From: Cephalotus follicularis
Lineage: Eukaryota; Streptophyta; Magnoliopsida; Oxalidales; Cephalotaceae
Length of the DNA: 64,000 nucleotides
NCBI GenBank assembly: GCA_001972305.1
Contig: BDDD01001384.1
Span: 53,273-117,272 of the forward strand
Reading direction: 5' to 3'
Below are positions 1-64,000 of the stretch, in pieces (within the stretch, counting starts at the first letter, position 1; every line of letters starts with the position of its first letter). Under the pieces are notes generated by a model. It saw only the letters and a program-made list of their open reading frames with translations. It searched no databases and had not been told where the DNA came from. Made by a program: the position numbers and the translations under genes.

Positions 1-217
1 ATGTCCAACATTTATGAGATACCATTCTTGCGTAGGAGCCCTAAAGTCCCGGTTATTATTGGTAGTGTTGATAAATTACAAAAATGCCCTTAGGGTTCGG
101 TTTTGCCATTCTAAATAGTGCTTGACCTATTTAATTGCTCCCAAACTATTATCCAATATTACCTAGGTGAGAAATTAATTACTATTATCCAATATTACCT
201 AGGTGAGAAATTAATTT
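1..217. other. AT-rich flank left of TE-A
   Basis: There is no convincing ORF or transposon terminus here. This is the left side of the locus into which TE-A inserted; the right side resumes at 17523. The last part is a 36 bp tandem duplication. The five bases just before the LTR (213-217, AATTT) nearly match those after the far LTR end (17523-17527, AATCT), as expected for an aged 5 bp target duplication. Confidence 0.6.
145..216. repeat. 36 bp tandem duplication, two copies
   Basis: Bases 145-180 and 181-216 are identical by direct reading; both start ACTATTATCC and end AAATTAATT. The second copy stops two bases before the TE-A LTR starts at 218. The duplication could be older than TE-A or could have formed during its insertion or repair. 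Confidence 0.9.
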
Positions 218-1205
218 TGTAAGCCCATGATATTGTACGAATTATTTGTATTAAAAGACATTGTATATTATATTGTGAAATGGTGATTTGGGCTTGGCCA
301 TTTTCCTTTTCCTTTGGGCCGAACCTGGGCTATGGAAGGAGAAAAAAATGTTGGGCCGACCACTGTAGAGAAGGCAGCATCTGTATGTGTGTGGCGTGTT
401 CTGGAACCTTTTGCCAATAAAAGAGATATTTTGTGGAGATGGAGACCATATCTCATAATTCCAGGGAAGAGACAAAGGGACGCTTTTGTCTAGAGAGTTC
501 GATACTCTCTCTGCTCTCATTTTATCTTCTCACCTCCAGATTTAGAGGGAGACAGTGAGAGAGCGATTGGTGTGAGTGGAAGCTAAGTTGGCGCAGAGAA
601 GGAAATCGTGGCTTGCATTAGTAAGTAGAGCTTGAAAGAAGTAGCAGATCGACGGTCTAGCAGTCAATCTCCAAGATCTGTAGCGCAACCATTATCAGGT
701 AGGTTCTACTGTATGCCTTATGTTTATGCATATAACTGCTGTAAATGAATTGTATTGTTGTGTACTTCTAGCTAAGGATTAGATGTATGGATTTAAGATG
801 ATTGATGAGCTGTTTATGTATTGGAATCGATCACTGGGGCTGATAACCCCATTGAATCGAGTGTTAGATTCCAGTTTAGGACTTGTGTTGTTGATAAACT
901 GATAACGGTGATATGTTATCGTTCTGCTAAGTACTTAAACTGGCGACACTTCAAATTAGAGAGTTGGCACTTTACTAATAGGCGGACCTCGTACTAGAGG
1001 TTACAGCTTCCCAAATCTCTAAGCCAGACCAGACCTTGGATGAAGAGGTTAGAGCTTCTAAACTTGAGAGCAAAACTAGGCACAAAGGTATAATGGTGCA
1101 CAATACTACATAGCAGACTTGTCCATGAGATTGTAGAGTAGACCTATGCCGTAAGACTACATAGCAGACTTGCCCATGATGCCGCAGAGCAAGCCTGCAT
1201 CGTAA

Positions 1206-1433
1206 CGCTACAAGACAGAGAAGAATAGACCTACGCTAATAGCACTAGACGACAAAGAAGAGTAGGCCTACACTAGTAGCACTAGACGGCAGAGAAGAGT
1301 AGACCTACACTAATAGCACTAGACGATAAAGAAGGGTAGACCTACGCTAATAACACTAGACGGTAGAGAAGGGTAGACCTACGCTAATATAGTAGAACGG
1401 CAGAGAAGAGCAAACCGCGCTAATAGCGCTTTG
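1206..1433 (+). repeat. 37 bp tandem array in TE-A LTR
   Basis: About six imperfect copies of a 37 bp unit are present. Each contains AGCACTAGACGRCA followed by GAGAAG and a TAGRCCTACRCTA block. The same array is present at about 8600-8815 in the 3' LTR, so it existed before insertion. It has no coding character. Confidence 0.85.
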
Positions 1434-1562
1434 AAAGGCAGAGTCGGCATTTAGTGCCCTGTTCTCTGCCAAACATATTGGTTCAAACCTTGTATTCCTT
1501 ATATCTAAAATAGGTCTTTAACACTATTCTTTTAAGGGAATTGTGTAGTTAGGAACCCTATG

Positions 1563-1728
1563 GGTCACCATAATTGAGATGACTGTAAAGGTCACCACAA
1601 TTGAGATGGTTGTACAAGTCATCACCTATCGAGATGACCGTAAAGATCACCACCAATTAAGATGACTGTAAAGGTCACCACTGACTGAGATGATAGTAAA
1701 GGTCACCAACTGCGATGACCGTGAGGGC
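1563..1728 (+). repeat. 27-28 bp tandem array in TE-A LTR
   Basis: Six imperfect copies start near 1564, 1591, 1618, 1646, 1674 and 1702. Each opens with GTCACC and contains GAGATGAC. The matching array in the 3' LTR is the exact site where TE-B inserted (8978-8982 and 16755-16759), and each of its units starts with GTCAC. Confidence 0.85.
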
Positions 1729-2660
1729 TATTGATGGTGTATATGTATATATAAGGCTATTGATTATAAATGGATTGATAAGGTTATTGATTGTGATTGT
1801 TATCAATTATAATTGTAACCACTAGGTCATTGTCTTAAGAGACTAGTGTGAGAGAAGTCAGACACCTTCTCTTATCTACTCTTCCCATAAACGACACTCT
1901 AGTCTACACGGGGCTCCCTTGTCTTGACAAAACTAGTCTTAGGCCAAGGCTACGCAGGTGGACTCCGTATGTTCCTTGCCTGCCCAGTATAAACAAGCTA
2001 GTCCTCTCTCGGCCTATCTGCCTATGATACTAAGAGTGCGTAGTCTGCTCTACCTTGAGTAGAGAAGGCCGAGGAGAATTTACATGCGTCCTAAAATGGT
2101 ATTCAATGTTATCGAATAATCGATGGTTATTTACCCCGAGATGAATTTTGGAATGATATGGATGTTGAATGATGATGGAATAGTATTGTTATGGTTATGG
2201 AATATTGTGAATGATGGTTCTATGAGTATATGTATTGCAGCATTGTGCATCTCACATGTCATGCATCCTCATGCTAGGCATATAGTACTTCCTATACAAC
2301 CAAGGGTTGCTGACCCATTCTCTGAAATGGGTCAGGTCCAAGTGATGCAACGCCGTGACAAGAAAAGCTAGATTGCAGAGCAGGGCTTCTTCAACATAGC
2401 AGTTTCGCTCGGCCTACCTTGTATAATGTAAAGGAATGTTGTAAATATTTATTTGACATGCCAGCTTGTGGCAGTGCCTTGAGACATTTACGTATACATT
2501 GGGTTATCAACGCAATTTAATTAATGATTAGTTCCGCATGCATAATTCTTATTAAGTTTGAATTTATTGCATATTTGAATGATGTCAATGGATGGTATGG
2601 ACGACATGCCACGTGTCGGACTGTGGGGTCCCCCCATGGTTTGGGGCGTGATAGTTTATG

Positions 2661-2675
2661 TGGTATCAGAGCCAC
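2661..2675 (+). promoter_or_regulatory. TE-A primer binding site (tRNA-Met initiator)
   Basis: TGGTATCAGAGC lies 7 bases after the LTR end. This is the complement of the 3' end of plant initiator tRNA-Met and is the usual primer site of Tekay-type gypsy elements. The last three bases of the span match less well. Confidence 0.9.
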
Positions 2676-2809
2676 GCTATGTTGGCTATGCCAGGATAGG
2701 ATCATTGGCTTTGGAATTAGTTGATGTGAATAATATTTTTGATTCATTATTTTGGAGTTACTGATATGATACGTGGATATTAACCCTTATTCTCTTATAC
2801 AAGGTAGAT

Positions 2810-4080
2810 ATGGATGGTGGTCGAAGAGGAACTGCAAGAAGAGATAAGGCAGGGCCGTTAAATAGACGTACCCGATCTAGTAAAGATGTTAAAGAACAAG
2901 AGGAACATAATGTGGGTCAAGAGGAACCCATAGGTTATCTGAGGAAGACGTATCAAATGATGACCCGAATGAGTGAATTTATGCAGTGACAAGCAGCTGC
3001 AGTAGAACAATCCCCAGTTGCAAGGCCGGTTAGGCGTGCAGCAAAGGCACTGAACAAACCCTAGCTGTAAGACCAACTAGGTGTACAGAAGAAGCAAGGA
3101 GATCAATTGATCTACCTAATGTCAGGGAGGATCCCTTAATCAGGTTTTTGAAGTTAAATCCTCCTGCTTTTATGGGGGACCCTGATGCTGTTACTATAGA
3201 GAGATGGCTGATGCAGATTGAGAAAATATTCAGAGTCTTGGGATGTTCAGACTCTGAGAAGGTTGTCTTTGCCACCTATATACTACAAGGCGAAGTAGAA
3301 CATTGGTGGATAATGGTTGCAGTCACCTGGAAAGAATCGGGGATACCGAATTCATGAAACATGTTTACAACAGAGTTTAATGAGCAGTATTATCCCAAGA
3401 CTGAAGTTGATAAGAGGGAGGCTGAATTTCTTTCCTTAACCCAAGGCAACATGACAGTGGCCCAGTACGAGACAAAGTTTATGGAATTTTCAAGGATAGC
3501 TCCGCATATGGTTGGCACTAAAGCAAGGAAGGACAAGAGGTTTCTTGGTGGGCTCAGACCTGATATTAGATAAAGGCTGGTGCCTTTATGATTGAGATCC
3601 TTTATTGAGCTGGCTAGTAGGGTCAGAGATATTGAAGCGGTGGTTGAGGAGCTATGCAACTTGAGGATTCAAGCTGGCAACAGGAGACCAGTTTCTTCAG
3701 GAAGGAGTTATGGGAGCAGCAATAAATCCCAAAGGTCAGGAAATTGAAGCAGCCTGAGTCAAGAAGGATCTCCTCAGAGCATCGGTAGTCCATCTAGTCC
3801 TTCAAGGCTAGGAGGAAAGTTTCTTGGTTCCTATCAAAGGAGATGACGTCGTGGCTCTCGGCTGAGGCGCCAGGAGAGGTTGTCACCTCGGGGAGGTCAC
3901 TTTAGGCTTCCTAGTGATAGCGATCATGTCTCTTTTGATCTTTGCGTGTATTGTCAGCGTACAAATCATGCTTCAGATGATTGTTGGTGGAAGGCCAGAA
4001 AATGCATGCTTTGTGCAACTATGGATCATATGGCTGCTGAGTGTCCTCATAACAGATATGGTTCGGGGAATCAGCCATGA
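2810..4080 (+). pseudogene. gag: TE-A gag, broken
   Basis: Gag is the capsid/nucleocapsid precursor that packages element RNA. The probable start is the ATG at 2810, followed by a basic N-terminus and a TGA at about 2987. A retrotransposon gag domain follows, read in another frame from about 3148, with hallmark stretches PPAFMGDPDA, WLMQIEKIFRVLGC and EVEHWW, then YYPKTEVDKREAEFL and RRFLGGL-like RFLGGLRPDI. Stops interrupt at 3355-3357, 3571-3573 and later. Two tandem CCHC zinc knuckles close the protein at about 3943-3984 and 4000-4041; both keep CX2CX4HX4C. At least one frameshift separates the N-terminus from the gag core. TE-D has the same double-knuckle arrangement. Confidence 0.85.
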
Positions 4081-4200
4081 CAGAGTTCGGTTCGAACGCA
4101 GGGTGGTTCACAGCAGAGCCGTGGTTCTGGATCACAATACCAGGGTCGTCCTAGCACCAATTCTCCTTCTACAGGGCGAGGAGACCATGGTAAGCAACCT

Positions 4201-4596
4201 ATGGGATCGGCACCTACCGTACAGGGTAGAGTTTATGCTATGGATCAGAGAGCCATATCAGGATCTACCTCAGTTATTGGAGGTACTATATATATATCTC
4301 AGCATATTGCACGGACTCTCATAGATCCAAGCTCATCTCATTCATATACTGTATCATATTTTATATGTCATTTGGATGTGGAGCCAGAACCTTTACCTTT
4401 TATGATGGAAGTTAGCACACCCGTAAAGGAGTCTGTTATTTCCGAATGGGTGTGTAAGTCTTGTGCCATCGAGATCACCAATCGTGTTTTATTGGCAGAA
4501 CTTATAATGTTGTTGATGGACGAGCTTGATGTAATCCTTGGGATGGATTGTTGTCAGCACACTATGCTTATGCGGATTGTAATAGGAAGGTTGTAA
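4201..4596 (+). pseudogene. TE-A retropepsin-like aspartic protease, broken
   Basis: This region matches the polyprotein-processing protease found between Gag and RT. It has the GTIYIS entry strand and the ILGMD flap-to-C-terminal motif (VILGMD). The catalytic triplet expected as D-S/T-G reads D-P-S (LIDPSSSHSY), so the active site is damaged. The frame is the same as the zinc knuckles (modulo intervening stops) and ends at 4596. A frame change leads into the RT region. Confidence 0.8.
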
Positions 4597-4640
4597 CCTT
4601 CTGTATGCTATGTCAGTCTTAGATCCAGTTTTTTGGAACC

Positions 4641-6113
4641 TTGGAGCATCAGTCAGTTCAGATGATTTCTGCTATTCAAGCTGACAGACTCATGAGACAG
4701 GGTTGCAGTAGCTACCTGGCGCATGTGATAGATGGCAGGAAATGGGTGCCGAGATTGGAGGATGTTTCAGTTATCTACGAGTATTCGGACGTGTTTTCGG
4801 AGGAATTGGCCTCTTTACCTCCTGAGAGGGGCGTAGAGTTTGTTATAGATCTCCTGCCAGGAACAGCACCTATAGTGAGAGCTCCTTATCGTATGGACCC
4901 CCTTGAATTGAAGGACTTGAAATTGCAATTGCAGGGATTTCTCAATAAAGGTTTCATTAGACCGAGTGTTTCCCCATGGGGGCACCCATTCTATTTGTTA
5001 GGAAGAAGGATGGGTCCTTACGAATGTGCATTGATTATCGGTAGCTCAACAAGGTTACTATCAAGAACAAGTACATGCTGCCGCATATTGACGAATTGTT
5101 TGATCAACTGAAAGGATCGTCAGTTTTTTCCAAGCTGGACTTGAGATCAGGGTATCATCAGTTCAGAGTTAGAGCAGAATACATTCCAAAGATAGCTTTT
5201 AGGTCACTGTATGGACATTATGAGTTTGTAGTGATCCCATTTGGGGTAACTAATACCCCTGCACCCTTCATGCGCTTGATGAATCGGGTATTTAGTCCAT
5301 ATCTTGTCCAGTTCATTTTGGTATTTATTGATGATATCCTGGTGTACTATAAATCTAAGGAAGAGTATGGAGAGCATTTGCACTTGGCATTACAGGTTTT
5401 GAGGGAGCATATGTTGTATGCTAAGTTTAGCAAATGTGAGTTTTCGTTGTCAGAGGTGGATTTTCTTGGTCATGTTATTTCTAGTGTCGGTCTATCGGTA
5501 GATCTAATGAAGATAGAAGCAGTTAGAGACTGGAAACGGCCGACAAACGTAACAGAAATCTGGAGTTTCTTAGCCTTAGCCAGGTATTATCGCCGTTTTG
5601 TCAAAGGATTTTCATGAATTACCACACCTCCGACCCGATTGATGCAGAAATAAACAACATTTGTATGGGATGATGAATGTGAGTGGAGCTTCCAAGAAAT
5701 GAAACATTGTTTGATTTCTGTACCGATTTTGGCCTTGCCATAAGGTAATAAAGGCTTTATTGTATATAGTGATGCATCAGGGAATTGTTTGGGATGTGTT
5801 CTAATGCAGAATGGGAAGGTGATCGCATATGCCTTAAAGAAATTGAACCCTCATGAGGAGAATTGTCCAACTCATGATCTCGAGTTGGCAACGATGATCT
5901 TTGCACTATGCAAATGGAGGCACTACTTGTATGGCACAAAGTTCGATGTGTATACCGATCACAAAAGTTTAAAGAATTTATTCTCCCAGAAAGACTTGAA
6001 TATGAGGCAAAGAAGTTGGATGGAATTACTGAATGATTATAATTGTGAGATACAATACCATCCAGGGAAATCTAATATGGTTGCAGACGCTTTGAGTCGT
6101 CGATTAGCTTGCC
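4641..6113 (+). pseudogene. TE-A reverse transcriptase and RNase H, broken
   Basis: The linker and RT N-terminus are read at 4641-5111 (YSDVFSEELASLPPERGVEF, LPGTAPI, APYRM). The RT core is in another frame at 5075-5617, with [12 protein letters not shown] and a catalytic FIDD (VFIDDILVY, about 5320-5345). A TGA ends it at 5617, and further stops occur near 5652 and 5742. RNase H follows in the same frame: YSDASGNCLGCVLM, THDLELATMIFAL, YTDHKSLKNLF and ADALSRR, so its acidic residues look preserved. The thumb region ([28 protein letters not shown]) is recognisable. Confidence 0.88.
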
Positions 6114-7561
6114 TAACGATTACTCAGAGTCAGGCGCGTCCATGGTTATTGGAAAGGATTAGAGAAGCCCAATGTACAGATGAGACCTTGCATAAGATGT
6201 CATTGGATGGTCAAGGAGGATTGAAACCCGAATTCTCAAATCAGAGTGATGAATTTATCAGATATCGGGGTAGAGTATGTGTTCCCAACAGTAAAGAATT
6301 GAAGGATGAGCTTTTGTCACAAGCCCGTCGCTCTAGTTTGTCATTGCATCCTGGGAGTACCAAGATGTACAGAGACTTGAAAGCTCAACTACTGGTGGAG
6401 TAACATGAAAAGGGAGATAGCATAATATGTTCCTTCTTTCCTGACCTGTCAGCAAATCAAGGCGGAACACCAGAGGCCAGTTGGATTGCTTCAACCGTTG
6501 CCTTTGGCACAATGGAAATGGGCACACATCACCATGGATTTTGTAAGTGGATTGCCAAGTACAAGGACTAACCGTGATTCCATATGGGTTATCGTCGATC
6601 GCTTTACTAAATTTGCTCATTTCCTAGTGATCAAGACGACTTATTCTCTTGAACGGTTAGCGACCTTGTACATTGGAGAGATTGTCAGACTCCATGGTGT
6701 AACTGTTAGTGTGGTGTCTGTTAGGGACCCCCGGTTCACATCACGGTTTTGAAAGAAATTGCAAGCAGCTTTTGGTGCCCAGCTGAGTTTCAGCACAGCT
6801 TTTCATCCCCGAACTGATGGACAGTCTGATAGGACTATTCAGACTCCGGAGGACATGCTTCGAGAATGTGTGATGGATTGGGGTGGCAATTGGGAGGAAC
6901 ATCTGCCGTTAGTAGAGTTTTCATACAATACAAGTTATCATGCCAGCATCGGAATGGCACCCTTTGAGGCTCTCTAAGGACATACCTGATTTTCTAGTTT
7001 GAGGTTGGTGAACAGAGTCTATTGGGACCTAAGCTTGTGCAAAAGACTATAGAGAAGGCCAAAGTCATTAGAGATATGATTTTAGCAGCCCAAAGCAGAC
7101 AAAAGAGCTATGCAGACCATCGTAGGTGAGAGTTAGAGTTCTCCATGGGAGATCATGTATTCCTCAAGGTCTCCCCGACCAAGGGAATCATAAGGTTCAA
7201 AAAGAAGGGGAAATTAGCCCCTCGATTCATTGGACCTTTCTAGATCCTTGAGAAAGTAAGTGCAGTCATCTATAGACTTGCCTTACCTCCCAGTCTTTCA
7301 GATACGCATAATGTCTTTCATGTCTCAATACTGAGGAAGTACCATCCAGATCCTTCTCACGTGCTACAATATGAGCCGTTGGAGTTGAGGACGGACATGA
7401 GCTATGCGGAGACACCTATCCAAATCCTTAACCACCGAATTAAATAGTTAAGGAGCAAGACCATTCCATTAGTAATAGTGATATGGCAGTATGATGGACT
7501 TGAAAAAGCTACCTAGGAGCGTGAGGAAGAAATGAAAGCATTGTACCCTCACTTATTTTGA
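6114..7561 (+). pseudogene. TE-A integrase with chromodomain-like C-terminus, broken
   Basis: The N-terminal zinc-binding part is partly visible (LHPGSTKMYRDLKAQLL, then TCQQIKAEHQ in a shifted frame from about 6395). The catalytic core has MDFVSGLP (first Asp) at about 6537. The segment usually reading S-D-R-D reads SVRDPRFTS, so the second catalytic Asp is Val. The Glu region is DGQSDRTIQ, where the expected Glu is Asp. Stops occur at 6750-6752 and 6975-6977. The C-terminal region (VFLKVSPTKGI, KGKLAPRFIGPF) leads to a chromodomain-like tail ending YPHLF with TGA at 7559-7561. Confidence 0.85.
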
Positions 7562-7590
7562 CCTTGGAGAATCCCAGGATGAGATTTCTT

Positions 7591-7604
7591 TAAGGAGGGG
7601 AGGA
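7591..7604 (+). promoter_or_regulatory. TE-A polypurine tract
   Basis: TAAGGAGGGGAGGA immediately precedes the 3' LTR start TGTAAG at 7605. It is the plus-strand priming site, and its place directly against the LTR confirms the boundary. Confidence 0.88.
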
Positions 7605-8982
7605 TGTAAGCCCCATATATTATACGAATTACTTGTATTAAAAGACATTGTATATTATATTTTGAAATGGTGATTTGGGCTTGGCCATTTTCCTTCTCCT
7701 TTGGGCCAAACCTAGGCTATGGAAGGAAAATAAAATGTTGGGCGGGCCACTGTAAAGAAGGCTGCATGTGTATGTGTGTGGCGTGTTCTGGAACCTTTTG
7801 CCAATAAAAGAGATATTTTGTGGAGATGGGGACCATATCTCATAATTCCAGCGAAGAGACAAAGGGACGCCTTAATCTAGAGAGTTCAACACTCTCTCTG
7901 CTCTCATTTTATTTTCTTACCTCCGTATTTAGAGGGAGAGAGTGAGAGTGCGATTGGAGTGAGTGGAAGCTCAATTGGCGCAGAGAAAGAAATCATGGCT
8001 TGCAGTAATAAGTAGAGCCTAAAGGAAGTAGCAGATCGACAGTTTAGCAGCCAATCTCCAAGATCTGCAGTGCAACCATTATCAGGTAGGTTCTACTATA
8101 TGCCTTAAGTTTATGCCTATAACTGCTGTAAATGAATTGTATTGTTGTGTATTTCTAGCTCAGGATTATATGTATGGATTTAGGATGATTAATGAGCTAT
8201 TTCTGTATTGGAATCGATCACTGGGGCTGATAACCCCATTGAATCGAGTGTCAGATTCCAGTTTAGGACTTGTGTTGCTGATGAACTGATAACGACGATA
8301 TGTTATCGTTCTGCTAAGTCCTTAAACTGGTGATGCTTCAAATTAGAGCGTTGGCGCTTTACTAAGAGGCGGACCTCATACTAGAGGTCAAAGCTTCCCA
8401 AAGCTCTAAGTCAGACCAGACGTCGGATGAAGAGGTCAGAGCTTTGAAGCATGAGAGCAAAACTGCGCAAAAAGGTACAATGGTGCACAAGACTATAGAG
8501 CAGACTTTTCCATGAGACTTCAGAGAAGACCTGTGCCATAAGAAAGCAAAGGACACTTTCCCATGAGGCCGCAATGCAGGCCTACGCCACAAGGCTACAC
8601 GACAGAGAAGAGTAGGCCTACGCTAATAGCACTAGACAGCCGAGAAGAGTAGGCCTACGCTAGTAGCACTAGACGACAGAGAAGTTTAGGCCTACGCTAA
8701 TAGCACTAGATGGCAGAGAAGGGTAGACCTATGCTAAAAACACTAGACGGCAGAGAAGGGTAGACCTAAGCTAATAGCATAGAACGGCAGAGAAGAGAAA
8801 ACTGCGCTAATAGCGCTTTGAAAGGCAAAGTCGGCATTTAGTGCCCTGTTCTCTACCAAACATATTGGTTCCAACCTTGTATTCCTTATATATACAATGG
8901 GGCTTTAATACTAATCTTTAAAGGGAATTGTGTAGTTAGGAACCCTATGGGTCACCATAACTGAGATGACTGTAAAGGTCAC
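7605..8982 (+). repeat. TE-A 3' LTR, left part (interrupted by TE-B)
   Basis: It is homologous to 218 onward, including the 37 bp array (about 8600-8815). It breaks inside the 27 bp array at 8982, where TE-B begins with TGTTTAGC. It continues at 16755. Confidence 0.9.
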
Positions 8983-9149
8983 TGTTTAGCATAAAGATGT
9001 GTTATTTTTAATGATTTATTTGTGATATTTTTATGCTTGGAATGGACTACTTTGGTTGTATTGTGATGATTTTTAGGAACAAGGTCATCAAGATCAAAGT
9101 GCATGAAACATGGTTCAAATTGGTGAAAAATCTCCAGAAAACAGTGCAA

Positions 9150-9350
9150 AGCGTCGAAGCTTAAGAAGAAAGCGCCAGCAGTTAGAGGAGTACAATATTA
9201 GCGCTTTATTCCCGAAGGTTAAAAATCAAATTGCAGTCTTAACCTTCGACTCTTTGTCCAAACCTTCAACGCTTTAGGTAGTCAACACATCAAAACGTCA
9301 ACGTAAAACTGTCCAAACCTTCGATGCTTAAGCCAAACCATCGACACTTA
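9150..9350 (+). promoter_or_regulatory. TE-B U3 palindrome array (AAGC-GTCGAC-GCTT type)
   Basis: Degenerate copies of a palindrome of the form AAGCGTCGACGCTT recur here, for example GCGTCGAAGCTT at 9151, CCTTCGATGCTTAAG near 9318 and CCATCGACACTTAAGG near 9338. The 3' LTR has the equivalent at about 15475-15692, with a more regular last copy (CGTCGACGCTTAAG). The array ends about 110 bp before the TATA box. A regulatory role is inferred from position only. Confidence 0.55.
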
Positions 9351-9456
9351 AGGAAGCTGACAGCAAATTTGGAAAGTTTTCACTTTGTAATTATTTCCTT
9401 AAACAGTTTTAAGTAGGTTAAACTTTTTCCTTTCCTTGTTTGCACATGATTTTATG

Positions 9457-9464
9457 TATAAATA
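9457..9464 (+). promoter_or_regulatory. TE-B LTR TATA box
   Basis: TATAAATA lies 475 bp into the LTR, and its 3' LTR counterpart is at 15799-15806. It is a good candidate for the core promoter separating U3 from R. Confidence 0.7.
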
Positions 9465-10129
9465 GGTAATGTTAGGTCACAAAACATGTGTACAAGCTAG
9501 TGACAAGCTTTGCCACCATTAGTTTTATTCTTCATTAGTTTTAAGTTTTTTTTTTTTACAATGTTTAGTAGCTAAACTCTTTAAGGTTTTAGGGAAGAAC
9601 AATGCCTAGAATGTTATTGTTTCAAATCCATCAATAAAAATCCTTGAATATTTGATTTGTTCTTCAATTTTTCTGCCTTCACACACACTTTGTCTGTCTG
9701 ATTAAAATCCATAAACATCTTGTCGGTTAAGTTGAAAGTTGGTGAATAAATGGTGTTTAATTCAATCAATGGAGTCTACTCATACGGTTTGTCACGCCGA
9801 ACACACTCCATATAAACCTAGCATGACTACTCATACTATTTACCTCCACTGTCGTACTTTGTATAGACCTAGCATGACTACTCATACGATTTGTCATCAC
9901 AGTTGCACTCCGTATCGGCCTAGCTACCGTTGGTTATCAAGGTATGAACATTCAATTAAAGTGAATTATTCAATATAATCTATGGTGAGTTTCTATACCC
10001 TAAAACCGCTTTATCTGTGCATATTTTCCTTAGTCTTACTTGTTGCTTTGATTAGTGATAATTTTGCATGCTTTACTTTCCGTTATTTTGAATTCAGAGT
10101 TCTTAACCGTTGATGCCTACATTGTAAGC

Positions 10130-10185
10130 GTCGACGCTTTCCTGCTTTACAATAATTCACGTCGACGCCTTGACAGAACGTCGAC
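10130..10185 (+). promoter_or_regulatory. TE-B second GTCGAC cluster, downstream of TATA
   Basis: GTCGAC occurs at 10130-10135, 10161-10166 and 10180-10185, each in a GCGTCGACGCT-like or ACGTCGACGCC-like context. The 3' LTR has it at 16449-16454, 16470-16475 and 16501-16506. It lies in the transcribed part of the LTR. Confidence 0.6.
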
Positions 10186-10420
10186 ACCATTAGCCCTGTT
10201 TTCAATAGTTTACTTGATTTTGCATATTTATGAATAGTTTTTTATAGTTTTGCCTGAATTTTACATACTTCACTTAGGTTGAATAAATTATAAATAGTTT
10301 AAAGTTTCCCTACGTTTGACCCATTACTGCACAACCGTGCACTTGCGGTATTAAATTTTATTTCTTTTGAACAAGTTTTTATCACCTTTTTCGGGGATAA
10401 TAAACTTCCAATCAAGTTTT

Positions 10421-10438
10421 TGGTGTCGTTGCCGAGAA
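10421..10438 (+). promoter_or_regulatory. TE-B primer binding site (tRNA-Asp)
   Basis: TGGTGTCGTTGCCGAGAA lies 6 bases past the LTR. It differs by a few bases from the TGGCGCCGTTGCCGGGGA expected for the plant tRNA-Asp 3' end and typical of Athila-type elements. TE-C has a better match at 20080-20097. Confidence 0.8.
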
Positions 10439-10738
10439 AACGTTTTAAATTAGTTTAAATTTATTCGACTGATTCGTAGTATTTATTTGTGTTTTATTTT
10501 TCTTTTTTATTTTTGTGTTTCCTTTTTTTTATTAGCTTAGTTTAATTAGGGAGTTGCATAAGCTTTAACAACAAATTCTTATATTATTTGCATAAGCTTT
10601 AACAAACCCTGATTTTTGCTAAGTTACTTTTCTGCATAAGCTTTAAAAATTTAGTTTAATATAGTTACAAAAAAAACATGCGTTTTTTTCCTGTAGTTTA
10701 GGTTTACGTTAAAGATAGTTTTTATTTTATTTTAGATT

Positions 10739-12097
10739 ATGACTAAGTGGGTACGTGGCACAAATAACCGTCTTGAGCGAAATAATCAACAAACACAAAT
10801 GGCGGATGAACGACCAATTCAAACTCTGCGCGATAGATTCTATCCCGCGAGGACAACGCAACCTTCCTGTATCCTGCCTGCTCCTCAAGGGAATAATTTC
10901 GAGTTAAAATCTCAGTTCATTAGCATGCTCCCGCACTTTCATGGTTTACCCAATGCGGATGCATATCTCTTCCTTCGTGAGTTAGAGGAGGTATGCGCCC
11001 TCATGAAACTTCAACAACTCTCGGATGACGCAATCAAATTGCGTTTCATAAATTTTTCTTTGAAAGATGGAGTGAAAAAGTGGCTCTACAGTCTCCCCAA
11101 TGGTTCTATTTCTACATGGGACCATTTCACTGTCACGTTTCTAAAGAATTTTTTTCCGCTTCATAAAACCAATAAGCTTAGGAACGACATTCTCCAATTT
11201 CGCCAAAACCCCAATGTATCATTTTCTAGGTGTATGGAATGTTTTAAGGATCTTCTCTTAGAGTGTCCTCATCATGGTTTGAACACTTGGCATTTGTGCC
11301 AAATCAACTACGAAGGCATCGACTACCAAACCAAGCAATTGGTCGAATCTATGTGTCCTGATTGGTTCACCTCGTACACTAATGAAAACGAGGCATGGAA
11401 TTTCCTCTTAGATTTAGGAGAGCAAACTGGGGAGTGGGAGTCCACTCAAGTTTCTGAGAGAGCTTTACCGAGTAAAGGGTACGTTATAGAAGGAGCAGTT
11501 GCTAAGGAGGCACAGCTAGAAAGTCGCTTCACTATAATAGAGTCGCTACTTAAGGGTTCCACGCAAGTAAATCAAATCAATCAAAGCACCTCTATGTGTT
11601 CTTGGTGCCAGTCACCAAATCATGTTCTTCAAGATTGCCAAATTTATATTGACAATCAATACTCTCCTCAGAATGTGTCAGCTATGAATCAATACAACCC
11701 GTATAGTAACACTTACAATCCGGGTTGGCGAAATCATCCGAATTTCTCATGGAGTCAAGGGCAAAATATGAGAGGACAGTCAAACTTTTCGGGTCCAAAT
11801 TCCAATTTTTTTGGGCAGCCTTCTAGCATTGGTGCCCCACCTTTAATTTTTTTGGGACAACGTTCGAGCTTCCCTAGCCAGTCTGCACCACAGCAGACCT
11901 TTCCAAGGTTTTCCCCAAATTCGAATAATATTCGACCATCCTTCCCACCACAAAATCAATTCTCCAATCAACAAACATCAGGTTTGTCAAACCAAAGGGA
12001 TGATACATCTAGGATTTCATCGCTAGAAAAGAGCGTGGAACTTCTTATGAGCACTATGATGACTAGTCAGCATAACATGGAAAAGCAAATTTCATAA
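10739..12097 (+). CDS. gag: TE-B Gag (452 aa), longest intact ORF of the window
   Basis: This is an Athila/Tat-type Gag that would form element particles and bind RNA. Start: the ATG beginning MTKWVRG matches the homologous MTDWVRG start of TE-C at 20240. The gag domain runs from about residue 60 to 235, including FELKSQFISMLPHFHGLP, DAIKLRFINFSL, WLYSLPNGSISTW and LRNDILQFRQ. One CCHC zinc knuckle is at about residues 287-300 (CSWCQSPNHVLQDC, CX2CX4HX4C). A Q/N/S/P/F-rich low-complexity region follows to the end. The frame ends in TAA at 12095-12097, but the same frame stays open downstream into the protease, so this stop is either a nonsense mutation or a programmed readthrough point. TE-C has TAG at the homologous codon. 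Confidence 0.85.
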   Translation: MTKWVRGTNNRLERNNQQTQMADERPIQTLRDRFYPARTTQPSCILPAPQGNNFELKSQFISMLPHFHGLPNADAYLFLRELEEVCALMKLQQLSDDAIKLRFINFSLKDGVKKWLYSLPNGSISTWDHFTVTFLKNFFPLHKTNKLRNDILQFRQNPNVSFSRCMECFKDLLLECPHHGLNTWHLCQINYEGIDYQTKQLVESMCPDWFTSYTNENEAWNFLLDLGEQTGEWESTQVSERALPSKGYVIEGAVAKEAQLESRFTIIESLLKGSTQVNQINQSTSMCSWCQSPNHVLQDCQIYIDNQYSPQNVSAMNQYNPYSNTYNPGWRNHPNFSWSQGQNMRGQSNFSGPNSNFFGQPSSIGAPPLIFLGQRSSFPSQSAPQQTFPRFSPNSNNIRPSFPPQNQFSNQQTSGLSNQRDDTSRISSLEKSVELLMSTMMTSQHNMEKQIS

Positions 12098-13326
12098 CTA
12101 GCATCTACTCTACACGAAAGAGAGAAAGGAAAAATGCCCTCCCAACCTGACCCGAATCCTAGGACTGGCTTAAACCATTCTGCTCAAATCCAACAACCAT
12201 TAAATCCGCAAAATTTGGCTACCTCGTCAAGTCCATCAAAACAAGATTTTGCCATAAGGAGTGGAAATGAATACCACCCAGCGGATCAACCGGAAAATGT
12301 GAGCGAGCAAATGGAGGAATCCTTGGCGCAGGAAAATTTACAAGAACCATTGGTTGACCCATTTGTGCAACCAACGATATTAAATGCGCAAGATTAATCG
12401 AGGAAGGATAAAAAGGACGAGAAAAAGAAACAGCCAGTGGAGGTGCCCGAGCGTACATTTGTCCCACCAGCTCCCTTTCCAAAACGATTGCAAAGTAAGA
12501 AAGCCCTCGCGATAGAAAAGATCATCGAAACATTTATGCATGTCCAAATCAATATTCCATTACTTGAAGCCATTGAACAGGTGCCCTCTTACGCAAAAGT
12601 CCTTAAAGAGTTATTCACAAAAAAGAGGATCCTTCAAACTCCCAAAAAGGCTTTCTTGGCAGCCATCATTAGTGTGATGTTTTCGCAACCCATGATGCGG
12701 AAGTATAAAGACTCTGGCTGCCCAACAATCTCTTGTGTTATTGGCAACACCAAAATTGAACATTCCTTGCTCGATTTAGGAGCAAGTGTGAATTTGTTGC
12801 CATCATCGGTTTATGAGAAGCTTGGACTAGGAGAGTACGACCGACCACGATGACTTTGCAATTAGCTGATAGGTCGGTGAAAGTACCAATAGGGAAAATT
12901 AAGGATGTTTTAATTAAGGTTCGTAAATTTTTCTATCCTGTCGACTTTGTCATTTTAGATACCCAGCCTGTTATGAATATAAAAGATCAAATCCCAGTTA
13001 TCCTTGGTAGACTATTCTTAGCCACAAGTAATGCATCGATCAATTGCCAAAATGGTCTCATGAAGTTAAGCTTTGTAAAGTCATCAATGAACTTCAACAT
13101 TTTTCATCTGGGAAAGCATCAAAGTGACTTTGATGATGTCTACGTAATACGCTCGATTCCTGATACTGTGGAGTCGTATTTTAGCATCAACTTTGATCGC
13201 GACGTCATGAGTGAATTCAAGAAAACAGAAGCTACCCAAAAGGATATGTTAACATGGCTGGAAAATGAGGAAGCGTTAACATGGCTAGAAAAAAAGCTCA
13301 ATGAGTCAACATCGGATAGTGAATGA
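12098..13326 (+). pseudogene. TE-B protease region downstream of Gag
   Basis: This continues in the Gag frame (LASTLHEREKGKMPSQPDP) through a second stop TAA at 12395-12397 to a conserved block at 12437 onward (FPKRLQSKKALAIEKIIETF, QVPSYAKVLKEL). The aspartic protease has the catalytic stretch LLDLGASVNLLPSSVYEKLG near 12770. Athila-type proteases usually have D-L-G here, so the site looks normal. A one-base loss near 12845 shifts the frame; TE-C keeps that base. The C-terminal half is 12850-13326 (MTLQLADRSVKVPIGK, IPVILGRLFLATSNASINC). Apart from these breaks it is well preserved. Confidence 0.8.
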
Positions 13327-14087
13327 GATCATTTATCCCATTACATGCACAAACTTCCCACGCCTAACCAAACGTACTTTGACGAAGATTTTCATAGAGA
13401 CTTCATGAAATGTTTAAGCGAATTCGAGGAACTAGAGGCTTTGTAGAAGGAAATTTTGAGTTGGTTGGACAATGGGATCGTTGATTCTACTTCGGATAGT
13501 CAATGGAACGATCTGTCCCATTTCACGCACAAGCTTAGTACGCCGTCTCACCCTCCAGCAATTCTTGAAAATGACTCTTTTCTCACTAAAGACAAAATCG
13601 GATGGAGGGTGTGTATTAGTATGGATCAATGGTTTGACTAGTTGAATGGGTAGAATAATTATGTTTCTCTTAATGGTTTTTATTGGTCGAAATCCTATTG
13701 GGGCGGTTATAAAATTATTGATTTCTTCCCTAATCTGTTTACGCTTAATAAGACTGGCATTAGAGATGCATTCAAATGTTACGATTCTCTTCATGATTTT
13801 TATTGGTGGCAATCACGGTGGGATAATTCTAATATTGTAAAATTTGTTTTCTCACCTTATGAATTGGAATTGAATTTTGATGGCTTTTACTGGTAGAAAT
13901 ATTATTGGGATGAATTTCATATTGTTAAAACTATGCTTTCACCTGGTATTTTGAGTTTTGTAAGACAGATATTGGGGACGCACTTAAAGTAAATGGGCAA
14001 CGAGCAATAAAGTTGTTTGAGTTTTTAGCTGCATTGATGGAAGAGGCCATGGACTTGCATGAGCCTCTTTATTTGGAGCCTCCATGA
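13327..14087 (+). pseudogene. TE-B polyprotein tail: duplicated modules and end of pol
   Basis: The frame of the protease C-terminus continues past TGA (13324-13326) with few stops (near 13444, 13639, 13651 and 13894). It first repeats a module seen at the end of the protease: a tryptophan-leucine segment, STSDS, then LSHxxHKLxTP (about 13312-13370 and 13480-13545). Next come three copies of an aromatic module, FYWSKSYW (13678), FYWWQSRW (13798) and FYWQ/stop-KYYW (13885), two followed by an IVK-F/T-SP segment. After a one-base frame change near 13985 the tail reads LKVNGQRAIKLF and ends in TGA at 14085-14087. K-V-N-G-Q-R is typical of the very end of Athila/Tat pol, after integrase. RT, RNase H and the integrase core are absent. 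Confidence 0.6.
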
Positions 14088-15306
14088 TTCTATTCGGTAA
14101 ACCCTACCCATTTTGTTCTTTATTTTATTGCATTGTTTCTTATATATTGTTGATAATGCATTAGCATTTCTTTAGTTTGTTTTTATTGCTTTGAGGACAA
14201 TGCAAGATTTAAGTATGGGGGGGTTTAGACAATGTTCATTTTAATTTTGAAAGTAAGAATAAGTGTTAATATGCTTAGAAATAATAGAAAACCCCATAGT
14301 ATAAATAATAAAAATATTGTTTTCAAGGAAAAGAAAAGCAATGCATCTCAAGGTAGGAGTTTGTGCGAAAATTAAAAATAAAAAAACCAATCTTATTTGT
14401 TTTTCAAAGTTTCATAAATCTTAGTGAGGAGGAGGACAAGGAATTGATGTTCTTGCATATATATGTGTATGTATATACAATAATAAAAAAACAAGAAAAA
14501 TAAATGTATTTTACCTCTTTAAATTCAGTCTTAGTCTGTAGCCTATTTGATTCGAGTAATTAAACCTTAGGGGTGTTCTACACCTAGTTCCTTAAAGCCA
14601 ACTGGTTTGAGAGTAATTAGTCAAAATCTTGCTACATGGGTCTTATAGAAAGCTTAAGAGGCTAAGACATTGCACGAATTTAGGTTGGTAAAATTATTAT
14701 GTGCGAACTGTTAAATATGAAGCTACTTAGTACTTTGAGTGTCTGGTGTTTGGTCTCATCCATGACATTTCAGATGGAAAAGAGTGGAAGGATATGTCGA
14801 ATGAAAAGAAAGAAAAAAGAAAGAATATATATATATATATATGAGTGCTAAAGTTCTTTTGTCTGACTACGAAGTAGGATTTTATGTTGCTGCGAATGCA
14901 TATCTTGATTGGTTATATAATGTGGAATAAAATAAAAATAACGTATGAAAGCTCCTTAATTGAGATTTATTTTGATTCTAGAACTTAAAACGAGATAATA
15001 AAATTCAAGTATGGGGGTTGCCTATAAATTTTTTACTATAGATACGTTTTGCCTATTTTCAAAGTTTTGATGAACTGAATTTTGTGTGTTTATTTGCTTG
15101 GAAAATGCTCACGAGATAAAACTCGTCCACTAGGGCCACCTAGGAGTTTAACGGCTTCTTGCATATGCTAAATACAATCGTGATTCCTACGAAAGTGAGT
15201 TATGTTTTTGTTTATGTTTTCTGCTTTTGAGTTTGTTTTTATTTTTTTGTTTTCGCTTTCCATTTGGTCTGCTTGAGGACAAGCAAAGCGTAAGTATAGG
15301 GGTATT
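14088..15306 (+). other. TE-B 3' untranslated region with polypurine tracts
   Basis: AT-rich and non-coding in all frames. It holds three polypurine-type tracts: AAGTATGGGGGGGTT at about 14211-14225 preceded by GAGGACAATGCAAG, AAGTATGGGGGTTG near 15008, and GTAAGTATAGGGGTATT just before the 3' LTR at 15307, preceded by GAGGACAAGCAAAG. The GAGGACAAGC...GGGGGTATTTG arrangement is the usual 3' end of Tat/Athila elements. A short (TA)n run is at 14824-14842. Confidence 0.7.
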
Positions 15307-16754
15307 TGTTTAGCATAAAAATGTGTTATTTTTAATTATTTATGTATGATATTTTTATGCTTGGAATGGACTACTTTGGTTGTATTGTGATGATTTTCAG
15401 GTACAAGGTCATCAAGATCAAAGTGCATGAAAACGGTTCAAATTGGTGAAAAATCTACAGAAAACAGTGCAAACCGTCGAAGCTTTGTTTGTAAGCGTCG
15501 AAGCTTAAGAAGAAAGCGCTAGCAGTTAGGAGCACAACATCAGCGCTTTATTCCATAAGGTTAAAAATCAAATTGCAGTCTTAACATTCGACGCTTTGTC
15601 CAAACCTTCGACGCTTTAGGCAGTCAACACATCAAAGTGTCAACGTAAAACTGTCCAAACCTACGACGCTTAAGCCAAACCGTCGACGCTTAAGGCAGCT
15701 GACAGCAAATTTGGAAAGTTTTCACTTTGTAATTATTTCCTTAAACAATTTTAAGTAGGTTAAACTTTTTCCTTTTCTTGTTTTCACATGATTTTATGTA
15801 TAAATAGGTAATGTTAGGTCACAAAACAAGTGTACAAGCTAGTGACAAGCTTTGCCACCATTAGTTTTCTGCTTCATTAGTTTTAAGTTTTTTTTTTACA
15901 ATGTTTAGTAGCTGAACTCTTTAAGGTTTTAGGGAAGAACAAAGCCTAGATTGTTATTGTTTCAATTCCATCAATAAAAATCCCTGAATATTTGATTTGT
16001 TCTTCAATTTTTCTGCCTTCACACACACTTTGTCTGTCTGATTAAAATCCACAAACATCTTGTCAATGAAGTTGAAAGTTGGTGAATAAATGGTGTTTAA
16101 TTCAATCAATGGAGTCTACTCATATGGTTTGTCACGCCGAACACACTCCGTATAGACCTAGCATGACTACTCATACGATTTTCCGCCGCTGCCGTACTTC
16201 GTATAGACCTAGCATGACTACTCATACGATTTGTCATCACGGTCGCACTCCGTATCGACCTAGCTACCATTGGTTATCAAGGTATGATCGTTCAATTAAT
16301 GTGAATTGTTCAATACAATCAATGGTGAGTTTCTATACCCTAAACCCGTTTTATCTTTGCATATTTTCCTTAGTCTTACTTGTTGCTTCGATTAGTCTTA
16401 ATTTTGCATGCTTTACCTTCTGTTATTTTGAATTTGGAGTTCTTAACCGTCGACGCCTACACTGTAAGCGTCGACACTTTCTTGCTTCACAATAATTCAC
16501 GTCGACGCCTTGATAGAGCTTCGACACATTTAGCCCTGTTTTCAATAGTTTACTTGATTTTGCATATTTATGATTAGTTTTTGATAGTTTTGCCTGAATT
16601 TTGCATACTTCGCCTAGGATGGATAAATTATAACTAGTTTAACGTTTCCCTGCGTTCGACCCGTTACTGCACAACCGTGCACTTGCGGTATTAAATTTTA
16701 TTTCTTTTGAACAAGTTTTTATCACCTTTTCCGGGGATAATAAACTTCCAATCA
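15307..16754 (+). repeat. TE-B 3' LTR (1448 bp)
   Basis: It is homologous to 8983-10414. The TATA box is at 15799-15806, the U3 palindrome array at about 15475-15692, and the downstream cluster at 16449-16506. It ends CCAATCA followed by GTCAC. Confidence 0.9.
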
Positions 16755-17522
16755 GTCACCACAATTGAGATGACCGTACAGGTCACCACTGATCGAGATG
16801 ACCGTAAAGGTCACCACCAATTGAGATGACAATAACGGTCACCACTGACTGAGATGACCATAAAGGTCACCAACTGAGATAACCCTATATATAAGGCTAT
16901 TGATTGTAAATGGATTGATAAGGTTATTGATTGTGATTGTTATCAATTATAATTGTAACCACTAGGTTGCTGTCCTAAGAGACTAGTATTAGGGAAGTCT
17001 TACCCCTTCTCTTCTCTGGTTTTCCCACAATGACACTCTAGTCTATGCTGGGCTCCTCTGTCTTGACAAGACTAGTCTTAGGCCATGGCTAAGCAGGCGG
17101 ACTCCGTATGTTCCTTGTCTGCCCAGTATAACCAAGCTAGTCCTCTCTCGGCTTCTCTGCCTATGACACTAAGAGTGCGTAGTCTACTCCACCTTGAGCA
17201 GAGAAGGCCGAGGAGAGTTTACATGCGTCGTAAAATGGTTTTGAATGTCATGGAATAATCGGTGGTCTACTACCTCAGCAGAGGAGGCTGAGGAGAACTC
17301 ATATTTATCCCGAGATGAATTTTGGAATGATATGGACGCTGAATGATGATTTAATAGTATTGTTATGGTTATGGAATATTGTGAATGATGGTTCTGTGAG
17401 TATATGTATTGCTGCATTGTGCATCTCGCATGTCATGCATATTTGAATGATGTGGATGGATGGTATGGACGACATGCCACGTGTCAGACCGTGGGGTCCT
17501 CCTCATGGTTCGGGGCGTGACA
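16755..17522 (+). repeat. TE-A 3' LTR, right part
   Basis: It resumes inside the 27 bp array and ends GGGGCGTGACA at 17522. Relative to the 5' LTR it lacks about 300 bp (the equivalent of about 2269-2571), joined at a TGCAT shared by both deletion borders, and it has about 30 extra bases near 17262-17300. Confidence 0.88.
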
Positions 17523-18549
17523 AATCTAATTAATTTTCTCATTGATTATCACACACTACTGTAACACATGACTTTTTCTTGTCGAAAATTCATGTGTACT
17601 ATAATCCCTTGTCATACTTGGCCCTGACTAAGGTCTAGGGTATGGATGCGTGTCAACCCTAGTTTTACATCAGTAACTAAAATCTATAATCATTACTAGG
17701 ACTTATGGTAGACCTTCCCGGAAATCCAATTTCCAGTCTAGCTCAACCTCGGCCAACAATTTCAACAGTCCACAGTATAATCAGACCAATTAGAGCCAAT
17801 CACCTTCGCTCAGGTGTGACGATCCCATTTTCCGCATTTACTTATATTCATACAGATTCTATCAAGCCCAAAGACCACCTTATTGTCAGCCCCACAAAAG
17901 CAATGAGTAGGATGGAGCTCAAAGAAAGACAGTCTCAATATAATATAGAGCAATGGCTTAGGTCTAAGGATCAAACGAGTCCTCCACGAACTCGCTAAGT
18001 GTCCAACACTTATACACAACTGTCGCATGTAAAAATCACTATTGACACGAGAATAACGACTATCCAAATAGTGTTTCCTAATATGGTCCTGTTCAGTGTA
18101 CATGCTCTAAGTGCACACCCGCACTTGCCTTAGTGTTCCCCATAAATGGTAGTGAGATACTCCATCCTCCCACCCACGGGAGCAGGCACAGTGCGTGCAA
18201 GTCTATCCTATTCATTAATGCCCAGTAATTGAACCTACGACTTGGAACTATTTCGTTATAAGGAATAAGTTAGCCAATCTCACTGCCCCATGCTAGGAAT
18301 CCAACCTTAAATGACAGGGCATCACATATGTAAGTAGGTAATACTAAATTAATCTACTTCAATTATTAGATAAAACATATGTTATATAAAGCCATAAACT
18401 ATTTGAATTAAATCACATGTCATATAAATGGAATAAGATCGTTTTATACATAGATAAGTCTGAATACAATAGCCATCTAATGGCTTGTCGGGTCACCCTA
18501 TCTAACACCCCCAAGCCAAAGGACAAACTAAAGTCATCAATCGGATAGT
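17523..18549. other. Unclassified stretch between TE-A and TE-C
   Basis: This is the right flank of the TE-A insertion. Open frames at 17705-17998 (+) and 17810-18103 (-) overlap on opposite strands, match nothing I recognise, and show no conserved motif. The text has an LTR-like feel but I found no TG..CA pair, PBS or PPT. ATAGT at 18545-18549 would be the target duplication of TE-C, but its partner is not in view. Confidence 0.4.
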
Positions 18550-18738
18550 TGTTCAACATAAAAATATGTTATTTTTTAAGAATTTATTTATTATGTTTTT
18601 ATGCTTGGAATAGACTATTTTGGGTTGTTTTTATTGATTTGCAGGTAAAGGAACAAAATGATCAAAGTGCGTAATGATTAGTCCAATTGGCAAAAATTGA
18701 AAACAAATGCTTCAAAACTGCAGAATTTGCATCAAAGC

Positions 18739-19023
18739 GTCGATGGATTCATTGTAAGCATCGACGCTTATCTGTAAAGTGTCGAAGGGTTCAGGGAAAG
18801 CGTCAGCGCTTAATGACTAAAACGCCAGCGGTTAAGAGGAAAATGCCAACGCTTTGGTGCAGAGAAGATAACAATTATATGATACACTTAAAGCAGCGAC
18901 GATTTCAAGGAAACTGTCAATGCTTTAGCCAAACCGCCGACATCAAATACAAAACATCAACTGGTAAGAATGAAGACTGAATGAGGCTCACCAACCATTG
19001 ACGCTTTACTTGTTAGCATCGAC
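18739..19023 (+). promoter_or_regulatory. TE-C U3 palindrome array
   Basis: GTCGAT is at 18739, ATCGAC at 18760 and 19018, with related GTCGAA, GCGTCAGCGCTT and TTGACGCTTT copies between. Flanks are GC/GCTT as in TE-B. The last core lies 120 bp before the TATA box at 19144. Function is inferred. Confidence 0.55.
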
Positions 19024-19143
19024 GCTTAGCACATATCGGGCGACAAAATATGGCAACTTTTGGAGTTTTAAACGGATTGTAATTATTACATTAAGTAGCA
19101 TAATTAGATTAAACTTTCTTTCCTTTATAATGCATGTTTGCAG

Positions 19144-19151
19144 TATAAAAG
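19144..19151 (+). promoter_or_regulatory. TE-C LTR TATA box
   Basis: TATAAAAG is placed as in TE-B relative to the LTR start (about 595 bp in) and to the upstream palindrome array. Confidence 0.65.
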
Positions 19152-19796
19152 GAAAAGGGAGGCCACAAAAAAAAGATGGACAAGACTTGACACAACCGCC
19201 ACCTTTCTTCCTTCAGTTTTCGTTTTCTCCAGTTTTTATTTTTTATTTACAATGTTTTCTAGCTAAACTTTTAAGGTTTTTAGGGTTAGAACAAAGCCGT
19301 TAGATGTATTGAATACTCCATTAATAAAATCCTTGAACTTTTGATTTATTCTTCAATTTTCTGACTTCAAACACACTTTGTATGTCGGATTAAAATCCAT
19401 ATACACTTTGTCTGTGAATAAGAAGATTGTTGAATGAATGGTGTTTGCATGAAATGAATGGAACTATACTCATATGGTCTGTCACGCCGAACACACTCCG
19501 TATAGACATAGCATGTCTACTCATACGGTTTGTGAATCAACTCACACTCCGTATAGACCTAGCATGACTACTCATACGATTTTTCATCACAGCCACACTC
19601 CATATCGACCTAGAATATGTTGATTACCAAGGTTTGAGCAATCAAGTAAGTGAGTTCTCAATATAATCTATGGTGAGTTTCTATACCCTAAAACCGACTT
19701 TATCTTACGTATTTTATCAGTTTATTTCTTGCTTAGATTAATCAGTAGCATTGTATGCTCTAAGTTCTGATAGTTTTAAATACAGTTTGCATAAGC

Positions 19797-19880
19797 GTCG
19801 ACGCCTTGCAATAAGCATCGATGCTTTCAGTGTTTTAGATTATTCACGTTGATGCTTTGTGACATAGCGTTGACGCCTTC
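19797..19880 (+). promoter_or_regulatory. TE-C second palindrome cluster
   Basis: GTCGAC is at 19797-19802 and ATCGAT at 19817-19822, with degenerate ACGTTGATGCTT and GCGTTGACGCC copies after. It matches the position of the TE-B cluster at 10130-10185. Confidence 0.5.
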
Positions 19881-20079
19881 GTCCCCTGTTTAATTAGTTA
19901 GTTTATTTTTCTGGTAATTTAAGATTAGTTTTGATAATATCCCTTCAATTTTGCATACTTCGTCTAGGTTGGATAAATTAAAACTTATTTAACTTGTTTC
20001 CTAGTGTTCGACCCGTTACTGCACAACCGTGCACTTGCGGTATAAATTTAATTCTTCTCAAAAACCGTGAATAAGTTTT

Positions 20080-20097
20080 TGGCGTCGTTGCCGGGGA
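20080..20097 (+). promoter_or_regulatory. TE-C primer binding site (tRNA-Asp)
   Basis: TGGCGTCGTTGCCGGGGA differs by one base from the complement of the plant tRNA-Asp 3' end as I know it. Confidence 0.88.
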
Positions 20098-20239
20098 AAC
20101 AACGTTTAGATTAGTTTTAATTTATTCAACTGATTCGTAGTATTTTTACTAACATCTAACTTAGTTTTAATTACGTTCTCTGCTTTAAATTCGTGTTCTC
20201 TACCTTAGCTTAGTCTTAATGAGTGGTCTGACTTTGTTT

Positions 20240-21212
20240 ATGACTGACTGGGTACGTGGTCCAAATAATCGTCTTGAACGAATTAATCAACAAGCAAACA
20301 TGGCAGACGAACAACCCATCCAAACGCTACGGGATAAGTTCTATCCTACAAGGACAACGCAACCATCTTGTATCCAGTTGGCTGCACCTCAGGGTAACAA
20401 TTTTGAGTTAAAATCCCAGTTCATTAGCATGCTCCCTCACTTTCATGGGTTACCAAATGAGGATGCATATCTCTTCCTTCACGAGTTCGATGAGGTATGT
20501 GCCCTAATGAAACTCCAACAACTCTCTGATGAGTCTACCCATTGGGTCCATCTCTACATGGGATCAGTTCACAGTGTCGTTCTTAAGGAAATTCTTTCCT
20601 CTCCATAAAACCAATAAGCTTAGGAGCGACATTCTCTAGTTTCGTCAGAGAACCAACGAATTATTCTCTAGGTGTATGGAAAGATTTAAAGACCTCCTCT
20701 TAGAGTGTCTTCATCATGGTTTAAACACTTGGTATTTATGCCAAATCATCTATGAAGGCATCGATTACTAGACCAATCAATTGGTTGAGTCGATGTGTCA
20801 TGATGGGTTCACCTCATATAGTGATGAAAACGAGGCTTTGAATTTTCCGCTAGATTTGGGTGAGCGAACTAGGGAGTGGGAATCCAATCAAGTGATTGAG
20901 AGAGCTCTACCGAGTAAGGGGTACGCTATATAAGGATCAGTGGCTAAGGAGGCACAGTTAGACAGCCTCCTCAAGAGACTAAAGTCGATAGTTAAGGGAC
21001 CCGAGAAATCGAATCACATAAACCAGAGCACCCCCATGTGTTCTTGGTGTGTATCACCAGGTCATGTTATGGAAGAATGCCCGAGCTACTATGAAAATCA
21101 ATACCCTCCTGAGAATGTAGCCGCTATGAATCAATGCAATGTGTATAGTAATACTTACAATTCGGGTTGGAGAAATCAAGGAAACTTCTGAAGGAGTCAA
21201 GAGCAAAACCCA
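20240..21212 (+). pseudogene. gag: TE-C gag, first part
   Basis: This is homologous to TE-B Gag. The matching start is the ATG at 20240 (MTDWVRGPNN), although an in-frame ATG lies upstream at 20219. The first 100 codons are well kept. Near 20538 a deletion of roughly 70 bp relative to TE-B removes the LRFINFSL...WLYSLP segment and shifts the frame. More stops follow (near 20770 and 20932). The zinc knuckle CSWCVSPGHVMEEC (CX2CX4HX4C) is intact at about 21040. The frame is cut at 21212 by TE-D. Confidence 0.85.
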
Positions 21213-22523
21213 TGTCACACCCCGCTTTCGATAAACACACATAAAAGTGCTAAAGGCAATTAACATTTAAGATTCAGCTTATGCAAAAACCATAAAATTT
21301 AAACATTTCAAACAAGATATCAGTTGCGGAAGCATTAAAACTCATAAGCTGAAAAACACGTAACATGCATCCCATATTGCACGCTACCCAATACATGTCT
21401 GTCGTAGTTAAAAGCCCACAAAACGGAGTGTGATCCGTAATACATTATTCAGTAACATCAAAAGTCTAGTAAACCAAAAAATACGGTACATAACACTCAA
21501 AGGGACATAACCCCGAGTAAACCATTATGAAAAACCATGTACTTCATCCATGCTGACTCCCAAAGCCGGTCCACCGCATCAATCTGTAAAGTAGGGGGTT
21601 AGCCTTTGTCCTCACTCGGCTAAGTCATAAGAGTAATTTGGGATCAATATTAAATGCATGTCATGAAATGTATGCGTGGATGATGCAGTATAGTAAAAAC
21701 ACCAGTTTATATATATATGAAAATATATATAAGTTTGAGGGTACAGTAAAATATCAGTAGGGACATATATATGAAAATATATGTATGCAATAACAGTACA
21801 ATAGTAACTCAGCCAGCGCTACATCAACAGGCACAGTAGTGTCTAAATAGGACCAGTAACAGTATAGAAAGTCCACAAAGGGACCGCAAACAAGCAGTCA
21901 GTATGTACAACGCCACCAACTCCTGGCCCCACGTTGCACTCCCACTTCGGTCCCTTCTCCAGGCAACCAAGCAAGACAACAATACAGTACAGTGAGTTAC
22001 CCAGCCAACTCCTGGCCACTAGGTCAACCCTGCGACTAGTCACCGCTGGCAATCCCCGCCACGCAACTAGTACGGCTCAATCACAAACACAGTAATTTCA
22101 CAGAGCAGGCACAGTAAATAGTCACAGTAGCAGTGCAGTAAACAGTACAGTAATGATCGTTAGTTCGACAATAGGCAGTTTATTTCAAACTGTTTCGAAA
22201 GTCGTAAACATTTGAAATATGTATTTCCAATAGGTAGAAAATACTTTAAATCATTTTAGTAGTGGAAATTGCTTTCCCGGTATGTTCAAAAATATAACAA
22301 TACTCATTTTATATTTTCGTACTCAAACATAGAAGTTTTCAGACTCATATGCGCATTTCTAAATTAATATAACAATTTAGAAATCATAACAGTTCATAAA
22401 CGATTATTATACAGGCAATAATCAGTGCATATGCAATGCATACAAATGCTCTAATGCATCCTAATCAGAATCGGGATCATCGCGCATCGTTTAGGCAAGA
22501 GAAGTCCAAACAACATCCTGACA

Positions 22524-22787
22524 GTCGGCTGGATTCCTTACCAGTCGACTGTTCTGGGTCGACTAGTACAAGTAGTCGACTAGTTTCTTTTACCAGTTGG
22601 ATGTCTATTAGGTAGTCGGCTGTTATCCTTCAACAGTCGACTGTAACTGCTCAACCGTTCATAACATCGTTCAGATAACACATTCCCGCCACTTTCTGGG
22701 TAGGACAACGCATGAGCAGTCGACTGCTTTCTCATGACAATCGACTGTTTCCGTTGAGTAGTCAACTGTCTTCCTTCGACAGTCGGC
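22524..22787. promoter_or_regulatory. CAGTCGACTG palindrome cluster, inner, TE-D 3' LTR
   Basis: Nine GTCGRY/RYCGAC cores occur in 264 bp: GTCGGC at 22524, 22615 and 22782; GTCGAC at 22544, 22558, 22575, 22636 and 22719; ATCGAC at 22740. Most sit in a CA..TG frame (CAGTCGACTG). The 5' LTR copy has eight at 30011-30254. Confidence 0.6.
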
Positions 22788-23631
22788 TGCTCAGCGAACC
22801 AGTAGTATGCAATTCGATCTATCTACTCAAACAGATCATTGCAAGCTAAACATCCATATTCACAAGACAGAATATCAGTATTAGTTATCATGTCGTCCAT
22901 ATAACACCACATTTAACATGCATTTCATCAAGCAAATCAATACCACGATTAAACTCAACATGCATGTACATAATCTCGTTTAATTCTCAACAGTGAGCAT
23001 GGCAGACGAAAACAGCAGTAACCATGTCATAAAAGTTGAAAACCACAGTTCATATAACCAAGCATTCAATCACAGGGCATCCATTAATATTGAGCTCAAA
23101 TAAGCAATTATAACTTCCCCTACCTTTTGATTCCAAGTTAGGAATCTGTAAGTCCACCTCTTTTAGTCCAAACAATAGCTCCTCCAAGCTTCCCAGGTCT
23201 GGTTTGCAAGTCCAGTTTCAAGCTCCAACTCCCAGTTCCTTTGCTTCAATAGTGGAGGTAAAGTTCTCCCTCTTTCTCTCATAAACCCTCTCCTGTTTCC
23301 TTCTCTCTATACTATTTTCTTCCCTTCCAAATCATAGTTCTTCTCTGGTTTCAATAGCTTGGTAGATGGGGTAAATAGGGAAGATTTAAGCAGTTGGATT
23401 CTCTCCCCTTTCTCCTGTCCGATTTTTGCATGTCCATGTGCCATTTTCTTCCCACTTTGAAAACTCTCATGCACCACCTGTCAAGTTCTGCCTCAAATTC
23501 GGTCAGGATAGCATGCAGGTGCAGTCTCCTTTCCCTGCATGAGCCGCATGACTGCTAGGTGTAGCCCCACATCTTTCCTGTCAGCTTCTGCTTGTGATTA
23601 CTTCACATGTTTGCTGACAGAATGTCACCCA

Positions 23632-23750
23632 GTCGGCTGTTCTTACTCAATAGTCGGCTGGCAATTCGAGGCCATCCAGTCGACTATTTCCACAAACAGT
23701 CGATTGCCCCATCTAACCGTTCAGTCGGTTGTTCCTGCAAAACAGTCGAC
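23632..23750. promoter_or_regulatory. CAGTCGACTG palindrome cluster, U3 side, TE-D 3' LTR
   Basis: Six cores in 119 bp: GTCGGC at 23632 and 23653, GTCGAC at 23679 and 23745, GTCGAT at 23699, GTCGGT at 23724. Only three remain intact in the 5' LTR (31119, 31146, 31166); others read TTGGC or GTCAGC there. Confidence 0.6.
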
Positions 23751-23952
23751 TGTTTGGGCCTATTTCTTCTGAAATTCAACCCATCGTTTCAAGTGATATA
23801 CCTCAACGTTCCTTAACATTACATAAGTCAAAACAACATTATGTGAAAAGGAAAACGTCATCGAAGTCGGTAAATCGGTCATTTTATTAATTTCACAATA
23901 AAAGTACAGTTACTTTGTGAAAATACAACATATGAAAATACCGGGCATTACA

Positions 23953-23970
23953 TCCACCCCTCTTCAAGGA
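23953..23970 (-). promoter_or_regulatory. TE-D polypurine tract
   Basis: The minus strand reads TTGAAGAGGGGTGGA directly before the LTR start TGTAATGCC. Position and composition are typical. Confidence 0.88.
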
Positions 23971-23996
23971 ATTATTTCCTCAAAATTAAAACAGTA

Positions 23997-25371
23997 CTAG
24001 AACAAGTGCGGGTAACATTCTCGGATACCCTCCTCATGTTCCCAAGTGGCCTCATCCGGTCGGTGGAACTGCCATTGAACCTTGACCATGGAGATGGTTC
24101 GGTTCCTCAAAGTCTGCATCTTCCAATATAGAATCCGCACAGGCAATTCCTCACAAGATAAGTCATCTCGTACAGGAACAGTATCATAACCCAGGACGTG
24201 TGACGGGTTCGGGATATACCTCCTCAACATAGACACATGAAAGACGTCGTGCACATTTGACAGTGCAAGAGGTAAGGCAAGCTAGTAGGCTACCTCCCCA
24301 ACTCTATCCAAAATCTCAAAAGGACCAATATAGCGTGGAGCTAATTTGCCCTTTTTCCCAAACCTTTGCACGCCCTTCCATGGTGAAACCTTTAAGAACA
24401 CTTGATCACCAACACTGAAGGTCAAATGCCTCCTCTTGACACTGTCCACATAGCTCTTCTGCTGGCTTTGAGCAGCAAGCAGCTTCTCTTTGATCACCTT
24501 GATCTTTCTTGAAGTTTCCTCCACCAACTCAGTCCCGAGTAAAGGTCGCTCCCCGACCTCATCCTAACAAACAGGAGATCTGCACTTCCTCCCATACAGT
24601 GCTTCAAACGGTGCCATGGCGATATTGGAATGATAGATGTTATTATAAGAGAACTCTATCAAAGGAATGTGATCCTCCCATGTACCAGCAGAGTCGATAA
24701 CGCAAGCCCATAGCATATCTTCCAAGGTCTGGATGGTACGCTCAGACTACCCATCTGTCTGAGGGTGGAAAGTAGTACTCAGGTTCAGCTTCATCCCGAA
24801 AGCTGTATGAAATCTCTTCCAGAAATTGGATGTAAAGATAGCATCCCTGTCACAAACAATACTGACGGGAACACCATGTAGTCTTACAATCTCCTTAACA
24901 TACAAACAAGCCAACTTGCTCGCTGAGTCCGTGACATGAGTGGGTAGAAAATGAGCTGACGTCGTGAGTCTATCCACGATAACCCACACTGCATTGTGAT
25001 GATGTCTAGTCAGTGGAAATCCTGAAACAAAATCCATCGTTATATGTTCCCACTTCCACTCCGCCACTGGCAACGACTGCAATAACCCTGCCGGCCTCTG
25101 GTGCTCGGCCTTAACTGTCTAGCAAGTCAAACACCTTGCTACATACTCGGTAATTCGTTGCTTCATGTCAGGCCACCAGTAGTCCCTCTTCATGTCTTGG
25201 CACATTTTTTTGCTACCAGGGTGAATTTTGTACTGAGATTTTATGAGCCCCGTAAAGCAACCCAATCTTCAAACCGTGTTCATTCGGAAGACACACCCGT
25301 CCCCGAAATCTGAAAACACCATCGGCATGTATCCAAAAATTAGACTTCGAGTCTAGATTCTCTCAAATCTA
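23997..25371 (-). pseudogene. TE-D integrase and chromodomain, broken
   Basis: The catalytic core at 25082-24747 has WKWEHITMDFVSGFP (first Asp), VSIVCDRDAIFTS (second Asp present) and STTFHPQTDG; a stop follows, then [12 protein letters not shown] with the catalytic Glu. Further stops lie near 24565 and 24281. The C-terminal region has VFLKVSPWKGVQRFGKKGKL and APRYIGPFEIL, then VHDVFHVSMLRRYIPNPSH. The chromodomain-like tail (23997-24254) contains VKVQWQFHRPDEATWE and ends YPHLF. The N-terminal HHCC region at about 25371-25083 is degraded across frames. Confidence 0.88.
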
Positions 25372-25821
25372 TTACAATTCAGGATCGTGTGCTTGACCGT
25401 TCTTTATTTCGTCAAGCAAAGCTGGTTGTACTCTCATGCTAGCCATAAAGACTCCAGGTGATTGATTAAACGGAAACCACTCTTGGAAGTCTTCTAACAT
25501 CTTCCATTGCGACACCATCGCACTGGCAACCATAGCCTTGTGACTCAAGGCATTAGCGACCATATTCGCTTTCCCCGGGTGGTACTGAACGCTGCAATCA
25601 TAATCGTTAAATAATTCCACCCACCTTCGTTGCCTCATGTTCAGTGTATCTTGGCAGAACAGGTACCTCAAAGTCTTATGATCTGTAAAGATTTCAAACT
25701 GCGCCCCATAAAGATAGTGCCTCCACTTCTGAAGGGCGAAGATAATAGCTACAAGTTCAAGGTCATGTGTCGGGTAGTTTTCTTCGTACGGGTTTAGTTT
25801 CTGAGAAGCATAAGCGATCAC
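25372..25821 (-). pseudogene. TE-D RNase H
   Basis: This is the RNase H domain that degrades RNA in RNA-DNA hybrids, continuing from RT after one TAG (about 25828-25830) that interrupts the block between GCVLM and [17 protein letters not shown]. Motifs: [36 protein letters not shown] and a final ANALSHK. The last acidic residue of that motif, normally Asp (A-D-A-L-S), is Asn, a probable loss of one active-site carboxylate. Confidence 0.88.
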
Positions 25822-26713
25822 TCTGCCTCGCTACATCAGTACGCAGCCCAAGCCCTTACCCGAAGCATCACTGTAGACTGTAAAGCCCTCATTACCATCA
25901 GGTAATGCCAAGATAGGAATGGAAACTAACCGATCCTTCAGCTCACGGAAACTAGCTTCACAATCTTCATCCCAAACAAATAAGGTCTTCTTCTGGGTCA
26001 GTCTAGTCAAAGGCACAGCTATCCTCGAAAAGTTCTGGATAAACCTCCTGTAATACCCCGCCAAGCCAAGAAAATTGCGCACTTCATTTTTGTTTCTTGG
26101 TTGTGGCCAGTCTCGCACAACTTCGGTCTTTGACTGATCCACCATCAAGCTTTCCCCATATACGATGTGACCGAGAAAGATCCCATGATCAAGCCAGAAT
26201 TCACACTTGCTGAACTTGGCGTACAACCGATGCTCTCTAAGAACCTGCAATACCAGCCTCAGATGATGAGTGTGTTCCTCCTCACTCCTCGAGTATACCA
26301 GTATCTCATCAATAAACACTACGACAAACTGATCTAGGTATGGCCGGAACACGTCATTCATCAATGACATGAAAGTTGCCGGTATATTGGTAACACCAAA
26401 CGGCATCACCAAGAACTCGTAGTGACCATACTTTGTCCGGAAGGCAGTCTTCTCAATGTCTCCTTCCCTTACTCTCATTTGGTGATAACCCGATCTCAAA
26501 TCGAGGTTGGAAAACACCCTTGACCCTTGCAACTGGTCGAACAAATCCTTGATGTGGGGTAAAGGATACTTGTTCTTGATAGTTGCCTTATTCAACATTA
26601 TGTAGTCGACGCAAAGCCTCATCAACCCATCCTTCTTCTTGGCAAATAGCACAGGCGTACCCCCACGTAGAAACACTGGGTCTAACAAAACCCTTATCAA
26701 TCAGGTCTTGTAA
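25822..26713 (-). pseudogene. TE-D reverse transcriptase with FIDE in place of FIDD
   Basis: This is a nearly continuous [75 protein letters not shown], then [12 protein letters not shown], and the thumb KFSKCEFW and [19 protein letters not shown]. The catalytic box should end in two Asp; here the second is Glu (GAG codon). The N-terminal edge is shifted by one extra G in a run of five G near 26661-26665, and a stop lies at 26714-26716. Otherwise the fold is complete through connection and the start of RNase H ([14 protein letters not shown]). Confidence 0.9.
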
Positions 26714-27430
26714 CTATAACTTTAGCTCTCGCAACTCAGCAGGAGCCATCCGATAAGGTGATTTAGAGATAGGAGTCGTTCCAGGAACAAGATCAATTAC
26801 GAACTCCATACTCATCTTCGGTGGTAAAGACCCCAAATCACCAGGAAACACGTCCGAAAATTCACACACAACCAGAATCTCCTCCATACTCAAACCTTTC
26901 TTTTTCATTCGATCAATTACATAAGCCAGGTATCCTTCGCATCCCTTCTCTAGATACCTCGACGCTCGAATAAAGGATATGATCAGTGTCAAGAACCCTT
27001 TGTCTCCCTTGAATTGAAATGTCGCTCCATCGGGTAGACAAAAATCCACAGTTTTATTATAACAATCCATGCGAGCACGGTGTGCTGATAGCCAATCCAT
27101 CCCCAGTATAACATCGAAGTCACGGATAGGCAGTACTATCAAATTTGCATACAAAGAAATGTCTACCATAGACATCTCACAACTCCTATATACCGAGTCA
27201 GTGTACATAGAAGTCCAAGTTGGTGTACTCACAGCAAGCATATATGACATGCAATCAGGGGTGACATCTAAGCAAGATGCAAAACGTGCAGATATAAAAG
27301 AATGCGATGCTCCAGAATCCATCAACACTCTAGCAGAAAAACCATAGATATAAAGAGTACCTCCAACAATGGAAGTCAACTCTGGAACCTCTGTCTGAGC
27401 AAGTACAAAAACTCTACCTTTTGCGATGCC
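26714..27430 (-). pseudogene. TE-D aspartic protease and RT linker
   Basis: An open frame carries GRVFVLAQTEV, a protease with intact catalytic D-S-G (VLMDSGASHSFIS), VILGMDWLSAHRARMDCYNK, then the RT-entry linker FSDVFPGDLGSLPPKMSMEF, DLVPGTTPISKSPYRMAPAELRELKL broken up by residues in between. The frame stops at 26714, where a Gln codon is expected by family comparison. Confidence 0.88.
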
Positions 27431-28566
27431 CTTGCCGGTGTCCTTCCTCTGTGATGGTCCCGCTGCCGCACCACTACTACTTCCTAGCCCAGTAGGCGCT
27501 GTAGCTGAACTCTTCGGACAATCTTTCACCGAATGACTAGGTGCCCCGCACCTCAAGCACCAGCTATTGTACCTCCAATAATCTTTCTGTTGGTGGCCCG
27601 TACGACCACAATAGAAACAACCTCCGGATCTAGCATTAGTCCTCTGGCTGGGAGAACCCTATGAAGCTGTCTGCTGAGATTTGCTCTTGGATGACTTTGT
27701 CGGAGAACCACCATCTTGCCATTTCGACGATGCTGGTCTGGATTGTGTAGGACTCTGTTTATTCTATTGTGCGCGAGCCCTCTCAGCCCGGTCTTCACTG
27801 GATATGCTCTCCAATAGTCTTGCTTTTTGAGCACCCTCCACAAAGGTCCCTAGTTCCATAGCCCTAATTCTTGATCGATGATCTGGCTGAGACCTCTCAG
27901 AAACCTTCGTATCTTCTTCACTTCATCAGCTACCAGATAGGGTGAATGTCTGGCTAGCTCCATGAACCTTGCTTGATACTCTATCACCATCATCTCTCCC
28001 TGTCACAACTCCAAGAGCTCAGTCTCTTGTCGGTCTTGTTCAATCCGTGGAACATAGGTCTTCAAGAACTCTGTCTGGACCCTGCCCCAAGTGCTGTCAA
28101 GCCTCTCAAATTCCTACTTTGCTTTGACCATCTCCCACCAATGAGTGGCCTCACCCCATAGACGGTATACAAAAAACTTCAGTTTTTGATTGTCCGTACA
28201 GTCCATCACTTCAAAGATTTTTTCCAAATGCTGCAGCCATCTCTCGGCAAAGGTGGCATCAAGTTCCCCTAGGAAACTGGGTGGTTTCTACCTCATGAAC
28301 CTTTAAATGTCCCTCCCAATCTGATTACCATCCTCTCCTGGGCAATGGTCAGGAGCTCTATGTCGTGGCCGAGCTTGCGCATAGTACTGGCACATCTCCT
28401 ATGCATTAGCCATATTAAAGGCCATCTATTGTTGAAAATAATCCGTAATTCGGGTCATCGAATCTCTCTCATCCTGGGGGATATTCATCCCTTGTAGAAC
28501 ATTCGCTTCCTCAGGGGCATTTGCTCCGACAGCTCTAGCCCTAGCACGTGTTATCCTTCTATCCAT
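27431..28566 (-). pseudogene. gag: TE-D gag, broken
   Basis: The minus-strand ATG at 28566 starts MDRRITRARARAVGANAPEE. The gag domain is recognisable across stops: PPSFLGELDA, WLQHLEKIFEVMDCTDNQKL, EATHWWEMVKA, FLKTYVPRIEQDRQETELLEL and a FLRGL motif. Two zinc knuckles close it near 27620-27510: the first reads CFYCGRTGHQQKDY, its last Cys replaced by Tyr; the second, CLRCGAPSHSVKDC, is intact. At least six stops and one frame change are present. Confidence 0.82.
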
Positions 28567-28660
28567 TTGTTCCTATAAGAAGGATGACGATTAGTCACAA
28601 CTTTAGAAAAAATAACTTATTAATTGCCAAGGAAAATATCCTAGCTAAGCATATATGGAA

Positions 28661-28675
28661 TATGCTCTGATACCA
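28661..28675 (-). promoter_or_regulatory. TE-D primer binding site (tRNA-Met initiator)
   Basis: The minus strand reads TGGTATCAGAGCATA, four bases from the LTR end at 28680. The first 12 bases are the standard initiator tRNA-Met complement. Confidence 0.92.
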
Positions 28676-28679
28676 CTCT

Positions 28680-31418
28680 TGTCACACCCCGCTTTCGATG
28701 AACAAACATAAAAGTGGTAAAGGGAATTAACATCTAAGATTCAGCTTATGAAAAAGCAATAAAAATTAAACTTTTCAAACAAGATATCAGTTGCGGAATC
28801 ATTAAAACTCATTAGCTGAAAAATACGTAACATGCATCCCATGCTGCACGCTACCCAATACATTTCTGTCATAGATAAAAGCCCATAAAACGAAGTGTGA
28901 TCCATAATACATTATTCAGTAACATCAAAAATCTAGTAAACCGGAAAATACGGTACACAACACTCAAAGGCACATAACCCCGAGTAAAACATTATGAAAA
29001 AACTTGTACTTCATCCATGTTGACTCCCAAAGCCGGTCCACCGCATCAATCTGTAAAGTAGGGGGTTAGCATTTGTCCTCACTCGGCTAAGTCATAAGAG
29101 TAATTTGGGATCAACATTACATGCATGTCATGAAATGTATGCGTGGATGATGCAGTATAGTAAAAACACCTGTTTTTATATATATGAAAATATATATAAG
29201 TTTGACGGTACAATAAAATATCAGTAGGGACATATATATGAAAATATATGTATGCAATAACAGTACAGTAGTAACCCGGCCATGGCTACATCAACAGGCA
29301 CAGTAGTGTCCGAATAAGAGCAGTAATAGTATAGTAGGTCCACAAAGGGACCCTAGACAGGCAGTCAGAATGTACAACGCCCCCAACTCTTGGCCCCACG
29401 TTGCACTCCCACTTCGGTCCCTTCTCCAAGCAACCAAGCATGACAACAGTACAGTACAGTGAGTTACCCAGCCAACTCCTGGCCCCTAGATCAACCCTGC
29501 CACTAGTCAACGTTGGCAGTCCCTGCCACGCAACTAGTACGGCTCAATCACAAACATAGTAATTTCACAGAGTAGGCAGAGTAAATAGTCACAGTACCAG
29601 TGCAGTAAACAGTATAGTAATGATCGTTAGATCAACAAGAGGCAGTTCATTTCAAACTGTTTCGAAAGTCATAAACGTTTGAAATATGTATTTCCAATAG
29701 GTAGAAAATACTTTAAACCGTTTCAGTAGTGGAAATTGCTTTCCCGGTATGTTCAAAAATATAACACTACTCATTTTATATTTTTGTACTCAAACATAGT
29801 AGTTTTCAAACTCATATGTGCATTTCTAAATTAATATAACAATTTAGAAATCATAACAGTTCATAAACGGTTATCATACAGGCAGTAATCAGTGCATATG
29901 CAATGCATACAAATGCTCTAATGCATCCTAATCGGAATTGGGATCATCGCGAATCATTTAGGCAATAGAAGTCCAAAAAGCATCATGACTGCCGACCGGA
30001 TTCCTTACCAGTCGACTGTTCTGGGTAGAGCAGTACAAGTAGTCGGCTGGATTCTTTTACCAGTTGGCTGTCTATTTGGCAGTCGGCTGTTATCTTTCAA
30101 CAGTCGACTGTAACTGCTCAACCATTCATAACATCGTTCAGATAACACATTCCCGCCACTTTTTGGGTAGGTCAACGCATGAGCAGTCGACTGTTTTCTC
30201 ATGGCAGTCGACTGTTTCCATTGAGTAGTCGATTTTCTTCCTTCGACAGTCGGCTGCTCAGCAAACCAGCAGTATGCAATTCGATCTATCTACTCAAACA
30301 GATCATTACAGGCTAAACATCCATATTCTCTGGACAAAATATCAGTACTAGTTATCATGTCGTCCATATAACACCACATTTAACATGCATTTCATCAAGC
30401 AAATCAATACCACGATTAAAATCAACATGCATGTACATAATCTCGTTTAATTCTCAACAGTGAGCATGGCAAACGAAAATAGCAGTAACCATGTCATGAA
30501 AGTTGAAAACCACAGTTCATACAGCCAGGCATTTAATCACAGGGCATCCATTAATCTTGAGCTCAAATATGCAGTTATAACTTCCCCTACCTTTTGATTC
30601 CAAGTTAGGAATCTATAAGTCCACCTCTTTTAGTCTGAACAATAGCTCCTCCAAGCTTCGCATGTCTAGTTTGCAAGTCCAGGTTCAGGCTTCAAGTCCC
30701 AGTTCCTTTGCTTCAACAGTGGAGGTAAAGTTCTCCCTCTTTCTCTCACGAAACCTCTCCTGTTTCCTTCTCTCTACACTATTTTCTTCCCTTCCAAATC
30801 ACAGTTCCTCTCTGGTTTCAATAGCTTGGAAGATGAGGTAAAGAGGGAAGCTTTAAGTAGTTGGATTCTCTCCCCTTTCTCTTGCCCAATTTTTGCATGT
30901 CCATGTGCAATTTTCTTCCCACTTTGGCAACTCTCATGCACCACTTGTCAAGTTCTACCTCAGATTCGGTCTGGATAGCATGCAGGTGTTGTCTCCTTTC
31001 CCTGCATGAGCCGCATGACTCCCAGGTGTCGCCCTACATCTTTCCCGTCAGCTTCTGCATGTGATCACTTCACATGTTTGCTGACAGAGTGTCGCCCAGT
31101 TGGCTATTCTTACTCAACAGTCGGCTGGCAATGCGAGGTCATCCAGTCGACTGTTTCCACAAACAGTCGGCTGCCCCATCTAATCGTTCAGTCAGCTGTT
31201 CCTACAAAATAGTCAGCTGCTTGGGCCTATTTCTTCTGAAATTCAACCCATCATTTCAAGTGATATACCTCAACGTTCCTTAACATTACATACTGAAAAC
31301 AACATTATGTGAAACAGAAAACGTCATCGAAGTCGGGAAATCAGTCATTTTATTAATTTCACAATAAAAGTACATTTACATCGTGAAAATACAACATATG
31401 AAAATTCCAGGCGTTACA
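28680..31418 (-). repeat. TE-D 5' LTR (2739 bp)
   Basis: It is collinear with 21213-23952. Palindrome clusters are at 30011-30254 (eight cores) and 31119-31171 (three intact cores). It ends GGCGTTACA at 31418, followed by the target copy ACCCA. Confidence 0.92.
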
Positions 31419-31423
31419 ACCCA

Positions 31424-31705
31424 AGAGGATCTTTGAATTTTTCTGGTCAACCTTCAAATTTCTGTTGGCAGCCTTCGAGCTTCTCTGGCCAATCTAAACC
31501 TCATCAGACTTTTCAAAGGTACCCTCAATATTCCAATAATGTTTGTCCTACCTTTCCACAATAGTCATTTCAAAATCAACAAACACTTGGAATGTTGAAC
31601 CAGCCAATAGATGCCTCTAGGATTTCTTCTCTGGAAAAGAATATGAAACTTCTCATGAGCACTCTTATGACTAGTCAGCATAACATGAAGAAGCAAATCT
31701 CCTAG
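31424..31705 (+). pseudogene. gag: TE-C gag, second part
   Basis: This resumes exactly where 21212 stopped once one ACCCA is removed, with the Gly/Asn/Ser/Phe/Gln-rich tail (LNFSGQPSNF) matching TE-B. Stops occur near 31562 and at 31703-31705 (TAG). The last TAG is at the same codon as the TAA ending TE-B Gag, just before L-A-S-T-L-H-E-R-E-K in both. Confidence 0.82.
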
Positions 31706-32818
31706 CTTGCTTCTACTCTACATGAAAGAGAGAAAGGCAAGATGCCTTCCCAACCAGACCCGAATCAAAGGTCTACCATGAACCATCACGCTCACACCCA
31801 ACTGACATCTAATTCGCAAGGCCCCTCTTCCTCCTTGGGCCCATCAAAACAAGTTTTTGCCCTGAGGAGTGGAAATGAGTACAAACCAGCTGATTAAATA
31901 GACAATTTAAGCTATAAGTTGGTTGACTCCTCTGCGCAATAAACAACTTTAAGTGCACAAAAAGACTCAAGAGAAGAGCAAGAGGAAGAGAATAAGGAAC
32001 AAATAGCAGAAATTCCAATGGATCGCACTTGCGTTCCCACAATTCCTTTTCGAAAGAGATTTCAAAATAAGAAAGCCACAGCCATGGAAAAGATCATAGA
32101 AATGTTTAAGCAAGTCCAAATTAACATTCCATTTCTGGATGCAATTGCTCAAACACCGTCTTACGTAAAAGTCCTCAAAGACTTATGCACTCAAAAAAGG
32201 GTTACTCAGACTCCAAAAAAACCGTTCTTGGCTGTGAATATCAGTGCGATAATTTTGTAAACCACGATACAAAAGTATAAAGACCCTGATTGCTCGATAA
32301 TCTCTTGTATCATCGGCAACACAAAAATTGAACTTGCTCTGCTCGATTTAGGAGCAAGTGTGAATTTGTTACCATGGTCGGTTTACGAGAAGCTTGGTTT
32401 AGGAGAGTTGCGGCCGATCACTATGACTTTACAATTAGCTAATAGATCGGTGAAAGTGCCAAAAGGGAAAATTGAGGATGTGTTAATCAAGGTTGGTGAG
32501 TTTTTCTTTCCTGTCGACTTTGTCATTTCAGATACCCAGCTTATTGCGAATATCAATGAGCAAATCTTGATTATTCTTGGTAGACCATTCCGAGCAACTA
32601 GTAATGCTCTGATAAATAATCGAAATAGTTTGATGAGGTTGAGTTTCGAAAACACGTAAGTGGACTTCAATGTCTTCCGTTCAGGAAAGCATCTAGCTGA
32701 CTTTGATGAAGTGAAAGTGATCCATTCAATTCCTGACACCATTGATATGGACTTTGACATTAACTTTGATGAAAATTTCAGTGAGTGGATGAGGGAGTTG
32801 GAGGATATCAAAGGAGGA
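31706..32818 (+). pseudogene. TE-C protease region, truncated by TE-E
   Basis: It follows the same order as TE-B: LASTLHEREKGKMPSQPDP, conserved FRKRFQNKKATAMEKIIEMF and TPSYVKVLKDLCTQKRVTQ, a stop near 32260, then the protease with LLDLGASVNLLPWSVYEKLG and LGELRPITMTLQLANRSVKV. TE-C keeps the base that TE-B lost near 12845. A stop lies at 32657-32659. The final part (FRSGKHLADFDEVKVIHSIP) continues until the TE-E LTR at 32819. Nothing matching the TE-B tail modules is found on the other side of TE-E. Confidence 0.82.
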
Positions 32819-35448
32819 TGTAATACCCTGTTTGTCAGTACGTATTTTTACGGATTTTATTTATGTTTTGATAAGTAGGTTGTCTACCTTACTTTGGGTC
32901 TATATGTGGGCTGTCTGATACCAGCCTTGGCTATGGATATGTTAGTATGTATGTGTACGTAGGGATTGTTATTTTATTTTAAATTCTTTTAAATCAGTTT
33001 TTAATAAATTAATAAAACCCAGTCTCTTATTTTAATTTATTTCCTTTTTCCTTCTCCCATTCAAATTCTCTCTCTCACCCGTGTCCCTCTCTTTCCAATC
33101 TCCCTCCCCCGCACAACTCTATCTCTTTCCTTTCTCTCTCTCGAAAAACCTGGCTCTTTCCCTTATTCAACTGATTTTGTTTTCCTTATCCCTTATCTAA
33201 CCTGCTTTACTCTTCTTGCTATTTATGTATGTTATGCCATTGTATTTTCTGCCATTTCTTCTCCTTGTGGTTGCTGCCGAACCTGCCATTGGAGTTCATT
33301 GTGTTTTTGGTGCTCTTGCTTCATCAATCAGGTTTGTTTCTCCATGGATTAATTGTAGGAATCATTTTTACATTGTTTTGTATAGTGGGCAGGCTTTAAG
33401 TTCATTATTTTCTTTCCCTCTCATTTTCTTTTGAGCAGCCACTGTGTCCTCTGAATTGGTGTCTCTCCAATTGGTTTTGTCATTATAAGTTTGGTTTCCT
33501 TATGTTGTTATGACATGGTGATTGGCTATGTGTTGTTGGCTATCAAATTCTTATATAATAGGCTACTAGAGTTTAATTCAGTTTTGGTTCTTGCCTTTCA
33601 TGTTCTGTCATTCACTTTCTGAGTTGGTTAGCAAGCCTATTGTCATCTCATATGTGTTATGTAATCTGGTTTTATAAATTGACTATGGCAATTATGTAAA
33701 AAATGGTTTAGGATATAGGTATGCAATGGTTTGTTTTCCTACTCACCACTAGTTGGCCATTGTTATGTATCTTTCGTTTAATTTAGTGTCATGATGTTGT
33801 TTTAAATACCTTAAGGAGTCCTTATAAGTGTTAGTAATCTTCTGGTTTTGAGTAATTCGAGTTTTGGCAGCAAGATTGCACAAAACTGCTATGTTTTTAC
33901 TGTTCTATCGCCTAGGACAGTTGGCTACCTATATGAACAGTCGACTATCTCGCTTATGTAGTCGGCTGCCCTATGAATTTAGTCGACTGTTTTGTTTTAC
34001 ACAGTCGGCTGGACTCCCTGTCTTAGTCAACTTGTTCCTATTCTGGTTGGGTAGTCGGCTGGTCCATGTGATACAGTCGACTGCCATGCTTGTACAGTCG
34101 ACTGGAGATTTGCAACAGTCGACTGGATTGTCCTGTAACCTTCTGTTTTCATGTTCTTTAATCTGTTTATTCCTCTGATGAATCCGGGTTTGTTTTAAGC
34201 ACTGTATTGAATCTGTTTTATGCCCACAGTGATTTTAGACCCTTACATGAATGTTTTATATTGTATAGATTTTTTAGAGCTACGAGGGATTTTTAAATTA
34301 TCGGTTATTCGTAAGCTTCTCTTTGATCGCATAAGGTACGAATAATTCTCTTCTTAGACATCTGATTTATTCGAAATAAATCCGGTTTTAAGGATATGTC
34401 CCTTTCAGTTTATGACACTGTTATGTTTTGGATTTTGAAGATAAAGTCACTCAATATTTTATGAGTTAAATATCTCAGACTTTATAAATTTAGCTATGAT
34501 ATGTTTACGATGTGTTATGAAATCACCACTTTATTGTGAAATTAAATGAGTTGATTTACTTGTTTATGCATGTGTTTATACCGTTTGATAACGATTTATG
34601 AATATGTTTTCGAAAATCATTTCTTATGTGTTTCTAAATTGATTGTGATAAAATCAACGATTTCGAAATTGTGACATACTGAGTTTGTACCCACCTATGG
34701 GGCGTACCATAGGCATGTTGTAGGCCTGGCACGGGGGCATGACACTTTCCATAATGATGTGATTTGTTTACGGCGTCTCTCTATGTTTATGATATCTTGG
34801 ATATGATTTGTGATAGAGGCATATGGATCGATCCTAGTTTTATGTTATGTGATATGATATGTTATGGGAATTGTTTGTGTAGTGCCGTACACTTTAATTC
34901 TATGAGCAATGTGGAAGCCGCGAGTCCCTTGCTACTATGTGTTTCTGATATGTGATATGATATGATACTCAGTTATGGAACATGTGGTTTTGAAAGGTAA
35001 GTTTTATGTTTTCCAAGTTATGGTTATGACTCATATGTTTTGCCGAGGGCCATTTCAAAGAATGTTTAAACTGTTTTACTGTTTAAGATTTCTTCTTTTG
35101 AAGTAACTTTGAAATCTTATTGCTTTTAATATATCGTTTACTGTTTTACATTCTATATTCGTACTGATGTTTACTCAACCGCGTTTTTGTTTCTATGCGG
35201 CAGGTTATCAAGAGCGACGGGACAATGTGTGATGAGAGTTGACTCCCTTATGACTGAGGATCATCTAGGAGTTGATCCCGCTGTGTTTATGCTATTATAT
35301 GGCCGTAGTAGGGCCTGGTTTTTATGAACAATATGTTAGTTTCAGTATGTTATCAGTTGTGTTCTAAACCAGCCTTTTTATTATATTATGTTATGTTATG
35401 TTTCTGTATTATGACCTGTAAGGGCTCCCACAGCTCGAGGGTGTTACA
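32819..35448 (+). repeat. TE-E 5' LTR (2630 bp)
   Basis: It starts TGTAATACCCTG, directly after AAAGGAGGA belonging to TE-C, and ends GGGTGTTACA before the PBS. It contains a GTCGAC cluster (33940-34123) and pyrimidine-rich stretches near 33060-33150. Small frames in it have no recognisable domain. Confidence 0.88.
33940..34123. promoter_or_regulatory. CAGTCGACTG palindrome cluster in TE-E LTR
   Basis: Eight cores in 184 bp: GTCGAC at 33940, 33982, 34076, 34097 and 34118; GTCGGC at 33961, 34004 and 34054. Spacing is mostly 21-22 bp, about two helix turns, with two wider gaps. The motif is the same as in TE-D although the surrounding LTR sequence differs. A weak TATA-like TTTATATTG follows about 130 bp downstream. 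Confidence 0.6.
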
Positions 35449-35453
35449 GTTTA

Positions 35454-35470
35454 TGGTATCAGATAATAGG
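35454..35470 (+). promoter_or_regulatory. TE-E primer binding site (tRNA-Met, mutated)
   Basis: TGGTATCAGATAATAGG lies 5 bases past the LTR. The first ten bases match initiator tRNA-Met; the rest are partly changed. Confidence 0.8.
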
Positions 35471-35619
35471 TTTTGTTCCTTAGAATACCTAACTAGGTTT
35501 GACCTGTGAGATTGGGTAGATTTGGGTTAGGGCTATTACGCTATGGTCATTTTGTTGTGTTTTCTGTTTTGATTTTTGTGTTTCAGTTTAACGTTTCGTG
35601 ATTCAGTTTCTTTTCGTAG

Positions 35620-36455
35620 ATGGTACGTACAAGAAACACTCCTCAGAGAACTGCACCAGCTAGGGCTCGGGATGAAGTCAGAAATGAGCCTTCTGTGGAA
35701 GAGTTGGTACGCCAGACAGTTGCTTATGAGGTGAATCGTGTAATGCAACAATAGAATCGGGAACAAATTGCTGAGGAGAATGCTCCAGCAGATGTTCAGG
35801 TGGGTATGGAAGCTGGGGATAGGCTTAGCACACCTGCCTATGTTTGGCTTAAGCGGTTTCAAAAACAGAGGCCGTAGTCTTTCAGTTCAGCTCTGACACT
35901 TGTGGAAGCTGAACACTGGATAGCGCACATGGAGAAGATTTTTAGTGTACTGAGATGTGATGATCAGCAGAAGGTAAGATTGGCTACTTACAAACTCGAA
36001 GGAGACGCTCAGAAGTGATGGAATACATTGAATTTGGCTAAGGGTGGAGATCATGCTGATGCTCTATTCTGGTCTGAGTTCCGGGAAGTCTTCTATCAAC
36101 AGTATTTCCCCACTGCTGATAAGGAGGCCTATGCTAGGGAGTTCATTAACACCAGGCAGAAGGATGGAGAAACAGTTTCGGAGTTCTTGGCCCGTTTCAC
36201 TAGATTGGCTGGGTTTGCTGGATCCGCGGCGGGGTCAGCATTAGAGCAAGCTGAAAGGTTCAAGTGGAAGCTACATTACCAGTTTAGGAGAAAGCTGATA
36301 AACTCCAAGTTTACTGATGTAGCTGAAGTTGAAAATGCTGCGAAAAACATTGAATTGGAGCGATTGGATTTTCAGGCAGCACGCCATGAGGAAGATAGGA
36401 AACGAAATAGAAATGAGCAAGATTCTGGACAACAGAACAAGGGTCAAGGCGGATC
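35620..36455 (+). pseudogene. gag: TE-E gag, capsid part
   Basis: The ATG at 35620 (MVRTRNTPQRTAPARARDEV) lies about 150 bases after the PBS. Stops near 35752, 35875 and 36016 interrupt an otherwise clear gag domain: AEHWIAHMEKIFSVLRCDDQ, YKLEGDAQ, FREVFYQQYFPTADKEAYAR, GETVSEFLARFTRLAGFAG and YQFRRKLINSKF. The last segment (36028-36455) is open for 143 codons. The frame changes near 36455. Confidence 0.88.
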
Positions 36456-37172
36456 ATGAATAGGGGCAGAAGTGGTAAACAACATAAGAAAGATCATAAG
36501 TAGAATAAAGATGGTGGTCAACAACGTCAGCAAGGAAATGATCAGAGGAATGCACAGGGAGCTGGTAGTGGGGGTAACCCCAATGTTCAAATTGCTCGAT
36601 GTGATATTTGTGGTAAGCATCATCCAGTTGGAGTCTGTTATAAAGCCAGTGGGGCCTGCTTTGTATGTGGACAGATGGGTCACTTTGTGAAGGATTGTCC
36701 GGATCCTCGTGCGAAGGAAAGGAAGGGTAATGGTGCTGATGCTGGGTAGCGCAATGTGGGAGGTAGAGTCTTTGCAATAACGACTCATCAGGCAGCTAAT
36801 GCTCCAGGTACAGTTTTGGGTTTTATTTTTGTTGGTAATCGTAGAGCTTATGTGTTATATGATATTGGATCGACGCACTCGGTAGTGGCGAGATCCTTTG
36901 TTCAGCATCTTGGGATGCCTTCGCAGTTGTTTGATCCAGCTTTGGTTCTTTCTACCCCTATGGGGACATTTGTTGTGATATCTGAGTGTTTTTTTGCTTG
37001 CCCTATTGTTTTCAATGACCGGATTCATGATGCGGATCTTCTTCCTATTGATATGTATGATTTTGATATGATTCTAGGAATGGATTGGTTGGATCGCCAT
37101 CGGGCTACGATTGATTGTCACGCTCGGAGGATTTTGTTTGGGGATGTGGATCGACCTGATTTTATTTATTAG
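36456..37172 (+). pseudogene. TE-E nucleocapsid zinc knuckles and aspartic protease
   Basis: Read from 36456 in a new frame, a basic Gln/Gly-rich stretch leads to CDICGKHHPVGVC (CX2CX3HX4C, the atypical first knuckle common in Tekay Gag) and CFVCGQMGHFVKDC (CX2CX4HX4C). After a TAG near 36747 the protease runs 36756-37172. Its catalytic triplet reads D-I-G (VLYDIGSTHSVVA) where D-S-G or D-T-G is usual, and it has MILGMDWLDRHRATIDC. The stop at 37170-37172 separates it from RT. Confidence 0.85.
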
Positions 37173-37184
37173 GGTTCACGGCCT

Positions 37185-38160
37185 ATGAAAGATGTTAAGA
37201 CTATATCTGTTATGAAAGTTCAGAAGTTGGTAGCTAAGGGCGTTGAGGGGTTCCTAGCTGTTGTCAAAGACGTCTCCAAGGATGAGCCTCGCCTTGAGGA
37301 CTATCCTGTGGTTAGAGAGTTTTTAGATGTGTTTCCGGAGGAGCTACAGGGTTTGCCAACGCAACGGGAAGTGGAGTTTATCATTGAGCTCATTCCTGGG
37401 GTGGCACCTATATCTAAAGCACCTTATAGGATGGCACCACTTGAGTTGCAAGAGCTGAACGAGCAGTTGCAAGAGTTGTTGGATCGTGGTTTTATCCGGC
37501 CGAGTGTTTCGCTGTGGGGAGCTCCAGTTTTGTTTGTGAAGAAGAAAGACGGATCTATGAGGCTGTGTATTGACTACAGACAATTAAATCGAATCATTGT
37601 TTGTAATAAGTACCCTTTGCCTAGGATTGATGACATATTTGATCAAGTCCAAGGTGCACGGTATTTTTCTAAGATTGATTTGAGGTCTGGATATCATCAG
37701 TTGCGGGTAAAAGATTAAGATGTGCCTAAGACTGCTTTTCGCACTCGGTATGGGCATTATGAGTTTCTGGTGATGTCATTTGGACTTACGAATGCACCGG
37801 CAGTCTTCATGGATTTAATGAATCGGGTATTCCATGAGTTCTTGGATCGGTTTGTGATTGTGTTCATCGATGATATCCTTGTGTATTCGAAGTCAAAGGA
37901 GGAACATGAAGATCAGCTTCGTATAGTTCTGGGGATATTGAGGAAGAACCAGCTTTATGCGAAGTTTTCAAAGTGTGAGTTCTGGTTGGAACAGGTGGCA
38001 TTCTTGGGCCACGTGGTTACAGTGGAAGGTATTAGTGTGGATCCTGCTAAGGTTGAAGCTATTACTAAATGGCTGAGACCTACTACAGTATCGGAGGTTA
38101 GGAGCTTTTTGGGTTTGGCTGGTACTATAGGCGGTTCTTGGAAGGCTTTTCCTCCATAGC
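37185..38160 (+). pseudogene. TE-E reverse transcriptase
   Basis: The linker ([35 protein letters not shown]) is followed by the RT core: [29 protein letters not shown]-type [13 protein letters not shown], a TAA at 37716-37718, then [20 protein letters not shown], and an intact catalytic FIDD ([16 protein letters not shown]). The thumb ends FLGLAG, after which one base is missing near 38125 and the frame moves. Catalytically this RT looks the best preserved of the window, apart from the stop. Confidence 0.9.
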
Positions 38161-38854
38161 CTTGCCACTAACTCAGCTTATGAGAAAGGGGGCTAAGTTT
38201 GTATGGAATGATGAACGAGAGGCAAGCTTTGAGAAACTGAAGAACGGTCTTCTGATTGCACCGATTCTTCGTTTACCATCTGGGTCGGGTGGATACGAGA
38301 TTTATAGTGATGCTTGTAAAAAGGGGTTGGGGTGTGTTCTGATGCAACATGGTCATGTGATAGCATATGCTTCGAGACAGTTGAAGCCTTATGAATTGAA
38401 TTACCCTACACATGATCTAGAGTTGGAGGCAGTTGTGTTTGCATTGAAGATTTGGAGGCACTACTTGTACGGAGAAACTTGTGACGTCTTTACCGATCAT
38501 AAGAGTCTCAAGTGCATTTTTACGCAAAAGGAGTTGAACATGCGACAGAGACGTTGGTTAGAACTTCTAAAGGATTATGATCTGAATATTCAGTACCACC
38601 CTGGTAAAGCAAATGTGGTAGGTGATGCTCTTAGTAGGAAGAGTTTTGGGAGTGTGGCGGCTTTGGTTACTCAGTCGCATTTGATAGCAGATATGGAACG
38701 GTTGGATTTGAACCTGTTCGTTCGGGGTTCGGATGGGTATATGGCTGGCATGAGTGTGGAGCCTACTCTTATATCTCGAATTAAGGCAGCTCAGAGTGAT
38801 GACGGTGAGCTTTGGGCCTTAGTTCAGAATGTTGAAAAGGGTAAACAGTCATAG
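38138..38854 (+). pseudogene. TE-E RNase H
   Basis: This is an open frame with [48 protein letters not shown] and [14 protein letters not shown]; all four acidic positions are present. It ends at a TAG (38852-38854) inside the linker to integrase. Confidence 0.9.
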
Positions 38855-40201
38855 TTTCGAGTAGATGAGCATGGCGTGATATGTTTGGGTAATCGGTTGT
38901 GTGTTTCGATTGATTCCACTTTGAGAGAAGCTGTTATATCTTAGGCACACAGTTATCCGTTTTCTTTACATCCGGGTTCTATAAAAATGTATAGACTTAA
39001 AGAGAAATTTCTGGTGGAACGGAATGAAGAGGGATGTAGTAGAGTTTGTTGGGAAGTGTTTGGTCTGCCAGCAGGTCAAGATCGAACACCAGGGTGCTAG
39101 TGGTTTGTTACAGCCCTTGGAAGTTCCAGTATGGAAATGGGAGAGTATTGCGATGGATTTTGTTACAGGTTTACCGAGAACTTACAGGAGGAACAATGCT
39201 ATTTGGGTTGTAGTGGATCGGTTGACCAAATCGGCTCACTTCTTGGCAATCCGAGAGGACTTCTCTGTGGACCGCTTGGCGGAGGTTTTCCAGCGGGAGA
39301 TTGTGAGACTTCATGGGACTCCTGTATCTATTGTTTCGGATAGGGATACCCGTTTCACTTCATGGTTTTGGAAGGGATTTCAGAAAGCCTGGGGTACGAG
39401 GCTCAATTTCAGTACGGCTTTCCATCCACAGAATGATGGGCAGACTGAGAGGACCATTTAGACCTTAGAAGATATGTTGAGGTCTTGTGCTATGGAGTGG
39501 ACTGGGAGCTGGGATGAGTATCTAAGCCTAGTGGAGTTCGCCTACAATTATAGTTGGCATGCTAGTATTCATATGGCTCCGTTTGAAGCTCTGTATGGGA
39601 GGAAATGTCGGGTTCTGACATGTTGGGATGAGGTCGGGGAAAAGGTTATCGAGGGACCCGAGCTAGTGCAAATCACCACTGAAAGAGTGGCAGTATCAAG
39701 GGAGAGGTTGAAGGGAGGTCAATCTCGACAGAAAAGTTATGCAGACAGACACCGAAAGGACTTGGAGTTCAAAGTAGGTGAATATGTATTCTTAAAAGTT
39801 TCACCTTGGAAAGGCGTTCAACGGTTTGGGTTGAAGGGAAAGTTGAGTCCTCGGTTTATAGGACCGTTTGAAGTTCTGGAGAGGGTTGGCGCAGTTGCTT
39901 ATCGGTTAGCTTTGCCTCCACAGTTAGCACATGTCCACATGTCCATAATGTATTCCATGTGTCCTTGTTGAGGGGTTATCAGTATCATCCCCTACACGTG
40001 GTCCACTACCCTCTGGACAGCATTCGAGAGGATCTATCTTTTGATGAGGAGGCGGAGGTTATTCTGGATAGACAGAAGCGGGTTACGCGTAGCAAGACCG
40101 TTCCTTTTGTGAAGGTTTTGTGGAAGAACCATCCTGAACGTGAAGCTACATGGGAGCTTGAGGAGCACATTCGGGAGCAATATCCTCACTTGTTTGTTTA
40201 A
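38855..40201 (+). pseudogene. TE-E integrase and chromodomain
   Basis: HHCC zinc finger remnants: LHPGSIKMYR, then a frame change near 39010, then CLVCQQVKIEHQ. The core (39024-39461) has WESIAMDFVTGLPRT, VSIVSDRDTRFTSWFWKG and HPQNDGQTERTI, with D, D and E all present, and a stop at 39459-39461. The C-terminal region (39474-39971) has [28 protein letters not shown] and RFIGPFEVLERVGAVAYRLA. An 8 bp tandem duplication (39930-39937 and 39938-39945) shifts the frame. The chromodomain-like end (39959-40201) has VKVLWKNHPEREATWELEEH and finishes YPHLFV. Confidence 0.9.
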
Positions 40202-40224
40202 GGTATGAGTATGTTTATGATTTC

Positions 40225-40319
40225 TAGGCTACTAGAGTTTAATTCAGTTTTGGTTCTTGCCTTTCATGTTCTGTCATTCACTTTCTGAGTTGGTTAGCAA
40301 GCCTATTGTCATCTCATAT
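40225..40319 (+). repeat. TE-E 3' LTR remnant (95 bp)
   Basis: This is identical, as far as I can read, to 33559-33653 of the TE-E 5' LTR. It comes from 740 bp inside the LTR, and both of its edges leave the homology. The LTR start, PPT and the rest of the LTR are missing. Confidence 0.85.
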
Positions 40320-41281
40320 ATGTGCCTATGGTCCAATCAAACAACTACTCAAATACAATAAAGTACTAAAAGCCAATAAGCGACAAAGACCTATTAGGGG
40401 GAACAGATGAGTATGTAGTCATCCTATGGCCGGCCCGACTAGAAGTCGCTAATATGCCTATGGTCATAGTCAAATCAATCAAGTGTTAATCAACATGACC
40501 ACGCAATTGTAAAGTACAAAGAGTCGATTGATAGGTGGACAGTAGTCCCAAATCAATTTGTCAAGCAATACTATTTAGTCGATGGATCGGTTAGCCAAAT
40601 GTGTCAATCAAAAGTCGTACGCAATCAACTAATCTAGTAAAAGACCAACATGACCTACCTAACCAGAGAGAAAACAGTTTAAAAGGGCTTGACTGATCTC
40701 AAGTGAAATCCGGTTAAGCGATCCTTTGAAAATATGCAAACAATTTTAAAACAGGTAACTTGGCCCTAAGGGATAACACAAACGATGAAGGTTAGATTCC
40801 AAGAATCGTCACTTAGCTCAAAGAACTAAGTCAAGTGTCGATGCTCAAGATAAGAATCAACTCTAGGCGAAGAACACTCCAGATAGAATATCATCGCTTC
40901 ATAACCTAGAACTGTAGTTTTGTAAAGACAGCATTAAACGATTACGACTTAGTTTAAGCAAGAATGCTTAGCAAAATGTGGTTACATATTGCCTTCGGTC
41001 AATAAACATATAAAATATGTTAACACAGGTTTAAAGGAAAGTTATTTGGGCCTTGGAAGGCTCCTATAACATATCGTTTGAGAAAAATAATTGAAAAGCC
41101 TCAAACAGTCCATTTCAGAGAAAACCTCCGTAAAACATTACTTTTAAATCCCTTTTGTTCAATTGGTCTAATATTTGATGAAACATGTTTAAAAGGCTTG
41201 AGTGATATCCAAAAATGATCCAATCAAGAAGTTGTTTGAAAATGATTGAAAATAATTTAAGTGGTGAAAATAGAGCCTTAA

Positions 41282-41580
41282 GCGACGACGCTTCTATTGA
41301 AAGTAGCGATGCTTTGGGCCTAAGTCAAGTTCTGTTAAAGGTGTACTAAGTGGTGACAGTTAGACTAAGCAGTGACACTTTGTATGTCAGTGCCTGGTGT
41401 CCACGCTTAGCACTGTCGACATCATTTTGCACCAAAATTAAGCTATGTTAAGCGGCGACAGTTGATATTAAGCGTCAGCGCTTAATATAAAAGCGTTGAC
41501 GCTTTGATCATGTTCGTCAGATTTTTAAGTGATAACAACACTAAGCGTCGGTGCTTCTGGGCAAAGCGCCAGCACTCAGG
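41282..41580. promoter_or_regulatory. Degenerate GTCGAC/GCGTCGACGC cluster outside recognised LTRs
   Basis: Copies include AGCGACGACGCTT, CACTGTCGACATC, AAGCGTCAGCGCTT, AAGCGTTGACGCTTT, AAGCGTCGGTGCTT and AAGCGCCAGCACT. They resemble the TE-B/TE-C motif more than that of TE-D or TE-E. The surrounding sequence is otherwise unlike TE-B. Confidence 0.5.
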
Positions 41581-42029
41581 CTGGCAGAAGAATAGTCCAC
41601 TACATGTTTTTAGTCCATATTTCAACCCAAATCCTTACCAACTCATTTTCTATCAATTTTAGGGGTTGATACAAGTATATTAGGGTCAAACAAACATGTT
41701 TTCATCCACTGAATCCATTGTTTAACCTAATTCCAAATTGTAGGTCAGTAATCACACAAAAGCTAAAACTAGCATTCTCAACCGAACAATCACCAGTTCA
41801 GTTCATATCAATCAAATATACAAGTTATATAGTGCATAATCAATACCTTTTTAGCTAGAGAAACTCTACCAAATTCTTGGAGCTTGAAAGTTGCTGAAAC
41901 AGCAAAAAATATAGGCGAGACTCAAGTCGTGTATTCTCCTGGTTTAAGCTTCAAAGGATGTTGTTGTATGGTGGTAGATGCAAGTAAAAGGAGTTTCAAA
42001 ACTTCTTCCTTTACTGCTGGTTGGTTTGA

Positions 42030-42032
<3 letters not shown>

Positions 42033-42095
<63 letters not shown>
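42033..42095. repeat. Compound microsatellite (GT)n(GA)n
   Basis: A run of about 16 GT units passes directly into about 15 GA units. Confidence 0.95.
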
Positions 42096-42098
<3 letters not shown>

Positions 42099-42926
42099 GA
42101 GCATGTGTTTTGCGCTTTTATGAGCTTGTGTCTAGCAAGGTGTATAATGTAGTGTTGTAGAGATGGTGAATATGTAGTAGCAACTAGAACCTTCAAAGTT
42201 TCACTAAGGAGGGCTGCTAGCTCAGCTGAGTAACAAATGAGAGAAAAGGGTTGTTGACACGTAGATTTTTCAACAATGAATTTGTTGAACCACCCTTGCT
42301 TGAGGTTGAACTCTTCATTGATCTGTTGTGGTGGAAATGGACCTGAAAGCAACAAGAAAATGGTCAAAATGTAGCACCAGAGTGGCATCTGGGACTACCC
42401 TCTGACAATTCGGTTAGAGTTTGTCATAGTGTATGCACTGATGAGTGGTTTGGTGGTTGGCTGACTTGATTAGGCTTTAGTCGAGTTGTTTAATGGCGTG
42501 TGTCAGGATGATTCTAGTGATGTCTAGAGAGAGAAGTTGTCTAACCTGCGTAAATGTGGTGGTTGGGGTATTTATAAGGACAATAAGTGCATTTGAAAGT
42601 CAGTTTTTCCCTCTCCAACTTTCCCTGAACGAGGGTATTCTAGCAACTCCCATAGCATTGAATTGTTCTTTCAATGTCTGCAGCCTCTTCTCTGAAATCT
42701 GACAAGGATTTGACACATCACTTCCGTATTAAATGCGCCATCAGATATTCATCAAGGGACGTCCTTATGAAGACTCCTCAATAAGGCTTTTGTCTCGACA
42801 TTGAAAACCTCAATCAATGGATGACATATATCCAAGGAGCACTATTATCAAACCTTGGATCTCGGATGAACTTTATCTTGGCAAAGGGTATGGATCTCTT
42901 CTAGAAAGAGGGGAAACCCCATATCC

Positions 42927-42933
42927 TATATAA
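42927..42933 (+). promoter_or_regulatory. TATA box candidate, TE-G
   Basis: TATATAA in the context ATCCTATATAAGTTCC lies about 370 bp upstream of the 87 bp array. It may be the promoter of the LTR-like sequence hosting the array. Confidence 0.4.
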
Positions 42934-43295
42934 GTTCCCCACTTCCTAAGATCATAATCTTTAGATACAACTTGGGAATTTCTTTGACTCACAAACACCA
43001 TGCTGCCATATCAAAACACTATTACTTCTGTTTATCGAATGTCTTTCTATGGTGGGCAGGCATCTCGGATAAAACTGAGATGTTTGGTATTGCCTCGTTC
43101 GAGGTCTAGGTTGTTTTCCATCTAAGCACTACCAATGTATCAAGACATCTCGGCACTGAACTGAGGTGTTTGTTCCACACTAATTAAGGAGATTTCAACA
43201 AGCCTTATCCGATCACTTCATGGTAGCGAGAGAACTTAGTGTTGGATCGAGTTGTTTGTAGACCTCGGATTTATGAGGCTTGAATGGATATCGTC

Positions 43296-43966
43296 CGAGC
43301 ACTACGAAGGTGTAAGACAACACGAGATGAAACCTAGGTGTTTGATGTAGCTCAGACTCTAAGGGACCAGAGTGGCTTTATCTGAGCACTACAAAGGTGC
43401 ATGATAACTCGGTATGAAACTGAGGTGTTCGATGCAACTTGGATTCTAAGGGCCCACAGTGACCTTGTCTGAGCACTACATGGGTGCAAGACTACTCAGT
43501 ATGAAACCTAGGTGTTTGATGTAGCTCGGATTCTAAGGGCCTACAGTGACCTTATCCGAGCATACAAAGGTGCAAGACAACTCGGTATGAAACTGAGGTG
43601 TTTGATGTAGCTCAGGTTCTAAGGGCCCACAGTTTCCTTATCCGAGCACTACAAAGGTGCAAAACAACTTGGTAAGGCGTTTGATGCAGCTCAAATTCTA
43701 AGAGCCCACAGTGACCTTATCCGAGAACTATGAACGTGCAAGAGAAATCAGTATGAAACTGAGGTGTTTGATGCAGATCAGATTCTAAGGGCGCATAGTG
43801 ACTTTATTCGAGCACTACGAAGGTGCAAGACAACTCAATATGAAAACAAGGTGTTGATACAGCTCAGACTTTGAGGGCCTATAGTGACCTTATCCGAGCC
43901 TTACGAAGGTGCAAGACAACTCAATATGAAACCGAGGTGTTTGATGCAACTAAGATTATAAGGGTC
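43296..43966 (+). repeat. 87 bp tandem array (left part), TE-G
   Basis: About eight units start near 43299, 43384, 43470, 43556, 43643, 43721, 43808 and 43896. Each has GAGCACTACRAAGGTGCAAG, then a CTCGGTATGAAACYGAGGTG segment (itself an imperfect inverted repeat, CTCGGT/ACYGAG) and TCTAAGGGCCCACAGTGACC. The array is interrupted by TE-F and continues at 55050. Confidence 0.88.
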
Positions 43967-43971
43967 CACAA

Positions 43972-46900
43972 TGTAACGACCCACGTTAATTTTGGATAAA
44001 TTGATGTTTGAGCTTGGGGGAATTTTTTTTTTCTTTTATCCTTCGTTGTGTTGGTTTGGGCTTCTCCTTCTTGGTTAAGTGTTTGTTGGCTTTGGGATTG
44101 GTGGAGGCCCAATGTTTGTGTGATGGGTTAAGAGGTAAGAGAGTTTTAGTTGGTGTTGGGACATGTGAAAAGCTTGTTTAGGAAGCTTGATAGTTGACTT
44201 TGGCATCGGAAGCAGCAGTTGGGAGAGTGAGCCTTCATCTTTCTTCTGGAGCTTTGAGCGTTGTTTGAGGTTGGAACTTTCTTTCACCCGTCTCCTCGTC
44301 TAGCAGGTGAGTGTCCTCCTCAGCGCTTTCGGTATGTCGCATCGTTGGTGCAGGCACGACCTTTGGGGCCGAGGAAGAGGTTCGTCTTGGTTTTCATGGT
44401 TGTATGTGTTTCATACATAGCTTCATAGATGTTGTTCATGGTAGCTAAGCATTGTTGTGTGTTGATCTTGCAGAGGAAGATCTAGGCACGGAGCCCGCGC
44501 AACAAGGAAACTAGCTGAGAAAACAGTTGATACTAGTGAGTGGGATGTTCTTTTTTCTATCAATTGATAACTGAGAGTTTATTGATTTTATACCCTTCCA
44601 TGATATTATCTTTGACTAAGATTTCTTCTCCTGTCATCTTGTTGATATTGCATGTGAATACTGTTGTTTCCGAGATGAAGGCTCAACGCCTGGGTTGAAC
44701 TTGTTGCTTCCCCTTTTGTCGAAGTATTCGTGCTTTATTTGATATCATGTGTTGTTGTCCTTGGATACTGGTTACTGGGTTCTGGTTACTTGGTTATGTA
44801 AATGATTACCGGCACGACATGGTCTAAGTGGTGATACACTTACCTCTGAGCTGAGGTTCTCCTCTGTTATCTCTCAAGGGTGGAGCTGAGCGGTGATTCG
44901 TGGGCCCCTTGGACGATAGTAATGCTATGTGATTGCCGATGAGGTAGCTTCTCGATCGAGGTTCACCTGGTATAGTGCTGAGCTCGTGATTCCCGACGGG
45001 GGTGGGCTTGCGTAGCCCCTCGTTCGAGGTTCATGTGGTAAGGTGCGCCAACGTATGATTTACCGGGGGAGGAGTGCTTGCGTAGCCCTGCTAGAGATGT
45101 TCATGCGGTGCTCTGGAAGTGGGTATCTATATTGAGTATATGAGGGATGTGTTCAGTCCTATAGCCCATGACCGCGTTGATAAAACGTCAACGAAGTTGC
45201 TATTTATGCTGCCGAAGTGGTTCTGGCTATGGAAGTGTGTAAGTTTGATTGTGCATGTGCGTGTGTGGAATGTGCTTGTGATTGATACAGTACCAGTAGT
45301 CCCCTTGTGAATTGTTGATCCTTAGAGTTGATCTTTTGTTCATCGTTGGACCCTTGGCATGTTCTGACATATAAACTGTTGTTTATCTTCTTTCCTTGAG
45401 GTCAGTCATTGAGTTGGTAGCTCTGACGTCTCCTCGGACTTTCTTTTTATTGATATCCTTGTATTTTTTCACCCCTGCCTTGATTTGTTGAGCAGTGGTT
45501 ATTGGTTGTCCTCGGCCTAGTTGGGGCAGGGCACGTTCACCTTGACTCCTGGCACCCAGGATATTCTATGATCTTACTTACTAGTCAGTTGGACTAATCC
45601 CCTCTTAGTTTTGTGTGCAGAGGGAGCGGGGCAGCAGTGTTCTTGAGATCCACTAAGGACAGCTTGTTGAGAGAGGTAGACACCGGACGCAACACCTTAG
45701 GATGGCTCCTAGGCCACGAGCACCTTCATGCATTTGGGGACATTCTTGGGGGTTTTGTTGTGTAGCTTTGTTAATATCTATGCGTTGTAAGACCTTCTTT
45801 GTAAACATGTGGATAACTCTTGGATGTGGGGCATCCTCGACAGTTTTCCCGGGACAGTGTATATAATTCATTTCTTTTGTTTTATATACTTTGTTGTTTG
45901 TGTTGTTTTCCCAGCCCTGGCGCTGTTTTTTTGCTTAGTGTTTGGGTGTGCAGGGACAACGTATGAGTTTGGGGGTTGTTTGACCCTGGGCAGAGGAGCA
46001 GGTTTCCCCAGGCTTGGCCTTGGTGAAACTTCAGTGTTTCTCCCCGGGTCCTTTTGTGCGTGGCACCTTTGTTGAGATGCTGGGAGAAAGGTGGCTTGAT
46101 CATGGTTGGTCAAACCTTAGGTTGACTTCACAGCTCGGGTTGGTTAACGCAAAGCTGGAGTCTTGTGGCGTCCCCGGGTGTTGTTCTAGGGCATGCCGTA
46201 AGCGTTAAGTGGAGGTAAGCAGTTTTCTTTAGTTTTGCCTGACCTCCCGACCTCGGACCAGCTCGATCCCTGGCGATGTTTTGGTGGGTAAGCCCTGGTG
46301 GATCCCCTGGGTGCCTGGCCGGGGTGAGATGTTATCTCCTTATTGTAGTTCGAGTGTTGGTGGGACCTCAAGTGGTTGTCCCATACACTTGGCATTTGTT
46401 CCCGGGCCCTCGTGTTGATCCCAGGCTTAGCCTTTTGTTGAGTGTTGTCGTCCCATGAGGACATGCATGAGGATGGTTCATCTTGGGAAGGCATGTCTTA
46501 GGATGGGGCGCAAGCCTAGTTTGCGTTACGTTATGTTGTGTTGGCATCCCTGCCCGGGACCCCCGGCAAGACGTAGTGTTGCGTTCTCTGCCCTGGCTCC
46601 CTCCCCTGGCATGTTCCCTTTAGTGGAACGGTGCGTTTGGGCAGTGGGTGTGGTGCGTGTTCCCTTTAGGGAAACGGTGCGTTTGCTAAGTGGGTGTTGC
46701 ATTTGTTCCCTTTAGTTAAATGGTACGTTTGCTAAGTGGGTGTTGTGCGCGTTTCTTTTAGTGAAACGGTGAGCTTTGGGGATAGTTTAAGTAAGGGTTC
46801 TTTTGCTGTTTTACCCTTCCTTCTTTCCTCCTTCCTGCTCGGGCATTCCTTGTTTTTATGCATTGGGTGCGTTTGGCCTGGGGAGCGTGGCTCTCCTCAG

Positions 46901-47038
46901 CAGGGTGTTTTTAATGCCTGCCTTGGCCTTAGCATTAGCCTTTGTTGTTGTTGGGGCTTGGTTAGGGATCCAGGTGAGGGATTCTTCCACCTGGCACCGC
47001 CGTCCTCGGGCAGGGGTGCTCGGGAACAGGGCGTGTCA
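43972..47038 (+). repeat. TE-F 5' LTR (3067 bp)
   Basis: It starts TGTAACGACCC and ends GGGCGTGTCA. GC content rises toward its 3' end. A short tandem repeat lies at 46613-46790. Frames such as 45809-46075 or 46736-47188 recur in both LTRs but shift between them and are not considered genes. Relative to the 3' LTR it lacks about 28 bp near 44200. Confidence 0.92.
46613..46790 (+). repeat. 45 bp tandem repeat in TE-F LTR
   Basis: Nearly four units, each with TTCCCTTTAGT, AAACGGTGCGTTTG and CTAAGTGGGTGTT. The same repeat is at 54623-54795 in the 3' LTR. It lies about 250-400 bp before the LTR end. Confidence 0.88.
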
Positions 47039-47044
47039 GCTTTT

Positions 47045-47062
47045 TGGTATCAGAGAGACCGG
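47045..47062 (+). promoter_or_regulatory. TE-F primer binding site (tRNA-Met initiator)
   Basis: TGGTATCAGAGAGACCGG lies six bases past the LTR. It matches the tRNA-Met complement at 11 of the first 12 positions. Confidence 0.88.
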
Positions 47063-47165
47063 TTTAGTTTCCTTGTGTTTTCTTTGGAGACTTTTGGGGG
47101 ATGCATGCATTGCATTTCATGTGGTACATATGTTAGTAATGTCCTAACCTTGCATGTGAAGGTAA

Positions 47166-48476
47166 ATGGTTCCTCCGCGTCAATCTAGAGGAAGTGGTGT
47201 GGGTAGGGGAAGAGGGGTCTCCCCAGCCATAGGACGTGGTCAGGCTAGAGGAAGAGAGACCTCCCCACCACATGGGGATCAAGAACTACCTCCCGTTGGG
47301 TCTGGTGTGCAGGCTAACCCTGGAGTGGTTGAACAAGAGACTGGACCAGCTGTGGCAGCTGAGGTCCCGGCAGTGTAGTTAGCAGCGCAAGTACCTCCTC
47401 CGATTGGTACAGGTGGTCAGGCATAGTGGATGCAGTTTGCTACGATGATAGCACAAGCTTTGAGTGGTTCTCGACCTCAAGCTTTACCCGGTGAACATCT
47501 GCAACGTTTAGGTGCTGCAACTTTTGAGGGAACGGATGATCCAGCGGATGTAGAGGCATGGCTGAATCATCTTGAGATGCTTTTTGTATAGATGGGAGTT
47601 TCCGACGACTCACGCGTTGGACTTGCTGTCTTCTTGGTAAGGAGGAATGCTCTTCGTTGGTGGGAAGCTCTCCAAGCTAGACACACTGATGTTGCTATGA
47701 TCACTTGGGATGTCTTCAAGCGGGAGTTTCATTAGTACTTCTTCCCGGCTACCTTCGTGAAGGGGAAGAGGAGAGAGTTTCTGCATCTACGTCAGGGGAG
47801 TATGACCGTGACCCAGTACGAATATCGTTTTATGGAGTTGTCTAATTCTGCTCTGGCTTTGGTTGTATACCAAGAGGAGAGATGTGAGAAGTTCTTGGAT
47901 GGGTCGAATCCCGTGGTGAGACATACTGTGGCAGCAACCAACTGGACTGCCTTTGGAGATATGGTGGAATCAACCAAGAGGGTTGAGAAGAGTATCATGG
48001 AACAGAGGAACCTCCAGGAAAGGGGACCGAAGATAGATGGACAACAGTCTGCTCAGGGGGAGGGTTCTTCCCGAAGACAAGGGAAACGAAGGAAACGGTA
48101 CTCCAACCAGCAAGTTGACGGTGGAAACCGAGGACAGGCCAGAACTGATGGCCAGGGGACGTTTTCTCCACAGCAGGCGAATCCTCCTACAGCCAGTGGT
48201 GCGCAGTAGAGCAGGGACCACAGTTCATCAGCTTCTCAAGAGCCTCCCAAGTGCCAAAAGTGTGGTCGCTTCCACTTTGGCAACTGCAAGACAGACACCC
48301 GTGAATGTTTCCAGTGTGGCCAAGTTGGGCACTTTAAGAGAAATTGTCCACAAATCCAACAGACCACGATGACACCTGGAATGGTTGCTTCTAATAGACA
48401 ACTTGCAGGAGCCAGAGGTGGGTCAACGGCTTCGCTAGCGGGATCATCCAGAACTGGTGGAAGTCGTTAGAAAGGT
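47166..48476 (+). pseudogene. gag: TE-F gag, broken
   Basis: The ATG at 47166 starts an Arg/Gly-rich N-terminus (RGSGVGRGRGVSPAIGRGQA). All parts stay in one frame with stops at 47376, about 47424, 47590 and 47733, 48207 and 48468. The gag domain has TFEGTDDPADVEAWLNHLEM, LFV, WWEALQA, ITWDVFKREF, REFLHLRQGSMTVTQYEYRF and CEKFLDGSNP. The zinc knuckles are CQKCGRFHFGNC (CX2CX3HX4C) and CFQCGQVGHFKRNC (CX2CX4HX4C), the paired form of Tekay Gag. Confidence 0.88.
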
Positions 48477-48836
48477 AGACCAATGGCAACAGCTAGAGTC
48501 GATGCTCTGAACAGAGAAGATGTTCTTGGATCCGCGGGCGTGGCTATAGGTAAGGCTCTTATCTTCGGCAGAGATGCCACGGTTTTGTTTGACACAGGAG
48601 CCTCTTTATCCTTTGTTGCCCATGCATTTTGCATACATACATGTGGAGTGTTAAGTTCCTTGGATGAAGAGATCGCCATATATGTTCGTACGGGCCAGAG
48701 TTACCGTGTAGATCGAGTCTACAGGGGTTGTGATGTTGTGATCAAGGGACAGAGTTTTGTGGCCGACCTTGTTCCCTTCCATATTGAGGACTTTGATGCC
48801 ATCCTGGGCATGGATTGGCTGGCAAGGCACTGAGCA
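48477..48836 (+). pseudogene. TE-F aspartic protease
   Basis: It is in the same frame as gag. It opens with MATARVDALNREDV, has an intact catalytic D-T-G (VLFDTGASLSFVAHAF), GCDVVIKGQSFVADL and AILGMDWLARH, followed by TGA at 48831-48833, where an Arg codon (one C-to-T step from TGA) is usual. Confidence 0.9.
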
Positions 48837-49900
48837 ATGGTCGATTGTTTGCGTAAGGTTGTTTCCTTTTGCTTGCCCGATGAGTCAGGCATGGAGCTAG
48901 TTTGCGAGCAGCGCTCGGCACCACTGAAGTTGATCTCGGCTATGGTTGCACGTAAGGCTTTGGGTAAACGTGCGCAAGGATTCTTAGCTCATGTGGTGGA
49001 TACTCGGATGACTAAGCCAGAGGTAGGGGACATACCCAGGGTTTGTGAGTTTCCTGATGTCTTCCCAGATGAGTTACCAGGTCTTCCTCCAGACAGGGAA
49101 ATAGACTTTGAGATCGAGTTGATCCCTGGTGCGGCTCCTATATCCCTTGCTCCTTATCGTATGGCACCTATAGAGTTGAAAGAGCTTAAGGTACAGTTGG
49201 AAGATTATTGGATAAGGGATTTATCTGACCTAGTAGTTCTCCATGGGGTGCTTTAGTCCTGTTTATGAAGAAAAAGGATGGAGCTATGCGTTTGTGTATC
49301 GACTACAGGCAGCTCAACAAGGTCACTGTGCGTAACAAGTATCCATTGCCAAGGATAGATGACTTGTTTGATCAGTTGCGAGACGCTTGTGTGTTCTCCA
49401 AGATAGATCTTCGGTCCGGATATCACCAGTTGAACGTGAAGGAAGGGGATGTTCCGAAGATAGCCTCCAGATCTCGTTATGGTCTCTATGAGTTCTTAGT
49501 TATGCCATTTGGTTTAACCAATGCACCGACAGTTTTCATGGATTTGATGAATCGTGTGTTCCAACCCTTCTTGGATACCTTTGTGGTGGTATTCATAGAC
49601 GACGTGATGGTATACTCGCGGAGTATGGCTGAGCACGAGGGACACCTGAGGATCATTTTGCAGACCTTGAGAAACCATAAGTGTTATGCTAAGCTCAGTA
49701 AGTGCGAGTTTTGGCTGGACAGTGTTGTGTTTTTGGGCCATGTGATCTCGGGCCAAGGTGTTGAAGTGGACCCGATGAAGGTTTAAGCTGTGTTGGCCTG
49801 GGAAAGACCTAAGAGCGTACATGAAGTGCGTAGTTTCCTTGGACTTGCTGGCTATTACCGAAGATTCGTGGAGGAATTCTCTTCAATAGAGGACTGTGAG
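48837..49900 (+). pseudogene. TE-F reverse transcriptase
   Basis: The linker (FPDVFPDELPGLPPDREIDF, ELIPGAAPISLAPYRMAP) is in the gag frame up to about 49205, where an extra base shifts it. The core (49265-49786) carries [55 protein letters not shown] and intact FIDD ([12 protein letters not shown]). A TAA at 49784-49786 precedes the thumb ([17 protein letters not shown]). A segment after the thumb appears shortened. Confidence 0.9.
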
Positions 49901-50345
49901 AAGAGCTTCCAGATGTTAAAGGATAGGTTAACGTCAGCTTTGGTGTTGACCCTTCCTTCTCCAGGGGTTAGTTTTGTGGTGTACAGCAATGCTTCTTTGC
50001 ACGGTCTCAGTTGTGTGTTGATGCAAGAAGGCAAGGTTATTGCTTATGCTTCTCAGCAGTTAAAGGTTCATGAGCTCAGTTACCCTACACATGACTTGGA
50101 GTTGGCTGCGGTGGTGTTTGCTTTGAAGATATGGCATCACTATCTGTATGGTAAGGTCTGCCAGATCTTTACTAACCACCAGAGTTTGTAGTATTTTTCT
50201 TCTCAACCGCATTTGAACATGAGGCAGAGGAGATGGATCGAGCTCATCAAGGACTATGACTGTACTATCGAGTATCATCCTGGTAAGGCCAATGTGGTTG
50301 CTGATGCGTTGAGCAGGAAGTCCTCCGCTTCCTTGGCTCATGTAC
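49901..50345 (+). pseudogene. TE-F RNase H with two Asp-to-Asn changes
   Basis: The expected Y-S-D-A-S reads YSNAS and the expected F-T-D-H reads FTNHQS, each explained by a G-to-A change at an Asp codon. [18 protein letters not shown] and [10 protein letters not shown] are intact. A TAG at 50189-50191 interrupts QSL. With two of its carboxylates lost this domain cannot be active. Confidence 0.88.
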
Positions 50346-51895
50346 GGTTTGTTTACTTGCCAATGTTGGAACAGTTGAGGTCTTTAAGGGCAGAGCTGTC
50401 TACAGGAGCAGTGTTGGCTTCTCTGTAAGTGAGGTTTGTTTGGGAAGAGCAGATCTAGGGACTGCAAGATAAGGACTGGCGGTTGGCCAAGTTGTTGAAA
50501 CAAGTCGGAGAGGGTTCTCGGACTGATTTCCACATTAGGGGTGACGGTGCTCTGATGTTTGGGGCAAGGATATGTGTGCCACATGTTGAGAAGATCAAGC
50601 AGAAGATCCTAGAGGAAGCTCATTGTTCTCCTTGGTCAATGCATCCTGGAAGTACCAATATGTATCGTGACCTAAGGCAATGTTTTTGGTGGCGGGGCAT
50701 GAACCGTGACATTGCCAGGTTTGTGGCAAGGTGCTTGAGATGCCAGCAGGTGAAGGCCGAGCGACAGAAGCCTTCAGGTCTTCTTCAACCACTTCCTATT
50801 CCAGTGTGGAAATGGGACAACATATCTATGGACTTTGTCACTGGTTTTCCTAGGACAAGGAGTAAGCATGACGCTATCTGGGTGACAGTAGATCGTTTGA
50901 CCAAGTCTGCTCACTTCATACCTATAAGGAAGGACTTCAGTTTGGACAAGTTAGCTCGGTTGTATGTGGATGGTGTGATCAGGTTACATGGGATCCCCAG
51001 CAGCATAGTTTCAAATTGAGACCCGAGGTTCACATCATGATTCTGGCGGAGCTTACAGAAGATGTTGGTTACGGAGTTGTGACTCAGTACGGCGTACCAT
51101 CCTCAGACCGATGGGCAGTCTGAGCGTGCTATCCAGATTCTTGAGGACATGTTGAGAGGCTACGTCATGGATTTCCGAGGAAGTTGGGATGACCATTTGA
51201 CTTTGATCGAGTTTGCCTACAACAACAGCTACCAGGCGAGCAATTGTATGGCTCCTTATGAGGCTTTGTATGGCGAACTTTGTCCAACTCCTTTGTGTTG
51301 GAATGAGGTGGGAGAGCGCTAGCTTCTAGGACCATAGTTGGTACAAGACGCAGCAGAGAAGGTGAAGGTGATCTGAGACCGTTTGCGGGCAGCCCAGAGT
51401 AGGCTGAAGAGCTATGCAGAGAAGGGCCATAAGGACTTGCAATTCTCTGTAGGTGACAAGGTGTTCCTCAGGGCATCACCTTACACGGGGATTGTTCGTT
51501 TTGGCAAGCGTGGGAAGCTTAGCCCAAGGTACATAGGTCCCTTTGAGGTTTTGCAGAGGATCAGACCAGTGGCTTATCGTTTGGCATTGCTTGAGGGAAT
51601 GGCCAGGGTACACGACATGTTTCATGTATCTGTGCTAAGGATATGCATTGCTGATCCTTACCATTTGTTGATTGAGCCAGTGGTGTTGGCCGACGTGGAT
51701 TTACCAGTGTTGGCTTCTGAAGAAGCCCCATAGCAGATCTTGGGCCGAAGAGAATAGGTTTTGAGAAATAAGACTATTCCCTTGGTGAAGATCTTGTGGA
51801 GAAACCATGTAGCAGAAGAGGCTACCTGGGAACGTTAGGACCAAATGAGGGAACGTTACCCTTACTTGTTCCCTGAACCAGAGCTGAAATTTTGA
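50346..51895 (+). pseudogene. TE-F integrase and chromodomain
   Basis: The zinc-binding HHCC is intact (HPGSTNMYRDLRQCFWWRGM, CLRCQQVKAE). The core has WDNISMDFVTGFP. The second catalytic site reads SN-stop-DPRF where S-D-R-D is usual, so the Asp is Asn and an Arg codon has become TGA. QTDGQSERAIQILEDML keeps the Glu. Many stops follow (51050, 51321, 51338 and 51373 areas). The C-terminal region has VFLRASPYTGIVRFGKRGKL and PRYIGPFEVLQRI. The chromodomain-like tail (ILWRNHVAEEATWER) ends near YPYLFPEPEL. Confidence 0.88.
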
Positions 51896-51909
51896 GAACA
51901 AAATTCCTT

Positions 51910-51922
51910 AAAGGGGAGAGGA
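51910..51922 (+). promoter_or_regulatory. TE-F polypurine tract
   Basis: AAAGGGGAGAGGA directly abuts the 3' LTR start TGTAACGAC at 51923. Confidence 0.9.
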
Positions 51923-54900
51923 TGTAACGACTCGCATTAATTTTGGATAAATTGATGTTTGGGCTTGGGGGAATTTTTTTTTCTTTTCTCCTTGGTTGTT
52001 GGTTTGGGCTTCTCCTTATTGGTTAAGTGTTTGTTGGCTTTGGGCTTGGTGGAGGCCCAATGTTTGTGCGATGGGTTAAGAGGTAAGAGAGGTTTGGTTA
52101 GTGTTGGGACATGTGCAAAGCTTGTTTAGGAAGCTTGATAGTTGACTTTGGCAGATATCATGTCCATCACCTCACATCGGAAGAAGCAGTTGGGAGAGTG
52201 AGCCTTCATCTTTCATCTTTCTTCTTCATCTTTCTTCTGGAGCTTTGAGCGCTGTTTGAGGTTGGAACTTTCCTTCACACGTCTACGCGTCTAGCAGGTG
52301 AGTGTCCTCCTCGGTGCTTTTGGTGCGTCGCATCGTTGGTGCAGGCACGACCTTTGGGGTTGAGGAAGAGCTTTGCCTTGGTTTTCATGGTTGCATGTGG
52401 TTCATATATAGCTTCAGAGATGTTGTTCATGGTAGCTAAGCGTTGTTGTGTGTTGGAGTTGCAGAGGAAGATCTAGGCACAGAGCCCGTGCAACAAGGAA
52501 ACTAACTGAGGAAACAGTTGATACTGGTGAGTGGGATGTTCTTCTTTCTATCAATTGATAACTGAGAGTTTATTGATTTTATACCCTTCCATGATATTAT
52601 CTTTGACAAGGATTTCTTCTCCTGTCATCTTGTTGATATTGCATGTGAATACTGTTGTTTCCGAGCCGAAGGCTCAACGCCTGGGTTGAACTTGTTGCTT
52701 CCCCCTTTATTTAGGTATTCATGCTTTATTTGATATCATGTGTTGTTGTCCTTGGATACTGGTTACTGGGTGCAGGTTACTTCGTTATGTAAGAGACTGC
52801 CGGCACGAGATGGTCTAAGTGGTGATACACTTACCTCTGAGCCGAGGTTCTCCTCTGTTATCTCGTCAAGGGTGGAGCTGAGCGATGATTCGCGGGCCCC
52901 TTGGATGATAGTAACGTTATGTGATTGCCGATGAGGTAGCTTCTCGATCGAGGTTCACCTGGTGTAGTGCTGAGCTCGTGATTGCCAACGGGGGTGGGCT
53001 TGCGTAGCCCCTCGTTCGAGGTTCATGTGGTAAGGTGCGCCAACGTATGATTTTCTGGGGGAGGAGTGCTTGCGTAGCCCTTCTACCAATGTTCATGCGG
53101 TGCTCTGGTAATGGGTATCTATATTGAGTATATGAGGGATGTGTTCAGTCCTATAGCCCATAACCGCGTTGATAGAACGTCAATAGAGTTGCTATTTACG
53201 CTGTCGAGGTGGTTCCGGCTATGGAAGTGTGTGAGTTTGATTATGCATGTGTGTGTGTGGAATGTGCTTGTGATTGATACAGTACCAGTAGTCCCCTTGT
53301 GAATTGTTGATCCTTAGAGTTGATCTTTTGTTGATCCTTGGATCCTTGGCATGTTCGGACATATAAACTGTTGTTTATCTTCTTTCCTTGAGGTCAGTCA
53401 TTGAGTTGGTAGCTTTGACGTCTCCTTGGAATTTCTTTTTATTGATATCCTTGTATATTTTCACCCCTGCCTTGTTTTGTTGAGCAGTAGTTATGGGTTA
53501 TCCTCGGCCCAGTTGGGACAGGGCACGTTCACCTTGACTCTTGGCACCCTGGTGGAAGTGGGTCGCCCAGGATATTCTTTGATCTTACTCACTAGTCAGT
53601 TGGACTAATCCCCTCTCAGTTTTGTGTGCAGAGGGAGTGGGGCAGCAGTGTTCTTGAGATCCACTAAGGACAGCTTGTTGAGAAAGGTATACGCCGGATG
53701 CAGCACCTTAGGATGGCTCCTAGGTCACGAGCACCTTCATGCATTTGGGGACATTCTTGGGGGTTTTGTTGTATAGATTTGTTAATATCTATGCCTTGTA
53801 AGACCTTCTTTGTAAACAGGTGGATAACTCTTGGATGTTAGGCGTCCTCGACAGTTTGCCCGGGAAATTGTATATAATTCATTTCTTTTGTTTTATATGC
53901 TTTGTTGTTTGTGTTGTTTTCCCAGCCCTGGCGCTGTTTTTTTGCTTAGTGTTTGGGTGTGCAGGACGATGTATGAGTTTGGGGGTTGTTTGACCCTGGG
54001 CAGAGGCGCAGGTCTCCCCAGCCCTGGCCTTGGTGAAACTTCAGTGTTTCTCCCCGGGTCCTTTTGTGCGTGGCACCTCTGTTGAGATGCCGGGAGAAAG
54101 GTGGCTTGATCATGGTTGGTCAACCCTTAGGTTGACTTCACAGCTCAGGTTGGTTAACCCTAAGCGGGAGTTTGGTGGCGTCCCCGAGTGTTGTTCTCGG
54201 GCATGCCGTAAGCGTTAAGTGGAGGTAAGCAGTTTTCTTTAGTTTTGCCCGACCTCCTAACCTCGGACCAGCTCGGTCCCTGGAGACGTTTTGGTGGGTG
54301 AGCCCTGGTGGATCCCCTACGTGCCTGGCCGGGGTGAGATGTTATCTCCTTAGTGTAGATTGAGTGTTGGTGGGACCTTGGGTGGTTGTCCCATGCGCTT
54401 GGCATTTGTTCCCGGGCCCTCGTGTTGATCCCAGGATCAGCCTTTTGTTAAGTGTTGTCTTCCCATGAGGACATGCCCGAGGATGGTTCATCTTGGGAAG
54501 GCATGTCTTAGGATGGGGCGCAGGCCTAGTTTGCGTTACGTTATGTTGTGTTGGCATCCCTGCCCGGTACCCCACGCAAGACGTAGTGTTGCGTTCTCTG
54601 CCCTGGCTCCCTCCCCTGGCATGTTCCCTTTAGTGGAACGGTGCGTTTGGGCAATGGGTGTGGTGCGCGTTCCCTTTAGTTAAACGCTGCGTTTGCTAAG
54701 TGGGTGTTGCGTTTGTTCCCTTTAGTTAAACGGTGCGTTTGCTAAGTGGGTGTTGTGCGCGTTTCTTTTAGTTAAATGGTGAGCTTTGGGGATAGTTTAA
54801 GGGTTTTTTTGTTGTTTTACCCTTCCTTCTTTCCTCCTTCCTGCTCGGGCATTCCTTGTTTTTATGCCTTGGGTGCGTTTGGCCTAGGGAGCGCGGCTCT

Positions 54901-55044
54901 CCTCGGCAGTGCATTTTTAACGCCCGCCCTGGCCTTAGCGTTAGCCTTTGTTGTTGTTGGGGTTTGGTTAGGGATCCAGGTGAGAGATCCTTCCACCTAG
55001 CACGGCCGTCCTCGAGCGGGGGTGCTCGGGAACGGGGCGTGTCA
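51923..55044 (+). repeat. TE-F 3' LTR (3122 bp)
   Basis: It is homologous to 43972-47038 and ends GGGGCGTGTCA, followed by the target copy CACAA. It contains the 45 bp tandem repeat at 54623-54795. Confidence 0.92.
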
Positions 55045-55049
55045 CACAA

Positions 55050-55235
55050 TGACCTTACCCGAGCACTACGAAGTTGCAATACAACTTGGTATGAAACCGA
55101 GGTGTTTGATGCAGCTCAGATTCTAAGGGCCCACAGTGAACTAATCCGATCACTATGAAGGTGCAAGACCACTAAGTATGAAACGAGGTATTTGATGCAA
55201 CTTGGATTCTAAGGGCCCATAGTGGCCTTATCCGA
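55050..55235 (+). repeat. 87 bp tandem array (right part), TE-G
   Basis: This continues the array cut by TE-F with two more full units (near 55057 and 55146) and the start of a third, then leaves the repeat at about 55235. Confidence 0.85.
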
Positions 55236-55423
55236 GCTTTTGTCCTGTGTTCGGAACAACTGCCCATTCTTTTGCCACGTGTTATGACATTCTAGAAGAC
55301 TTTGGTTTTGGTGGGAATTTTTCATTTCACCCTTTTTAAGGCAACTGTTGTTGTTCCTAAGGCAAAGGGAGGGGGTTTAAGTACGAAGCCTCTCCCAATT
55401 TTGCATTCACTTCTTCATTTCTT

Positions 55424-55475
<52 letters not shown>

Positions 55476-55595
55476 GTTTTTGCTCTCCAGCTTTTCTCTA
55501 GATTTCTTTTTTTATTTCAACCCTCTGTTCTTGAGTTCTCTTGGATCTTCAACTTGTTGTTCATTTTTGGAAAATCTGTTGTATCAAAAGTAAGC
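55236..55595 (+). other. Leader-like region of TE-G with (CT)n tract
   Basis: Downstream of the array, an AT-rich segment has a purine-rich AAAGGGAGGGGGTTTAAG (about 55364-55381) and a 47 bp (CT)n microsatellite at 55428-55474. It is followed by an ATG at 55596. The layout resembles the end of an LTR plus leader, but no PBS was recognised. Confidence 0.45.
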
Positions 55596-55829
55596 ATGGC
55601 TTCCCGTTCTACATTTGAGTCCTCAGATCCAATAGTTTGACGATGCCTTGGCAGAGGGGTCAAGGTCAGATCAGGGTTTGATAAGAAGATAAGAAACTGA
55701 GGCTCCTCCTCACTTAGCATTGGTCCGCTATGAAGACCTCGGATAGTCCAAGGGTGCCGAGGTTGAAGATCTTTGTTCTGACATGCCTCCAGAGGAACGA
55801 TATGCTAGGGATATCATATTAAAGTGTTA
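55596..55829 (+). pseudogene. Short degenerate ORF of unknown family after TE-G leader
   Basis: The ATG starts MASRSTFESSDPIV and then a TGA. A shifted frame continues with LAEGSRSDQGLIRR, ETEAPPHLALVRYEDLG and SKGAEVEDLCSDMPPEERYA, with two stops. The acidic, Ser-rich composition looks like real coding sequence, possibly the N-terminus of a retroelement Gag. I do not recognise the family. It is cut at about 55829. Confidence 0.4.
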
Positions 55830-56436
55830 GAGATAAGTACTGCAAGCAGTTGCCATATCTTGTAATATATGAACTTATCTTTAAGGATATTCAATAAAAT
55901 GTATAATTGGTTATCAATGACTATGATTTAATTTAATGTATTAATCTTCGTATTAATATTTGAATGTCCTAAAATTAAAGTTGCAGGAACCAAATTGTTG
56001 ATGAGATCAAGAAGTAAGAATTGGAATCTCGGTAAGCTTTATTCTTAAATCTTCCTGGTTGTAGGATTAAATACTCAGGGCATGCTTAATCCAATAAGAC
56101 CAGCACGTAGTATACCAGCTCGTTTAGACGGTGATTGATCTCATAAATCATCTTGTGGAGACAAGGGCAATACACATTGGTGAATGAGTTCACTAAAGCT
56201 AACTCGCAAGAAGGAATGCATGTATGGAATTTTTACTGTACGTCAAACGGACATTCCTGATGGCAGCGGTGCAACAGTGGTCCTTAGACATGAGCCACCG
56301 CTTGTACCCTGTGCATAAGATGCTATATTTTAACAATGCTTACATATGACCCCTAACTATGGGGAGTACACAAGTATTGGTTAGGTATGACAGGTTTATG
56401 ATAGAGATAAGTGAGTGAGCAAGATTAGATCCGTCG
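55830..56436. other. Unclassified AT-rich stretch
   Basis: There is no ORF of note. It starts with a TGTTAGAGATAAG-like sequence that could be an LTR or MITE edge interrupting the preceding ORF, but no matching end was found. Confidence 0.35.
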
Positions 56437-57130
56437 TGTAAGCCCCGAAATTATATGTAAATGTTTGTAATATATAATATTGTAAAATGGCGATTTTGGG
56501 ATTGATAATTATCTTTCCATTTTTGAGCCGAAACTTGAACCTTATAAAGTATTGGTTTGGGCCGGCCAAATGAGATCACAAAGCCTACAATTTTTGTTTG
56601 GGTCAATAACAATTTTATCTCTTTTACTAAAAAGGTGGGGGTGGCATTTGTAAGATATTATTTTCTTTTGGCTGTTTGTGGGTAGTGTTGCCCATGTGAC
56701 CAAGGGAAACTTCTGGATTCTTCGCTAAGAATAATTACGCTCAAGTCGGTTTAGCATTTTCAAGGAGATATTTTCTCATTTCTACGCATTCGGTTCTAGA
56801 GAGAGAGCGAGAAAGTGAGAGGGATGAAGAAAGTGAGAGCTCGATCCAGTAGTGAAGCACCAGAGAAATCGAATATGCAAGGTGTGCGAGTCCTCACCAC
56901 CGACAGAACTCTTCCTAGAGAAAGAGAGTAAAATAAAGAGTGGACGGAATCCAGTAAATAAGGAGTCTTTAGACACACAGCAACATAACTGTCTGTAACC
57001 GCTAAAGGCTGGTTGAAACCATGCAAGTCTGCCCCATGTGCAACATAACTGCCTGTAACCGCTAGTAACCACCTATGCCAACTAGGGTCTCTGCCCAAAC
57101 CAATAATTTAGACCAGCAAGCCTGAGCCAA
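56437..57130 (+). repeat. TE-H: partial LTR related to TE-A family
   Basis: It begins TGTAAGCCCCGAAATT and shares with the TE-A LTR the order TGTAAGCCCC, an ATTGTAAAATGGYGATTT-like block, a GGCC-rich part, GAGATATTTT and GAGAGAGCGA. It is another subfamily. Its right end is not defined; from about 56960 the sequence may already belong to the 3' LTR of TE-I. Confidence 0.45.
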
Positions 57131-57156
57131 ACACTAAGGCCTCATCATCTCTTACA

Positions 57157-57480
57157 CACATGCACACACACGCACACACGTGGCCACATGCTGCGTGTTG
57201 TGCCTATATTCTCTGCACCGCACCCGCACACTATCTCTGTGTGCTGCCTACTGCACTCATGCACAATGCCTGCGTGTTGTACCCATACACCATGTCTACG
57301 CACTACCTCTGCTCTCCAAGTGCATGCTCTCTCGCACACCAATGCATGTCTGCGTGTTGTACGGATACACCTTGTCTGCGCACTACCTCTGCTCGCCATG
57401 TCTATTCACCATGTGCATGCTCTCCTACACACCAATGCATGTCTACGTGCTATCGTAGCCAAAACCAAGCCATCTAATAT
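57157..57480. repeat. CA-rich and approximately 80-90 bp imperfect repeats
   Basis: A CA/CG-rich run (57157-57180) is followed by imperfect copies containing TGCGTGTTGTACSSATACAC, CGCACTACCTCTGCTC and CACACCAATGCATGTC (57271-57350 and 57351-57441), with a shorter partial copy upstream. Frames open in several phases here reflect the repeat, not genes. Confidence 0.7.
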
Positions 57481-57652
57481 CCTATCGTCCCACATTAAAC
57501 TATTTCATCCATAGCATGCCTCCCCCATGATATGGTAACTGGGCCAACATAGGTGCAGGTCTCCAAACCTATGCCAACGGCCATACCCCAAGTCTAAAGG
57601 GCTAACAAACCTCCCCCACTAGAAGAGTTCAACGTCCTCATCGAAGGGGTAT

Positions 57653-58174
57653 CTAAGTAATTCTTGATATGTTTTCCAAAAACAGCAACTCAGATTCCAC
57701 ACTTGAAATTGCAGCCACAATTCCCACTTGCATGGTTGACAACATTTCTGTCATTCTCTTCCAACCCATTGCATCATTATATCCAACCACAAAGCAAGGA
57801 TTTTGCTCATTCGTGACCAACAACCCACACACATGAGGTATGAGAATAATCTTCTCATAAATAAAGAATTCACTACCAAGGATCAAGTCAAAATCATCCA
57901 ACTGCACAATCATTAAATCGATTTTCCCCTCCCAAGCACCCATAGAAATTTTAACACTATGAGCCATACTTGTCACTGCTTGTGCTTGGGAGTTCACTAC
58001 CTTGATCCGACTATTGTACGTGTCCACTTTCAAGTCCAACCGATGAACTATCCATTCTTCTAGAAAGCTATGTGTTGCACCCGTGTCCACCATTGCCGCC
58101 ACTTGTTGTCCTTTTATCATGAAACGCACATACATCAAGTCAGATGGTGGTATAGCACGTAGTGCACTGACCAA
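57653..58174 (-). pseudogene. TE-I aspartic protease
   Basis: A 173-codon open frame with an intact catalytic D-T-G (AAMVDTGATHSFLEEWIVHR), WEGKIDLMIVQLDDFDLILG and IPHVCGLLVTNEQNPCFV, typical of gypsy proteases. After the stop a shifted frame reads YQELLRYPFDEDVELF then TAG and the purine tract. This looks like the last residues of a pol polyprotein joined close behind the protease. The frame differs from that of gag, so a frameshift lies between. Confidence 0.82.
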
Positions 58175-59138
58175 CTGGATTGGGGCAACTCTAGCAAGGA
58201 CATCAAAATCGAAATTGGCACCACTATCATCTTGGGCACAAAAGCATTCAACTTTTCTCGTTTGGGGTAGTCTGTAGCATGATGCGGATCATCAGAGATG
58301 AAGCATCCGTTACTTGACTTCTTTTCCTTCAATCCATCAGTAGCCTTGGCCTTGCTTTGCCTGCATGATCATCATCCTTCTTAGCAACAGCATCCCTTTT
58401 TTCTTTGGGCTAGGCCTTGTCACTACTAGGAGACCCATCATTATCTTTCATCATCCTAAAATCCTCCAATGCATCTGCTGCAGATATAGTCGAGGGTAAG
58501 TTTTGCACATTTTGTCTACGTAATTCAGTTTGTGCCCATGGCTGCAATCCCGATAGAAAGTTGAACAATTTATCTGCTTCTAACATATCCTTGATTTGCA
58601 ACAGTAAGGAACTGAATGCTCTAACATAATCCTGCATAGACCCAGTCTGCTTCACGTTCTTAAGGGACTCTCGTGCCAACCACGATGCGTTATTCGGAAG
58701 GAATTGATCCTTCAATTCTTTGACTAAGACGTCCCATGTCTCAATCCTTGGCCTTCCCGAATTTGCATCATCTTGTACCCTAGTCCTTCACCATAATTTC
58801 ACATCACCAGACAAATACATGCTAGTGATGGAGACCTTCTCAGCATCGGGCACATGAGTGGCTTTGAAGTAAGACTCCACGTCCCATAAGAAATTCTCTA
58901 GTTCCGTCGTATCACGTTTTCCACTGAATGACTTTGGTTCAGGGACTTTAAACTTACTTGAGCGGCCTTCCATTCTTGAAGAACATCCATGAAGGGCATT
59001 CTTTAACACAGAAATGTCCTCTTCATTGGCTTCAATGTTGATCCTAAGGGCATCAGCAACCAAAAGAATATCAGCCACCAATTGCTTGAAACTCTCCTCC
59101 GATTTTCCCATCAACTCGTTATGAGAATGTTGTACGAC
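58175..59138 (-). pseudogene. gag: TE-I gag with damaged zinc knuckle
   Basis: From the minus-strand ATG at 59111 the frame reads MGKSEESFKQLVADILLVAD, FKVPEPKSFSGKRDTTELEN, FLWDVESYFKATHVPDAEKV, MYLSGDVKLW, one TGA where Trp is usual, then KDQFLPNNASWLARESLKNV, LFNFLSGLQPWAQTELRR and SAADALEDFR to a stop near 58410. The zinc knuckle at about 58310-58270 reads CFISDDPHHATDY: two of three Cys are replaced. The true N-terminus was removed by the TE-J insertion at 59139. Confidence 0.85.
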
Positions 59139-59307
59139 TGTTTAGCATAAAAATGTGTTGTTTTTAATGGTTTATTTGTGATATTTTTATTCTTGGAATA
59201 TACTACTTTGGTTGTGTTATATTGATTTTCAGGTATAAGTGCTAAAAGACCAAATGATTGAAGAATGACTCCAATTGGTGAAAATCTACAAAAAACAATG
59301 AAAGACA

Positions 59308-59619
59308 TCGATGTCTTTTGGTTAGGATCGATGTCCTTTCTAGGATTACAGTTGGGCCCAATGTCATATGAATTGCGCCGATCCTATCTTCAAATGCTAT
59401 GAAAATCACGTCGATGTTTTCTCAACAACATCGATGTCTTTGATAAAGACATCGATGTCTTCATAAATCAGATCGATGTCTTTGTGCAAATTCGACCTGT
59501 AACTTTTGGACCAAACGCGTCGAAGTCTTTTGAACAGTATCGATGTCTTCCATTACGTGCATCTCAGCAAAACGTGATTATTTACAAAACACGTCGACTT
59601 CCAACTGAAAAGCGTCGAC
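59308..59619 (+). promoter_or_regulatory. TE-J U3 palindrome array (ACATCGATGTC type)
   Basis: The main form is ACATCGATGTCTTT: ATCGAT occurs near 59308, 59329, 59430, 59450, 59472 and 59538, GTCGAT near 59410, and GTCGAC at 59593 and 59614. The last core lies 90 bp before the TATA box at 59710. A regulatory role is inferred from the placement. Confidence 0.55.
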
Positions 59620-59709
59620 ACGTTCTACTGCAATAGAATTAGAAAGTTAGATTTTTTCCATATTTTGTAACTAGGATTGGATTATTTATGTTTTTGATCA
59701 GTTTTGTAG

Positions 59710-59717
59710 TATAAATA
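59710..59717 (+). promoter_or_regulatory. TE-J LTR TATA box
   Basis: TATAAATA corresponds in place to TATAAATA in the TE-B LTR. Confidence 0.65.
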
Positions 59718-60226
59718 CTGAAATGTAGTTTTAAAAATAATCTAGACTTTTTCGCAAAGAACTAAAACAATAAGCAATCTCAATATAAGCAAAGTTGTAA
59801 AGAGATAGAGTAGAGAGATATGCAAACACTAGTTTAGAGTGGTTCGGCCAAACTCTTGCCTACGTCCACTTTTCCCAATGACCTCCTTGAGTTTCCACTA
59901 GTTCTCCGAATAAAATTGCGGGTGCTATTCGGTACACCTTTGTGATTGACCTCAATCACTTACAATACTCTTTGGGTTCACTCCCCAAATTCACTAGGGT
60001 TCACTCCCCTATTACAATCAAAGAATAAAAAGTAGTTTGTGTAGCTAAACCTCTCACAGGTTGGATATTACAATATACAAGCTCAATTTAGTGAGAACAA
60101 GAGAATAGCTTAAAATATGACAAGAAAATGCTCTTTGGATGTGATTTGATCTTTTGTATGTTTTGTTTGCTTGATGATGTTTTGCACTTGTTGTTCTTCT
60201 TGTTCTCAGAGGTTTTTGAACTCCCT

Positions 60227-60232
60227 TTTATA
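60227..60232 (-). promoter_or_regulatory. TE-K LTR TATA box
   Basis: The minus strand reads CTATAAAAGGG. It lies 98 bp downstream (minus direction) of the last GTCGAC core at 60331-60336, and about 750 bp from the LTR start. Confidence 0.7.
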
Positions 60233-60330
60233 GTCATAAAAGGTTTGTAGCCGTTGCTTGATTTGTGGAGGCTTTTGATTAATAAAATAGTAGCTGCAAT
60301 CTTTGATTTTATTTCTGCTGGTGTAGAGAC

Positions 60331-60837
60331 GTCGACTTCTTTCAAAAAGGCGTCGATGTCTTTGTTCCATGTAGCCGTTGTAGTGCTTGAAGTATCCGTT
60401 CCATGTTTCCTGGTTTTTGTCTGTTTAAAAAGGCGTCGACTTCTTTTCAGAAAGCGTCGATGTCTTTTCTAGGTAATCACCAGGAATTTCGACTTTGAGT
60501 AACTCGTCGACTTCATTTTTGGGAATCGATGCAATTTCTGGGAAATCCAGATTTCTCGAGTAAGTCGTCGATGTCCACTTAAAGGCGTCGATGTCTTTAG
60601 TATGGACGTCGATGTCTTTGCATTTAGAAGTCGATGTGATTGCATGAAAATGTTCTGTAACTTTGGTACCCAAAGACGTCGATGTCTTTGAGTAAGGGGT
60701 CGACGTCTTTCGTACGGACGTCGATCTTTTTGCCTTTATAAGTCGATGTCTTTGTGTCAAATTGTCCTGTAACTTCATGCATGAAAGGAGTCGATGTCTT
60801 TTGTAAAGGAGTCGACTTCTTTCCTACGGACGTCGAC
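60331..60837 (-). promoter_or_regulatory. TE-K U3 palindrome array, about 16 cores
   Basis: GTCGAC (60331, 60435, 60506, 60699, 60811, 60832) and GTCGAT (60352, 60456, 60567, 60587, 60608, 60630, 60678, 60720, 60742, 60790), in contexts such as GACGTCGATGTCTTTG. Many neighbours are 20-22 bp apart. The array fills about two thirds of U3. Confidence 0.6.
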
Positions 60838-60980
60838 TTCTTGCCTGGAAGATCAATGTCTTTTGTGTAGATGGTATTTTTACTTTTGTACTTCTATTGT
60901 AATTCCTTGCACATCAAGTAGATTTGTTAAATGCAAATATGTTATCATCAAAACAAGGATTGAGACTAAATAGTCAACAA

Positions 60981-61295
60981 TCTCCCCCTTTTTGATGATG
61001 ACAAAAATTTGCTCAAAAAGGCAAGAATTAAAGTGAATACCAATTTAAATAAATAGATAGATATATCTTATTTAGTATGCAATATTTCAAGTAGGTTATA
61101 ATATATGCTTCCTTGACATTTTCTCCAAAAAGTGAGTTATTTCTCCAAGTTACCATTAACTTGAGAGAATAGGCATTAAATTCATTTTGTTCTCCCCTTT
61201 TTTATACAAATATAGATTTTGAACTTATTCTCCCCCTTTTTTGTATAGCATCAAAAAGAACTACACAAAGGCAGAAAATTGTTAGCTCCCCCTTA
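60981..61295 (-). promoter_or_regulatory. TE-K multiple polypurine tracts
   Basis: The adjacent PPT (minus CAAAAAGGGGGAGA, plus 60981-60994) is followed upstream by three more purine runs: minus AAAAGGGGAGA (61191-61202), AAAAAAGGGGGAGAA (61228-61242) and AAGGGGGAGC (61284-61293). The first and third share their flanks and look duplicated. The stretch 60995-61629 is otherwise non-coding. Confidence 0.75.
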
Positions 61296-61629
61296 ATATA
61301 AGGAAGGGTAAAAAGAGAGATTATAGGCATATTGCAAAAATTATCAAAGTTGGCAATGAATATTAGAAACCAATTGAATAAACGAAACCACATTTATGCA
61401 ACATATTATATCAAACTCATTCATTCAATACCACATATATATCATAAATTAAAACATAAACACTAATTCAAAACACCATTTCGTGAAACTTAAACATTTC
61501 ATTAATATCATACAAACATTAACAATATTGTCTTTTACAAGCAGAAATTTATAAAGAAAATACATCATGATTCATTAACAACAACAAAATAGCAGCAAAA
61601 ACAGCAACGAAACAGCAGTAATCAAGCAG

Positions 61630-62871
61630 TCAAAATTCAGCAGGAGGAGGATGAACGGAATCGGTGGATGTATCGCCGTCATCGCCCGAAGTGTCTGTGC
61701 AATGATCAAAAATATTGGCTTTGGCAAGATTACGTTCTATCCTTGTAAGACGTCTCTTAACGACCCTTAGGTCGTAGTAAACGCCGTCATCAACATCTTC
61801 GTAGTCCTTATGAAGAACTTGATGATCTCTCGACAAACGACCGAGATGCAACTTCATATCCTTGAGTTGACCATCAGAAGAAGCTTGCATAGAGGCAAAC
61901 TGGGATTGCATAACCTCCATCATTCTGTCAAAGTCAGAAGTGGATGAGGAGCCTTGAGCAGGGGCTGTTTGTGTTTGAGCAGGGGCTGTTTGTGCAGGGG
62001 CATCTTGTTCCCAAGGAGGGTTGTCCTCTTGCTCCTCCCTCACAATCCTTGGAGCTTGATCCGCTCTAGGACAATACGTCCATATTCCTTGCTGCATCTT
62101 CCAGCCCATTCAATTCAGCGTACTCTTGTTATATGTGTCTTCCTTCTTCAATTTTGTGGCAACCTCTCCATCAAGCCGAATATGGAAGTGTAAGAAGATT
62201 TTGGTGAGAATAGAGCCAAAAGGAAGAACGGATTTCTTTTGGTGAAAGGCTCTAACCATTGTTTTAAGCATAAGAAGGGGGAAACAATACTCAATCCTAG
62301 AAAGAATGCACCACATGAGGAAGACTTGCATTCTTGACAACTTGGCGTACCCTCCACCGGTGGGTAAATTTTGATGAACTATGAGGTGGTGGAGGAGTCG
62401 ATGATCAACGGACAAACGATTCGTAGTGAGTGCCATGTTAGGATGCACATTTGGATCGTTGGGATACAAGATAGACAAAATGTGGTTAGGGTGAAAACCC
62501 TCAACCTCCGGCCATTTCTTATGTTCAAAAACATAAATGCCGGTGTGTGGAATGTGCAAAATGGAAGCAAGAATCCTAGCATCTAAGAAGATTCTTTGAC
62601 CTTTAACTGTGGAAGTGAGGGCAAATTCCTCATTTTGATTGGAAGCCATTCTAAGATTGGAATAAAATTCTTTGACAAGTTTTATATAGAATGGATCAGA
62701 AATTTGGACTAGAGGGATAAGATTAAGATCCTCTAACCAAGATACGAAGGAAAACTCAGAGGAACGGAATTGTAAATCGATGGTTCTTCCTCCCATCACC
62801 CTTTTATCCACAAAAGCGACACTTCTCAAAGGAATTGGTGAATGCTCTTCGGATTCGGAATCCGATTGCAT
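61630..62871 (-). pseudogene. TE-K envelope-like ORF (SIRE type), one in-frame stop
   Basis: Two frames abut exactly and are in phase: 62871-62110 (253 codons, TGA at 62112-62110) and 62109-61630 (159 codons). They were probably one protein of over 400 residues, broken by one nonsense change. The first half has VDKRVMGGRTIDLQFRSSEF, DPFYIKLVKEFYSNLR, RILASILHIPHTGIYVFEHK and KKSVLPFGSILTKIFLHF, matching the envelope-like / 'putative plant transposon protein' domain found downstream of pol in SIRE-type elements. The second half is Gln/Pro/Ala-rich and then a heptad-like coiled coil (MEVMQSQFASMQASSDGQLK). The same frame stays open upstream of 62871 (GGKKKGASSSQPPQSAKKQR), so the start may be farther upstream. 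A fusogenic role has never been visible from sequence alone. Confidence 0.78.
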
Positions 62872-63574
62872 AGCGGGGTCTGGAGATGGCTCTCTACTAT
62901 CTAGCCTCTGCTTTTTAGCAGATTGTGGAGGCTGAGATGAAGAGGCTCCCTTCTTTTTGCCACCCCGTTTTGTTCTAGCAATTTTGTCGAGCAGTTGGAG
63001 TGCATAAGACAGATATACACAGATTGTTAAAAATTGATGGATTGGACAAGATCGAAAGAAGTTTTGGACGAAGAAGAAGTAGACAGGAGATGTTCTACGA
63101 CCTAATAGAGTGATTTTTGATGAAAAACAGACAGAGAAAAATAATTTTGAAAAACTTAGAAAGAGGGAAAAATGAGAGAATGAGCTTGAGATCGACTTTT
63201 TATGAAGAAGTCGATTTCTGGCACAAAGACGTCGACGTGATTCAGGAAGAAGTCGACGCGACCTTTTAAAAATAGCTATAAAAATGGTGCGTTTTAGGAG
63301 AGCATCGACGTGGTTTTAAAATAGTCGAGTTGTTTTAGTAAGAGACAAAGGAGTCGACGTTTTATTTTATAAGGGTCGATGTCTTTTTCAAACGGTAGAA
63401 TTTTTCCAGAAAAGGAGTCGACGTGATTTAAGTAAAGCATAAAAATCCCAGAAAAGTAGTCGACTCTTTTTACAAAAATAGCAGAAAAATCAACCAAAAA
63501 CATAATAAACACAGAGAATCAAACATCATATCAAATATGCATCATTCAAGCATATCATATAATCATTGAAAACA
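62872..63574 (-). other. TE-K spacer between pol and envelope-like ORF, with palindrome array
   Basis: 62872-62997 continues the envelope-like frame with a basic, Ser/Gln-rich sequence. 63191-63464 holds about nine cores: GTCGAC at 63231, 63252, 63353, 63417 and 63459; ATCGAC at 63191 and 63304; GTCGAT at 63210 and 63375. The contexts (AAGTCGACG, GTCGATGTCTTT) are those of the TE-K LTR array, but this is an internal, non-LTR position. Confidence 0.6.
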
Positions 63575-64000
63575 TCATTCAATTTCACATAAACCTAATT
63601 CTCCTCTAAACTTAGAAAATGTGTTCTCATCTAAGGGTTTAGTGAAAATGTCCGCGACTTGTTCTTCGGTCGGCACAAAAACTAGTTCTATGTCTCCTTT
63701 TTCAATGTGGTCTTTGATGAAGTGATATCTAATGTCTATGTGTTTGGTTCTAGAGTGATGTACGGGATTTTTCCCTAAGCATATAGCACTAGTGTTATCA
63801 CACCTAATTGGTACTTTTTCAAAAGTAAACCCATAATCAAGGAGTTGTTGCTTCATCCACATTACTTGTGCGCAACAACTGCCTGCAGCAATATATTCAG
63901 CTTCAGTAGTTGAAAGAGCTACTGAATTTTGTTTCTTGCTAAACCAAGAAATGAGCATATTGCCTAAGAATTGACAAGTACCACTTGTGCTTTTCCTATC
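63575..64000 (-). CDS. TE-K pol polyprotein, C-terminal RNase H (partial)
   Basis: This is the last 141 codons of a Ty1/copia polyprotein, open to the window edge. It begins DRKSTSGTCQFLGNMLISWF, then SKKQNSVALSTTEAEYIAAG, LLDYGFTFEKVPIRCDNTSA, HSRTKHIDIRYHFIKDHIEK and EEQVADIFTKPLDENTFSKF. These are the canonical copia RNase H and C-terminal motifs (with the acidic E of TEAEY, D of CDN and the terminal DI.TKPL). No break is visible in this part. Confidence 0.92.
   Translation of the reverse strand, partial: DRKSTSGTCQFLGNMLISWFSKKQNSVALSTTEAEYIAAGSCCAQVMWMKQQLLDYGFTFEKVPIRCDNTSAICLGKNPVHHSRTKHIDIRYHFIKDHIEKGDIELVFVPTEEQVADIFTKPLDENTFSKFRGELGLCEIE

Follow-up and report, generated by a model that had tools for sequence, protein, structure and literature searches.

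What leads unrelated LTR retrotransposons to carry arrays of short palindromes with the same centre? The question arises from a 64,000-nt stretch of the Cephalotus follicularis genome, a stretch referred to here as the window. A first-pass annotation described palindromes centred on TCGA in at least six independent elements or regions, and attributed them to convergent recruitment of one DNA-binding factor.

Enrichment and spacing of the palindromes

The arrays and their common centre were confirmed. The window contains 101 RTCGAY sites, compared to 34.9 ± 6.2 in 60 dinucleotide shuffles (maximum 48), and GTCGAC ranks first among the 64 palindromic hexamers (observed/expected = 7.1). TCGA is also the most frequent centre of perfect palindromes of at least 10 bp (25 of 90, a set that includes nested AT runs); 5 of the 25 lie outside the arrays.

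The annotation had proposed comparing LTRs to internal regions against dinucleotide-matched sequence, and within the window this comparison bears it out. With 300 shuffles for each region, RTCGAY was in clear excess in the LTRs of elements B, C, D, J, and K, in the 33.0-35.0 kb stretch of E, and at 63.1-63.5 kb in K. In the main internal regions, the counts were as expected by chance: 3 in each of A, B, D, E, and F, against expectations of 3.3, 2.5, 2.9, 2.9, and 2.3, respectively. Neither LTR of F contains RTCGAY. Small excesses outside the arrays were seen in the internal region of C (20091-21212; 3 vs. 0.9, with 12 of 300 shuffles reaching 3), at 40225-41200 (3 vs. 0.4, matched in 5 of 300 shuffles), and in the 3' LTR of A (2 vs. 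0.4, matched in 12 of 300).

The sites are also regularly spaced. In the window, 30 pairs of sites lie 19-22 bp apart, compared to 4.1 in jittered nulls (maximum 12), and the 24 spacings above 24 bp favour a period of 10.5 bp (R = 0.46, p = 0.004 by jitter). Nor are the arrays confined to these few copies: across the 1.58-Gb genome, pairs of GTCGAC with gaps of 4-34 bases occur 224,538 times (3,925 for the reversed control) and AAGCGTCGACGCTT occurs 18,108 times (15 for its reversed control). Among the genomic GTCGAC pairs listed, 81 of 100 are 19-22 bp apart and 10 of 100 are 27-28 bp apart, which is off the two-turn register. Spacings of 35 and 47-50 bp are off this register as well.

Three lineages carry the arrays

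The supposed six or more independent carriers reduce to three lineages, because B, C, and J have one Athila-like LTR in common, D and E are chromoviruses, and K is a Sirevirus (Table 1).

Table 1. Array-bearing elements and their features in the window.
Feature	Position	Strand	Details
Element B 5' LTR, Athila-like	8983..10420 (end approximate)	+	LTR pair 8983/15307 at 91.8%
Element B 5' LTR arrays	9149-9349 in U3; 10105-10189 near LTR end	+	TATA 9457
Element B 3' LTR	15307..16754	+	Arrays 15472-15691, 16445-16529; TATA 15799
LTR C, Athila-like, relative of B	18550..20075 (end approximate)	+	TATA 19144
LTR C arrays	18735-18790, more sites to 19023; second 19793-19878	+	
Chromovirus D 3' LTR	21213..23955	-	LTR pair 92.2%; CAGYCGACTG sites
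Chromovirus D 3' LTR arrays	23629-23753 (~205-325 bp into LTR); 22521-22790	-	
Chromovirus D 5' LTR	28680..31421	-	Arrays 31117-31174, 29988-30257
Chromovirus E array	33937..34126	+	8 relaxed CAGTCGACTG-type sites
Decayed AAGCGTCGACGCTT-type array	41280..41556	+	25-column match to C
LTR J, Athila-like	59139..59779 (end approximate)	+	Start 80% identical to B
LTR J array	59302-59619	+	GACATCGATGTC arms; TATA 59710
K 3' LTR	59780..60979 (low end approximate)	-	PPT AGGGGGAG-AT-TG; TATA 60232(-)
K U3 array	60326..60862	-	17 relaxed sites, AAAGACRTCGACGYCTTT type
K env-position ORF	61657..62979	-	PF20167 "putative plant transposon protein"
Second K array	63186..63427	-	7 relaxed sites, between pol end (~63578) and env-position ORF
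K pol C-terminus	63578..64000	-	End of copia RNase H, identified by inspection of the translation

Among the Athila-like elements, LTR C is followed by a tRNA-Asp-type primer binding site (PBS) at 20080, and LTR J is truncated by K. The decayed array near 41 kb has 6 relaxed sites, one of which is RTCGAY; judging from its match to C, it is probably a relic of this family. Chromovirus D has an iMet PBS at 28664 (minus strand) and a chromodomain match just under the Pfam cut-off of 25.1 (23.4 bits, E = 5.6e-05). Chromovirus E has a Chromo domain at 39872-40198 (E = 4.1e-07) and, downstream of its array, a PBS-like site at 35454 (2 mismatches). A TATA-pattern search found no TATA in D or E.

The two array clusters reported around K are both present and belong to one minus-strand element, not two. 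K is a Sirevirus: its terminal PPT at 60989 is followed by AT and the TG that starts the LTR (first base 60979); identical PPT octamers occur three times on the minus strand in the linker after ENV (61293, 61237, and 60989); and an inverted repeat abuts the PPT/LTR junction (a 23-column match with one 2-base gap, whose left arm ends at the PPT). Another Sirevirus hallmark, the 5' LTR/PBS junction CA-ATTGG-TATCAGAGC, belongs to the 5' end of K, which lies outside the window. The pol C-terminus gave no informative Pfam match.

Because K has an array both in its LTR and upstream of its env-position ORF, the PF20167 protein itself might bind these palindromes, much as VANC proteins act on their own elements, and the other lineages would have borrowed its sites. 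We found 401 relatives of this protein, and all 120 among the matches listed are Cephalotus proteins; its N-terminus is basic and its C-terminus is predicted to be helical, in a low-confidence model (mean pLDDT 36.8). Against this, a profile of Cephalotus members found no relative elsewhere in the window, and hence none in B, C, D, E, or J. The core domain has no solved relative either; four weak matches (E = 0.1-0.86) cover the C-terminal helices only. The mixing of arm types across lineages, described below, also favours a host factor, and we consider element-coded control distinctly improbable.

U3 arrays usually precede the TATA box, and cores are more alike than spacers

In most cases, about 94-127 bp separate the end of the U3 array from the TATA box downstream. 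The distance from the last array site to the TATA box is 93.5-123.5 bp in B (both LTRs), C, J, and K; 100.5-103.5 bp in all 8 Sirevirus loci with GAC-type arms; and 94.5-126.5 bp in 5 of the 6 array-bearing Athila loci (the 5 with TATAWA). Exceptions include three Sireviruses of the AAGC/GCTT type, L025, L030, and L031, with 237.5, 256.5, and 373.5 bp from the last RTCGAY to the TATA match. In B and C, the second array follows the TATA box instead of preceding it.

Mean pairwise column identity is 0.72-0.91 in the cores versus 0.28-0.41 in the spacers between sites, although part of this contrast arises by construction, as sites were chosen by motif match. When the LTR tails of B and C are compared, 48 of 61 columns are identical in sites, 19 of 45 in array spacers, and 192 of 323 in the rest. 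One alternative is that a functionless short unit was multiplied by neutral slippage or tandem duplication, and the K array does contain a 112-bp tandem duplication. But slippage is a poor explanation for cores that held (sites again picked by motif) while the spacers diverged, and for an identical centre across unrelated LTR families. As an account of the arrays we view it as extremely improbable, in agreement with the first-pass annotation.

The arrays might instead act as RNA: hairpins formed by their transcripts would be a trap for siRNAs or a source of them, an idea already put forward for palindromes in maize Sirevirus LTRs, and DNA binding would be secondary. For 7 of 9 arrays (B2, C1, D2, E, J, K_LTR, and K_int), the predicted folding of the RNA was stronger than that of dinucleotide shuffles (z = -2.6 to -5.9), compared to z = -1.8 to +0.8 for four control regions, and palindromes in maize Copia LTRs are described as hotspots of small-RNA mapping (excerpted text of PMC5311732). 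However, arrays B1 (z = -0.67) and D1 (z = -1.85) were unremarkable, and such folding is expected of any array of self-complementary DNA sites. Furthermore, the U3 arrays are upstream of the TATA box and hence outside the main transcript, and hairpins need neither a regular 21-bp period nor a fixed distance to the TATA box. We therefore think that this explanation is unlikely.

Arm types are mixed across lineages

The annotation stated that the outer arms of the palindromes differ by lineage, which is wrong. Both GAC/GTC and AAGC/GCTT arms occur in Athila as well as Sirevirus LTRs, and types are mixed within one LTR family. Of 15 Sirevirus loci, 8 have GAC arms, 4 have AAGC/GCTT arms, 1 was left unassigned, and 2 are without arrays; the corresponding counts for 8 Athila LTR starts are 2 GAC, 4 AAGC/GCTT, and 2 with none. 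Chromovirus relatives have three arm types: CAG in D and L012, GAC in L013, and AAGC/GCTT in L022 (two typed sites). LTRs without arrays include A and F in the window, Sireviruses L029 and L039, Athila L043 and L044, and the relatives of F (L009 and L018).

The spacers of GAC-type arrays provide a further clue. Between Athila and Sirevirus loci, spacer homology in inverted orientation had a mean z of 2.05, with 3 of 27 pairs scoring above every one of the 300 shuffles, while in direct orientation the mean z was 0.14 and none of the 27 pairs exceeded the shuffles. Some of these arrays thus share spacer sequence that is inverted relative to transcription, which suggests exchange of modules besides convergence. 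A DNA-binding factor, as first proposed, is still the simplest reading of the shared TCGA centre, but convergence would be at most part of the story.

A model for the arrays

We propose, with a probability of roughly 55%, that these are enhancer arrays in LTR promoters, bound by a putative host factor family. Each unit would be a 10-18 bp quasi-palindrome, centred on TCGA (or CCGA), to which protein binds, and the typical separation of about 21 bp, or two helical turns, would place the bound proteins on one face of the DNA. These proteins would belong to a family of host nuclear factors that recognise TCGA at the centre and have two or three different preferences for the arms, and their binding would activate transcription in multiple, otherwise unrelated lineages. 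In the Sirevirus, the second array would have this effect on the env-position ORF. Arrays may have been partly exchanged as modules between Athila and Sirevirus elements, and those of chromoviruses may be independent.

No single published plant site, among those we compared, fits all of the arrays. A specific candidate is a CBF/DREB-type AP2 protein, in which case the units would be CRT/DRE variants (RYCGAC, GTCGAC, RCCGAC) and the elements would respond to cold or drought. The PLACE motifs CBFHV (RYCGAC) and CRTDREHVCBF2 (GTCGAC) have these sequences (as given in part of PMC6628100). Of the sites in D (both LTRs), 24 of 27 have RYCGAC on the sense strand, as do 16 of 17 in K_LTR, and 8 of 8 E sites have it on one strand; RCCGAC has a density of 4.4/kb in arrays versus 0.33/kb outside. 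There is also precedent in the retrotransposon Rider, whose LTR has DRE motifs and a CBF site in U3 (excerpt of PMC6762207). Yet RYCGAC matches just 2 of 9 J sites and 2 of 13 B1 sites (both LTRs), and in Sirevirus L037 it occurs at 7 places versus 16 for RTCGAY. Conservation in the GAC-type Sireviruses is at least 0.81 across the left half, AAGACATCGA, but 0.67 at the C that follows. Also, Rider is described as not cold-induced (same excerpt). The match to the units is partial, and we consider a CBF/DREB protein quite unlikely.

Returning to a host factor family of broader kind, a more sweeping version is tentative, and we would put it a little short of even odds: TCGA-centred enhancer arrays might be a regulatory currency common to unrelated retrotransposon superfamilies, with a few interchangeable arm types traded as modules between Athila and Sirevirus LTRs, even inverted, which would place much of the LTR-element load under the control of one family of host factors. 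If one family does read the arrays, it would be a single handle for both the expression and the silencing of three major lineages in a plant rich in TEs. Superfamilies that exchange promoter modules would also be evolving by a route unusual for TEs.

Comparison with known systems

VANC proteins, which act on VANDAL elements, illustrate how one protein can recognise short motifs repeated within the non-coding DNA of an element. However, VANDALs are DNA transposons with an element-coded reader, while the Cephalotus arrays are in LTR elements and their reader is putative. Rider is similar in having the DRE motifs and CBF site within its LTR, but its description, in the excerpt of PMC6762207, mentions no array or 21-bp spacing. 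In maize, LTR palindromes of Sireviruses are small-RNA hotspots (Bousios et al. 2016, as cited in PMC5311732); the likeness is a palindromic region of the LTR, which the excerpt describes as regulatory and highly variable in sequence, and the differences are in species, core, and lineages.

The closest layout is that of Sirevirus RM boxes, earlier work to which the annotation makes no reference. In the excerpted text of PMC2829016 (Bousios et al. 2010), these are high-copy palindromes located ahead of the TATA box in the LTR; elements that bear ENV have them upstream of ENV as well, and no common binding factor was identified. Published RM clusters begin 200-400 bp from the LTR start. In K, RTCGAY sites lie 147-648 bp from the LTR start and the TATA box is at 747, so the boxes are upstream of it, and the second array precedes the PF20167 ORF. 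According to the same excerpt, all RMs except that of Tnd-1 have a CGG-CCG core, RTCGAY is at the centre of two of those listed (Tnd-1 ACAATCGATTGT and Vitis CGGTCGACCG), and RMs are specific to Sireviruses and absent from classic Ty1/copia elements. In contrast, the Cephalotus arrays have a TCGA centre instead of the CGG-CCG core, and a similar layout occurs here in two Ty3/gypsy lineages. If our reading is correct, the shared centre and swapped arms would be clean probes that make the binding partner of RM boxes directly testable. Sirevirus palindromic arrays of this layout were already known; what is extended here is TCGA as the usual core, and Ty3/gypsy elements as carriers.

Elements in the window

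Comparison of the window with itself yielded the LTR elements listed in the table. The Athila-like elements B, C and J share an LTR start, and when they are aligned their TATA boxes fall close together; we take the primer binding site of C to be of the tRNA-Asp type. D and E are chromoviruses (the chromodomain match of E is above the cut-off and that of D is just below it), and the primer binding site of D is presumably that for iMet. K has the published marks of a Sirevirus: three AGGGGGAG octamers, an AT/TG junction and an inverted repeat at the junction. Its TATA box is at 747 bp, and its env position is occupied by an ORF of the PF20167 family. Proteins of Cephalotus follicularis match the K ORF best, with up to 92% identity among the top matches, and on this basis we take the window to come from that species or a very close relative. 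The PF20167 ORF has 401 relatives, and all 120 of the matches listed are Cephalotus proteins, suggesting that this family has expanded in Cephalotus. The first-pass annotation had counted at least six independent hosts of palindrome arrays; by LTR self-comparison, alignments, chromodomain matches and Sirevirus marks, these reduce to three lineages.

Coordinates of elements and other features in the window
Feature	Position	Strand	Remark
A	218 / 7605		LTRs
A-family LTR repeats	1214-1427, 8595-8797, 1563-1708		37-bp tandem repeats of its own, and a 28-bp repeat across its 3' end
B	8983 / 15307		LTRs; insertion site is where an A-family LTR ends, with A-type internal sequence again from 16755
GTCAC at both edges of B	8978-8982 / 16755-16759		likely target duplication
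C	18550		start; interrupted by D
D	21213 / 28680	-	LTRs
E			found by self-comparison
99-bp repeat around E	33559-33657, 40225-40323		99% identity; no clear LTR ends
F	43971 / 51922		LTRs; whole element 43971-55044
87-bp tandem repeat array	43294-43970, 55045-55237		extends on both sides of F
J	59139		start
K		-	found by self-comparison
PF20167 ORF of K	61657-62979	-	
Word TGTCCTGTAAC	34129, 60763		non-palindromic; its only occurrences in the window are at these two arrays (E and K)
Word CCTGTAACTT	59496, 60766		in the window only within the J and K arrays

Excess of RTCGAY sites

The enrichment of RTCGAY is real: the window contains 101 sites, against 34.9 ± 6.2 in 60 shuffles, and GTCGAC ranks first of 64 palindromic hexamers by observed/expected ratio (7.1). 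B, C, D, J and K show a clear excess in their LTRs, as do the 33.0-35.0 kb stretch of E and the gap between the pol and the ORF of K. In A, B, D, E and F, the main internal regions have about the expected number of sites; the LTRs of F have no sites, and those of A have two each (0.57 and 0.38 expected); there are three sites inside C (0.9 expected) and three at 40225-41200 (0.4 expected). CpG reaches 56.9/kb in arrays, against 24.9/kb outside them.

For a wider sample, we took 20 stretches of 10 kb (200 kb in all, with Ns in part of three stretches) at fixed offsets from large contigs between C10 and C580. GTCGAC was again first of 64 (observed/expected 4.2), and there were 225 RTCGAY sites against 110.7 expected. 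Clusters of at least three sites numbered 17, in 10 of the 20 stretches; this is a raw count in which one cluster (L013, 3183-3353) is not array-like and two are both copies of one repeat in L014.

Whole-genome counts were made in the same assembly (1,577,397,061 bases in 9,746 contigs, with the window at C1384:53273-117272). AAGCGTCGACGCTT occurs 18,108 times, against 15 for its reverse. GTCGAC pairs 4-34 bases apart occur 224,538 times, against 3,925 for the reversed control, which consists of CAGCTG pairs and matches in composition but not in dinucleotides. Both strands give equal counts of GTCGAC pairs because the patterns are palindromic. GACGTC pairs occur 58,600 times, against 2,693 for their reversed control, and this count is not a clean control, since many of the matches listed are pieces of GAC-type arrays. 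Scans of IMG/VR, which possibly leaves out the window's own genome, with two array patterns, a PF20167 alignment and the Athila gag returned nothing.

Spacing and conservation of the sites

Within the window, 30 pairs of sites are 19-22 bp apart, against 4.1 in jittered sets. The 24 longer spacings (taking one LTR per element) also favor a 10.5-bp period (R = 0.46, p = 0.004), so the phasing reflects more than a repeat unit. Among 100 GTCGAC pairs listed from the genome, which come from a single contig and include near-duplicate copies, 81 have spacings of 19-22 bp and another 10 have spacings of 27-28 bp. The 19-22 bp class makes up 72 of 119 spacings in the U3s of eight Sireviruses with GAC/GTC arms and only 6 of 27 in four with AAGC/GCTT arms. 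We also considered whether the 21-bp period might reflect coding heptads, and rejected this because adjacent spacings of 19, 20, 21 and 22 bp do not keep the frame.

Within arrays, identity is 0.72-0.91 in the cores (of sites that were chosen by motif match) and 0.28-0.41 in the spacers. Between the LTR tails of B and C, identical columns are 48 of 61 in sites, 19 of 45 in array spacers and 192 of 323 in the remainder.

Arm types are mixed across lineages

In the window, B and C have AAGC/GCTT arms, J and K have GAC/GTC, and D and E have CAG/CTG. The earlier proposal that the arms follow the lineage was not borne out by loci elsewhere in the genome, which we typed by simple match scores, leaving ambiguous sites without a type.

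The Sirevirus 3' LTR junction AGGGGGAGATTGTTGA occurs 3,208 and 3,195 times on the two strands (controls, 10 and 12), and the Athila start TGTTTAGCATAAAAATGTGTT occurs 2,694 and 2,657 times (controls, 17 and 11). We examined the first 15 Sirevirus and 8 Athila places listed on C1-C2, a non-random choice. Thirteen of the Sireviruses have at least four RTCGAY sites in U3: eight are GAC-type, four are AAGC/GCTT-type, and L035 has no clear type. The other two (L029 and L039) have zero and one site. Of the Athila starts, four are AAGC/GCTT-type (L047 on two typed sites), two are GAC-type and two lack arrays. In the 200-kb set, two Sirevirus LTRs looked AAGC/GCTT-like by eye; typing gave 4 of 6 sites for L023 and mostly ambiguous sites for L022. 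Athila arrays at L018 (5 GAC, 2 AAGC/GCTT, 7 ambiguous) and L023 (3 GAC, 2 AAGC/GCTT, 5 ambiguous, 1 CAG) are GAC by plurality, the Athila locus L010 is AAGC/GCTT, and the Athila fragments L017 and L025 have no arrays. The types of L001-L004 (L002 and L003 overlap) are no evidence, because these loci were found by the AAGC/GCTT motif itself.

Chromovirus ends vary as well: D and L012 have CAG arms, L013 has GAC arms (5 sites), and L022 has AAGC/GCTT arms, judged from two typed sites that lie next to other insertions. L013 is 78.4% identical to D over 4.77 kb, and by a reckoned offset its array lies some 115-260 bp inside the LTR. L014 has no array in the 750 bases past the end of its chromodomain and has CAG sites elsewhere. 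Relatives of F at L009 and L018 have no arrays.

Possible exchange of arrays

We compared spacers between lineages by keeping the sites in place and shuffling the spacers 300 times; the pairs are many, related and non-independent, and the z values are uncorrected. For 27 GAC-type pairs of Athila and Sirevirus, the mean z was 2.05 in inverted orientation, where 3 pairs exceeded every one of the 300 shuffles, and 0.14 in direct orientation, where none did. AAGC/GCTT pairs gave a mean z of 2.13 direct (2 of 24 beyond shuffles) and 0.49 inverted (1 of 24). J aligns to L033 over 157 columns, spacers included, and in an earlier form of the test, the J-K score was reached by 1 of 200 shuffles. These results suggest but do not prove that Athila and Sirevirus elements have exchanged arrays. 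We found no convincing spacer homology for chromoviruses (best z 2.9, not beyond all 60 shuffles).

Distance to the TATA box and candidate readers

The distance from the last site to the TATA box is 114.5 bp in both LTRs of B, 123.5 bp in C, 93.5 bp in J and 101.5 bp in K. It is 100.5-103.5 bp in all eight GAC-type Sirevirus loci. Of six Athila LTRs with arrays, five have a distance of 94.5-126.5 bp, and the sixth lacks a TATAWA within the 650 bases. Among AAGC/GCTT-type Sireviruses, the distances in L025, L030 and L031 are 237.5, 256.5 and 373.5 bp, and L038 lacks a TATA match. Additional arrays lie farther into the LTR in B, C and D.

RYCGAC (CBFHV) and GTCGAC (CRTDREHVCBF2) have been catalogued as stress-related sites (PMC6628100). 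The arrays of D, E and K fit CBF-type sites; J and array B1 of element B do not, and these, along with L037, weaken a strict CBF/DREB identity for the reader. The best-conserved form of the GAC-type Sirevirus site is AAGACATCGA. As to a protein encoded by the element, the PF20167 protein of K has a basic N-terminus, and its C-terminus is predicted to be helical in a model too poor for use; no relatives of it were found elsewhere in the window. The arrays might instead act through small RNAs, a reading that stays because the RNAs of 7 of 9 arrays fold better than shuffles (z of -2.6 or lower).

Comparison with Sirevirus RM boxes

In a search of listings of the open-access literature, we found no such arrays in print outside Sireviruses. 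The RM boxes of Sireviruses have the same layout, and the study that described them was unable to find one factor common to them (Bousios et al. 2010, PMC2829016). All of the 13 published RMs but Tnd-1 share a CGG-CCG core, and RMs are reported to be missing from classic Ty1/copia elements (PMC2829016). In contrast, we find a TCGA core genome-wide in one plant, and a similar layout in two Ty3/gypsy lineages as well (compare PMC2829016). By word search, the terms "spacing" and "helical" occur only in the reference list of the RM-box paper (PMC2829016), whereas the arrays described here have a spacing of about 21 bp. The mixed arms, and signs that modules may have been exchanged, are likewise new here.
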